Shown here: piece after piece, positions 1 through 64,000 of the stretch
How the letters are laid out: each line of letters starts with the position of its first letter
How positions within the stretch are numbered: the first letter of the stretch is position 1
Assembly: GCA_949152475.1 (NCBI GenBank)
Contig: OX424561.1
Coordinates: 18,594,481-18,658,480, forward strand
Source: Terebella lapidaria
Taxonomy: Eukaryota; Annelida; Polychaeta; Terebellida; Terebellidae
Reading direction: 5' to 3'
DNA: 64,000 nucleotides
Notes under the pieces: generated by a model
Told to the model about the DNA's origin: nothing
The model's input: only the letters and a program-made list of their open reading frames with translations
Database searches by the model: none
Position numbers and translations under genes: made by a program

Positions 1-313
1 CTGAGTTGCATCTATCATATTCATAATCAAAGACATGGGGATATTAATATTCTGTGATATATATTATTTCAAGATTTGTGAAAAGTTCAAGAATTAGTGG
101 TTGTTGTGAGGTTGTTGCTATGGTAACCAGAACACACCAAGTCCCTATGATGTTGTTTGCATAAGGCTAGATGCTTTTTCATACTTGTTTGATTAATTTC
201 AATCAACTGTGGGTCTTTCTTTAAATATATTATTATCAAAATATATATCTTGCAATTTTGCTAGAATAAATGCCCGGCGTGGGACAATTTTTCAGGTCTG
301 GCGGTCAAGAGGT

Positions 314-570
314 TAACATGGGAAAGTACAATTTGGGTTAAAATGGCCCACTTTGTGAATGTGTTCACTTCTTGAATTAACTTCTTGAAAAAGGTCAGAA
401 TTTAACATGGGAAAGTACAATTTGGGTTAAAATGGCCCACTTTGTGTGCAACTATACACAACATGGGTGCATTAGAGGAATTTTATGCATCAATAATTAA
501 GCGAAAGTTACTGATCAGATTTCGAGAAAACGATTCGCTTGGAAATTCGCCATGGCAATACGTCATGCCT
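314..570 (+). repeat. Degenerate relic of the hairpin-ended composite family, with a local duplication
   Basis: A stretch of about 45 bp beginning TTAACATGGGAAAGTACAAT occurs twice (about 314-358 and 402-446). The following text (a 'gcattagaggaattttatgcatcaa'-like run, then a 'cagatttcgagaaaa' run) matches the inner part of the complete elements at 4284-5941 and 44930-46358. No terminal hairpin is present, so this is a truncated and rearranged piece. The family link is by eye. Confidence 0.45.
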
Positions 571-1821
571 ACAAACCCCTAATACTCATATTTTCTAAAT
601 ATATTTTCTAAACTAAAATCGAATATCATAACTAATGGCGGTCGAATGCGTTTGTGACCAATGTACACTGCATGGTGTCAATTATTCAACACATATCCCT
701 ATAAACAAATGTGTTGTACTGGCTATGAATTCACTTCTTGAGAAATCCAAAATTTACATAGGATCAAATGTGAATGACTCAATTGTTTCCCAAATATTTT
801 TTGATTCTCGTCATATTGGCTGCAAGTGTCTAATAAAAGTCAATATCGTGATGCATAAATTAGTCCAGTTCCAAAGGCGACGTATTGGCCACTCGTAAGC
901 AATCAACCCATTTTATTGTAAAAATAACCGAATGTATTGTCATCTTCCGATATATGATCATTGAAATTCCAAAATCTCATCATGTATTTTATTGACAATA
1001 TCGGTGCAAAAACGATCTACATTCAACATTTGAGAGGTTATTCACCAGGTCTACCTTTGTGTCCCTTTTATGGGAATACATCATCGAGAGAAATAGTTGA
1101 AAAATATTTGACATTGACTTCTTAAACTTTTTTTTATTCAGAATGAGAAATGAATACATGATATTAAATCAGTTTAAACCCTTCTTCAAACACAATGATG
1201 CAAATCGTTATCTGAAAGCTGTGATATACCAATAAGTGATTTCAGCCAGAAATTATAAATAAGGAATTATGTTATTATTCCTGTTATATTTATCCACTAT
1301 GGGAATGTTCCTGTGATTTCACTGAATTAAACACAGCTGGAACCATTACATTTTATACAAGAAAGAGCGCATACTGCATATTCTGAAGGTGACACAAACT
1401 GCATTAGGCGAAATTAGTCAGATACTGCGGTTTGTAGGGTAAAATATGTTTTATATGTTTTCCCGAACATGTGTTTTAATAAAACAATGGACTCGCCAAA
1501 TTTTGTTCGGGTAGACAGCGATCCTGAAACTGACTACTGAGTTACAGTCATAATCACATGTGGTGACCCTGACCATGATATCAATGATGGTATTGACAGA
1601 TGGTACTCCTCATGATGATGCTGTAGAAGGTAGATATTGGTTTGACAATCGAAGCACACAGCCTTATTTCTGGTCATTCCCTAATCAGATCCACAGTTTT
1701 AATCTTCCTTAACTCATCGAAACGCCCTCATCATAGCAGTCCTCTATTGATTAATTAATAATTATTATTATATTTTTTCATTCATTCATTCATTTACCCA
1801 ATACAACTACCAGACCTTGAC

Positions 1822-2340
1822 TTGTTCCTTGATGACGGCATTGTCGATGACGAGATGGCAACTGTTGAGATGACTGATCTTGACAAAAATGTCGAGAATG
1901 CGGATAATAATAAATCCTCCAATATTATTGGTTATTCCCCACACAATCCCACTCACCTAATTCTCTCGTTCGTTTTACCAGAACTCAACGTGTTCCCTGA
2001 TGACAGCATGGCTGGTGACAAAATGACAAATGCTGTGATTAGTGATATTGAAAAAAGTGTGGCTTTTCCTCATCACAGTCGAATTACCCAGATTTTGTTG
2101 AGTTCCCTCACACACAATTGCACAAATATTTTTCAAAAAATCTTGTCTAATGTATTTAATTTAATTTTGTTGAACATTTTAGTCAATGATTCGGACGGTA
2201 TATGTGACAGTAGCAGGGCTGTTAGAAAGGCTATTCAGATGGACATCGACATATCTATGAGAGCACACAAAATATCCAATAAAATCCTTTTCAACAATCT
2301 AAACGAACTTTTGGCGTTATTTTCCATAAGAACAGAATAA
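1822..2340 (+). CDS. Doubtful 172-codon open frame with an internal repeat; no recognised family
   Basis: The frame is open for 172 codons; the first codon is TTG and the first ATG is near 1855. Two segments resemble each other: one starting FLDDGIVDDEMATVEM and, about 60 residues later, one starting FPDDSMAGDKMTNAVI. Each is preceded by a pyrimidine-rich stretch ending in CAG (near 1810 and 1980), which could be a 3' splice acceptor. The two units could therefore be duplicated exons rather than one frame. The composition is acidic, with no signal peptide, membrane span or known motif visible. It may equally be a chance frame. I assign no function. Confidence 0.15.
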   Translation: MFLDDGIVDDEMATVEMTDLDKNVENADNNKSSNIIGYSPHNPTHLILSFVLPELNVFPDDSMAGDKMTNAVISDIEKSVAFPHHSRITQILLSSLTHNCTNIFQKILSNVFNLILLNILVNDSDGICDSSRAVRKAIQMDIDISMRAHKISNKILFNNLNELLALFSIRTE

Positions 2341-2420
2341 GCACAGACCACGAATATGAACCCAGTACCATGAAGGCTTGCAATCAAAACGCCATGGGAC
2401 AGAGGTTCTTCATCACAAAT

Positions 2421-3837
2421 GAGACAATCAGAGATTGCAGACCCTCGCCCTTCAGATTTAGTCACTAAAATTAGGCGATAATTGAGAGTTTTGGTCTTAA
2501 GACCATCGGTTGTACGCCATACGATTGGGAATTGGCAAAAGAAAAATACAAAAATAGGTTGAACATTTAATATTGATTAGAACCGGAGTTATAGTCAATT
2601 ATGTGATTTTATTTTTTCAGTTGCCATGGCAACCGTTTTCACCCGATTTTGGCAAAATTTGAAAGGGACTGAGCCATTACCATAGCACTCCAGCCCTATA
2701 AATTTCGAATCTATCGAACCGTTTGCCTTTGAGTTATGAGCGCAGACATTTGCACTGAAACGTCGCTGGCCAAAAATAACCGAAATCGTACCCCAAATTT
2801 TTCGACATCCGGCGATAATGGAGAGTTTTCGTCGTACGACCATCGGTCGTACACCAAACGATCGGGAATTGGCCAAAGAAAAATACAAAAATAGTTGGAA
2901 AAATTAATATCAAATAGAACCGGAGTTAGAGCCAATTATGTGATTTTCTTTTTTTCCGTTGCCATGGCAACCGTTTTCATCCGATTTTGGCAAAATTTTG
3001 AAGGGTCTGAGCCACCATCATAGCACTCTAGTTCTATAAATTTCAAATCGATCGGACCGTTTGCCTTTGAGTTATGAGCACAGACATTTGCACTGAAACG
3101 TCGCTGGCCAAAAATAACTGAAATCGTGACCCCCAATTTTTCGACATCGGGCGATAATGGAGAGTTTTCGTCGTACGACCATCGGTCGTACACCATACGA
3201 TCGGGAAATGGCCAAAGAAAAATACAAAAATAGTTGGAAAAATTAATATCGAGTAGAACCGGAGTTAAAGCCAATTATGTGATTTTCTTTTTTCCGTTGC
3301 CATGGCAACCGTTTTCATCCGATTTTGGCGAAATTCTGAAGGGAATGAGCCAGCACCATAGCACTCTTGCCCTATAAATTTCAAATCGATCGGGTCGTTT
3401 GCCTTTGAGTTATGAGCGCAGACATTTGCACTGAAACGTCGCTCGCCAAAAAAAATTGAAACCGTGACCCCCAATTTTTCGACATCGGGCGATAATGGAG
3501 AGTTTTGGTCGTACGACCACGGGCCATATATCAGATGATCAGGAATTGGCCATAGAAAAATACAAAATTAGTTAAAAAAATTTATCTTGAATAGAACCGG
3601 AGTTATGGTAAATTATAGATTTTTACATTTTCCGTTGCCATGGCAACAGTTTTTGTCCGATTTTGACCAGATTTGAGGAGGACCGAGCCACTGAGATACC
3701 GCTTCATCCCTATAAGTTTCATGTTGATCGGACCATTCTCCTTTGAGGTATGCGCGCGGACAGACAGACAAACAAACAGACATACAAACGGACAGACCCA
3801 ATTGCAATACCCTCTGCCCCTATCGGGGCGAGGGTAA
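2421..3837 (-). mobile_element. Satellite-bearing composite element, family 1, copy 1 (four ~338-bp units)
   Basis: One end starts GAGACAATCAGAGATTGCAG, followed by ACCCTCGCCC. The other end is a GACA/CAAA-rich microsatellite followed by a hairpin (CCCTCTGCCCC, TAT, then GGGGCGAGGG) and TAA. ACCCTCGCC thus appears at both ends in inverted orientation. The interior is tandem units about 338 bp long. A perfect GTTGCCATGGCAAC palindrome recurs at 2620, 2958, 3296 and 3634, exactly 338 bp apart. Short frames in the units look like by-products of the repeats. The layout (short inverted termini, microsatellite, tandem core, terminal hairpin) resembles Helentron-associated (HINE) or bivalve 'pearl' elements; that class assignment is inference. 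Confidence 0.75.
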
Positions 3838-4044
3838 CGAGAGTGCCAACAAAGCTAGAGAGGGTAACGATTTATTTGATGTGAACGATACGGTGCAGGT
3901 GTTCAAAGACACAGAACAGTCCCAGTACTATCCAGTTCGAGAACTGACAATGTATGCATGAAAAAGATCGTCACACATGTGTAAAAACAGGTCCGCCTGG
4001 CTACTCACAACCCAAGTCATTCACATCTAGGACTGCCACATTCA

Positions 4045-4081
4045 AAGCAAGGGAATGGTATGAGAATACCATTCCTTGCTT
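4045..4081. repeat. Short hairpin
   Basis: AAGCAAGGGAATGGTAT is followed after four bases by its near-perfect inverse complement ATACCATTCCTTGCTT. The stem is 16 bp with one bulged G. Flanking sequence 3838-4283 contains nothing else I recognise. Confidence 0.6.
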
Positions 4082-4283
4082 AATTTGTTAAAACTAATTC
4101 GCTAACATAAATGAATAGCGAATCACACATGCTCAGTACAGGTTGCGATACACACTTTTGTCCATGTCATTAGTATTTTTTCGACAGCATGATTTTACAG
4201 TTTAGAATGTCATATTTATATTTCGCCTTGAAAAATCGTTGGTATTCACTTTTATGTGCACGACATGAAATCCATGGCGAAAA

Positions 4284-5941
4284 TTAGCTCAAGGGTTGAA
4301 ATAGATTACCGGACAACTTCATGTTTTAACATAGCAGGTGATATTTGACCTGTGCTATGACCTTGAAAATGAGGTTAAAGGTCAAATTCAGTCACCAGAG
4401 TTTTCAGCATACCGGTATATCATTTCCTATATGTCCACAATTGATTTCTAAGCTGTAAAGTCAATAATCAGCCAGATATAAACCATTTTGAGTAAATGAT
4501 TCTGAAAATGAGGTCAAAGGTCAAATTCAATGTCATCAAAATATTCGGCATATATCATTTCCCATATGTCCATAATTGATTTCTAACCTGTAAAGTTGAT
4601 AATAAGCGAGATATTTGACATTTTGTGCAAATGACCTTGAAAATCAGGTCAAAGGTCAAATTCAAGTCATCAAAATATTCAGCATATATCATTTCCTATA
4701 TGTTCACTATGGATTCCTAAGCTGTAAAGTTGATAATAAGTGAGATATTAGCCATTTTGGGCTCTGACCTTGATGATAAACCCAATGTCAAATTCAAGGT
4801 CACCAATCCTATTAAGTCAATAGAGAAGCTAAATATTAGCCATTTTGTCCTTTGACCTTGAAAATGAGGTCAAAGGTCGAATTCAAGGTCATGATAATAT
4901 TCAGCATATATAATTTTCTGTATGTTCATAATTGATTCCTAAGCTGTAAAGTCGATAATAAGCTAGATATTAGTCATTTTGTCCTGTAACTTTGAAATTT
5001 AGGTCAAAGGTCAAATTCAAGGTCACGGGAATAATCTGTATATATCATTTCCTATATGTTCATAATTGATTCCCAACCTCTAAAATTGATAATAAGCATG
5101 ATATTAGCCATTTTGTTCTGTGACCTTGAAAATTAGGTCAAATGTCAAATTCTAGGTCACGATATTATACATAATATATCATTTCCTATATGTTGACAAT
5201 TGATTCCTAAGCTGTAAAGTCGATAATAAGCGAGATATTAGCCATTTCGTCCTGTGAAATGAGAAGGTCATGAGAATATATATCATTTCTTATATGTCCA
5301 CAATTGATTCCTAATCTTCAATCTCAATATTGAGTGAGATATTTGGAAAATGTGTCCCATTATAAAGCATGGGGGAATTTAACATGCGAAAGTCCTGTTT
5401 GGGCCGAGTTTCGGGACAAAATGGCCAACTTCGAGCGATTCAAGGGTAATGAAACATACATTCACAGGGGTACATATGAGGAATGTTATGCATCAATAAG
5501 AAGAAAAGTTATCGAACAGATTTTGAGAAAATGACCGTCCCAAATTGGCCATTTTTGGTAAAAAAAATGGCCGACATTTTGGAAAAATCGCGAAAGAAAA
5601 CTAAAAAAATACCTCCTCCTCGAAATTTTTTAAAGGCATTTTTGTGCAAAACTCAGAAAGACTTGACCGTTAACTTTAAAGATAAAATTGTTTACGGACG
5701 ACGGATGTACGTGCGAACGGATGGGCATTACGGGCAGACCCAATGTTAAATTTCCTATCTCAACTTTCCCCGTAAGTCCTGAAAATATCCCTGTAAAACA
5801 GAACTTTCGGCTTAAACCATAGTTAGGGGCATTTTCAGCTTTTCTCCCCCTAAGCGTTCCCCGTAAACCATTCTGGTATGCCCGGCTAGACGGACGCAAC
5901 GCCATGGCAATAGGTTTCGGACCATAGGTTCGGTAACCTAA
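4284..5941 (+). mobile_element. Hairpin-ended composite element, family 2, copy A
   Basis: The left end begins TTAGCTCAAG and leads to ATTACCGGACAA. The right end is a hairpin of the TTATCGGACC-ATA-GGTCCGGTAA type (here slightly mutated) ending in CCTAA. Between them lie tandem units of about 134 bp (about 4340-5330) with a TGACCTTGAAAATGAGGTCA-like core. Direct-repeat AGGTCAAAGGTCA occurs at 4511-4523, 4646-4658 and 5001-5013. A segment near 5400-5700 (AAAATGGCC, GAGAAAATG) is shared with the other family members. About 140 bp (5750-5890) not seen in other copies interrupts the microsatellite before the right end, and may be a further insertion. No protein of its own is visible, so it is presumably non-autonomous. 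Confidence 0.7.
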
Positions 5942-6319
5942 TATATGAAGAACAGCTTAAAACCAGCTGGACTATGTGATGATGTTTCACTGGCAAACGT
6001 GTTATTGTCGTTGGTCTGGGGCGAGCATGAGGACCACTTGCGCCAGAGCCTGGTGTAGTTTACTTAGTAGCTTCTTGACCTCTCCTTAGTATTTAAACAA
6101 ACTCACTCACACATGTCTCATCGCCACATTTTAAAAAAATGTCTTTCAACGTCTTTTTTAGCCCTCTCCCCTGGATCCGCCTATGATGAATGTATTTCCG
6201 CCTTCCTATAAACAGTATTTCCATTCCACAATCCTTTAATTTGAGTACATCCATGACAATTATCACAAAACAAGAAAATGGTGACATTTGTTTTCAGAAT
6301 TATAGTATAATTTGTACAT

Positions 6320-6715
6320 TATGGAGGGGAAAACTCAAAAACGAAAGTCATGATTTGCGGTGTAAGCCAAGGCTCCGTACTTGGTCCATTATTTTTTTCA
6401 TAACACGAAGAACGATCTACCTGACATTCTTGAAAAGCCCAACACAATTTTATTCGCAGACAACACACCAATTTGTATGTCTTCTGAAAATAAAACCGAG
6501 CTATTTTGATACTATGAACTCCGAAATCGACCATTCAACATTGTTCAACAGGTTGGTTTAAAGCAAATCAGCTATCACTAAATGTATCCGAAACGAATTG
6601 GATGTTGATATCTAACAACACGAACGCAATTGTGAATGACAGTTTGCAAATTAATCTATCAGGTCAAACCATCAGTTCGAAATGTGTAATGTGTCAGGGG
6701 GTATATATTGGCGAG
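6320..6715 (+). pseudogene. Decayed LINE reverse transcriptase fragment
   Basis: Read across frames, the sequence gives CGVSQGSVLGP, then NDLPDILEKPNTILFADNTP, then a frame reading WFKANQLSLNVSETNWMLIS. These match the conserved GVPQGSVLGP, FADD(T) and 'WF..NKLSLN..KT' blocks of LINE reverse transcriptases. The catalytic FADD reads FADN and there are frameshifts, so this is a dead fragment. The short repeat of TATTC units near 7420-7435 could be a LINE 3' tail, but the link is uncertain. Confidence 0.7.
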
Positions 6716-8416
6716 TTATTTAGTTAATATCTCCAAATTATTACCACTATCAATGGGTTTTTTTCAAGTCGCGCATGCAGATATCGAATGACCCGTGATG
6801 TTGGGGTTTGAGCAAGATTCCATGTTTTAATCCTATGACTAGATTTTGTGGAAAATATTCGTTCAGAACTAATAAGTTAATGAATATTTGAGACGCTTGG
6901 AGTTTTCTAGTTAAGACACAGAATTTTTATTACTGATATTGACGGAAGACACTGACCTGGTAGTAATGATATTTGGTCTGAAATATTAAAATATTTTGGG
7001 CGGCAGGGATGATGTGGCATCAGGAGGGGACAACCATTGGGTCGTCAGCGACCGGAGAGCGCCTAGTTCGATCGGTAGCGATTGTATTTGTGTTTCGTGT
7101 ATATGAGCGGGTATGTGGTTGGCCGGGATAGGGGTTTGGTGGGAAAGGGAGGGGGTAGTCATAATAAGTAGCGTGTACAAGGTTGTGCTTGTATCATTTT
7201 TTTCCACGATTGTACGATGGTTTATTCTTTATGTTCCTTTTCGTAAAGCAATGAGTAGCTCAACGCACAATTGAATGTAAATATGCACATTTATGTCCAA
7301 AAAAAAATCAATGTTGATCTTATAGTCTATTATCGACTTCCAACTCATGACCTCGAACTATGTAACTTTGTGCTTTATGTTTTCGTTTTACTTTATTTCT
7401 GCCACAGTTCTAAATAAGTCCTATTCTATTCTATAGTTGAAATGATATCAAGTACTATTCGTTCCAAATATGAGATCAATGAAAAATTCTTAAATGCACA
7501 AGAATTACTTCCTTTCCATGGGATGACCAAGACATTTTCCATTTTGGTGTATAACGCTGAGTTTGTCACCAATACAGTGCAAATATCGAGATTATTTTCT
7601 GTTGCATGCCCACTCTACTCCATGAGTATATTCATCATCCCATTATAATATTTTTCAGATAGACATATATATACACCTGGATACAACTCACAGATTTTAC
7701 ACTTCCATGCGTCGGTCATTCTATGGATGCAATATGAAATGTTATTAAAATTACGCTCATGTTAATTTGTACATACAACTGTACTTAGTTGTCGTCAATC
7801 AGAAAGTGAAACAGATTGCACCGGATATATATGGTCCCTAATCCTGACAATCAATATCGCCACACTTTTCTACTCTGCCAAGATGACAGTGATTACACTG
7901 GAGAAAAGACAGTATTATTTCAGAGTACACCACTATGAATGGTTGTACATTATATGCTGTTTTATTTTTTTACAAACATGAGCCTTTTGCGCACCGTACA
8001 ACCATGTATGCAACTAATGATATCTCATAATATGTCTCAATAATTCAGAATATTGTGATAATAGATGGAAGGTATAATCACATTTTTGCGAGTGGGCTAC
8101 AAGTGATAAATAATTGCAAACAAACTGTAGGACTGAAGTTGTTTGAATATGTTTTTTAATACAGGACTGAAGTTGTCTTTGGGTGAAGTTGTTTATCACA
8201 AAATGTTTTGGGTACATATTCATAACTGACTCGTCAATAACGAGCTTTGTAAGTGGAATATAGATCTATGGATCCATGGATATAGAATCAGTTGATCTGA
8301 ATAAATTGGGTTTATTAGCAATAGAAAAACGTTTTATAACCAATGTTAGATTTACTGCTGCTGGTTTGCAGTTTTCGGCCAATTAAAAAAAGAAAAGAAT
8401 CAATAATGAAACAATA
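6716..8416. other. Unassigned intergenic sequence
   Basis: No supported gene. A G-rich stretch lies near 7000-7160. The region 7200-7440 looks like the 3' end of a retroelement: an A-run followed by a TATTC microsatellite. Nothing else is recognisable. Confidence 0.35.
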
Positions 8417-8640
8417 AATTCACCCATTTTCGCTACCGTCCTATTAAAACGGCCCTTTTGTTGTTTCCTAATGGGATAAAAGACAACTATGTGCCAGGTT
8501 TGTGGCAAAGAGATATCAATTCTGTCATTTGCAACCCAAACATTTTCATTTAGTTAAACAAATCGGTCTACATACACATATTTGTTTGCTGTACGCAGCA
8601 AATGTTAACTGTACGCAGCAAACCAACGTATATAGACTTG
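8417..8640 (+). repeat. Left arm of a ~220-bp inverted duplication
   Basis: The reverse complement of this stretch aligns by eye with 10230-10399 continued at 11710-11755. Shared text includes 'aaatatgtgtatgta', 'gatatctctttgcca' and 'tttttatccc'. A local GCTGTACGCAGCAAA motif is repeated here (about 8588 and 8611). In the other arm, element C (10400-11709) interrupts the homology at the point corresponding to about 8460 here, so this arm preserves the empty site. The arms flank about 1.6 kb that contains element B. Confidence 0.65.
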
Positions 8641-8876
8641 ACTGTTGATAGTTTGTTGTCTTTTGTAGAGTATGGTGAGGACGAAATTGAGCCTTAGTAA
8701 ACAAAAAGACGAGTCATATTAGGAAAAATTAAATATACCTTTCAGAGGTCACACCCGTCGAAGTTATTCACATGGTGTTAGCAATCCTAGATCATGTATA
8801 TGTAGATAGCTACACACTCACGTAATGATAAATCACTAAGTCCATAAAATTCCGTAAAATGTCATAAGACACTTAA

Positions 8877-9962
8877 TTAGGTTACCGACCCTATGGTCCG
8901 ATAACCTATTGCCGTGACGTTAGGTCCGTCGTCCGTCCGTCCGTCATCGTCGTCGTCCGTCCACATTTTTATCTTTAAAGTTTACGGTCCAATCTTTCTG
9001 AAAATTTGCGAAAAGATACCCTAAAATAATTTGAGAAGGGGATATTTTTTAGTTTTTTTATTTTTTATTTTTTTTCAAAATGGCGGCCGTTTTCGTCGAA
9101 AAACGGTTAAATTTGAACTTTGGCGGCCATTTTCTCAAAAACTGTCTGATCAGATTTGAGATTTTTGTTTGAAAAGATTCTCCTTATGTACCTCTGTGAT
9201 GTGTATAAGTTTGGTTGCCCTTGAATCGCCAGTCTGCATATGGCGGCCATTTTGAAATTTTGACGGGTAGACAAAAAAAAATTTTTTCGGCCCAAATCGC
9301 ATTACTATCCATTTTGGGTCATTTCTAGACAAATTTTTTTTTTCACCCTTTGAAAACAATTTTGGACTTAGAAAATTTTCGGCACTTTTTTCCTTCATAA
9401 TGGGAGCTGTCAGGACTGTACTCATAGAACGCTTGAAGATAGAGCTTAGAAATTGGCACTTCCAAATGGGAAGTCATATATGGCCACTTGTGTGGTGACC
9501 TTGAATTTGACCTTGGATGACCTTGAAAGGTCAAAACAGCCATTTCGGGGTCAAAAGATGCCCAGATTCGCCTCTAAAGATGAAATGCTTGCAGATAGAG
9601 CTCATGTTTGCATAATGAACATATAGGAAGACATATATGGCACAACTAATGATGACCTTGAACTTGATGTCAGATGACCTTGAGTGCCAAATGTCTGACT
9701 CGGAATGTGTAAATTGACCTGAGCGGCCTAAACGATTCAACCCAGATATATCTTTGTATTATGAACATATAGAATATCAAATGCTGCACACTTACATGTA
9801 ATGGTGACCACGAAGTTCACACGGATGACCTTATATGGTAAATCTCAAGGTCATAAATATGTTCACACTCTCAAGGTCTGTAAATCACAAGGTCTGTTAC
9901 CTGCCAATGCTGCCATGGCCAAACCAAAATTGTCCGGTAACCTATCTTAGCCTTTGGGCTAA
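8877..9962 (-). mobile_element. Hairpin-ended composite element, family 2, copy B (reverse orientation)
   Basis: The 5' side on the plus strand begins TTAGGTTACCGACCC-TAT-GGTCCGATAACC. This is the inverse of the right-hand hairpin of copies A and F, and is followed by a CCGTCGTCCGTC microsatellite. The 3' side ends GTCCGGTAACC and then a perfect small hairpin TTAGCC-TTTG-GGCTAA. The interior contains TGACCTTGAA/AAGGTCA motifs and 'ggcggccatttt' blocks that other copies share. No transposase is visible. Confidence 0.75.
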
Positions 9963-10229
9963 TTTTATTCATGTATGCACGTACTTTTCCATAAAACGCA
10001 GGAAGATTATGCTTACTGACAGCTGCAATAAATCACGTGTGTTTGATTATTTAGATAAATCTATTTGAGTAGATCATGCATCCCTCACCCCAATACATCA
10101 CGTACTCGAGCTCACAAATGCCCACAACTACTAACACAAGAGACGAAATTATTCTTCAAATGATATCACAGAGAATACCCATGACTCGACAATGAAATAT
10201 ATATATATAATCGCATTCATGATCACCTA

Positions 10230-10399
10230 AGCCAACTGGTTAACTGTGTGCAGTTAGCAATTGGTGCTTACAGCAAATATGTGTATGTACATCGATTTGT
10301 ATGACTAATTGACAATGTTTGAGTTGTAAATGACGGAAAGGATATCTCTTTGCCATGAACCTGGCTCACAGATGTTTTTATCCCGTTCAGAAACAAACA
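10230..10399 (-). repeat. Right arm of the inverted duplication (interrupted by element C)
   Basis: Inverted counterpart of 8417-8640. Homology stops at 10399 and resumes at about 11710 ('aaaagggccc... cagtagcaaaattgggtga'). Element C therefore landed in this arm after the inverted duplication formed. Confidence 0.65.
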
Positions 10400-11709
10400 T
10401 AGCACCAAGGGTGCTGTAGCTTACCGGCAATCATGTGAATTGCATAGAATACTGAATACATATAAATTGTTACACTGGTGTTAAAATCAATATGTTAAAA
10501 CATCTTCGTAATTGTTGATAGGAACTCATTTTCTGTATGGACTATAATACGAAATCATGCTACATCATGAAAGATTTTTTTCGTCAATGACAAATTTTCA
10601 CAGACAGTCGATTCAAAGGCAACAAAACGTATACACATCACAAACGTACATAAGGATAATCTTATTAAATTTTCTAAGCCGAAACATTTTTCAATTGCCA
10701 AAAAAAAAAATATTTTTTTTTGCTGGAAATGGCTCAAAACGAATAGTGTATAGTATATGATTTCCCATTCAATGTGAAAGTTTATTCTGCATAGCTCCCA
10801 TCATGAAGGAAAACTTAGGTGAAATTTTCCAAGTCCAAAACAATTTTCAATGGCTAAAAAAAAATTTTTTTTTTGCTGGAAATGGCTCAAAATGAATAGT
10901 GACTCGATTTGGGACAAACAAATTTTTTTTTGCCGACTCGTCAAAAAATCAAAATGGCCGCCCCACGCAGACCGTCATTTCAAAGGCAACGAAATTTATA
11001 CACATCACAAAGGAACATAAGGAGAATCTTATACATGAATTCGAGGAAAACTGTCTGAATAGATTTCGAGAAATAGACCACCAAAGGCAAAATTCATCGT
11101 TTTTTCGACAAAAAAGGTCGTTTTGACCTTTCAAGGTCATTGAAGGTCAAATTCAAGGTCACCACTCAAACCGCAATATATGATATCCCATTTGAATGTG
11201 TCAATACTTAGGCTCTATCTTGAAGTGTTCTATGAGATTACTCTGCATAGCTCCCATTATGAAGGAAAAATTGGGTGAAATTTTTTCCCAAAAAAATTTC
11301 AATGGTCAAAAAAACGACCCGTCAAAAAATCAAAATGGCCGCCACATGCAGACCGGCGATTCAAGGGCAACGAAACTTATACATGTCATAGAGGTACATG
11401 GGAGGAATGTTTTGAAACAAAAATCTCAAAACTGATCAGACAGTTTTTGAGAAAATGGCCACCAAAATCCAAACCTTGCAATTTTTCGTCAAAAATGGCC
11501 ACCACATCGGCAAAAACGATTCAATCAAAAAATTTTTTAAAAAGGTGTTTGGATATTGGCCTAAGGTATGTTCTGACAAATTTATGGGGAAATTCATCAT
11601 GCCAAAAAAAAGTTACAGACCCGGACGGACGACGGACGACGGACGACGGACGGACGACGGACGAAAAACCACGATAATAGCTTATCGGCCCAAGGGGCCG
11701 GTAAGCTAA
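10400..11709 (+). mobile_element. Hairpin-ended composite element, family 2, copy C (AGCTTACCGG subtype)
   Basis: The left end has the hairpin AGCACC-AAG-GGTGCT followed by GTAGCTTACCGGCAA. The right end has a GACGGACGAC microsatellite and then the hairpin AGCTTATCGGCCC-AAG-GGGCCGGTAAGCT, ending TAA. The same layout as copies A, B and F is seen, but with AGCTTACCGGC in place of AGGTTACCGGAC, hence a subfamily. Internal blocks such as 'cgtcaaaaaatcaaaatggccgcc' occur twice (about 10940 and 11318). The uninterrupted counterpart near 8460 supports both boundaries. Confidence 0.75.
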
Positions 11710-11766
11710 TAAAAGGGCCCTTTTTATCAAGACAGTAGCAAAATTGGGTGATTTTAGCAAGGGATA

Positions 11767-12980
11767 GGCCTGCTTGGTACATGTTTTTCCTGGGAATAAT
11801 GATACTTGGCTATAACTTCTTTCATCTATGAGTGCTTAATACGTATTTATGTGGAATGCACATACTAGGAACGTGTGGCTTTCATCGTAATTATTTACAT
11901 TTTATCATAATTGGCAGAACTTATACTCTTTGGCCCATTTCTTTTGCTATTTGCTTCGTACACATACGGGTATTCTATTAGCTTTAAAGGCGACGGACGG
12001 TGGAAAAAAATATTCAGGATTTTTTCCTTATATGATAGAGTCGTGTGGGTTATAAATAATAGCAACAATATTTTCAATGAATATGCATCCTGTTGCCCTG
12101 TGGGCGCTCTGTAGTAGAGACTCCCTTCAAGAAGCTTCCAGGGAATGGTGTGACGTCACGATAGGTAAACCTATGACGTTTTGGTGGCAAACGGGCGCAC
12201 GATCCTAGTCCGACATACAGCATTCAAATGCAGATTGCGAAAATTCTGCCGCAGTGACCCCCATTTTTTTTCGATTTTTACATGTGTACAATTCACTAGA
12301 CATGTATACTAAATTTTAGAAGTTTCTACCGTATGGATTTTTTTCTGGAACTGTTAAATCATTTTGAATTTAATAATATGGCGGATTTCGAAGTATAGAT
12401 AAACTCTTTCGAAAGTGTTTTGCAACAAATCCAACGCAGTGACCCCCAATTTTTATTCAACGATTTCAATCTACACATATCACATGATAAAACAAATTTT
12501 GAGAAAATTCTGATGAGCACATATTCACCTGTGGGTTATAACTCCATGTTAGTGCGCGGACTGTGCATATTTTACAGGTTAACCATATATTTCACCATAA
12601 CAGTGTCATCTATATACTATCCTGAACATGGTGGCACATTTACATATCCTTCTGCCCAAAAATGGGTGTGTCGCAAATATTTAATGAACGCCATCTCATC
12701 ACATGAAAATTCTTCGACCTCACCGAGGTGGTCACAGCATCCGCGGAAAACGTTCAGGTATCTATCTATACAGCGGTATGGAAAACGTAATGACCTATCT
12801 TGACGTCATGATTCTTTTACCTGAAACACACGGCATGGCTGGGGCACTGTGAACAGCATTTTGATCGTGCCAGACGCGCATTATATCGATGGAATTCGTA
12901 CATTTAATTATTTCGTAGCATATCATATGAACATAAGCAGTATATTTGTGCAAGAAAATTTTTTTACTGTCCGTCGTCTT
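11767..12980. other. Unassigned intergenic sequence
   Basis: No supported gene. The phrase GCAGTGACCCCCA occurs twice (about 12251 and 12437) in related ~70-bp contexts, a small local duplication. An open frame at 12420-12803 spans one of these and has no recognisable motif. Confidence 0.35.
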
Positions 12981-12983
12981 TAA

Positions 12984-13330
12984 ATATCGTACGCAGCAAA
13001 TAGATTACCCTCAGTTAGAAGGAAACAGAAAGAACTTGTCTCTTGTTCTGTTGCAGCATCACTACTTGCACGCACCCTAAAGGGCACACATCAAGTACTA
13101 GACATTGTGTACTTTAAGCATCCAGCATGTGAACGAGTGACATTTATAGCCGAAGAAAACGCTTTATGACATTGTATACATTGAGTGAATCGATAGCACT
13201 ATATTTTGACACTTAATCTTGAATACTTAGTATGGTACGTCATATAATGTAGTCTAAACAAAACCAGTCAATGATGTTGAGGAAGCCCATTGCTCTGTCA
13301 ATATTGACCTTATACAAACATCATATAAAG
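12984..13330 (+). repeat. Partial third copy of the start of block A
   Basis: The sequence aligns by eye with 15660-15900 and 40920-41110. Shared phrases include 'gaatcgatag(c/t)actatattt(t/c)gacac' and 'ttgttctgt', in the same order. Divergence is larger than between blocks A1 and A2. This suggests the tandem duplication once had, or still has, a further copy upstream, of which only the head is recognisable here. Confidence 0.55.
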
Positions 13331-13499
13331 AACGTGATGATTTCAATTTGTCCATAGTCAATTTTGTTTTTCTAGGCAGCGATATTCCTGTGTCGCGGGT
13401 ATTATGTGTTTGTTTCACAGCCTTTTCCATAGCTATTTGTAGATATGAGGTATGTTCTCCAAACTCTCGGAACTGCAGTTACATATAGTAGCCTTTTGG

Positions 13500-14000
13500 C
13501 TTGTGATTAGGTACTTATGTACTTGTCATATATCTATTCCATGGGGGTTTGTTTCGGATTTCTAAATTATTTTCATAAGTTGTTGGTCAGTTGTATACTA
13601 ATTCCATCAGGTGTACAGTAGAAACAACTACATTTACCACACTGTCTGCCCATGATGACGCCAGTATGTCTTTTATCAAAGTATTTGGTCGGGCTTTGAT
13701 TCTATTGCAAAATGTTGTATTTTACGTTTGTTATTGGAATCATCAAAATTTGGCTGTATTGGTGGCAATAGATTGATACATACACGTAACTAATATTTGC
13801 GTGTGAGAAATTCTATGGACGTCATCACGATATGGTTGATGGGTACACCAAATCTGTGACAAGTATGCAACGAGACTTGTTTGCATATGATTTTTTTTCT
13901 ATGCCAAAATGTTGTATTTTACGTTTGCTATTGTCACAATCAGAACCTAGTTTTATTGGTGGTAATAGGTTGATATTTACATTGTCTGTGGATGCAATAA
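13500..14000 (-). repeat. Inverted copies of the ~360-bp tandem repeat
   Basis: Read on the minus strand, 13500-13790 matches the units at 39629-40800. Shared text includes 'gtgtggtaaatgtagttgtttc', 'acagccaaattttgatgattcc' and 'ttagaaatccgaaacaaaccccatgg'. A second, poorer match follows at about 13865-13990. Confidence 0.7.
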
Positions 14001-14582
14001 CACAACTCGCACTGTTAAGAGGTTTTTCTTGGGGGTGTCTTGCCTGTACTAAATCATTTCTTGATCAAATCAATAACATGCACGGGTTTTTACCTGTGAA
14101 ACATTTCGATATACCAGCAATGCAGAAATGGTACGCTAGCTCATTAAGCCCCATTTCCCTCTCTCAAAAGTTGCAGTGTTAGGAAGTGCGGATTAGCGGA
14201 AGAATGATGTGTCATCAGTGTGAATGCAACTGCGGTCATTCACCATCAATCAACGCAGTCTTGCACTCGTGACATCAACACAATTGTTCAACAACTCAAT
14301 AAGGTACTTATAATAAACTTGCCAAGGCCCTGTCTGCAAACTACACGACACAATATAAGTTTGTAAGAAGCTTATTAACCATCATCTCGACTAAAGAAAG
14401 TGTGTTAAATGTTCACCACAATACGATTAGGCAACTTCTGGAGCAATGCCCTGTCCTCAACTACCATTTTAATCCACTCTTTCGTCGCGAATCTGATGGA
14501 TGATAGCGGATAGGAACTGTGCACCGCCAAGGGCTATACCTATTGTTATTGTGTCCCTAAAAGGATGTTATTCAGTTGCTTG

Positions 14583-14674
14583 TAATTAAATGTTTATTAG
14601 CATCAACCTATTGTGTCCTGCCCCATCTTGTTGGTGACCAAAACAATAGGTTGATGCTAATAAACATTTAATTA
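14583..14674. repeat. Perfect 32-bp inverted repeat with a 28-nt spacer
   Basis: Arm 14583-14614 and arm 14643-14674 are exact reverse complements over 32 bases. The spacer is 14615-14642. It could be a tiny foldback element or a hairpin-forming site. It lies 8 bp upstream of the TTAA flanking the element at 14687-15109, so the two may be related. No open frame is involved. Confidence 0.85.
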
Positions 14675-14686
14675 GAAGTATATTAA

Positions 14687-15109
14687 AGTGATATTGACAG
14701 CAAGTTATGGATTTTTCCATACCTTTCTGATCGAATCTAGAAAACATAAGTTATATATCTGCACTTGTATGCCAAAACAGACGCCCCTTTCTAATTGATT
14801 TCCTTGCGAATTTCTGGTGAAAATAGTTTGAGTTTGTTTACATTACCGCCATTCTCGGTGCTTTGTATCCCTTGATGCAATGCGATTCCAGCTTACTCGT
14901 ATATGTTCGAGTCAATTAAGCGTGAACTAGGTTAAGTCAGAGGTAATTCTGAGTGGCGCACAAAACAAAACAAAAGCGGCTGCTAGTACTGTCATTTGCT
15001 TGATTTATGCATTTGATCAAGCATAGTTTGCTTTGTTACCTATTTGCCTGAGACCACGGGCATATGTATAATTGATTTGGAACAAAATAGTTTTCCTGCC
15101 AGTATCACT
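14687..15109. mobile_element. TTAA-flanked inverted-repeat element (piggyBac-like MITE)
   Basis: Both ends are flanked by TTAA (14683-14686 and 15110-15113). The left end reads AGTGATATTGACAGCAAG and the right end is the inverse of AGTGATACTGGCAGGAAA, giving an inverted repeat of about 16-18 bp with a few mismatches. The TTAA target duplication is characteristic of piggyBac transposons. At 423 bp with no transposase it would be non-autonomous. Confidence 0.6.
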
Positions 15110-16132
15110 TTAATAAAAAAACTTTAATTAAATAAAAAATCATTTTGCTTCTGTCTCAAATAAATCCAAAGATATGGTCACATGTGACATGTGACATCCA
15201 TCTCGAATATCATTCTAGATACACCCTTGGTTTACCAGCGTGGTTCCAACTAGAGGGCGGTCGCAGGAGGCAGTCATGGCCGCACAGGTGTCCCCCGGCA
15301 CGTTTCGTAATAAAGTGTATGAAGTCTTTTTCCCGATTTTTTTTATTTGTGGCGGCCATCTTGTTTTTCCGATTTCCTGAAATTCTATAGGAACCTACAT
15401 CAGGACCTGATGTATGTGTACAAATAATTCCGTGATAATATCTTATTATGTTTCTGAATAAAATGCGTGACGTCATTTTCCCGAAAAACTTCCCGACTCT
15501 GTGCACTAAAAAATTCCTTTGTACAAAGTTACATGCTTTTCAGATAGTGAACCTAATCTTGATATATATATATACTGGACTATAATAATCTATTCTTCGC
15601 ATCGTTTTCGCCATCCATAGGAAACAACTTACTGATTCAACATATCACAAAGCCAGACTAAACATCTTGTCACTCGTTCTGTCACTTCTGTGTACTTCAG
15701 GCATTCGCAGTATGCAGGATTGACATTTTTAGCAAAAGAATGAGCTCAAATCAATTTGCGTACAATTCGTGAATCGATAGTACTATATTTCGACATGTAG
15801 TTTTGAATACGTGTGGTATCAAACAGAATACATGGGATCGTCCTCAGTAGTCTAGACATAATTGTTCAATGATGGTGACGGATCCCTTTCGCTTTTTCAT
15901 TGTTGACCTTATATCCAACCATAGTAAGTGTCTGAAGTCTGATTTCAAATGGAAGGTATGTCTCGATAGATGGAGATCCCAATGTTGTTTTGAGACATAA
16001 CGCTAGAATGTGTTGTGTCAATAGCTCCAAATAACAGACAATCGAAACCAAAACACAGAATGTCCGATCATGATTATAGAGTAATTGCGCTCTTGACATA
16101 GAACAAGCAAACCCAAATGTGTGATTTGCTAT

Positions 16133-16306
16133 AGGGCCTGTAAGTCACGTGGTGTCATGGTGTGATTTCCGGTGGCAAACAAACATACACCTTTTGTTTA
16201 TTATGAGAAGAACTCCATTCAAAACTCAAATTACTCAGATAACACAAAAGGTGTATGTTTGTTTGCCACCAGAATCATACCGTGACGGCACGTGACTTAC
16301 AGGCCT
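16133..16306. mobile_element. PIF/Harbinger-like MITE with 3-bp target duplication
   Basis: Ends AGGGCCTGTAAGTCACG and CGTGACTTACAGGCCT form an inverted repeat that extends, with interruptions, through a CAAACAAACATACACCTTTT block (about 65 bp per arm). TAT flanks it on both sides (16130-16132 and 16307-16309). The paralogous site in block A copy II (TAT at 41257-41259) has a single TAT and no insert. A 3-bp A/T target duplication fits the PIF/Harbinger superfamily. Length is 174 bp, with no coding capacity. Confidence 0.8.
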
Positions 16307-17980
16307 TATTGCTCATGCAGCATATAATAGTTGTTGTCTCACTTGTTTCACATTTGGATACTCTCTGTGAAACTTTTCTTTCCGTGGTGTGATGTGTGAC
16401 ATATCCCCTTATGAAACGGCTTTGTCGAACAACCCCTAACAGTCGACGTCTAATGTTGACATCGTCTGGCTATATGTGAAATTTTGCACTCAACGTGAAC
16501 AGGATGATTCCACACGCTCGGGCGGGCTTTGCTGAGTAAAGAATCAAATCTGTATATAACTATTTTATGTCATTTATGAATCATGTATTCAACGTGATCA
16601 AGAGTATTTCCTATGTTTTGACAGGTGTTACTATTTGTCACAATAAGAGTCACAAACGTTTACATCTAGAAATAATTACAATTTCATGAAAGTATTTTGC
16701 GAGTCCTTTGATGAAACTTCTCTGCATAGTTTACGATTTGTGTTTGTCCATTGTGTGTTGTTGCGAAGAAGCATCGGAGGTTTCACAGGAAATTATTGGT
16801 GTGGTTTTTATGGAGGTATTCGGAAGGCAAGAATTTTGATATTTCGTGACTGTTCTAGAGCAGTCGGGTCATACTTCTTCCTCTTATTTGTTGAACAAAT
16901 CGAATTCCAAAATGCCAATAACAATTCTTTCTTGCAGTTTATCAAAATTGCACCCATTTATGATCGTTGCTCATGCAGTCTACTTGAATATACACAATTT
17001 TTAAAGCGTCTAATAACTGAAATATTGCGATGACTTGTGATGGGTGAAGCATCCTAAAGTAATTAGTGCTTTGGTATTCATCTCCCTGCCGTATGTCTAT
17101 GTAAAATAAAATTCCGAATTATTCCACAAGATCATGGTGAGGCCAGTAAAATACCACGGAAATATTTTTCTGAATAAAAACGAAGCTCGCCAACACTCAA
17201 AATCCACACTGGCGTCTGAGCGGTGGGTAATATATAGTTGCTTCTATATATAGTTGTTTCTATTTACTTGATGTAACCGGGTTAATTTTGTTGAACAATA
17301 GACGACATATCTAGACAGAATAATGGTGATTTATCTTGAATATTTATATAATATTTCATTTTTGATGAACCACGGTCACTGCCTCTCGAATGACACCGAC
17401 TCAAATTAACACCACTCGAGCGAAGGGTACACCGTGCAAACTGAATCAATTACATTCTGGATCTAAAGCTGTATCAATCAAAACTGGAATGGAATGGAAT
17501 TCGTGGATGAACAAACGAAAAACTATGAGACAAATTAAGTACATCACCAGAAAACTAGAAACCAGCGTTTCGCTGGTGAAAACCACTAGTTCGCTGGTGA
17601 AAACTTGATATATTGTTTTCTGCACACCGCCTACCTTTGTCAACTTCAAGCTGACATCGGCGTGATCTTCAATGAGAGGGCTTAATATCTTATGCAGGCA
17701 TTAAGGTTTTTTTTCCATATAAACTTTCCAGTAAAAAAAACAAAATGTTCTAATGTTGTTGCATAACATCCATTCTCGTCATCATAAATGTGTCAATTCA
17801 TATAAATTCTGGTATCAGTTATCAAAAAAATGTTATAGGAAGTTCGTATTTACTCAAATTTACCACCCCTGGCCATACTGGTGTACTGGCCATATCATGT
17901 TAGTATAAATTCGCCAGCTTTGCCACCACCATGAAAATGTAGCTTTGGCATAGTGAAATTATAAACATGATTCTCATGGT

Positions 17981-18140
17981 CACCATAGACGTGACACATG
18001 AACAAATGATGGCATCTTTTCTGAGAAAAAAAACACCATAGACGTGACACATGAACAAATGATGGCGTCTTTTCTGAGAAAAAAAAACACCATAGACGTG
18101 ACACATGAACACATGATGGCATCTTTTCTGAGAAAAAAAA
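17981..18140 (+). repeat. Tandem repeat, three ~54-bp units
   Basis: Units start CACCATAGACGTGACACATG at 17981, 18035 and 18088, and each ends in a GAGAAAAAAAA run. The paralogous position in copy II (near 44336 and 46438) has only one diverged unit (CACCATAAATGTTATACGTG), so the expansion happened in copy I. Confidence 0.85.
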
Positions 18141-19145
18141 ATATTCCATTGTATCCATGCATCCATAGTATGTGCTTTTTCCATTCTAAAACACTCGACA
18201 GTTTTGATTTTTGTTTTGATTTAATTTCATTAATATGTGATAACCTACATATGATGTCAAGATAGTAGTATATCACACCAATAATGGGGCATGTATCTCC
18301 GTGTGATCGAACCTATCATGCCCCGTGGGGAAGCCAGTAGTTTCTCGAAATTGGCCACCTTAACCTGAAACATGATCTAATTGGATTTCCGATGTCAGAG
18401 TAAGAAAGCAGAATCCTTTGCCATTTAGGGCATGCGTTTGGCCTAGAGACAAATATAAAGTCATACTGTCTTTCTTTTGGAACAAATATAAAGTCATACT
18501 GTTTTCGGTGATTTTATTTTGACCTTGAATAAATCTGAAAGATCGAAAACGAGGTAGCACATTGGGCCAGTTTTCACTGGTTAGCCACAGGCAATATAAT
18601 TTGAAATATGTGATACACCAATCATGTTATGTATTAGCTTGAACATAATATGTTTGTTGATCGCGAGACCCTGATATTTCACAACGTTGTTCCATTAATT
18701 ATGTGAATCTCATATCAAGTACTTGAAAACATGGCATGTGGACATATCAACATTGTGAAAAAATATTTAATTCCAACGTGTACACATTCGACGACCTGTG
18801 CTAATAACAATCCCTCGAATATCCATGAACGTGGATGTGACAGTTCATAAGTAAGTGTGGTTCAATGTTAATATGTGTGTCCATTCATACAAAATAATGA
18901 ACATTAATGTGACAACGGTTCGTGAATAAGTTTGATTTAAATTTGACAGATGAACATCGGTGTCAAACTCACAAAGCCGAACTCACATTGTACAGCATAT
19001 GTCCTGCCTGCCATATGGGCAGACAGTCGAGATGTACATGTAATGCATCACTCTTCTGAGCAGAAGTATCATAGGCAATAACTCATCGTTGGCAACAACT
19101 CATCATCTTTCAAGTCGCGTGGTTTTAGGACACGTGTTTTTTTTT

Positions 19146-20405
19146 TTAGCTTACCAGCCCATATGGGCCGATAAGCTATTGTCGTGGTTTTTCGTCCGTT
19201 GTCCGTCGTCGTCGTCCGCTGCATCATCTGTTAACTTCTTTTTTTTCGGGCTGATGAATTAGCCCATAAATTTGTGTTAATATGTGTTGGGCCAATACAC
19301 CCAGACATTTTTTTTATTGAATCGTTTATGCAGTTTTGACGGCCATTTTTATGCCGAAAATGGCTGTTTTTGCATGTTTGCAACTTCAAAAATTATTTTC
19401 TCAAAAACTGTCCGATCAGTTTTGAGATTTTAGTTTCAAAATGTTCCCCTCATATATCATTGTAACCAAAATAATGATTGATGAATTTGTGAATATATAA
19501 TTTTTTTTCTGATGAACAAGTACATGTTCAGCTGTCTGAGTTTTATTGGTGTATGATTAGGGATGTTTCTGGTAGTCCTTGGGGAGGCAGCATACCGCAG
19601 CTGACCTCTGGGCTGCCAGTATATTCCGAGTCATCAATAATATTTTGTTATCGCTAGCTATAATCAGTTACTGGTATCATTGTTAATACTATTATATTTG
19701 ACATACGTCTTGCTTATTGGTCAATTACAATTTTGATTGATGAATTTGTAAATACAGAATGTTGTTCTGATGAACCAGTACATGTTCAGCTGTATAGGTT
19801 TTATTGGTGTCGGAGTAACTGTTATACTTTCAACTGTATGGTGCTGGTGGATTTATTTTTTAATTTTGTTGTTGTTGTATATTTGATGCACTAATTTTGT
19901 CCCTCTCACCGGAAAGATCTTTGTATAGGCATGTCCTGTTGATCAATCCAAATAAATATTGTTTATGAAAAAAAAAATCATTATAATGTGTATAAGTTTC
20001 GATGCTCTTGAATCACCGGTCTGCGTGTGGCGGCCATTTTGATGTTTTTTATGGGGCCCAAATGGGACTTCCCCATGTTAAATTCTCCTATGCTTTATAA
20101 TGGGTCACAATCTTCCTGATACCTCACTTAATATTGCGATTAGAGACTTGGAATCAATTGTTTCACATTTAGGAGATGATATATGCTGTATATTCTCGTG
20201 ACCTTGAATATGACCTTTGATATCATTTTCAAGGTCAGAGCACAAAATGGCGCATATCTCATTTGTTGTCAAGTTTACAGCTTAAGAATCAATTGTGGAC
20301 ATATGGGAAATGATTATGCTGAATATACTTGTGACCTTGTAGTTACCGGACGATGAGTCCGATCACCTATTTGCTAGCCGTTAAGCTACAGGTCCCTTGG
20401 GCCTA
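19146..20405 (-). mobile_element. Hairpin-ended composite element, family 2, copy D (reverse orientation, with nested insertions)
   Basis: The plus-strand start TTAGCTTACCAGCCC-ATAT-GGGCCGATAAGCT and the following GTCCGTCGTCGTC tract are the inverse of copy C's right end. The far end (CCGTTAAGCTACAGGTCCC, then TTGGGCCTA) is the inverse of a C-like left end. Two foreign pieces lie inside: a retroelement fragment (19470-19976) and, at about 20340-20372, a terminal hairpin of the AGGTTACCGGAC subtype (TTACCGGAC-GATGA-GTCCGATCACC). The copy is thus a mosaic of two subfamilies. Confidence 0.65.
19470..19976 (+). mobile_element. Nested retroelement 3' end with poly-A, internally duplicated
   Basis: The piece ends AATAAATATTGTTTATG followed by an A-run and interrupts copy D between its 'cctcatatatcattgta' and 'aatgtgtataagttt' text. 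The sequence ATCATTGTA before it and ATCATTATA after it could be a slightly mutated 9-bp target duplication. Inside, a ~95-bp stretch (GATGAATTTGTGAATA... through TTTTATTGGTGT) occurs twice, at about 19477 and 19738. No coding region is recognisable. It may be a SINE or the 3' part of a LINE. Confidence 0.55.
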
Positions 20406-23400
20406 TGTTTTACATAAATGATCATTCCCAGTTTCGGACACTGCAAATGATGAATACTCACACGTCAACGGCTTATTTAGAGAACCCCCTGCCACCACTC
20501 CACACATGTACTCGTAAATGGTAGCAACATTTACTGAAACGGCCATTGTTTTAAGCATTTACACTACTTTCAACAGCAAACTTATTTTCTCATGATCAGC
20601 TCAAATATGGTTTAAATTAATAATTAACATTTGTCTGGTTCTGGCATTTGTGTTGGGTGAGCTTTGTACAATGGGCGGTGTCCTACAAACCCATGGAGTC
20701 AAGAAGCTAAAAGGGAACGAAGTTATTAATATTCATCCGAAGAATATACAGCTATACTCAGTTTGCAACTGTCTGGTTTTTTATCCCACTGTCAGTGACC
20801 TCTTTCGTGTATACACATTTGAAGCTTTCGTTTTTGTGAATAGCTGGATGAAAATTGACAAAAACTACTACTTGTATGTCTTCTGTCAAATTGAGTCAAG
20901 TTGCCACCCAGACGGTCTCCTAGAACATCCATGAAAGACTACAGTGGGACTATCAAATTACAGCCTGTTGTACATAGAGTGGAACATAATATCCCGAGGA
21001 TCACGGTCTCATTGTTGCAATGAAAACTGACTCCTGTTATTTGACCGAAACCTTTCCAGCCTGTAAAATGCCTGTCCTTGAACTCGCAAATTCACATATG
21101 GTCCAATAAATGCACATCTAATAGTTCTATGTGTACGATGTCACGATATTAATATCACAGTGACAATGTATCACATACATTATATAGTATTTGTTTTTAA
21201 CATGACATTATATTTTGATACAGAATATAGTGAATACTAATCATGCAAAACTATAAATTAATTTTCCCATTTTCAGAAAAAAAATGCATTTCGAGTATGG
21301 ACTGCACATAGGAATTTTGTGACTGCAGCGACCCATCATATTATTAATTCTTACGCCTGGACATTCTCACAAAGTACCAAAACCTTCCCAAAAAGCAATC
21401 ATATGCACAGGTCATGTTCAGACTTTTTTTAAAAAATACACACCTGAAACTTGGCAGATAATTGTCGTTCAACTCCCAGTTGAAATTTGTCAAATCACAT
21501 GATAATATATTTCATAAAGATGTATATAAACGGCATTTAAAGCCAATGTTGACTTTTGAGGCTAAATTCCTGTTTCCATAAATCTCTTTCAAAATTTGTT
21601 AGTTCATTGCTCTCGAATCAGCGACCTAAATTTGAAATTTGAAGAAAATATACCGTCTGGTTAATGGAATAACATTTTGAAATAACATATAAAATATTCC
21701 TGCAATGTGCTATGTTTTTTCCGTTTTTGTAAAATATAGTATCATCGTCATATTTGATATTTTTCAAGCGACAAAACTCATATTTTGTATCAAAAAGACT
21801 ACAGATTTTCATTTGTTGGACAATTCTGCCCAATACAAAGAGCAGACTCCGGGCTGGATGCATTTATTTGTGTGAGATACGGTACAGTGTCCAACGCAAA
21901 AAAACCTGACTTCTTATGTAGCCATGTCACATAAAACACATAGAGTAGGACTCGTAATCGTGATTTCGTGTCGAAGCCGCTTTGTGGTTCGAATTTTTTG
22001 TTGATATTCCATTAAGTTTCGGTATGATTCATCAATACTTATTTGACCCATACAAAAGAAAGATGGAGATATCAGATATTCCAAATGACCTATTCAGAGT
22101 TCTTGGTGGGACATGATCACAAATACAAAAGGTGATGTATTATTTATGGCCATCATCTAATCTTTGTGCAACTGGCCACATCGGCCACATCATTGCGGAA
22201 CGACAAAACCGGCAAAATTTATATATTCAGGACCAGATATCAGATCGAGCATAACTGTGATCTGAAAACACAACTAGAATATGGCTATGCTGAACATTCT
22301 GATAAATGTGCTGTCGGAGCAATTACACGCCGGTGTGAGAGAAGCGGATGTCCGATGGTACTTATCAGCACTCAGCCGGCAGACACCGCCACCCAATCGG
22401 AGCAGGAAGGGGAGGACATGGAGTTCGACATTTTATAAATTCCATTCAGTGATTTTGTCCGCCTGCTACTTGAGAGATCTTAGGAATCTGTTAATAGACA
22501 AGTTTTTGACATACTCTCAGCTGTAGATTGCTAACCATAGAGAACACCTACACGGCTTGTCTGGTACCTACCAATTGCTGTAGCCACTATCTTAATGTCA
22601 TAGTCATGACCTCCATGAAGACCGCAGCACGACAAGAAATTATTTGCCCATTTGATTTCCCAGTAAAGATGTGATATGATACGCTGCAAATGTTTGAGGT
22701 CAAGCCGTTCTGATGGATATTTTCACAACGTGATATATATACATATAGATGTCCTTGTTGTTGTGTAGACCTGTAACTTCTCCTTGAACTAGTTGAAAAT
22801 GACGTCACAAATCCAGAATTAAGACCCAAGTTTCTCTTTTTACTGATGTTCTATCTGATGTCAATTGTACAAAAGAATTGCTTTTTCATACAATTCCCAC
22901 GGGATGACACGGTCAATCTGACAACACTATAGAAGCAATGATTGCAGTACCAAAGTAGCAATATATGAGTATTTACAAAATTTTACTGTTGAGAAGAGTT
23001 TTAATTTCACAAAAATCGTTTTAACTTGATAAAAAATGGGAATGACGACTTTTAACTCTGTGATAACAACTTTACAGATAATGATTTTACTTTAGCGTTC
23101 CTACATGGTTCTGGTGTGTTTCCGTTATTGTTGTTAATTTGTTATAATGAAGGGTTGAATTGGCATCGTTATCGTTTCTGTTATTCTCGAAAATTCTGCG
23201 GTTCTCTTTGTAGTTAGGTTATATTCGATTATGTATCATTCATGAAAATTCAAATGATTTTCATTTCACCACATGACAGCTACTGATAGAAAATTCATGC
23301 CAAATTGGAATGTTATTGTGATCAATCCACAGTGTTCTAGTGAGAGTCCCAGCGAGTCCTCGTGAGTGACTTTTATATATCAATTATTGTTTAAAATAAT

Positions 23401-23569
23401 TGTGTATTTAATTATATGTCTATAATTCTTTGTATAAAATACTTTGTATATTCCATGGCTGAATGCATTTTAACTACAAATACCTACCATTATTTGTATA
23501 CTACTAAGTACATCTCAAAATATATTTCATTGAATAATATCATCAAAGCATACATTCCTCGTCCATATA

Positions 23570-23918
23570 ACAAAATGGCCCACTTCGAGAGATCAAGCGC
23601 AACGAAACTTATACACGTCATAGGAGTACATATTTGGAGTGGTATGTATCAGAAAGAAAAAATGTTTCTAAACAAATTTTGAGAAAATGGCCACCAAAGT
23701 CCAAAATCAGGCATTTTTTGTCGAAAACGGCCGCCATTTTGAAAAAAAAAGCGAAAATAAAAAAACTAAAAAATACTTCCTCCTTGAATTTTTTAAAACA
23801 TTTTTGTGCAAAATTTCAGAAAAAAATCGCCTGTAAACAAAAGATAAAAAAGTGGACGACGGAAGACGGACACAATGCCATGCCAATAGGTTATCGGACC
23901 ATAGGTCCGGTTACCTAA
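23570..23918 (+). mobile_element. Solo right end of a family-2 composite element (copy E)
   Basis: The sequence 'caaaatggcccacttcgag...gagaaaatggccaccaaagtcc' and the terminal hairpin TTATCGGACC-ATA-GGTCCGGTTACCTAA match the right third of copy F (45975-46358). The tandem cores and left end are missing. The AT-rich sequence before it is not recognised. Confidence 0.7.
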
Positions 23919-24930
23919 AAAGTCTTGTTGTTGTGAAGTTTATCACGACAAAAATGCCATATTTTAATGATTAGATGTCATAAGGTAGAAAAATACACAA
24001 GACGTTTTAATGTAAAAAAAATAACAAAACATTAACGTGATAAATATGACAAGACTCCTTGTTGTGATATTTTCACACATTATGATATCTAATCATTATA
24101 AATTTCCACGTTATGATGTCTTGTCGTGATAAACTTCATGCTGAGATGACTTGTGATATTGACTTGTGATAAGACATTTTGCTGAGTATATCATGTTAAG
24201 AAAACTTTACATTTCTTCAAACTGATTGCGCACTGTGTAAAACGACAAGCCATGTTGGTGATCAAAGTATGCTTCCATAGGTTACCTCAACTAAAGCGCA
24301 CTTCTAAGCTATCCATCCATAAAATAACAAGACGCGTTTTAAAGGTGATGAATTGAACTGAAATCGTTTTATATGATTTGCGAAGTGTAACTAAGAAGTG
24401 CACCTAAGAATTTTAAGATGTTTGAAGTGTATCTAATAAGTGTGCATCTTCTTAGAAGAGTCTACCTATGAAGTGTACGATTTGTGCAGTGTTCACAAGA
24501 AGTGTACCTCTTCTTATTGTAGAAGGTGTACACTTATTTAGAGACGATAAGGCTCAGGTATGTTATACAGCCCTACAGTATTACTCGTAGTGTTGTTTCT
24601 CAGGTGGTTGGATTCGTTCGACTACAACCATACATTCGTGAAGTGCAAGTAATATATACTGAAGCCCGGCGCGTAAGCAGCACGTCGCCACAACGCACGT
24701 GCGTACACTTTCTCGTACAAGTTTTTCCTATAATAATACAACGTAGATATTAAAAGTTTAGGCAAGCGTGACACGATATTTTATTATTATTATTTTTCCA
24801 TTGATTTAACCTGTACCGCACACATGTGTATACATGTATTGTGTCATTGTCATAAACCAAGCATGATATATTATATAGGCTTATATAATACCATACCAGT
24901 TGCTGAAAATTAAGCTATAAGCTTTTCCTA
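23919..24930. other. Unassigned AT-rich sequence
   Basis: No supported gene. Motifs such as 'gacaagac(t/g)', 'ttgttgtga' and 'ttatcacgac' recur in both orientations at 23920-24190, giving loose inverted repeats. 'aagtgtac(c/a)' recurs at 24370-24540. These look like local low-complexity expansions. Confidence 0.35.
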
Positions 24931-24932
24931 TT

Positions 24933-26195
24933 TTGAAACAAAAACCAATGGCATATCAATATCATAATCAGCTCCTCGATAGTCGCCAATCTGCTTATCG
25001 TAAGCACTACTCGACAGAAACCGCACTTGTTAGGGTATACAATGACCTTCTCACCCAGTTAGACAGAGGTCACAATGCTGCACTCATCCTCCTCGACTTG
25101 AGTGCAGCTTTTGATACCGTCGATCACTCTGTTCTTCTTCATCGACTGCACTCAAGGTACGGCATCACAGGCACGGCTTTGAAGTGGTTCAGTTCATACC
25201 TCCAAGGCAGGACACAATCCGTGTCAGTCCGCGGAACCACATCTGACCCGAGGTCACTGGCATGTGGAGTTCCCCAGGGTTCCGTACTAGGTCCTGTTTT
25301 GTTCAACATGTACACAGGACCGATCGGCGATATCATCTCCAGCCATCACTTGCAACATATGACATATGCTGACGACACGCAGATATATGTTACTGTACAT
25401 GATCAATGTGACCTCGACAACATCAACAGATGTCTAGAGGACATTCGTTACTGGATGGGAAGTAATATGTTAAAGCTGAATGACGGTAAAACTGACCTGA
25501 TATTGTTCTCATCCAGACACAGGACTACATCTGATATCAGTGTTACCATTGGTGAGACAGAAATCAACTGTTCTTCGGAGGTCAAGAACCTGGGTGTCTT
25601 ACTTGATCGGCACCTGAACATGGACGTCCACATCAAACGAATTGTACGCACTGCATCTTCCATGTTGCGATACATTGGACGTTTGCGAAAATACCTGGAT
25701 ATCAAATCCACTGAGAGGTTAGTCCATGCCTTCATCACATCCAGGGTGGACTATTGCAATGGTCTACTAGTGGGACTCCCTTCGATAAGACTTCAACATC
25801 TTCAGAGGTTACAAAACATTGCAGGCCAGATTGTTGCAAGAACTCGCAAATACGACAATATCACGCCCGTCTTGCAACAACTCCATTGGCTCCCCGTCCA
25901 GTACCGCATCCAGTACAAGGTACTGTTACTGGCATTCAAGTGTCAACGTGGCATTGCCCCAGATTACCTGGTTTCCCTCTTGACGCCATGCAGCTCCAGC
26001 AGAGTCCTTCGATCCTCCTCCCAGGCCAAGTTACAAGTTCCCAGAGTACGAATGTCATATGGTCAACGTTCTTTCTGCTATGCAGCTCCACAACTCTGGA
26101 ACAAGCTTCCACTAGAACTACGTAACTGTGATGATATTGAGCGTTTTAAATCTGGTCTTAAGACATTTTTGTTCAAATGTGCCTTTGGTGTTTAA
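24933..26195 (+). CDS. Reverse transcriptase of a 5'-truncated L2/CR1-like LINE
   Basis: The 420-codon open frame (TTG at its start; first ATG at 24948) encodes the palm and thumb of a LINE reverse transcriptase, which copies the element's RNA at a nicked target. Visible motifs are ILLDLSAAFDTVDH (about residues 52-65), CGVPQGSVLGPVLF (111-124), the catalytic YADD (145-148) and NMLKLNDGKTDLILF (188-202). A C-terminal LHWLPVQYRIQYK block is typical of the L2/CR1 group. The apurinic endonuclease and the reverse-transcriptase fingers are missing. The protein could not mobilise alone, yet no stop or frameshift interrupts the rest, which suggests a fairly recent insertion. Confidence 0.85.
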   Translation: MKQKPMAYQYHNQLLDSRQSAYRKHYSTETALVRVYNDLLTQLDRGHNAALILLDLSAAFDTVDHSVLLHRLHSRYGITGTALKWFSSYLQGRTQSVSVRGTTSDPRSLACGVPQGSVLGPVLFNMYTGPIGDIISSHHLQHMTYADDTQIYVTVHDQCDLDNINRCLEDIRYWMGSNMLKLNDGKTDLILFSSRHRTTSDISVTIGETEINCSSEVKNLGVLLDRHLNMDVHIKRIVRTASSMLRYIGRLRKYLDIKSTERLVHAFITSRVDYCNGLLVGLPSIRLQHLQRLQNIAGQIVARTRKYDNITPVLQQLHWLPVQYRIQYKVLLLAFKCQRGIAPDYLVSLLTPCSSSRVLRSSSQAKLQVPRVRMSYGQRSFCYAAPQLWNKLPLELRNCDDIERFKSGLKTFLFKCAFGV

Positions 26196-26365
26196 AATGT
26201 TTCTTTCTAGTCTGGTTCTAATCTGTATATTGTTTGTTTTACATTGTTTTCATTATGTACCGTTTTACCACATTGTATTAATATTACCATGTCCAGCGCA
26301 ATGAGAGTTTTTGCTGTATTGCGCTTTACAAGAATAAATTATTATTATTATTATATTATCTAATC
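24933..26365 (+). mobile_element. L2/CR1-like LINE, 5'-truncated, with TTA microsatellite tail
   Basis: After the stop codon at about 26195, the untranslated region runs to GCGCTTTACAAGAATAAATT and then a (ATT)n tract ending near 26360. A tail of this form is known from L2-type LINEs. The insertion lies in the 23.3-27.9 kb stretch of copy I that has no counterpart in copy II, where blocks A and B are nearly contiguous near 57100-57180. Target duplications could not be identified. Confidence 0.8.
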
Positions 26366-27555
26366 GTTGCCGAGCGAACGCCCGTTGAAAAAGTAAGGCA
26401 GATCTCATATGTATTGCATGTCCCAAGGACATGTGATGGCCTACTCTACCACATATCCCCCGGGGCATCGTCGAATTCCACCAAGCCCACGGGTCCATCT
26501 TACCCAGATACGGGCGATATCAAAAAATAAGTATTGCTAGGAAATCAGGAACTGAGTGACGACCACATTTTTAAGGAAACTGGCAAAATGGATATTCCTT
26601 TCATTTCTCAACAAGGTAGTTAAATGTATAATAGGCTCATGTAGTCTGTGCCTGCCTGTTTGGTATATGTGATTGGTTCATGGTCTACGCAATAACAGTC
26701 AGGATATGTCCAGTATTGCCCACATACAATCTCGATCTGCTGTTCAATAACTTGATTGCAGGATGATCAATAGATAACAACACACGTAAGCCTACAGCTT
26801 CTAAAGATTAGTCACTTTGTTCAAACAATGAATGTAAAAAAAAAATAGGCCCCTACTTCCCTTGTCAGATTCTTTTTGCAACATATTGTAGGCTCATATT
26901 ATCATTGCAACACCACTCTCTGCTTGCAATCAATGTCATCACACTTCACAACCGAATCACATGTCTCTTTAACAACATACAAAAAAGTAATACAAGATCG
27001 CGTCTCTTCCGCCTGAAACTTTTAGAGCTATGAAATGCATAGAATGCACCAGCGAGCGTCTTATATCATGTATATCGATGGTTTCTGGGGCCCGCCTAGG
27101 GCCCCAGCCGGGCCTATTGCACGTCTCCCCTAGCTGGGACTGGGAGTACACTTTCGTTTACGTCTGTGCACGCCCCTGAAGTCTGAAGCCATTTCTATTG
27201 GCATCTGCACTCACTGTAACTTTAGTTTAGAACTGAAGCACAATTGTGGTTAAGGTAATAATGCAGTTGACACATGCATCCATTATTGCGCCTTAATCTA
27301 AGCTGGACCCTGTTTGGTACACATTTTGCTGATCAGTAATATCTTGCTTGCTGCCGGCAGTTGTGCGTGCGTGAGTATGGAATAATCAGGAATTTGTTAA
27401 TAGATATCTAGTGATTAATCCAATTTCAAGATCAAGCCTATTTTATGATCATGTGCGCAAATGTACGTTAAAACGTTCTGCAGTTGTCTTGGCATTGTCT
27501 GGTACTTTGTCAAGAGTATCGTACCGAGATGGGTGAACCACATATTGGCTAATGT
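26366..27555. other. Unassigned intergenic sequence
   Basis: No supported gene. A GC-rich patch at about 27085-27150 (GGGGCCCGCCTAGGGCCCC) resembles the 'tctggggcccgcctaa' text of the GC-rich element at 48108-48466. It may be a remnant of that family. Confidence 0.3.
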
Positions 27556-27559
27556 ATAA

Positions 27560-27850
27560 AAATTAATATGGAACGAACACCCACAAGGTATGCCGAGCGA
27601 ACAAAATCGAGTCCGTTATCCAATCTCAAAGTCAAATATCAGGTAAAATCGACAACATTGTATGGGAATTTCATGATCCTCTATTATATGGCCATAGGGA
27701 GGTGAAATCAGGTGTTCCGGAAAGAGTGAGCGTTTCCTGCCCCACTTGAGGCACTCGTCATGAATTCCAAAACATTAACATGCAAAAAGTTCTTGCTGTT
27801 GTTGACCGATTTAGTGTACTTATCAACCAGATAGTGATGACGTCCATAGA
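27560..27850 (+). repeat. Fragment of block C
   Basis: The sequence aligns by eye with 36860-37150. Shared text includes 'gtccgttatccaatctca', 'gaggtgaaatcaggtgttcc', 'agagtgag' and 'gatgacgtccatagaatt'. It sits directly before block B copy I, out of the A-B-C order, so it is a displaced piece. Confidence 0.65.
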
Positions 27851-28228
27851 ATTACTTGAACGCAGCTAGCTTTGAATGCGTATCAACCTATTACTGCGTG
27901 GGTAGGCTTTTCAATACCAGAAGGATCCCTCGAGGAGAACTTGATGCCGTTATGAGATCTGACAGAAGAAACTAAGCCCTTTCATTCGAGTTATTGTCGA
28001 CGTCAATTTAAAGTTGTGTAAGGCGGGCAGTGTGTAAAGAACAGGAAGTGATTTTTCAACCAGCGTCGAGCATGTTTTAATACATCTTGTGGGTGAGCAA
28101 GCTATATTTATCAAGAATTATTCATAACTGAGAAATTATATTAGAGGATGGTATCCGGTTTTCCAGTGACGTACATGATTTGTTCGCATCAGTTCTTCTT
28201 AATTGAAGAATTTTATTCGAAGGCTAGT

Positions 28229-28552
28229 TTTAGCTCTTTCTGATAAAAAAAATACTCATTCTAATCACTTCAAACAGGATCTCATGAATAACAAAAACAA
28301 CTGGCGTCATAGGATATATATCAATTGTCATTGCAAGTAACTTGAATAGTTTTTATTTCAGGGTGTCTGGTTTAAAAATATAGATGGTTTATACCTCATT
28401 CTGATAAAACATACTCATTCTAATCATTTCAAACAGGATCGCATGAATGACAAAAACAACTGGTTCCATAGGATATATATCAATTGTCATTGCAAGTAAC
28501 TTGAATAATTTTTATTTCAGGGTGCCTGGTTTATAAAATATAGATGGTTTAT
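28229..28552 (+). repeat. Tandem duplication, two ~162-bp units
   Basis: The first unit runs about 28229-28392 and the second about 28393-28552. Both run from TCTGATAAAA to TATAGATGGTTTAT with few differences. Block B copy II has a single unit (about 57530-57700), so the duplication followed the large-scale one. Confidence 0.85.
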
Positions 28553-28872
28553 CTATCCAGTAGAAATGGTAAAACAGAATTCGTAAAATATTATCCGCAT
28601 CGTTTGAAATGATGCGTGGTTAGCTTTCACAAACAAGCAATCGCCACTCTTTCTCTGCTAACCTTGAGCAGTTATTGTTATGTTGGGCATGGGGCATTTA
28701 TCAAGTAATCGAACTTGGTAAATTTATATACATATTCTGCATTTTGTTGCATATTTAATGATACCATGCGGTTTATGATATAGATGACATACAAGTCAAA
28801 GATGGAGTATTTGCATTAGCCAAAGTATCTAGATTAACTATTGAAGTTTTGTACTGAGCTTATATACGTTCA

Positions 28873-28935
28873 TTACCCTCGCCCCGATAGGGGCAGAGGG
28901 TATTGCAATTGGGTCTGTCCGTTTGTATGTCTGTT

Positions 28936-28967
<32 letters not shown>

Positions 28968-30304
28968 CGCGCGCATATCTCAAAGGAGAATGGTCCGATC
29001 AACATGAAACTTATAGGGATGAAGCGGTATCTCAGTGGCTCGGTCCTCCTCAAATCTGGTCGAAATCGGACAAAAACTGTTGCCATGGCAACGGAAAATG
29101 TAAAAATCAATAATTGACCATAACTCCAGTTCTATTCAAGATAAATTTTTCTAACTAATTTTGTATTTTTCTATGGCCAATTCCTGATCATCTGATATAT
29201 GGCACGTGGTCGTACGACCAAAACTCTCCATTATCGCCCGATGTCGAAAAATTGGGGTCACGGTTTCAATTTTTTTTGGCCAGCGACGTTTCAGTGCAAA
29301 TGTCTGCGCTCATAACTCAAAGGCAAACGACCCGATCGATTTGAAATTTATAGGGCAAGAGTGCTATGGTGCTGGCTCATTCCCTTCAGAATTTCGCCAA
29401 AATCGAATGAAAACGGTTGCCATGGCAACGGAAAAAAGAAAATCACATAATTGGCTTTAACTCCGGTTCTAATCAATATTAATTTTTCCAAATATTTTTG
29501 TATTTTTCTTTGGCCATTTCCCGATCGTATGGTGTACGACCGATGGCCGTACGACGAAAACTCTCCATTATCGCCAGATGTCGAAAAATTGGGGGTCACG
29601 ATTTCAGTTATTTTTGGCCAGCGACGTTTCAGTGCAAATGTCTGTGCTCATAACTCAAAGGCAAACGGTCCGATCGATTTGAAATTTATAGAACTAGAGT
29701 GCTATGATGGTGGCTCAGACCTTTCAAAATTTTGCCAAAATCGGATGAAAACGGTTGCCATGGCAACGGAAAAAAGAAAATCACATAATTGGCTCTAACT
29801 CCGGTTCTATTTGATATTAATTTTTCCAACTATTTTTGTATTTTTCTTTGGCCAATTCCCGATCGTTTGGTGTACGACCGATGGTCGTACGACGAAAACT
29901 CTCCATTATCGCCGGATGTCGAAAAATTGGGGGTCACGATTTCGGTTATTTTTGGCCAGCGACGTTTCAGTGCAAATGTCTGCGCTCATAACTCAAAGGC
30001 AAACGGTTCGATAGATTTGAAATTAATAGGGCTGGAGTGCTATGGTAATGGCTCAGTCCCTTTCAAATTTTGCCAAAATCGGGTGAAAACGGTTGCCATG
30101 GCAACTGAAAAAATAAAATCACATAATTGACTATAACTCCGGTTCTAATCAATATTAAATGTTCAACCTATTTTTGTATTTTTCTTTGGCCAATTCCCAA
30201 TCGTATGGCGTACAACCGATGGTCTTAAGACCAAAACTCTCAATTATCGCCCAATTTCAGTGACTAAATCTGAAGGGCGAGGGTCTGCAATCTCTGATTG
30301 TCTC
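28873..30304 (+). mobile_element. Satellite-bearing composite element, family 1, copy 2 (four ~338-bp units)
   Basis: It begins TTACCCTCGCCCC-GATA-GGGGCAGAGGG, then TATTGCAATTGGGTCTGTC and a (CTGT)n/(TTTG)n microsatellite. It ends GACCCTCGCCC-inverse, CTGCAATCTCTGATTGTCTC. RFX-type GTTGCCATGGCAAC palindromes lie at 29079, 29416, 29754 and 30092. Block B copy II has an uninterrupted counterpart (CGTTCATATTTAGTGCATTC at about 57742), which fixes the boundaries and shows no long target duplication. Orientation is opposite to copies 1 and 3. Confidence 0.85.
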
Positions 30305-32696
30305 GTTTTTAATGCATTCAGAACATTTGTTTGCCCACAGTGTGTCTTACCGATTTCCAATGTATCAAAACACCATTGGCGATTTAACTCTTCAGAGAAT
30401 GCGTCAAAAGACGGGGACAACGGTTCATCATAAAATAGCTCTTATTGTCACCCTTACCCAGTACCCCTGCCAATCTATTCTATTAGCATGTATAGGGCTT
30501 GTATGTCAACACCATGAGTGACATAAGTACGCTCACTCTGTCATGTTGTTTTTGTAAACATACCTGTTTCCTCCTCACATTGATAATGCAACCTCGCGGC
30601 ATATCATCATATAATGATGATAACCATCATAACTGAGGAAAAACATGGATATAAACTTTCGAAAACACCCACTCGATTTTGCTGAGTGGACATATGTACA
30701 TTCGAAGCAAAAGTCACAGCATAACTAATCGCAAGATGTCAACGTAAAATCTTGACTGCGAGCGATCGAATGCCAGAGCCATACGGGAAAGTTGGATTGA
30801 ATGGACTGCCCATCACAGCAAGCAAACCGAAATTTGTAACTTTGACCAGGCAACCTTCGGGTGTAGACCGTGTCCTTAGAGCATCGACACGCCACAGGCG
30901 AGCTGCGAGACAATAATGAATTTCGAAACCCCCAGTTCATATAGTGTTTCTGTATGTGCGCCATAAGTATCAAACACAATGCGATCAATGTTTGAACACT
31001 ACATATTTGTGGGCCACATCCGTGGGCGAAGGACTATTTCTGAACAAATCATGTTCCTATATCTCGCACACTGCATCGATTCCTCGTTCTGAGGTTATGC
31101 GGTCAGTATTTCACAGAGAAAAAATATTTCGCTCATTATGTGTCAGCACCAGCTTCCAAAGAGTTCGCGTTTCAGCGTTAACAACAACATGACCTGACCC
31201 TCAAACAAAAGAACTATGTCGGCCATGCTCTGTGCCATTTTGCAGGGTGCTAAAGGCTCGGCCTGGAATTGGCGACACGGTGCTGGGAAAAACACAAACC
31301 AAACTCAAAATAAAATGCCATATGCTTATCAACACGCAGGGATAAATGAAAAATCATGAAGTGTGTCACAAACTGTGTCACAAGTGAGTTCAAGATCGTC
31401 TCGTGAACTTAGGGGTATTGAAGCGAAGGGGATGTTTCACAATAGCATTTCACTTCTGTTCATGGTCGTTTGTTCGACGTCAAGAACACAATTATTTTCT
31501 GGTTATAATTGGATATTTTGTGCTTGGGTTTCGATTTCGATTTTATGTTCACTGTACCTACATATTCTCAGTGACTCACAACAACTCATTACTCGCGAAT
31601 AGGTTACCAACCTGCACTCCAAATCATTTACAAAGTAAATATATATAAGCAATGATTAGCTTACATTAATGTTTGTTCGTTACGCAGAAATGGGTTGAAT
31701 GTTTTGTCAATGAGGCCTATATCATACGAACATAGATATAGATTTTATGGGAGGTATTTTCTCTGGTGCAATTATTGCCATCTTGAAGGGGTAGAAAAGT
31801 GCCCGATATTGATTTCCCAGATTAAGGACCGTGAATATATCCGCTGTAGAACGATTGACTTTATGGTATAACTGACCTCTGGGAATATGAAACCTCAGTT
31901 TGTTGTCTGATGAGGTTTACCTATTCATGTATTCCTCGAATAACTGACGTGCCCTTGCCGGTAACCTTTCAATTGCTCTAAACATTAATGTCCACTAGAA
32001 AAAAAACACTGCAAATGAAGCTGCATGAACAAAAACGAAACTGCATGAACAACAATGTGAACGTCAACAACAAAATGATGATCGGAACTTCAAAATTCAA
32101 ACTGAATCACCCCACAATCCACACAGACTTTCATGAATAATTCTCTGAACAGTTTTCTATCATGTACATAAAACTAATGTCAGTTCTCCACAGAATGGTA
32201 CCGTCTTTGGAACCCAATTGTACGCTATTGATTTAAGTGACTTTATGTTTAAATGATTGGTAGGTGTAAATTCTTCACTGTATTTCTTAAAAGACCCATT
32301 CAATAGTCCATATATACGTTGTGGGCACATTGACTCAAGGCCAATTTGAATTTTGCTCTTGAGTTCTTCATTAGCTCAAACACAATACCCGATCTAGGTT
32401 TATTGTGGTTTCGAAAACCTAATATAGGCATCACGAGCCGCATCGTGTAGTTCCTCAACATGTTCCTTGAAAAAACGGAGACACTGATAGTTTCTCTTAT
32501 TATTGCCATAAGAGATATTGTTTGTCTGCACCTGTTGTTCACAGGCAGGTAAAGTTGAGATAATGAGTGAATGAATAACGTTTATTTTACATCGCATAAA
32601 GTCAAATCACATACATTGTAATATTATACAAACATGTATAGTGACACAAGTTCCATGAGCTTCTGTGCGATGATATTAAAATGTCAACAGCAATCT

Positions 32697-33416
32697 TTAG
32701 AAATTCGTGGAATAATAATATAAAATTCTGGTTAAAAACAGTTCAGTTTTGAGGAAATGTACACTTTTATGAGTCAGCCATTCTTTAATATTTATCTTAA
32801 ATCGAGACAGCGAGTTTGTATTCTTTGCATTATGTTCTAATAGGTTCCAGAGTTTGCAAGCCAGATAGCGAAAGGAATGATAACCATATGTCTTAGACTT
32901 ATATTTAGGAATGACGAATTTGCTTGGATCCCTTAGACTATATTGAGAAACATGTTCTTGTAGCAAATTACACAAATAGGTAGGTACAATAATATGCCTG
33001 ATTTTGAAAGTTTCAACAGCTAATACATAAATACAACGTTTATAGATATCAAAGAAATTATCTCTTGCTAACAGTTCATCAAACTGAGACACTTTGTCGT
33101 TATTGACAAGTCTGATTGTTTGCTTATTAATCTTGTCTAACTTTTTAAGGTTACTTTTATTAGTAAACATCCATACACATGTACAATAGTTAAAGTTTGA
33201 GATAATATAAGAATTGTAGATACATATGCGACTCTTACAGTTATGATTACTATTAATTCGAGAGAGCGCATTTACCTGCTTAGCGGTTTTTGAACAAACA
33301 TTGTCCACACGTTTGTTAAAATTTAGTTCCTGATCCAACTCAACTCCCAAAACATTCATAGAATTCAATCCCACCAGTGTAACGTCATTTATGATTATCG
33401 TGTGCTCCGTGGACAA
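32697..33416 (-). pseudogene. LINE reverse transcriptase, thumb and C-terminal region
   Basis: A 239-codon frame continues after the palm. NVLGVELDQELNFNKRVDNVCSK matches the 'LGV.LD..L.F..HI..' block, followed by KSRICIYNSYIISNFNYC. The end, YKSKTYGYHSFRYLACKLWN, is typical of the C-terminus of CR1/Jockey-group LINE proteins. The start at 33416 is arbitrary. Confidence 0.8.
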
Positions 33417-33481
33417 TATATGTTTACCAAAAAAACTAGCTGGAATTTATTGGGATTAGCTCTCATCAGGTTATATTCGAA

Positions 33482-33664
33482 CTATTCAATCACCTTAAGG
33501 ACGTCGCATTCGAGCGTAGATTTGACATCTGCTATATTCTTGTCTATATGTGACAAGGTATTGTCATCCGCATAATTATAGATTGTGCATTTTGTATTCA
33601 GATACAGCAAGTCATTAATAAATATATTGATCAAGACAGGTCCAAGTATCGACCCCTGGGGCAC
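33482..33664 (-). pseudogene. LINE reverse transcriptase, catalytic palm
   Basis: GVPQGSILGPVLINIFINDL, followed by YNYADDNTLSH, gives the catalytic YADD. The frame closes at 33482 with a stop, so the palm is cut off from the C-terminal part. A stop also lies upstream, before SYICNRS. Confidence 0.85.
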
Positions 33665-33815
33665 ACCCTTTTTACTGGTGACCCACTCGCTTGAAATGTC
33701 ATCGATCTTGACCCTTTGTGAACGATTGCATATATATGATTATATAAATTCACAAGATTCTATGTCCAAGCCATATTTGTGCAGTTTAGCCAAGAGCATG
33801 CCATGTGGGATGCAA

Positions 33816-34067
33816 TCAAATGCTTTGATTTTCAATTGCTTTTGCGCCAATATATACATTTTGGTCTAATGCTAGTCGCCAGTCTTCCGTTAAAAGAGTT
33901 GGAATGTCTTTGCATCCGTGACCTTTTCTGAAGCCAGATAATAGAGGGTGGAAAATGGCATCAGTAAAATTTTTGAACTGGTTGTTTATTACCCGTTCAA
34001 AAAATTTTGAGAATACTGTCAATAGATTAATGGAGCGGTAATTGTCTTTTTCCAACTTGTCTTTCAT
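33816..34067 (-). pseudogene. LINE reverse transcriptase, fingers region
   Basis: NYRSINLLTVFSKFFERVI and FHPLLSGFRKGHGC match the 'NYRPISLL...K..E..I' and 'Q.GFR.G..T' blocks. The frame then degenerates (IGAKAIENQSI) where GAIAIDLSKAFDCI would be expected. KAFDCIPHGML is readable in another frame directly after. Confidence 0.8.
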
Positions 34068-35173
34068 TTTGTTTGAATACTGGTCGGATGATTGATTTTT
34101 TTTAGGTTTTCAGGGAACACGTTATGACGTATACATACATTTATGAGGGTAGTAATTGGAGTCACTAATTCGTATTTTAGTGATTTCACAAAAATTGGGG
34201 GTAATGTGTCATACCCAGGTGCTTTTTCTTTCTTCAAGTCATCTATAATTTTGATGACTTCAGCCGGGTTAATTTCAGAAAATTTAAATGGGCAATATCT
34301 GTAATTGGCACCTATTGACACCACCGATGGGTGATATTTATATGACTCTATTATATCAGCCAGAGGTTTTGTCATGTCCTCTGGTGCTCCAATATCATCT
34401 CCTATTGACGCAAAAAACTTATTAAGTGTATCACAGATTAATCCTTTATCAGTGAGTAAATTGTCATTGTCCCGCAGCATATTATCATCATCCATGCAAG
34501 AGCTATTCGAAAAAAATGGCTTAACCGTTTTCCAGAAATGCGCATTGTAATTCCCATTTCGGCAGCGCATGATCAAGTATCTATGTACAAAGGTACGTTT
34601 GATTCTGATCACCCTATTTCGTTTCTGTTTATAAAGCGCATGATGATGTTTAGATCGTGATTTGTAGTATTTATTCCGAAACATATTTCGGATATATATT
34701 GCAGACCTTAATTCGCTTGTCATAGTTGGAAAATCGTTTTGCTTTCGTATTTTTGTTTGCAGAGGGCCAAGATAATTGAAGATTTTCATCATAGTGTCAT
34801 GAAATTCAGCGAATGCTTTGTTTGGATCAGGATCTAATACATACATATTTTCCATCTCAAGAGCTTCTCTAACCTTGTCATAATCTATCTGATTCACCTT
34901 GCGGTATTTTATAGTTTTAGAACATGGTTTAGGTACATGCTTCCTCATGACAGCACCAATGAGATTATGAAAATCAGAGATTCCTATATCAAATGAGAAA
35001 CTTTTCATAAAGCGATTTTTCTGGTTTGTTAGAAAAACGTCAATCAATGTAGGCTTTGATGACTGATAACATGTTGGTGACGTTATGATATTATTTAGGT
35101 CATATACAGACATGCAATTGTTCAGTAGACATGGATGCAGCAAATTGAAATTCAAATCACCAACCAAGATCAC
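34064..35173 (-). pseudogene. LINE endonuclease C-terminal half and start of the reverse transcriptase
   Basis: The start reads ILVGDLNFNLL (the GD.N endonuclease block) and is followed by SKPTLIDVFLTN. GISDFHNLIGA is a variant of the SDH block with F in place of the usual H. The latter part, NPAEVIKIIDDLKKEKAPGYD, is the opening of the reverse transcriptase. The frame ends near 34064 in an A-rich run, where the true continuation (KSIIRPVFKQ) is in the next frame. Confidence 0.8.
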
Positions 35174-35742
35174 ATTTTAATAATTCTGTCGAACATATCA
35201 TGAAAAAACTTTTTGAAATCAGCATTATGTACAAGTGGATTCTTGTATGAGTGGATGAAAGCCCATTTATCACCTTTGTCTAATACGAGTTCCAAGCACA
35301 TCATTTCAATGTCAGGATGTGAATTACTTATTTCAAAATTAAGCTGCCTATGGGGGATATTGTTTGTAACAAAAACCAGCAGTCCTCCAATGTTTTTCCT
35401 TTTATCTTCTCTGAACACAGAGTACCCTTGGACATTAAACAGGGCATTGTTGTCTGCTGAGTCCAGTTTACATTCACTAAGAGCTAGAATATCAACATAT
35501 TTATGCTCTAGAATATATTTAATCTCATGAAATTCAGTGCGCAGTCCATTCACATTTAGATGTGCATACAAAATATTATAGGAATATTGAACTTTCAGAG
35601 CTTTCAGCTCAGTACACATATTCATACCATCACCTGCTATATCATCTACAGTCATAATGGTATCATCATCATGTACACTATGATGGCTATCATATAGCCT
35701 GTTTTGCATGTTATTGGCAGGAACAGCAGTTATGCAACTCAT
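35170..35742 (-). pseudogene. LINE apurinic endonuclease, N-terminal half
   Basis: The reading AHLNVNGLRTEFHEIKYIL, then DILALSECKLD, matches the N..GL..K...I / D.....E..L signature of LINE apurinic endonucleases, which nick the target DNA. A further block reads GGLLVFVTNNI. The frame is lost at about 35170 by a one-base shift (AAAATGTGATC), after which the protein continues in another frame as VILVGDLNFN. Confidence 0.8.
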
Positions 35743-35760
35743 GTCTATTGGTGCATTTAT

Positions 35761-36198
35761 TCAGCTAAGGATGCTATGACTATATGAGTCATCCAGCAAA
35801 TTGGTCACATTTTGACATTTATCAGGTACTGGGGAAAATATATTGGTGACAAACACATTATCACAAGGGGGTTCATTGCTTTGGCTAGAATTATCCAGTA
35901 GACACTTATTTTCATTACCATCATTCTCACAATCAGTATCATTAAAAGACTGCCACTCAATAATGCCATACAAATCATTTATAATCACACTTGCATTCAT
36001 ACCGTCACAACTGATATCACTTATTGCAACATGTGCGTCAGATATATTTGAACTCACATTGTTCTTGCTATTACTATTATAACAAGGCAGATCACATGAT
36101 CCATCACATGGCAAGTTACATATATTGCACAAGTATGATAAAATAGAGTATAATGGAGTAAGGCCAGACCTTCTCTGGCTCTGTCTTAGTTTAAACAC
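35761..36198 (-). pseudogene. LINE N-terminal region of unknown role
   Basis: A 145-codon open frame precedes the endonuclease. It is rich in Asn, Asp, Ser and Cys (several CD/CDG pairs such as CNLPCDGSCDLPC). I see no zinc knuckle or other known motif. It may be a remnant of ORF1 or the N-terminal extension of ORF2. It is separated from the next frame by a stop near 35761. Confidence 0.45.
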
Positions 36199-36266
36199 AT
36201 TTTACTTTTGTGACCATATGACCAACACCTGTCACACTGGATAGGGATGTCATGCTTGCATCTGTT

Positions 36267-37928
36267 GGTGGTTAATGTCATTATTGTTCTATGTTCATTG
36301 TGTCAAAAGCATAAAACTAAGCATTCATGGAGCTACCATATTAAAACATATCACGATAAAATTAATACCACACCAACCAGTGTTTGATCAGTTGTGGTCC
36401 ATCATTGGAACCGGGCTCATTAAACCATAACCTGCACGTCTTTCCCTTCAATCACTTGCTGGTCGCCGACGTAGGCATTATTTATGACCGTTGGATTCCA
36501 CCTAGTGACTTCCTGAATCCGTTAATTTTGCCACATTATGCGTCTCCAAGCGATGTTTCCCGAACTAGACACAATGATTTGTGGACCAAAACACATTACC
36601 TTGGGGTGGAGTAGGCGCTGGTCATGGAGAGAAACGTATACATGCAGTCAAGGACAATATGCCTATATATAAATGAAATTGTTATATTTTTTTATGTCGA
36701 TAGCACTGCATGAAGGATTTACAATGAGCAGTGGTTCGACTGGTTTCATCGGAGCAACAAACGTTTTGACATTTTAAGTAAATCAGCAGTTGAAATGAAA
36801 TACTAGTACATCAATCAAATATGTTTGCATTCTCACATATAATATACGTAGAATCAATACCCAGTATTAAGTATTCCGAGCAAACAAAACAGGGTCCGTT
36901 ATCCAATCTCATAGTTCAGGGACAGAAAGTCATATCAGGCATACGAAGTGAGAACCCCCTCATGAACCCCCCAAAATGGCCATTAGGAGGTGAAATCAGG
37001 TGTTCCGGAAAGAGTGAGCATTTCCTGCCCCACAAGTGGCACCCGTCATGAATTCCCCCAAATTAGCATAAAAATAGATCTAGTTGCATGGCAGACATAG
37101 ATTTGGTGTATTTATCAACCAGATCATGATGACGTCCATAGAATTTCTTAACTGCAGCTATAAGTCGTGGTAAAACATAACCTTGTCGCAGCAGTTTAGA
37201 GACTAAACTGCTGCGACATCATCATAAAATCATCCAGTCAAGTGTCTATTTTCTAAGACAAGCCCAGAGACATGCCAAGAGACATGTGTATTGTTGTATT
37301 TTCGACAGAAACAAATAGTAGTCATGATCTACCAATGAAGATCAATATCAGAAAAACAAAGCAATCGATTATCAAGATGGACCCATAATTCCAGGCAGTG
37401 TATTTCCTGCCTCACACGAGGGGCACCCTGCATCAGTCTGTGTTTATAAAAGGAGTGGTGATGGTGTCGATTGTTGACAGGCGTTGACAGGCATTCATAA
37501 AACAAATGTCAATATTTCATTTTGGTCATAAAGTCACCGCACCCAACATGAGTAACAGTGAGATAAGGTCCCAGTTGTCGTCTAACCTTGAATGGTTCAA
37601 TCTGCGGAAGCGGGGTTTAGTTGTTTGGCGGTGTGATAAGGGAAAGACAATATTATTATCCAAATAAGCTCGTGAAGACCCTGGGCAAAACAACCCATCC
37701 GACTCATCTCTTCTAGGGTAATAATGAAAAGACCAATTTTTGGATAATCCTTTCTTTGTCTCGGCATCATTAGACAGGTCTTCAGGACATAAACAATGTC
37801 AGTAAAACTGTGCAGAAACCTGTTGGACATTTCAGCCAAAGCAATATTTATACATCTGCTTACCTTCACCTTCAAGTTTTCAACAAAACAATGCCAGTGG
37901 GACTGGTTATAGTACCGTTTTGATCCTT
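36267..37928 (+). repeat. Block C, first of two near-identical 1.66-kb tandem copies
   Basis: It runs from GGTGGTTAATGTCATTATTG to TTTTGATCCTT and is repeated immediately at 37929-39591. The copies differ at only a handful of positions, so this duplication is very recent. The right half of the unit, including a small open frame on the minus strand (37597-37875), has no recognised protein motif. The unit contains a perfect hairpin at 37185-37217. It is homologous to 61950-62560 and to the fragment at 27560-27850. Confidence 0.95.
37185..37217. repeat. Perfect 15-bp hairpin with 3-nt loop
   Basis: GTCGCAGCAGTTTAG, loop AGA, CTAAACTGCTGCGAC. It is repeated without change at 38848-38880 in the second copy. 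No T-run follows, so a terminator reading is not indicated. It could be a short foldback insertion. Confidence 0.85.
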
Positions 37929-39591
37929 GGTGGTTAATGTCATTATTGTTCTATGTTCATTGTGTCAAAAGCATAAAACTAAGCATTCATGGAGCTACCA
38001 TATTAAAACATATCACGATAAAATTAATACCACACCAACCAGTGTTTGATCAGTTGTGGTCCATCATTGGAACCGGGCTCATTAAACCATAACCTGCACG
38101 TCTTTCCCTTCAATCACTTGCTGGTCGCCGACGTAGGCATTATTTATGACCGTTGGATTCCACCTAGTGACTTCCTGAATCCGTTAATTTTGCCACATTA
38201 TGCGTCTCCAAGCGATGTTTCCCGAACTAGACACAGTGATTTGTGGACCAAAACACATTACCTTGGGGTGGAGTAGGCGCTGGTCATGGAGAGAAACGTA
38301 TACATGCAGTCAAGGACAATATGCCTATATATAAATGAAATTGTTATATTTTTTTTATGTCGATAGCACTGCATGAAGGATTTACAATGAGCAGTGGTTC
38401 GACTGGTTTCATCGGAGCAACAAACGTTTTGACATTTTAAGTAAATCAGCAGTTGAAATGAAATACTAGTACATCAATCAAATATGTTTGCATTCTCACA
38501 TATAATATACGTAGAATCAATACCCAGTATTAAGTATTCCGAGCAAACAAAACAGGGTCCGTTATCCAATCTCATAGTTCAGGGACAGAAAGTCATATCA
38601 GGCATACGAAGTGAGAACCCCCTCATGAACCCCCCAAAATGGCCATTAAGAGGTGAAATCAGGTGTTCCGTAAAGAGTGAGCATTTCCTGCCCCACAAGT
38701 GGCACCCGTCATGAATTCCCCCAAATTAGCATAAAAATAGATCTAGTTGCATGGCAGACATAGATTTGGTGTATTTATCAACCAGATCATGATGACGTCC
38801 ATAGAATTTCTTAACTGCAGCTATAAGTCGTGGTAAAACATAACCTTGTCGCAGCAGTTTAGAGACTAAACTGCTGCGACATCATCATAAAATCATCCAG
38901 TCAAGTGTCTATTTTCTAAGACAAGCCCAGAGACATGCCAAGAGACATGTGTATTGTTGTATTTTCGACAGAAACAAATAGTAGTCATGATCTACCAATG
39001 AAGATCAATATCAGAAAAACAAAGGAATCGATTATCAAGATGGACCCATAATTCCAGGCAGTGTATTTCCTGCCTCACACGAGGGGCACCCTGCATCAGT
39101 CTGTGTTTATAAAAGGAGTGGTGATGGTGTCGATTGTTGACAGGCGTTGACAGGCATTCATAAAACAAATGTCAATATTTCATTTTGGTCATAAAGTCAC
39201 CGCACCCAACATGAGTAACAGTGAGATAAGGTCCCAGTTGTCGTCTAACCTTGAATGGTTCAATCTGCGGAAGCGGGGTTTAGTTGTTTGGCGGTGTGAT
39301 AAGGGAAAGACAATATTATTATCCAAATAAGCTCGTGAAGACCCTGGGCAAAACAACCCATCCGACTCATCTCTTCTAGGGTAATAATGAAAAGACCAAT
39401 TTTTGGATAATCCTTTCTTTGTCTCGGCATCATTAGACAGGTCTTCAGGACATAAACAATGTCAGTAAAACTGTGCAGAAACCTGTTGGACATTTCAGCC
39501 AAAGCAATATTTATACATCTGCTTACCTTCACCTTCAAGTTTTCAACAAAACAATGCCAGTGGGACTGGTTATAGTACCGTTTTGATCCTT
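37929..39591 (+). repeat. Block C, second tandem copy
   Basis: The spacing from the first copy is 1662 bp, becoming 1663 bp after one extra T in the T-run near 38350. Other differences include A/G at 36571 versus 38233 and small changes near 38640-38680. The hairpin recurs at 38848-38880. Confidence 0.95.
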
Positions 39592-40800
39592 CTGGTATCA
39601 ATTGTACTGTACCATGTGTTTGTTGCACAATGTAAGTATCAATCTATTACCACCATTACAGCCAAATTTTAATGACTCCAACATGAATAACAAACGTAAA
39701 ATACAACATTTTGCAATAGAAACAAAGTCCGACCAATTACTTCATCAAAAGACACACTATCACATTAGGGGCGGACAGTGTGGTAAATGTAGTTTTTCTA
39801 CTGTACACCTGATGGAATTAGTATACAACTGCCCAACAACCTATGAAAATGATTTAGAAATCCGAAGCAAACCCCATGCAATAGATATATGCGAGTACAT
39901 AAGTACCTAATCAAAAGCCAGAAGGCTGCTGAGTTGATGGTATCCTCGGAACAGACAACGTCCACCAGCCGTAACACCGGCTCAGTGGTATGAATGTAAG
40001 TATCAATCTATTACCACCATGACAGCCAAATTTTGATGATTCCAATAACAAACATAAAATACAATATTTTGCGATAGAAACAAAGCCCGACCAACTACTT
40101 TATGAAAAGACACACTGGCGTCATCTGGGGCAGACAGTGTGGTAAATGTAATTGTTTCTACTGTACACCTGGTGGAATTAGTATACAACTGCCCAACAAC
40201 CTATGAAAACAATTTAGAAATCCGAAACAAACCCCATGGAATAGATATACGACAAGTACATAAGTACCCAATCACAAGCCAAAAGGCTACTGAGTTGATG
40301 GTATCCTCGGGGACAGATTAACGTCCACCAGCAGCGACACCGGCTCAGTGGTATGAATGTAAGTATCAATCTATTACCACCAATACGACCAAATTTTGAT
40401 GATGCCAACCACAAATGTAAAATACAATATTTCTTTTGCAATAGAAACAAAGCCCGACCAAATAGTTTATCCGAAGACACACTGGCGTCATCAGGGGCAG
40501 ACAGTGTGGTAAATGTAGTTGTTTCTACTGTACACCTGATGGAATTAGTATACAACTGCCCAACAACCTATGAAACAATTTAGAAATCCGAAACAACCCC
40601 CATGGAATAGATATACGGTAAGTACCCAATCACAAACCAAAAGGCTAATGACTTGATGGTATCCTTGGGGACAGATTTAACGTCCAACAGCAGCGACACC
40701 GGCTCAGTGGTATGAATGTATGTAAGTATCATTCTATTACCACCAATACAACCAAATTTTGATGATGCCAACCACAAACGTAAAAACATGCAATAGACTA
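39592..40800 (+). repeat. Array of ~360-bp tandem repeats (three full units plus part)
   Basis: Units are marked by AATGTAAGTATCAATCTATT at about 39630, 39991 and 40357, with a variant at 40715, giving periods of about 361-366 bp. Each unit contains 'gacacactggcgtcatc' and 'tgtggtaaatgta', then a 'cctatgaaaa' stretch and finally 'ggtatcctcgg'. Homologous sequence occurs inverted at 13500-14000 and singly at 48480-48745. Similar minus-strand frames in each unit (about 60 codons) come from the repeat. The array lies exactly between the large copies I and II. Confidence 0.85.
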
Positions 40801-42920
40801 TCACAAGGAAGTGAATATAATTTTGATATATCTGCTGGGCTATGATGGTATTTTCTTGGCATCGTTCTCACCATCCACAGGGGAAGCTTCCTGATTTAAT
40901 ATACTATAAAACCAGAATATACATCTTCTCACTCGTTCTGTTTACTTTATGCATCCCCGATCTGCACGATTGACATTCATAACCAAAGTATGAGCTCCAA
41001 TGATTCTGGACACAATTAGTGCATCGATAGTACTATATTTTGACACGTAGTCTTGAATACGTGTGGTAATGGTATAAACAAAACTGGTCAATGATGGTGA
41101 TGGATCACTTTCAATGTTGACCTGTTTTGAGACAACGCATTGTGTTAACAGGTCCAACCGACATACAATGGAAACCAAAACAAAGAATATCTGATCACGA
41201 TTATAAAATAAAAGCATTCTTGGCATAGAACAAACAAACCTAACTGTGTGACTTACTATTGTTCGTGCAGGATATAATTGTTGTTGTCGCACTGGCTTCA
41301 CACTATATGGATTCTACCTGTGAAACTATTACCTGTGAAACTAATGATCTTGTGACATATCTACTGACGATAAGATTTTGTCATAATCCCTAACCAACGA
41401 CGTCTAATGTTTATACGATATACATTAAATACAAATACATTCACAGGCTATACATTAAATTTTGCATTCAATGCAAACGGATCAACTCCACATAAACAGC
41501 TTTGCACAATGCACCCTGATTTGAATTATGTTGTGTTTTTTCTTCAACTTGACTTGTATTTTCTTCAATATAGTATTGTATAATTTTTACCTGTGTGTTC
41601 CTGACCTATATCCATTGATTGTTGTTGACGGTGTTGACGGTCATCAAAATTACATGGCGACATGCCATGACCCTGCATTATTGTTGTGAAAACGAAACAT
41701 TTTTGTTCACAAAAGCAGCATGGCAGGGTGAGCATACTTACAAAAAAGCTTGTGCTGAACAATGTTGTGTGCTAAGCGGCGTGGAAAGGTGCTAAATGGC
41801 ACCGGAAGTTGAAGAAATTATCTAATTGTGTAAGGACACCACTGAGGTGGCGACCAATGAACATAATCACATACTTTCATAATAATGATTTTCATAGATA
41901 AAGTTTCATAGATATTATTTTATAAGCCAAACAACCTACAATAAGCACTATTCTAATGATAATGAGTGGAATAATATACAAAAAAGTATGTTGGAAAAGG
42001 TTTTCTTGTGCTTATCAGATTCCAGTTACGAAAATTCCATATAAAAGGAGTTAACGTACCTTATTGATTCAAAGCTGAAGATAAGAATTGAAAAAGACTG
42101 ATAATCCATATATATACTGTATAGAATCAAATAGGTATGACCGCTAATCCGTATCATTTGTGAATCACGTATTTGACGTGGTCACGAGTATTTTTATACA
42201 TATTTCCTATGCTGTTGACCATTTGTCACAGGGTAATAAATGAAATAAAATAGTGTTTGCGCTATAAAAAGGTCTCATGTTATAAACGTGAGACATGACG
42301 TTTAAATCTAAAAATAATTTCATGAAAGTGTTTAGGGAACGCTTTGTGAAAACTTCTCTTAACAGTTTGCGAGTTCTTGTCAACTGTGTTCTCAAGCCAA
42401 GAAGCGCCGGAAGTTTTTGGTTGTGGTTGCTATGGCCATATCTGGATAGCAAGAATCCTGATATTTCTTTTTGACTGCTTGGGCAGGGGTGATATTTTGT
42501 TCCTTATTTGTTGGACAAATCAAGTTTCCCAATGCCAATAACTAATAACCAACGCAGAAATTATACTTATACGTGATTATTGCTTATGTAGTTCACTCAT
42601 AGTTCACTTGACCCAGGATATATAGGTACCATATACCACATATATCATATATGAGTTCAGTATTCATCCGATCCCACAGGTCTTACAATATACAGAATAC
42701 TGACGAGTTATTTCGAATATTTAAGTAATGTTTTTTAAGAGGAACAATGGTTGGTGCGTATGGAATGACAACGAGTCCAATTATCTCTACCACCACATGA
42801 ATATAGGATACACCATGCGAACTAAACCTGATATATTCTCAATCTGGTGCTGTAGTAAGTATAACTCGAATGAAATTCGTCATTCAAGGGAAAAAAAAGA
42901 TGCATACTGAGCACATTACC

Positions 42921-43785
42921 TACGGAAGCGTAGAAGGGCCACCCAGGAATTTTTTTTTTTTTTAAATTCCCGACTTAGTAACTCGATATTATCGACTTAG
43001 TATCTCGATAATATCGACTTAGTATCTCGATAATATCGACTTAAGAGTGGATCAGGCACAGGAAGAATAATTTTTTTCAAATTCCCGAGTTAGTAAGTCG
43101 ATAATATCGAATTAGTAACTCGATAATATCGAGTTAGTATCTCGATAATATCGAGTTAGTAAGTCGATAATATCAAGTTAGTAACTCGATAATATCGAGT
43201 TAGTATCTCGATAATATCGACTTAGTAACTCGATAATATCGAGTTAGTATCTCGATAATATCGACTTAGTAACTCGATAATATCGAGTTAGTATCTCGAT
43301 AATATCGACTTAGTAACTCGATAATATCGACTTAGTATCTCGACTTAAATCACAGCACATGATATATAGTCTGCTTGTGCAAATACATAATGAGAAAACA
43401 AATAAACATTACTGATTTTATATGAGGGTCAAATACTGTTAGAACTCTATTATGTAATTAATGTAATTGATATTTACATCAGAGGGGAAAGTTTTCATTT
43501 TAGATATCATTTATATCAATGTTCACACGTGGACATATACGCCAATTGACACAGTCGTTATTGGTTACCCACGTACATTATACATACATGTACACATGGG
43601 CCGGACAACCCACTAATATTAAGTCGATATTATCGAGTTACAAAGTCGATGTTATCGAGTTACTAACTCGATATTATCGAGATACTAACTCGATATTATC
43701 GAGATACTAAGTCGATATTATCGAGTTACTAAGTCGGGAATTTAAAAAAAAATAATTTTCCTGGGTGGCCCTTCTACGCTTCCGT
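42921..43785. mobile_element. MITE with palindromic minisatellite core and 8-bp target duplication
   Basis: Ends TACGGAAGCGTAGAAGGGCC and its inverse form a long terminal inverted repeat that continues through ACCCAGGAA, a T-run and AAATTCCCGACTTAG (over 50 bp). The element is flanked by ACATTACC at 42913-42920 and 43786-43793. The empty site in block A copy I reads ACATCACC (17541-17548), followed by the same CAGAAAA sequence. The interior (about 42970-43345 and 43620-43740) is a run of ~23-bp units around CTCGATAATATCGAG. A 270-bp non-repetitive stretch lies between. An 8-bp duplication fits hAT, but the termini are not classical hAT ends. Confidence 0.85.
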
Positions 43786-44167
43786 ACATTACCAGAAAAT
43801 CATCATGCAACTAATCGAATCGAGCTAATCAACTATGAATTACTCCATATGAAAATAGCTTTCTTACCGACATGTCATACCAAACATGCTACTCGCTGGT
43901 GAAAACTTAATATCCTCTTCCCTCGGTTCTACGCCACCTACCTTTGACAAGTTTAAGCCCACATCGCCATGAACTTCAATGAGAGGGCCTGAGGTCTTTG
44001 GTCAGGTCTTATGCAGGCACAAAACTCTTCTCAATGAAACTTTACACAATGAAAGCCCCAAGCATTCCCCATCAGGAGCCATGTTTCCGAATCGCCTGCA
44101 CTCTTCGTCATAAAGGTTTCAATTCAAAAAGATTCAGCATTTCATAAAATCATGTTACAATATTTTT

Positions 44168-46793
44168 TTCGAAGATTCGTATATATCAAAATGTAGCACC
44201 ATGGTCATATTGGTTTATCTTTTGATGTATGTCAAAGAAGGATTTATATGTGATAAAAACAGAAATCTGCCATTTTAACGAAGAACGAAAATGTATAGTT
44301 GCTCTGGCAACTAATAAACAACATGATTTTCATGGTCACCATAAATGTTATACGTGACTGAACAAATTATTGCATCGTTTCGGAGAAAAATAGAAAATTT
44401 CAATAAAAGGGCATGTATCGCCGTATGATTGAGTCTAACATGCACCCGTGGAGGAAGCTAGTACAGCCAGTATATTTTCTCGAAATTGGCTTTCTTGACC
44501 TGAAACATAATCGAATTGAATTTTCCATTTCCAAGTAAGAAAGCAGAATACGATGCCAGTTAAGGCATACGTTTGGGGACCAATATAAAGTCATATTGGT
44601 TTTTGGTGACATTGCACTTGATCTTGAATTGAGCTTGATATTGCATAATTTTGAAAGATCGTAATAGAGGTTCATAGCACATTGGGTCAGTTTTCCCATC
44701 AGTGAACCGTTAAGCTACTGGTAGGTATTACGGGCATACAAAAACATTTAAATTCGATTTATTTCACACATGTTTGTATTATTTACTCGACACCGCATAA
44801 TATGGTTGCCGCTTGAGCCACCCTGCTATTTCACCACGTGTGGAATTCGTATGTATCAAAATGTAGCACCATGGTCATATTGGTTTATCTTTTGATATAT
44901 GTCAAAGAAGGATTTATATGTGATAAAAATTAGGCCAAGGGCCAAAGATAGGTTACCGGACAATGTTTAATATTTTAGATGTTAGCCAGGTCACTGGTTA
45001 AAGTCAAGGTCATAAGAATATTCAGCATATATAATATTAAGCATGTATCATGTCCACAGTTGATTGCTAAGCTGTAAATTCAAAACAGAGAGATATTAGC
45101 AATTTTGTGCTATGGCCTTGAAAATGAAGGCAAAAGGTCAAATTCAAGGTCATCGAAATATTCAGTGTATATCACTTTCTATATGTCCACAATTGATTCC
45201 CAAGCCATACAGTCAATAGAGGAGCAAGATATGAGCCAGTTTGTACTTGGACCTTGAAAATGAGGTCAGAGGTCAAATTCAAGGTCACGAGAATATTCAG
45301 CATATATCATTTCCTATATGTCCACAATTGATTCCTAAGCTGTAAAATCGATAATAAGTGAGATATTATTAGCCACTTTGTCCTGTGACCTTGAAAATGA
45401 GGTCAAAGGTCAAATTCAAGGTCACGACAATAATTTGCATATATCATTTCCTATATGTTCAGAACTGATTCGTAAGCCGTAAAGTCGATGACAAGCGAGA
45501 TATTAGCTATTTTGTCCTATGACCTTGAAAATGGGGTCAAAGGTCAAATTTAAGGTCATCAGAATAATCAGCATATATCATTTCCTATATGTCCACAATT
45601 GATACCTAAGATGTAGAGTCGATAATAAGCGAGATATAAGCCATTTTGTCCTATGACCTTGAAAATGGGGTCAAAGGTCAAATTCATGGTCATCAGAATA
45701 TTCAGCATATATCATTTCCTATATGTCCACAATTGATTCCTAAGCTGTAGAGTCAATAATAAGCAAGATATAAGCCAATTTGTGCTCTGACCTTGAAACT
45801 GAGGTCAGAGGTCAAATTCAAGGTCACGAGAATATTTAGGATATATCATTTCCTATATGTCAACAATTGATTCCTAGTCTCTAATCTCAATATTAAGTGA
45901 GATATTAGGCATAATGTGTCCCATTATGAGGCATAGGAGAATTTAACATGGGAAAGTCCCATTTGGGCCGAGTTTGGGCCAAAATTTCGAGCGATTCAAG
46001 CGCAACGAAATTTATAGACATCATAGAAGTACATATGAAGAGTGTTATGTATCAAAAAGAAAAAAAGTTACTGAACAGATTTTGAGAAAATGGCCGCCAA
46101 AGTCCAAAATCAGGCATTTTTCGTCGAAAACGGCCGCCATTTTGAAAAAAATGCGAAAATCAAAAAACTAAAAAATACCTCCTTCTTGAATTATTTTTAA
46201 GTATTTCTGTGCAAAATTTCAGAAAAATTCGCCCATAAACAAAAAAGATAAAAATGTGGACGACGACGACAGACGACGACGACGGACGACGGACGACGAC
46301 GGACGACGGACGCAACGCCATGCCAATAGGTTATCGGACCATAGGTCCGGTAACCTAAAAACAGAAGTCTGCCATTTTAACGAAGAACGAAAATGTATAG
46401 TTGCTCTGGCAACTAATAAACAACATTATTTTCATGGTCACCATAAATGTGATACGTGACTGAACAAATTATTGCATCGTTTCGGAGAAAAATAGATAAT
46501 TTCAATAAAAGGGCATGTATCGCCGTATGATTGAGTCTAACATGCACCCGTGGAGGAAGCTAGTACAGCCAGTATATTTTCTCGAAATTGGCTTTCTTGA
46601 CCTGAAACATGCTCGAATTGAGTTTTCCATTTCTGAGTAACAAAAACAGAATACGATGCCAGTTAAGGCATACGTTTGGGGACCAATATAAAGTCATACT
46701 GGCTTTTTGGTGACATTGCACTTGATCTTGAATTGAGCTTGATCTTGCATAATTTCGAAAGATCAGAGCCAACCTGCTATTTCACCACGTGTA
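44168..46793 (+). repeat. Local tandem duplication, second copy split by element F
   Basis: The first copy is 44168-44848. The second starts at about 44849 (ATTCGTATGTATCAAAATGT), is interrupted by element F at 44930-46358, and ends at about 46793 (CTATTTCACCACGTGT). The second copy lacks about 160 bp present in the first (about 44670-44820). Both are related to 18290-18600 of copy I. Confidence 0.85.
44930..46358 (+). mobile_element. Hairpin-ended composite element, family 2, copy F (complete, dated by empty site)
   Basis: The left end reads TTAGGCCAAGGGCC..., leading to AGGTTACCGGACAA. The right end has a GACGACGGAC microsatellite and the hairpin TTATCGGACC-ATA-GGTCCGGTAA, ending CCTAA. 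The intact site 680 bp upstream (GATAAAAACAG at 44252-44262) shows the insertion point: five A's lie once in the empty site and on both sides of the element, fitting a 3-5 bp A-only duplication. Tandem cores of about 134 bp carry AGGTCAAAGGTCA-type sites at 45263, 45400, 45534, 45668 and 45802. There is no coding sequence. Confidence 0.85.
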
Positions 46794-46799
46794 TTCCAC

Positions 46800-48107
46800 C
46801 AATTTAATTATATCAATCTCATATCATGTATGTGGAGTTGACATATCGACGTTGTGAAAATAAAGTAAAACGTCAACGTGCACACCATTCGTACATACAC
46901 TAGCACATGAACTGACCAGTTGTGTGCTGTGAATCTTCCAAACCCAATCTGTAACCATTAGCTTGAAAGTGATAGTTCATAAGTAAGTGTGATTCAATTT
47001 TAACATGTGTGTGTTCCAAGTAATGCAACTTAATGTGACAACGGTTCATGAATGGGTGTGATTAAACGTATATGTGACATTATTCGACAATACTTAGCAG
47101 CCAACTCAAATAGTACAGCATCTGTGATGTCTGCCAACTTTGAGCTGGGCAGACAATCTTGGCACATAATGCATCAAATTTTTGAGCGGACGTATCAGAG
47201 GCGCTAGATCATCCCATTACCTTGCAATCGCGTGGTTATATAACACAACAATTCGGATAAAAGATTATACCCAGTGAGTCCCCGACACTGCAAATGTCAA
47301 ATACTTACACGTCAACGGCTCAGTGAGAGAATACCAAGCGGCCAGTTCAAACATGTTTTTCTCAATGGAAGTTGATACATGTATTTTTTTTGTATAATCT
47401 TTATTCAATGATTTTCAAACAAGCAATAGCCGTTATGAATGGGTATCAAAGATACATGTATTTAAAATGGTCATTGGTGTAAAATGGTCATTGTTTTAGG
47501 TATCGTATTGTCGATATACTCACCAGCCAACTAACTTTACTGATCCGATGAAATATTGATTCAGGTTTCGAATGTAATTTTGTATGGCTATTGGCATTTG
47601 TGCATTGTGCTGCGTAATCTTATACAGTGAGTGACATCCTAAAAACCCATGGGACCATGCTGCTGAAAGGGGATGAAGTTATATATTCATTCAACTATTA
47701 TACAGTTATACTTTGTTTACAACTGTCTGGATTCCAACCTACTGTCAGTGACATCTTCGATGCATACATAATACACAATTGAAGCCTTCTTTTTCGTGGG
47801 TAGCTGGATGAAAACAAAAGATGGAAACATACGAAATCACTACTTGTATGCCTCTACTTGGGCCGTCTCTTGTTATACCGTAAATTGAGTCCAGTTGCCA
47901 CCCAGATGATCTCCTAGGATTTCGACGAAACCATATATACACTACAGCAGGACTATAAAATTACAGCCTGTTGTACACATAGTAGCACATAATATCCCGA
48001 GGATTATACGTTTCAATAAGTCAATCTAGTTCCGATTTCGCCAGTTAGTGTTCTATTAAAAGTTCATAATACAATATCACACTATTACATGATTACCACC
48101 GACACAG
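46800..48107. other. Block A sequence without gene
   Basis: Continues the homology with about 18700-21000 of copy I. For example, 47030-47060 parallels 18910-18930 ('tgtgacaacggttcatgaat') and 47590-47930 parallels 20640-20940. The open frame in copy I (20650-20934) is broken here. Confidence 0.5.
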
Positions 48108-48466
48108 CAGGGGCGTATCTAGAAATCCCAGACAGGGGGGGGGGGGTTCACAAAAAGAAGTGGATGGTCCGAGCACGAGCGCAGGGAGTCCCAAGCGGCC
48201 GGGGGTCTGGGGCCCGCTTAAGGGCCCCAGACGCTTAAGGGCCCCAGAAGCCCAACGCTTTTTGGCGTTTGCTGGTGCTTTGTAGCCCTATTCTGGGTAC
48301 ATATTACCCTTGGCGAGGCACAAGCGCAGCGAGTCCCAAGCGGCCGGGGGTCTGGGGCCCGCCTAAAGGCCACAGTCTCTCTAAAGAGGGGGCATAAAGA
48401 CATCATTTTGTCTGAAAGGGGGGGGGGGGGGGCACCTGTGCCCCCCACCCCCTAGATACGCCTATG
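48108..48466. mobile_element. GC-rich hAT-like MITE
   Basis: Ends CAGGGGCGTATCTAG and the inverse CTAGATACGCCTATG form an imperfect terminal inverted repeat. Flanks CGACACAG (48100-48107) and TCACACAG (48467-48474) agree at six of eight positions, fitting a decayed 8-bp hAT-type target duplication. The interior is strikingly GC-rich, with a duplicated block (GCGCAG.GAGTCCCAAGCGG at about 48179 and 48327) and two G-runs, the longer about 16. It sits beside a single ~360-bp repeat copy. Confidence 0.65.
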
Positions 48467-48479
48467 TCACACAGACACA

Positions 48480-48745
48480 TTTTGATGATGTAAAGAACAA
48501 GTGTACATGTTATATTAATAATGAAGCCCGGCCGGACATGAATATCGAAAGCCACACTGGCATCATCAGGGACAGTGTGTGAAATATAGGCGTTCCTACT
48601 GTACACTGGATGGAAATACCCACACAATACGTGTATGACAAGTACATAAGTACCTAGTCACAAACCAAAAGGCTACTCAGTTTTATGGTATCCTTGGGGA
48701 CAGAGTTAACGTCCATGACACCAGCTCAATGGCATGAATGTAAGT
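48480..48745 (+). repeat. Single diverged copy of the ~360-bp repeat
   Basis: Text such as 'gccacactggcatcatc', 'gtacataagtacctagtcacaaaccaaaaggctac' and 'ggtatccttggggacag', ending 'ggcatgaatgtaagtatc', matches the array at 39592-40800 in the same orientation. Confidence 0.75.
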
Positions 48746-50060
48746 ATCCACCTACACGGTGGCTAGGCGTTACGCGTTATTCAGAGGGTTCAGCGTAAAA
48801 TCGTGAGTATTACGCGTTATTCGTGAGGAAATGACAGCCTCTGAATGACCGTTAGCAGGAAATACATACACTTTCGCTAATTTTACCATTTTGAAATGTC
48901 GGATTTGGATTTGCACGGAACATTACACATGTTCATAATTGTTGTTGAGAGTTTAAATCCGAGAAGTAAGCCAGTGTAGCGATACCTTTGGCTGCGCATA
49001 ATCCGTCAATTTTGCTCAGACATCCGGTCTCCTCTGTTTTGGGGTTGAAAATGTTATGTATCGGCATTGATATAGATTGAATGCGAGGTCTATGATAGTG
49101 ATAAAGGTGGCGTAGAACCGAGGTATAATTGGTGCGATAGAAATTGAAATGACGGCAAATGCCTGTCGCCTGATGGGATATAATGATACCATTTATGGTT
49201 ACATTGCAGGTATGTGTTCATTCTTCAATCATATCATCATGTCATCATTGTAATAGTATTCTATTATAAATTACTTTCAATTTATTATCAATGTATTGGC
49301 TACAGCAAGTTATGTTATTGATAACTGTTTAAAGTTAATATATTATATCTAGATCTAGTTCAGTGAAAACACTTGCACAAAACATAATTTTTTATGAAGA
49401 CCCATTTGTGTATTTATTTGAAATTCATTCAGAACAATTTTATCTGGAAATTTAGTATTAAAGAAATTCGAAACAGAAGAATAAACTCCAACGGATCCAT
49501 TCTAAGCTATATTTCAGTCAATTATCTTTTTGTTTTGTTTTCTCAGAATAACAAACTTCCAGGAAGGTCGTTGCACATGGTGATATAATCCTGTTAAATT
49601 GCGCCTAGAGGAATATGGAATGGTGACAAATCGTTCAATATTGCAGTTTAACAATGCTGGTAAGACGAAGCAACTGAATCAGCTCAGGCACTTTGCAACT
49701 GTTCAGTCTGCGAGCGTACCGACCCAGTATGGGATTCTGGTTCTCACACTATAGAGACAAACCCCGCTGTGCAACTGACCTACATTTTTTGAAATACAGA
49801 ACAAAATCCTACTAAAATTGGACAATGATCTCTGAATTGGTCTAATACCAGGATGGATTTACATGTATCCGAAAAAAAATCCACACAAGGCTAGGTAATC
49901 CGATTGTCCCAACTATAATTCAGTACATGGGCACCCAATAGACGATTGGGCCGACGATTGTACCCAATCGTCATTGCGCAAGATAAGTTAAAGTATCTTA
50001 TATAAGATAGGTTTAAGATAGGAGCAAGCTTCATTTCAAGAGATCACATGAACCTTTGGT
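48746..50060. other. Unassigned insertion in block A copy II
   Basis: This has no counterpart in copy I, where the flanking homologies meet near 21000. No gene is supported. A run ACGCGTTATTC is repeated at about 48771 and 48812. The cause of the insertion is not clear. Confidence 0.35.
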
Positions 50061-50996
50061 GATCACGGTCTTCTTGTTGCAGTGAAAACGGTCTTCTGTT
50101 ATTTGGCCGCAATTACCATTCCGGCTTGCAAAATGCCTCCCATTGAACTCGCAAATCATATATGGCCTAATAAATGCACGACGCTAGCATACAAATCTCA
50201 CAGTGACAATGTATTACATGTGATATTTTTTTAATAAAAAATTGAATAGGATTCGTTATCAATATGACATTATACTTTGATATAGAATAGTAAGTGCTGA
50301 TAATGCAAAACTACAGATTAGGTTTCCCATTTTCAAAACAAGATCACATTTCGAATATGGGCCGCACATATAAGTTTGTGACTGCAGCGACCCACCTTCT
50401 CATTTACACACACTGAACATATAATGTCTTACGTCTGGTCATTTTCACAGGTGGAAGTAACATAAACACACAAAACCTTCCCGAAAGTAATCATATGCAC
50501 ACGTCGGGTTTAGACACTTTTAAAATACAAATCTGAATCTTGACAGATAATTGCCCTTCGACTCCCCGTTGAAGTTTGTCAAATCACGTGACAATACCTT
50601 TCACTGAATTATGGGCAATTATGTATATATATACAGGTTTTAAAACCCGAACATACCTTGTACGGGTATGTCTGTTTTGTACATTTTGCTGTGTTCGTCC
50701 GAAAATAATGCCCGCTACCCTCCACGATGCAGTGGGATATGAACGTTTGCAGCCATTGCTATCATACTGGTTCATTTATCATCCGGAAACCAAGTCCCTA
50801 AACCAAAACTGTTTTCACCCTTGCAGACCTTGTTGAATCTGGAGCTCGGAAATATAATATAAGTGTTCTTCCGGAAAATGCTTTTGATAAATGGTGAAAA
50901 ATGAACCAAGTCAGACTGAATCATAAGAATCTATCATAACCAAAATGGCAGAAGAAAAAACAATTTCTATAGAAACCATGTGCCGAAATGCCTTAA

Positions 50997-51248
50997 AGGG
51001 GCACTGTATGGGATTCGGCTTTTGAGGGATTTCCAAGATTTTTCTCCCGACGCTTCTATTTATAGAACAAAAGGTCAGATTAGGTTTTTCACCCAAGATC
51101 TCTACTGAGCCAATGCTCAGACCAGCCCAGGTCGGCTCGGCAGAGATCCTAGGCCAAAAACGTCATCTGACGTTTTGTTCTATAAATAGATGTGTCCGGA
51201 GAAAAATCTTGGAAATCCGCCAAAAGCCGAATCCCATACAGTGCCCCT
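50997..51248. mobile_element. Long-palindrome MITE flanked by TTAA
   Basis: The two halves are inverted copies of each other for over 100 bp: AGGGGCACTGTATGGGATTC at the left and its inverse at the right. TTAA flanks both ends (50993-50996 and 51249-51252). The small open frames on the two strands are mirror images from the arms. TTAA flanks suggest piggyBac mobilisation. Confidence 0.8.
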
Positions 51249-51252
51249 TTAA

Positions 51253-52101
51253 GTGGGAGTCCAGTCAAAATGAAAAGTGTCTCAATTTTGAAATGTGAAA
51301 AATTGCATCTCATGGATTAAGGCAGTTTTTACAGAATGTTGATATCTCAATTTACTAAAAAGTTATGACAACATTTTTGGTGTAATACTTTCCCGCCAAA
51401 ATTGACACCTGATCAAGTATTAAAATGAGTATTCATGACGTCACACCAGTACTTTAAGATAATTAGCAACATATAACTCTTGATATTTCACCTTTTGCCT
51501 ATTTTGTCGCGTTTGGTATTAAACATAATCAGAATTTAATAACCTAATTTCGTCACCAAGTGAACAACGCCCGTAATATTGCCCTTAGCAACGGTGGTTG
51601 CTAGGGGCCCAAACTTCATGAATATGCAAATTTTTCGTCAAATATATATTATAACATTCGTGTCTTTCATTTAAAACATAAAATAAATGCCTTATCATCA
51701 TGATAACTCTCTTTAGTTACGAGCAAAGGTCCCTAGCAACGGCGTTGCTATGGACAGTATCTAAGGGATGGATGCTATGGCGATGTTCGACTACACATAT
51801 TTATGGTATATTTTTCATTGGGATGATACAACAATATATTTTGTGATAATATACGTAAAGGACACAGATTTAGCATCCGAATATAACTAATTAAAACAGT
51901 TTTGCTGGTGTGACGTCATGAATACTAATTATAATACATAATTAGGTGTTAATTTTGGCGGGAAATAATTTGAATAAATCATCATAACTTTGGAACCAAT
52001 TAAGCTATCAGCATGCTGTAAAATACACGTTAATTCACACGATTCACTCTATTTTCATGTGCCAAAACTAACAAATTTCCTACTATGACCAGACTCTATC
52101 T
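51253..52101. mobile_element. Second TTAA-flanked inverted-repeat element, abutting the first
   Basis: It shares the TTAA at 51249-51252 on its left and ends at the TTAA of 52102-52105. Left AGTGGGAGTCCAGTCAAAAT and the inverse of right AGATAGAGTCTGGTCATAGT are imperfect inverted repeats. Further in, TGACGTCA-containing blocks (about 51438 and 51911) and 'ggcgggaaa'/'tttcccgcc' also pair. Each half holds a GCAAC/GTTGC palindrome (about 51587-51604 and 51733-51751). No transposase is visible. Confidence 0.65.
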
Positions 52102-52225
52102 TTAAGTTTCTTTCTCCCGCTTATATCTTCAAAGGTGTTTGCCTGTGAACATACTTCTTTAAAATGTGTAGTCTTTTCATAGAAACAAAATGAACAGAAA
52201 GCTGTGATTAACCTTTTCACTACTC

Positions 52226-52290
52226 ATGGTTACGCTGCGTAACCATACCACTCCCGTACTGCTGTATTGATGGTTACGCTGCGTAACCAT
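52226..52290. repeat. Two identical 21-bp palindromes, 44 bp apart
   Basis: ATGGTTACGC, T, GCGTAACCAT occurs at 52226-52246 and 52270-52290. The surrounding sequence is unassigned. It could be protein-binding sites or a small expanding repeat. Confidence 0.8.
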
Positions 52291-52830
52291 GACTTTGACA
52301 AACAATAGATGTTTAGGTAACCGTCGACTGATTGTACTTAATGTTATATGTACCCGAGAATGTACCTACACGCTAAACTAGCACATACATATTGCCACTG
52401 ATTTGAATTTAGAAGCTTAATTGACTATTCAATTAACTGAATAATTAACCTGCAATTAACCTTGTGACGTCACAAGTACCGATTACGATGGGTCGGACTG
52501 CAGACAATTTTCACTAAAACTTTAATATCTTCATAACTAATCAAGATTTTGATATACAGTAAACACATTCAAAACCCACGAGATTCACTTCATCACAAAT
52601 TAAAAAGACTACAAGTACTCAAGTAAAATGTATTGGGTTATATTTCATTACAAATTCGAAAAAGGATGTAAGATAAAAAAAATTGGTAACAGCCATCTGT
52701 TTAGTCGCTGGATTTTTTTCTTGTTTCCATGGTAACCAATGGCACGGGGTCGAAAAGGATACTATATATAAATAGCACACAATAATATGACTTCATTTTC
52801 ACACATAATTATTCTGAAACATCTTTAAAC

Positions 52831-54591
52831 GAGACAATCAGAGATTGCAGACCCTCGCCCTTCAGATTTAGTCACTAAAATTAGGCGATAATTGAGAGTT
52901 TTGGTCTTAAGACCATCGGTTGTACGCCATACGATTGGGAATTGGCCAAAGAAAAATACAAAAATAGGTTGAACATTTAATATTGATTAGAACCGGAGTT
53001 ATAGTCAATTATGTGATTTTATTTTTTCAGTTGCCATGGCAACCGTTTTCAGCCGATTTTGGCAAAATTTGAAGGGGATTGAGCCACTTTCATAGCACTC
53101 CAGCCCTATAAATTTCAAATCTATCGGACCGTTTGCCTTTGAGTTATGAGCGCAGACATTTGCACTGAAACGTCGCTGGCCAAAAATAACCGAAATCGTG
53201 ACCCCCAATTTTTCGACATCCGGCGATAATGGAGAGTTTTCGTCGTACGACCATCGGTCGTACACCAAACGATCGGGAATTGGCCAAAGAAAAATACAAA
53301 AATAGTTGGAAAAATTAATATCAAATAGAACCGGAGTTAGAGCCAATTATGTGATTTTCTTTTTTTCCGTTGCCATGGCAACCGTTTTCATCCGATTTTG
53401 GCAAAATTTTAAAGGGTCTGAGCCACCATCATAGCACTCTAGTCCTATAAATTTCAAATCGATCGGACCGTTTGCCTTTGAGTTATGAGCACAGACATTT
53501 GCACTGAAACGTCGCTGGCCAAAAATAACCGAAATCGTGACCCCCAATTTTTCGACATCGGGCGATAATGAAGAGTTTTCGTCGTACGACCATCGGTCGT
53601 ACACCAAACGATCGGGAATTGGCCAAAGAAAAATACAAAAATAGTTGGAAAAATTAATATCAAATAGAACCGGAGTTAGAGCCAAATATGAGATTTTCTT
53701 TCTTTCCGTTGCCATGGCAACCGTTTTCATCCGATTTTGGCAAAATTTTAAAGGGTCTGAGCCACCGTCATAGCACTCTAGTCCTATAAATTTCAAATCG
53801 ATCGGACCGTTTGCCTTTGAGTTATGAGCGCAGACATTTGCACTGAAACGTCGCTGGCCAAAAATAACCGAAATCGTGACCCCCAATTTTTCGACATCGG
53901 GCGATAATGGAGAGTTTTCGTCGTACGACCATCGGTCGTACACCATACAATCGGGAAATGGCCAAAAAAAATACAAAAATAGTTGGAAAAATTAATATCA
54001 AGTAGAACCGGAGTTAAAGCCAATTATGTGATTTTCTTTTTTCCGTTGCCATGGCAACCGTTTTCATCCGATTTTGGCAAAATTCTGAAGGGGCTGAGCC
54101 AGCACCATAGCACTCTTGCCCTATAAATTTCAAATCGATCGGGCGGTTTGCCTTTGAGTTATAAGCGCAGACATTTGCACTGAAACGTCGCTGGCCAAAA
54201 AAATTCGAAACCGTGACCCCCAATTTTTCGACATCGGGCGATAATGGGGAGTTTTGGTCGTACGACCAACGGGCCATATATCATATGATCAGGAATTGAC
54301 CATAGAAAAATACAAAATTAGTTAGAAAAATTTATCTTAAATAGAACCGGAGTTATGGTCAATTATTGATTTTTACATTTTCCGTTGCCATGGCAACGGT
54401 TTCTGTCCGATTTTGACAAAAATTGAGGAGGACCGAGCCACGGTGATACCGCTTCTTCCCTATAAATTTCAGGACGATCGGACCATTCGGTTTTGAGTTA
54501 TGCGCGCGGACAGACAAACAAACAGACAAACAGACATACAAACTGACAGACCCAATTACAATACCCTCTGCCCCTATCGGGGCGAGGGTAA
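52831..54591 (-). mobile_element. Satellite-bearing composite element, family 1, copy 3 (five ~338-bp units)
   Basis: Same ends as the copy at 2421-3837: GAGACAATCAGAGATTGCAG at one side, the CCCTCTGCCCC/GGGGCGAGGG hairpin at the other. One extra unit makes it 1761 bp. RFX-type palindromes lie at 53030, 53369, 53708, 54045 and 54384. Two central units are 339 bp (113 codons) long, so one minus-strand frame (53347-53976, 209 codons) runs across both. In the other copies the 337/338-bp period breaks it, so I regard it as accidental. Confidence 0.85.
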
Positions 54592-57500
54592 TAAAAATCA
54601 TCAAACATAAAGAAATCCTATCAATTCATACATGAATCAGCTCAGTATGGAGGTTGATGGGTGGGTCAGTAGCGAAAAGGTTAATATATTGCAATTGATA
54701 GTTCTAACATCATGTTCACGTTCAAGCCGCACCCTATACAATGGTAAACTAAACGATTTAACGTACGTGGAACTGTCTGCTGGTTTCAGTTTTGTGTGTT
54801 GTGCCAAGAGTTTGATGCAGATGACAAAATCAATAATTTGATGTGTTGTTCTGACATCTCGACCAGATAGATTGCATGGAAAGGAAGTTGCATTAAGAAG
54901 GAAAGCCGAACGACTTATATTCCTCTGAAACATCCAAGGTCAGTAGAATTGTAGATTTCTTTGATAAATCATATTGATAATATGTTGGCAGACATGTATC
55001 AGTATGAAACATGTACCCCGCCAGAAACTGTGGTAATTTATGACACGTGGAGTACAACGTATAATTGCTAGATAGCCAGTGTACAGTTTTATAAATAAAT
55101 AATTGATAATATAATAGTATAATATGAAATACATGATATTTTGTCCGGCGGTTCAAGATATACCGGGTATCTATTTAAGGTATAGCTATTTATTAATATT
55201 ATCGTGGAAATACACTTTTAGTTGATCTAGGATGCAGTCCAGCCAGAAAAGGGAGCTGTTTCTCTGTCAGAACGAGTAACAGATGAGGTGAGTTGAATAA
55301 AAACTAATTGTATCTGGTGATACTCCATCCATGTATATCTATACACTGTCTGCCCTGCTGTGGTTTCGATCATAATTGTTTGGTCTTGCTTTGTTTTGAT
55401 CAATTTTGAATGTTTATTAACGTGCTATGTTTTTCCCATTCTCCCTGTAAAAGACTGCTGTGAGGATCTTATTATATTCTATTTTACATGTATAATAAAT
55501 TTAAATTCATTCTGCATGTATTTCTTAGAGTAATGTCAAACAGCATCTTTCAAGGCAGAAAACTCATCATTTGTATCCAAAAAAAGTTACAGATCTTCAT
55601 TTGCTGGACTATTCTGCCCAATACAAAGAACAGATCCGAGATAGATGCATTTATTTGTGCGAGATACGGTACAGTCCCCAATGGAAAACCTGACTTCTTA
55701 TGTAGCCATGTCACATAAAACACACAGAGTAGGACTCGTAATCCTGATTTCGGGTCGACGCCGCTTTGTGGTTCTGGTGATTTGTTGATATTCCATTACG
55801 TTTCGGTATGATTTATGGATACTTACTTTGGCCCATACAAAAGAAAGATGGGGATATCGGATATTTCAAATGACCTAATAGTATCCAGAGTTCTTGGTGG
55901 AACATGTTCACAAATACAAAAACAATTATATATTATATAAGGCCATCTTCTAACCTTTGTCCAACTGCAACTGGACACACTGTTGGCTACCTCATCGTGG
56001 AATGGCAAAAGTTCATATATTCAGGATCTGAAAACACAACTAGAATACGGCTATGCTGAAAAATGCTCATGAATGTTCTGCCGGTGCAATTACACGCTAG
56101 TGTGAGAGAGATGTGATTGGTCGATGGTACTTATCAACACTCAGCCGGTAGACACCGTCACACAATCGAAGCAGGAAGAGGGCGATGGGGAGTTCGACAT
56201 TTTATAAATTCCATTCAGTGATTTTGTCCGCCTGCTACTCGAAAGACCCCAGGAATCTGTTAATAGACAAGATGTTCATTGACAGCATCTCAGCTCTGGG
56301 TTGCTAACCATTGAGAACACCTACACGGCCTGTCTGGTGCCTATCAGTTGCTGCAGCCACTATCTTAATGTAGTAGTGATGACCTCCATGAAGACCGCAG
56401 CACGACAGTAATTATTCGCCCATTTGACTTCCCAGTCAAGATGTGATATCATACGCTGCAAATGTTCGAGGCCAAACCTTTCTGGTGGATATATATAGAT
56501 ACCTGTTTTTGTCTGGACCTGTAATTTCTAGTTGAACTAAAACTAACATTTTGAAAATGACCGAAATTCTCCCAAGTAAAATTGTCACCCAAGTTTCTGT
56601 TTTTTGATGTTCTATAAATGTCAATTAAACAAAATTTGCTTTTCTACGCAATTCCCATGGTATCGCACGGCCAACCGGACTATACTATTTATAAAAACCA
56701 CCAATAATCTGATTTAGAGTATCAAAGTAGCATTTTATGATTATTTACAAAATTTTACTCTTGAGATGAGATTTAATTTCTAAATATCGTTTCAACTTTA
56801 TCAACAATGGGAAATTAGGGATGACGACTGTTAACTTTGTGATAACAACTTTACAGATAATCATTTTATTTCAGTGCTACTCCATGGTCTTGGTGTAATT
56901 TCGTTAATGTTGTTAATTTGTGATAATGAAGACTTGAAATGGCATCATTATCGTTCCTAATATATTCGAAAATTCTGCAGTTCCCTTTAAATTTAAGTTA
57001 TATTAAATTTTCTCTCATTTATCATAATTCAAACCTTTGATAATATTTTGTGAAAAACAGATTTTCTAAAATGATATAAAATAACTGGTAATGAGAAATG
57101 ATATGAAATAATGCATACTATGTAAGAGAACTTGCTTTGACAAGTTTGACAAGTGATTTGACAACATCACTGCTGTTGGAGACTGCGTGGGTAGGCTTTT
57201 CTATACCAGAAGGATATATCAGGAGGAGAAATTGATGCCGTTATGAGACCTGGCAGAAGAAACTAAACCCTTTCATTCATGTTATTGTCGATGTCAGTTT
57301 AAAGTTGTGTAAGGCGGACAGTGTGTAGAGAAGAGGAAGTGATTCTTCAACCAGCGTCGTGCATGTTTTAATACATCTTGTGGGTGAGCAAGCTATATTT
57401 ATCAAGAATTATTCATAACTGAGTAATTATATTAGAGGATTGTATCCGGTTTTCCAGTGACGTATAGCATTTGTTTGTAACAGTTCTTCTCAATTGATGA

Positions 57501-58924
57501 ATTTCATTCGGGTGCTAGTTTTATCTCATTCTGATAGAAAATACCCATTCTAATCACAAACAGGATGTCATGAATGACAAACATTTGTTGCCATACATAA
57601 TTGGTTCCATAGGATACAAATCAATTGTCATTGCAAAGAACTGGAATAGTTTTTAATTCAGGGTGTTTGCTTTATGTAATATAGAAGGTTTATCTATCCA
57701 GTAGAAACGTTTAACAGAATTTGTTGTACTGAGTTTATATTCGTTCATATTTAGTGCATTCAGAACATTTGTTTGCCAAAAGTATGTCTTCCCGATCTTC
57801 AATGTATCAAAATACCATTAGCTATTTAGCTCTTCAGAGAATGCGTCAAGAGACGGGGACAACTGTTCATCACAAAATAACTCCTATTGTCACCCCGTAC
57901 TCCTGCCTATCTATTCTATTAGCATGTATAGAGCGTTTATGTCAACACCATGAGTAATATAAGTATGCTCAATCTGTCATGTTGTTTTTGTAAGATACCT
58001 GTTTCCTCCTCACATCGGAAATGCAACCTCATGGCATATCATCATATAATGATGATAACCATCATTACTAAGGAAAAACATGGATATAAGCTTTCGAAAG
58101 CACCCACTCGATGTTGCTGAGTGGATACCAGTACATCTGAAGCAAAAGGCACAGCATAACTAATCGGAAGATGTCAATGTAAATTCTTGACTATGAGCGA
58201 TCGTATGTCATAACCATTGGGGACAGTTGGATTGGATGAACTACCCATTACTGCAAGCGAATCGGGATAGTATTATGTAATTTTGACCTTAGAGCATCGA
58301 CACACCATAAGCGAATGTAGTTTGAAACTTCCAGTTCATACACTGTTTCTGTACGTGCGCCATAAGTATCAAACACATTGCGATCAATGTTTGAACACTA
58401 TATATTTGTGAGCCACATCCGTGGGCGAGGGTCTATTTCTGAACAAATCAGGTTCCTATATCTCGAACACTGCATCCATTCCTTGCTCTGAGATAATACG
58501 GTCGGTATTTCAGAGAAAAATATTTTTACTTTATGTGTCAGCACCAGCTTCCGAAAAGTTAAACAAAAAGAAATAGGTCAGTCAACGCTCTATGCCATTT
58601 TGTAGGGTGCTAGAAGCTCGGCCTGGTGTTGGCGACACCATGCTGGAAAAAACACAAACCAAACACAAAAAGAAAAGCCATATGCTTATAAACACGCAGA
58701 GTTACATGGAGTATCATGAAGTGTGTCACAAGTGAGTCCAACATCTTCTCGTGAACTTAGGAGTATTGAATGGTGATGTTTCACAATAGCATTTCATTTC
58801 CGTTCATGGTTGTTTGTTTGACGTCAAAAACACAATTATTATCTTTTTTGTGAATGGATATTGTGTGCTTGGAATGTGATTGTCTGAAATTTTATGCTGA
58901 TTGTGTACATACATTTTCTCAGTA

Positions 58925-60345
58925 AAACACGAAGAATATCAAAATACGTGTGCATGGCGTTCGTTTTCATGACATGATTCCAATATTATATTTGACCACT
59001 TATGATCATATCTATGATGTCACGTTAACCAAGACTAAGTAATGTAATCAACAATAAGTGTTAAGATGTAGAATAACACATAATATCAGTTCCCCCGATG
59101 TATGCGATTGGCTCGCTTTCTATGGCTATATATAGATCATTCCTTCACATGGAGAATGCCTAAAGCACACTGACCCTGACGCATGTGTGTTTTTTTAAAG
59201 CAACGTGTCATTAATGCTGCGTTCAAATCAAGTTGTGAAGACGATGCACACCGCCTGTGACGTTAATTGTTACAGGCAGTGAGTGTTGGTTTGAACACAG
59301 CATCATTAACCACGTCATCTATATCACTCGCCGTGACAATTGAGGTGCTAAAACAATCTAGTGCGAATCACTAGTAGTGAACTGAGGAACACCGTCTTCA
59401 CAACCTGATTTGAACGCAGCGTTATTGCCGGGACCCCCCAGGGCCGCGGTTTACTGGAGTTACATTGAAAATTTACGCGGAAACTGGTATTATCGCCCGG
59501 AAGTTCGATGGGACTATTTAAACCCGTACGTGGTTTTCTTACTGCAAGTTTCAGAACTTCTACCACCATTCGATAGATGTAGACACTATACAGGGAAACA
59601 CTCATGCATGCCAAATTTTACTGTTGATCACTGGTTCAACATCTGATATGGCACTGTGACCTACATTCGACATGGGGACCCTATATCAATAGTTTCACAT
59701 ACATACATTCAGTATTGCTTACTGTTAAATACACCCGTTTTAAGGCATTGATTCAGTTAAATTGAAAAGTTGGAAGATTAATTTGTTATTGATCGATTTG
59801 GTTTATAATAATCTATATAGTTTTGATTACAGTAACTGTATCACTGATGCCAATTCATTTAACTTTCTTTGTCAATATAAATATTTATTTTGTGTAAATT
59901 ATAACATGGACTAGTGTAAGAGAGCGCACAGACTAGACCTAGCTAGGCCTACTGTTCTCAAAATCAACTGTGAATATGAATCATGGTCCCCGGTTATTCT
60001 TGATGCCAAGCATCTGCGATTTTACTTGTTAGTCTTTGTTATAGAAACAGATTCTTAAAGCACGAGACTTTTTGAGCATATAAATTAGTGTGGTTGTATA
60101 CTATGTTTGATCAGAATGTAGTAATGGATGGTAGAGTAAGCAATTAAGATGTCCAATAATGTTCATTGTTTTGTTAATAATTTTATTGTTTTATTTGAGA
60201 ACAGTCAAATACTGCAGACCAATAGCAACAATTCTACATTGCTTGCCTACATTGGAATACTGTATCGAGGTGTTTTTGCTTCGCTGCTCCGAATTATCAA
60301 GTCAACTGCTTCTAAATCAGACATGTTCATAAATATTTTCCGTTG
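58925..60345. other. 1.4-kb insertion specific to block B copy II
   Basis: In block B copy I the flanking texts (CATATTCTCAGT and GACTCACAACAACTCATT) meet near 31570. Here they are separated by about 1.4 kb that begins AAAACACGAAGAAT and ends ATATTTTCCGT. Terminal repeats and coding motifs are not evident. The insertion contains the MITE at 59216-59420. Confidence 0.6.
59216..59420. mobile_element. Small inverted-repeat element (MITE)
   Basis: Arms of 28 bp (59216-59243 and 59393-59420), starting GCTGCGTTCAAATCA, pair with one mismatch. A second inner pair surrounds CACTAGTAGTG. No clear target duplication was found, so the superfamily is undecided. Confidence 0.7.
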
Positions 60346-61949
60346 ACTCAGAACAACTCATTACTGGCAAATAGGTTATCAACCTGCACTCAAAAACATT
60401 TGTGATAATAAACCTCACTCGAAGACGACTGCTTATTTTGCAAACAGCACGTTTACAAAGTAGCCATCACTTGTAGTTCACTCCCTATCAATCGTCTTTC
60501 ATCTATCATTAATATGCTCAGACTTATTGGGACTTATAAGCAATGATTAGCTTACATAAATGTTTGTTCGTTACGCAGAAAAAGGTTAATGTTTTGTGAA
60601 CGTGGTATATGTCATACGAGCATAGATATAAGTTTTTATGGCAGTTATTTTCTCTGGTGCAATTATTGCCATCTTCACGGAGTAGAAGAGTGTGCCGATA
60701 TTGATTACAAAGATTAAGGACCATGAATACATCCGGTGTAGTCTGCTTCACTGCATTCGAGTGATGACGACTAAGTACCCACAATTTTTCATGAGTGCAA
60801 TTTCCTTCATAACTATTGCATTCATGGTACAACCGACCTCCGAGAGTGTGAAACCTCAGTCAGCTGTATAATTACTTTACGTAAACCTATAATCTATTCA
60901 CAGACTGTGAACATGATAGTGCTTTACCGCTCAGGTATACAAGTTGTCAGTTCTTATCAAATAGAGACATTGTCTAGGATTTTCCTAAACACGATTCTTC
61001 ACTGACAAATCTGCAAACGTAACTGCATGAACAAAATGTAAAATATACATATGAACAAGTCGATGATCAGAACTTATATATTCAAACAAACTTTAGATAT
61101 TCAAACTTACATATATATTCAAATAGAATTCACGAATATTTATTTTCACCATGTTCATCAAACCATTTTCAGGTTGCTAGGGTATGGCTTTTCGAACATA
61201 ATTGTAAGCTATTTATTCAAGCGACTTCATTCTTAGATGATATGTAGTATATTTTTACTGTTTCCCTTAAAATAATAGACACATTCACTAGTGCATAAAT
61301 ATGTTTCATATATATGTATTTGTATTTTTGTTTTCGCTCCAAAGACCTGTGAATCTAACTGGGTTGTGTATAATACATATGATACTATAGTTTTTCACCC
61401 TTACACAGATTACGATGCCGTGACATGATACACACATTATTATTGGTTACGAAAAAACAACAGAAATTAAGCATTTATACACTTAAATTCCTTTTTTTGT
61501 ACCACTGTGCCGTATGATATGATTCGTTGAAACCTGATTGAGTGGATGACTTTCATCATCCCATACAATTGCATCCTGTTTGTTAATACTTAGTATTTGG
61601 CTGAAAGATGTTAAGCCCTTCTGATCCTCACCTATCAACCTAAAGACTATACAAATTGGTTAAGCATGTACAGGTCGGCATAAAAAACTGATGATGATAG
61701 AATCTCCCGATCATCAGAACATGATAACCTGACGATCATTGCGTGCTATGTCGACAGCATGAAATGAAGCATTTCATGCAAGTTCCAAATGATAACCTTT
61801 ATTTTTTTATATTTATTCAAGCGACTTCATTCTCAGATGATGTGTAGTATATTCTTACTGTTTTCCCTAGAATAACCTCGTTTACGATGCAATACTGCTT
61901 GGTGATCATATAAAAAATCATCAGAACCATACCACATCAACTCGTTCCC

Positions 61950-62560
61950 CAGCTCCCTAAACGATACCATGCATTTTGTTTCCTTCAATCATCACGTGGG
62001 CGTTGTTATTTACGACCGTTAGGTTTAACCCAGTGACTAGCTGAATCCGTTAGTTTTGTCCCATTGTGCGTCTCCAAGCGATGTTTCCCGAACTAGACAC
62101 AATGATTTGTGGACCAAAACACATTACCTTGGGCTGGAGTAGGCGCTGGTCATGGAGATAAATGTATACATGCAGCCAAGGACAGTATTCCTATATATCA
62201 GAAATATTTCACAATATATGAAATGGTGATATTTTCTATGTATCTACAGAGGAACAATAGCTCGGCTGGCTCTGTCGAAGAAGTTATATTTTTGACATTC
62301 ATTTTCGCCAGCGGTTGCGATAAAAAACATTAAATAATGCAAATATGTTTGTAGTCTCACATATAAAACCATAAGGCCAGGTTTCTAACTGCCTCTGTAG
62401 TGGATCCAAGGAATGGATGACATCAACCATATTGTGAACTGAAAATATCTTTTTCAGGACACACACCAGAGACAAACCGACAGCAAATGTATTTTTGGGT
62501 TTTCCACGAAAAAAGAAACAGTCGTGATCCACCAATAAAGTTCAATATCAGAAAGAATAT
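61950..62560 (+). repeat. Block C, copy II (diverged, single)
   Basis: Shares GTGCGTCTCCAAGCGATGTT, 'cccgaactagacaca', 'gatttgtggaccaaaacacattacc' and 'gagtaggcgctggtcatggag' with 36530-36640, then weaker matches to about 37350. It follows block B as in copy I. The palindromic hairpin and the recent doubling of copy I are absent here. Confidence 0.75.
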
Positions 62561-62995
62561 TAACATTACATGTATTACAAAGGAATCTGTGACCAAATTA
62601 GTATTATGTATTACTATAATATTGAAGTATTATGTTCGTTGAAAGGTATGTACGGCCTTCGAAATATGATAGTATAAATTATAATATATACATTTTGCTT
62701 TCTGATATGTTCATATTTTGAATATGACTGTATATAATAAACCAATATCAAAGTGTATTACATCGCCAATCAAATCACTCAGCATTGAAAACCTGCCGAG
62801 CAACAGTTTTTGGGAACCACCAGCGGTTAAAGACTGGTCACTTACCTGCCACATTGTCTAGACTTCCAATCCCTACAGGCTAATAACAGCAACGAAATTG
62901 GGCTGAAAACACAGGAGGAACTGCCGAGAACTTGTCACTTCTTATCTTGTTGTTTTTGATCATGTGTTTCGGAGGACAATGTTATCACAGATTCA

Positions 62996-63355
62996 ATGCT
63001 ACAGTGTTCAATAACGAAGCCAGACAACTGCAGTATGCTTTGCGTCCATTACACCTATTGCTATCACGATAATATGAACTGGCGCAACCCATCAAGGCGA
63101 ATCATCATGTGCAACATTTTTCAAGTAGATTTGCTGATATTTTGTGTGTATCAGAAATGTTTCCGCTCAGCTATATTAGTCACATTCAACGAATATCTCA
63201 GCAGGACTGGAGACTGCCTAAAAATCTATTTAGCTCACAAAGATGAGATGAGGAAACAGATATACCTACTCAATTTCCACACTGGTCACTGGGGTCAAGT
63301 GTTGTACATACTTCGCAGCTGGTCTTGCGAACAAAACTTAATATATAAAAAGTAG
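62996..63355 (+). CDS. Doubtful 119-codon open frame; no recognised family
   Basis: The frame starts at an ATG and is open for 119 codons, rich in Cys, Tyr, Ile and Leu. I see no signal peptide pattern, domain motif or neighbouring exon signals. It lies beyond the end of recognisable duplication, so it cannot be tested against a paralogue here. The rest of 62560-64000 holds nothing I can assign. Confidence 0.12.
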   Translation: MLQCSITKPDNCSMLCVHYTYCYHDNMNWRNPSRRIIMCNIFQVDLLIFCVYQKCFRSAILVTFNEYLSRTGDCLKIYLAHKDEMRKQIYLLNFHTGHWGQVLYILRSWSCEQNLIYKK

Positions 63356-64000
63356 ACTCAACTACATATACACCGATGTACGGCACTGGAACTCAACGTT
63401 CATGAATGTACACGTGACAATTTTGATATGATTTGTCTATTAAACCAACATACTCTTTTGCTTTATTCGGCATGTTCATCGTTCTGATCATTTTTAACGT
63501 GGTCATTTTTGCTTTCTTGTTATATGAGCAGCATAATATGACATGTTTCAGTCTATATACTGCACGACAATAGGTCACGGGTCAATCTGTCACGGAACCT
63601 TTACGTCCTGCAGTTGACCAGCAGTACGAATGATGAATGATTAGTTCGGAGCTTATCATTTTAAACATTTTAAAATGCACCAGAAAATGAAAAAAAACCC
63701 TAAAAGCAATGTGACTTTATCATTATTATGATATCATTATTTATCATTATTGTGACTTTCAGTCATTATTTCAGATCATAAACATCCATGAAGACACACA
63801 GATTAGAATCATATAATAAATGTCAGTTTACATATAGACTTAATAGATTGAAAGTCATGCCACTTCAACATAAATACATTAGATCTGGAGACAATATACA
63901 TAGATATTCATCACACAGAAGAGTAGCAATATTGTGGGTTCTAATTCTAGAAGAAGGAAGATGCGTTAACGAAAACAATTATTAAGCAAATTTCAAAGTA

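Follow-up and report, generated by a model that had tools for sequence, protein, structure and literature searches.

Large tandem segmental duplications in animal genomes consist of neighbouring, same-strand, collinear copies, and the usual convention for a segmental duplication asks for an identity of 90% or more across 1 kb. Inverted duplications and palindromes with arm-to-arm conversion, in which inverted arms flank a spacer, form another known class. Macrosatellites commonly extend over hundreds of kb and show a high degree of polymorphism (PMC3599962). The literature search returned nothing directly on a locus like the one analysed here, which lies in a stretch of 64,000 nucleotides from Terebella lapidaria, referred to as the window. 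Its two copies share the size, adjacency, strand and collinearity of an ordinary tandem segmental duplication but are too diverged for the convention, with 74-85% identity in ungapped aligned parts of the 22-kb copies, whereas a local duplication of 1662 bp passes at 99.7%. The tandem unit of many kb resembles macrosatellites such as D4Z4 and DXZ4, and a first-pass annotation had offered that reading; it is unsupported within the window, where two copies 15-26% apart (ungapped aligned parts) with differing insertions, together with a head fragment, are found in 64 kb instead of many homogeneous copies. The locus is a well-preserved instance of ordinary genome wear, produced by a known kind of event and not a new system, and it probably represents an old tandem segmental duplication of a unit carrying inverted arms that later decayed and was broken up by mobile elements.

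The tandem organization is delimited by the following features:

15542..37381, plus strand: copy A of the tandem unit, insertions included, from the HSP chain to copy B
40806..62584, plus strand: copy B of the tandem unit, insertions included, from the HSP chain to copy A
36411..37381, plus strand: tail block, with its partner at 61948-62584 in copy B
39629..40785, plus strand: tandem array of period 363 bp, 3.2 copies, at the junction of A and B

Copies A (15.54-37.38 kb) and B (40.81-62.58 kb) are collinear on the same strand, with a start-to-start distance of 25.26 kb. In the comparison of 12.0-39.6 kb with 39.6-64.0 kb, the best chain takes in 15 of 27 plus-strand HSPs, runs from 15542/40806 to 37381/62584 and contains 8661 alignment columns common to both copies (about 8.7 kb). 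Once HSPs overlapping dispersed families or the tail's second copy, or beginning before 15 kb, had been removed, all 17 remaining plus-strand HSPs lie in order, the masks having been picked after the hits had been seen; this full order was reached in none of 200,000 permutations, whose maximum was 12. Dinucleotide shuffles of the second half (n = 20) gave no plus-strand HSP in any case. The long diagonal thus bears out the proposal that three blocks recur in the same order and orientation, and the roughly 360-bp array described at their junction is likewise present. As a point against the proposed explanation, no partner is visible past 62.6 kb for the junction array or for copy A beyond 37.4 kb. 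A large part of each 22-kb copy is unshared, at least partly through later insertion; LINE fragments and HINE-like elements confined to one copy belong to this part. Neither this unshared part nor the inverted homology within the unit was noted in the first-pass annotation.

That two haplotypes were set in tandem by the assembly is very improbable. The 1662-bp abutting duplication could be such an artefact, but haplotype differences are far below a divergence of this size with differing insertions, and on these grounds the explanation was dismissed for the 22-kb copies.

Within the unit, a probably older inverted duplication is visible: parts of 15.5-18 kb and of 41-44.3 kb correspond, in opposite orientation, to parts of 27.9-31.6 kb and of 57-59.2 kb. 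The arms are as follows:

15542..18032, plus strand: plus arm C1 (blocks H, M and N), antiparallel to stretches within 27.9-31.6 kb and within 57.2-59.2 kb, and same-strand to 40806-44392
40806..44392, plus strand: plus arm C3, the tandem partner of C1
21759..32320, minus strand: minus arm C2, split by a HINE-like element and by a stretch containing LINE sequence
55545..61305, minus strand: minus arm C4, the tandem partner of C2

All five minus-strand HSPs that survive the mask are antiparallel between arms, two for one arm pair and three for the other; the count was computed directly and their identity worked out from the HSP list, and the chance of their order alone is 1 in 12. The inverted matches of 43793-44284 with 56963-57457 (E 1e-24) and of 41593-42197 with 57534-58103 (E 4e-14) can be set beside a reversed-sequence control that yielded no hit on one strand and six on the other, the best at 5e-5. 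Within the control range fall three weak inverted hits, 15892-16136/58782-59039 (1.4e-4), 15671-15798/59064-59189 (0.011) and 49178-49348/55023-55191 (0.006). Plus-to-minus pairs of blocks H, M and N are just 0.39-0.57 alike in multiple alignments, so the homology of the arms is confined to pieces. Inverted arms flanking a spacer recall palindromes with arm-to-arm conversion, but here the arms are only 63-74% alike in matched pieces, a low value that tells against the proposed explanation, and such conversion has therefore not been maintained.

Divergence between the tandem copies is uneven, in agreement with the varying identity noted at first reading: ungapped identity is 0.70-0.80 for HSPs in 15.5-21.0 kb and 0.82-0.90 for those in 21.8-31.6 kb, and it drops beyond about 31.9 kb. 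From 15 HSP pairs between A and B, with 95% bootstrap intervals, K2P was 0.322 (0.293-0.354) for the plus arm (C1-C3), 0.261 (0.229-0.295) for the middle part, 0.168 (0.145-0.192) for the minus arm (C2-C4, over 21759-31584) and 0.281 (0.227-0.351) for block T with the tail, the minus-arm interval lying clear of the remaining three. One event with even decay afterwards consequently fails as an explanation. The multiple alignments, which were of low quality in blocks H and M and did not enter the divergence estimates, show the same direction in block M (C1-C3 0.526, C2-C4 0.863; 211 columns) and block N (0.584 and 0.789; 370 columns). Block H runs opposite (0.85 and 0.57; 100 columns), which is put down to a misaligned C2 yet counts against the simple picture.

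Gene conversion between the tandem copies, by which the minus arms would have stayed or become more similar than the rest, is our best guess at the cause. There is a lesser chance that two separate duplication or unequal-exchange events occurred, an older one giving the plus-arm and flank pairs and a younger one replacing the region of the minus arms (roughly 21-31.9 and 50-60.7 kb) without ordinary gene conversion; the separate minus-arm bootstrap interval and the drop beyond 31.9 kb agree with this, and against it stands the unbroken order and orientation along the whole chain, which a conversion tract would explain as well. Purifying selection on a non-coding function, either an RNA gene or regulatory DNA, is an unlikely reason for the similarity of the minus arms. 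It would suit their identity of 0.850, compared with 0.740 for the plus arm, as well as an island of 193 bp in the tail that reaches 90.7% (36478-36670 vs 62006-62198) and adjoins poorly conserved sequence, but the plus arm shares homology with them in pieces and is less conserved, the minus arm of copy A is split by the LINE-bearing stretch and the HINE-like element, and searches found no Rfam family at the gathering threshold and no tRNA gene. It is likewise improbable that the minus arms, at 21.8-31.9 kb and 55.5-60.7 kb, constitute a conserved non-coding locus or a long-lived conversion site between tandem copies, holding about half the divergence of the homologous plus arms, which lie a few kb off, despite transposon insertions. 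Paired copies together with an outgroup would separate gene conversion from selection.

Returning to the tandem duplication with inverted arms, each copy was interrupted by its own elements:

28875..30305, plus strand: HINE-like element with a 338-bp array of 3.8 copies, in copy A only, ends read by eye
52827..54595, minus strand: second HINE-like element (339 bp, 4.8 copies), in copy B only and at a different place, BLAST ends
24921..26195, plus strand: LINE reverse transcriptase fragment (Pfam RVT_1, 4.5e-25, 89 bits against a cut-off of 29.6)
32697..36201, minus strand: LINE-like ORF pieces broken across several frames, in copy A only

The empty site of the first element is retained in copy B at about 57748/57749. 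Read by eye, its 5' subTIR and nearby inverted partner are ACCCTCGCCCC-GATA-GGGGCAGAGGGT, followed by GTCT-type repeats that fit the HINE GTCY-type microsatellite, and its 3' end has the subTIR GGGCGAGGGT and then the palindrome CAATC-TCT-GATTG; judged by eye against the empty site, insertion took place at a T-rich site without a target-site duplication beyond one or a few T. The description of Cg_HINE from Crassostrea gigas lists a subTIR, an inverted partner, a GTCY microsatellite, a tandem array, a 3' subTIR, a palindrome and a T-rich site (PMC7492417); the likeness is one of architecture, and the monomer here, unlike that of Cg_HINE, is 338 bp. The terminal pattern had no exact match in viral or genome contigs, which is little informative since the collections were viral and prokaryotic.

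The RVT_1 fragment sits in a 4.5-kb stretch of copy A without a counterpart in copy B; among 7975 relatives scored, the best 120, few of which are named, include two from the coral Oculina patagonica. In the LINE-like pieces at 32.7-36.2 kb, no reverse transcriptase or endonuclease domain exceeds the curated cut-off in any of four, one of them giving Exo_endo_phos at 16.5 bits (cut-off 24.5), and four of seven homologues of one other piece carry endonuclease or reverse transcriptase domains.

The first-pass annotation had also suggested that a duplicated gene region left this debris. That a duplicated region left debris here is supported, and the region may have held genes, but the paired copies yielded no gene remnant among 144 stop-free ORFs of at least 58 aa scanned against Pfam outside the masked array and LINE stretches. 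In local gene families, a core of a few kb is typically repeated in tandem as well as inverted, and a decayed family in mixed orientation, with the blocks as exon and intron remnants, would produce this arrangement; an ORF at 21621-21863 (minus strand) moreover matches DUF5083 weakly (8.2e-5, 22.9 bits). This explanation is nevertheless improbable: the match lies under the 27-bit cut-off with only 105 of 243 bases in paired DNA, and the 12 other families in the 144 ORFs are at 0.019 or worse. Codon-position bias is absent: 81 overlapping open runs together have 352/323/326 mismatches at the three positions, and the best run was equalled in 27 of 100 shuffles. Most indels have a length not divisible by three (94 of 137 and 251 of 291 with two different aligners). 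With no Pfam match above cut-off outside the LINE, coding content was dismissed, and the description of the duplication as old and non-coding stands. Comparison of 21759-28400 with phages in the viral collection gave no match and the core pattern no exact match in viral contigs, results of little information for this locus.

A history may be proposed in which segment T-H-M-N was first duplicated in inverted orientation to give plus and minus arms, the whole arm-spacer-arm-tail unit of about 22 kb was then duplicated head to tail, both copies decayed without visible coding constraint, and LINE fragments, HINE-like elements and other repeats interrupted each separately; smaller local duplications (1662 bp, about 2.1 kb and the 13-kb head) would form a further step. 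No general idea is altered by the locus. Its interest lies in a layered record of inverted duplication, tandem duplication and mobile elements, with an empty site kept in the sister copy, and the paired copies allow the limits of an insertion to be placed with near single-base precision and its relative timing to be established.

The smaller duplications and fragments are listed below:

36265..39591, plus strand: abutting, recent-looking tandem duplication, period 1662 bp, containing the tail block of A
44254..46764, plus strand: local duplication in copy B, in which a 135-bp array element is flanked by direct repeats that are about 409 bp long and 96% alike
13106..13350, plus strand: further copy of the head of block A, part of C0, matching 15689-15952 and, to 13326, 40939-41140
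7681..8418, plus strand: block T of C0, an additional incomplete plus arm

The head piece, expected near 13.0 kb from the first reading, has 75-78% ungapped identity to both partners. Block T of C0 matches 60162-60869 in inverted orientation with E 2.7e-42, and its part at 7798-8047 matches 31624-31867 (E 4.7e-12). The 363-bp family is further represented by one inverted unit at 13487-13784 and by plus-strand pieces of one at 48543-48754.

The window holds a genuine, old nested duplication of a familiar kind, in a good state of preservation and without a coding signal. Self-comparison yielded a same-strand chain running from 15542/40806 to 37381/62584, joining copies A and B of a unit of about 22 kb; the best chain between 12.0-39.6 and 39.6-64.0 kb comprised 15 of the 27 plus-strand local matches (HSPs) and 8661 alignment columns. 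Of the 12 off-chain HSPs, three are matches of the 135-bp array and one belongs to another dispersed family, one is the 13.1-kb head, two come from a second copy of A's tail, two are alternative matches to B's 409-bp repeats, and three overlap HSPs of the chain. Masking took out HSPs that started below 15 kb or touched the second tail copy or a dispersed family, leaving 17 plus-strand and 5 minus-strand HSPs; the masks were chosen post hoc, with the hits already seen, and also removed chain HSPs at 18.1-19.1 and 30.3-31.6 kb. Order was kept in all 17, a number reached by 0 of 200000 permutations (maximum 12), and dinucleotide shuffling of the second half, repeated 20 times, never gave a plus-strand HSP. 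The chain and this ordering bear out the proposal of the first-pass annotation that blocks recur in the same order and orientation, and the junction array and the partial further copy of the block A head that it described were likewise recovered. Two array families exist besides the 363-bp one, of 338 and 135 bp.

Junction and head features
39629-40785, junction array, 363 bp, 3.2 copies
13106-13350, further partial copy of the block A head

An inverted layer lies within the unit. All five minus-strand HSPs left by the masks, picked from the HSP list by the mask rules, pair the plus arms (C1 in copy A, C3 in copy B) with the minus arms (C2 in copy A, C4 in copy B) in antiparallel order, and identity between plus and minus arms is 63-74% in the matched pieces.

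Inverted pairs (the last four with repeats masked)
15892-16136 with 58782-59039, antiparallel HSP
17577-17740 with 57197-57371, antiparallel HSP
27899-28174 with 43784-44064, antiparallel HSP
30524-30668 with 41593-41740, antiparallel HSP
31315-31588 with 41118-41384, antiparallel HSP
43793-44284 with 56963-57457, E 1e-24
41593-42197 with 57534-58103, E 4e-14
7681-8418 with 60162-60869, E 3e-42
13051-13275 with 58988-59226, E 4e-7

With the sequence reversed and the threshold unchanged, a control search produced 6 matches on one strand (best 5e-5) and 0 on the other, so the strong inverted matches exceed chance, while the weakest are untrustworthy. The arm blocks T, H, M, and N keep a single order, which argues modestly against their being four dispersed repeats with no relation to one another. 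In the simplest history, whose order we infer, the inverted duplication would have come first, and the whole unit would afterwards have been duplicated in tandem.

The uneven identity noted in the first-pass annotation persists when the parts are measured separately, from 15 HSP pairs excluding overlapping and alternative HSPs.

Divergence between copies A and B by part (ungapped identity; K2P)
Plus arm, 0.740; 0.322 (0.293-0.354)
Middle, 0.781; 0.261 (0.229-0.295)
Minus arm, 0.850; 0.168 (0.145-0.192)
T and tail, 0.766; 0.281 (0.227-0.351)

For the poor parts these divergence values are, if anything, too low, because alignable pieces alone were counted. Equal divergence would be expected of arms copied in one event and then left alone. 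Our preferred, though tentative, reading is that gene conversion may have homogenised the minus-arm region; alternatively, a second event or selection could underlie the likeness of the minus arms. The GC content of the minus arm (0.390/0.372 vs 0.361/0.368) is not clearly higher, so a strong sign of biased conversion is absent. In a multiple alignment of block H (100 shared columns), C1 and C3 are closer than C2 and C4, contrary to the arm picture, a reversal probably due to misalignment.

That the duplicated DNA is non-coding, as previously suggested, agrees with two analyses. In 81 open runs (overlapping frames) within 31 ungapped stretches of paired DNA, 3553 bases in total, the three codon positions carried 352, 323 and 326 mismatches, and 27 of 100 shuffles did as well as the best open run. 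The first ten ORFs scanned gave one RVT_1 match and one sub-threshold endonuclease match. Among 144 ORFs of at least 58 aa from 12.98 kb on, excluding masked repeat and LINE stretches and including four of the first ten rescanned, 13 families with one member each matched at E <=0.05, about 7 being expected by chance; the best was DUF5083 (8.2e-5, 22.9 bits vs a cut-off of 27) in an 81-aa ORF at 21621-21863 on the minus strand. Re-scans reporting bits gave no family match above cut-off. The even codon-position split, together with ORF scans lacking an above-cut-off match outside the LINE, thus indicates no coding constraint, short exons remaining conceivable. No Rfam family at gathering threshold and no tRNA was found. 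The DUF5083-matching ORF spans the point at which the paired block of the minus arm begins.

Both copies carry DNA that the other lacks.

Unshared stretches
19.1-20.4 kb, copy A, 135-bp-array family, inverted
23.3-27.9 kb, copy A, contains LINE RT
28875-30305, copy A, HINE-like element
32.3-36.4 kb, copy A, LINE-like pieces
44.4-46.4 kb, copy B, gap in chain
48.0-50.1 kb, copy B, gap in chain
50.6-55.5 kb, copy B, gap in chain, includes HINE-like element 52827-54595
58.9-60.3 kb, copy B, gap in chain

The empty site of A's HINE-like element is visible: B is uninterrupted at ~57748, and the flanks that meet there enclose the element in A. The other stretches would likewise be insertions rather than losses from the sister copy. 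The anatomy of A's element, judged by eye, fits the description of HINE of Crassostrea gigas (PMC7492417). Three such elements with 338-bp arrays occur (2411-3840, 28869-30314, and 52827-54595, the middle one opposite to the other two); being 92-97% alike over long matches, with out-of-register matches lower, they look younger than the duplication. HINE with a satellite array and a GTCY microsatellite is a repeat feature of bivalves and may point to a host of that kind. The 135-bp-array element family (AGGTCAAAGGTCAAATTCAAGGTCA motif) lies at 4351-5705, 44988-46364, and 19138-20347 (minus strand), the 46.3-kb copy also carrying a GAC-rich microsatellite; the end of the element is found by itself at 8877-9229, 11317-11713, and 23584-23921.

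Smaller duplications are also present. An abutting duplication at 36265-39591 (period 1662 bp, 99.7% identical, two-base TT overlap at the junction) is either a recent event or an assembly fault. Copy B holds a pair of repeats, 44254-44660 and 46356-46764, that share 96% identity and flank a 135-bp array element. A 193-bp island (36478-36670 with 62006-62198, 90.7% identity) adjoins poorly conserved sequence, and no codon bias was seen in it. Two mutually inverted 22-bp-period arrays, up to 95% alike, occupy 42971-43343 and 43616-43763, and an imperfect palindrome of 262 bp at 50992-51253 shows 84% identity to its reverse complement.
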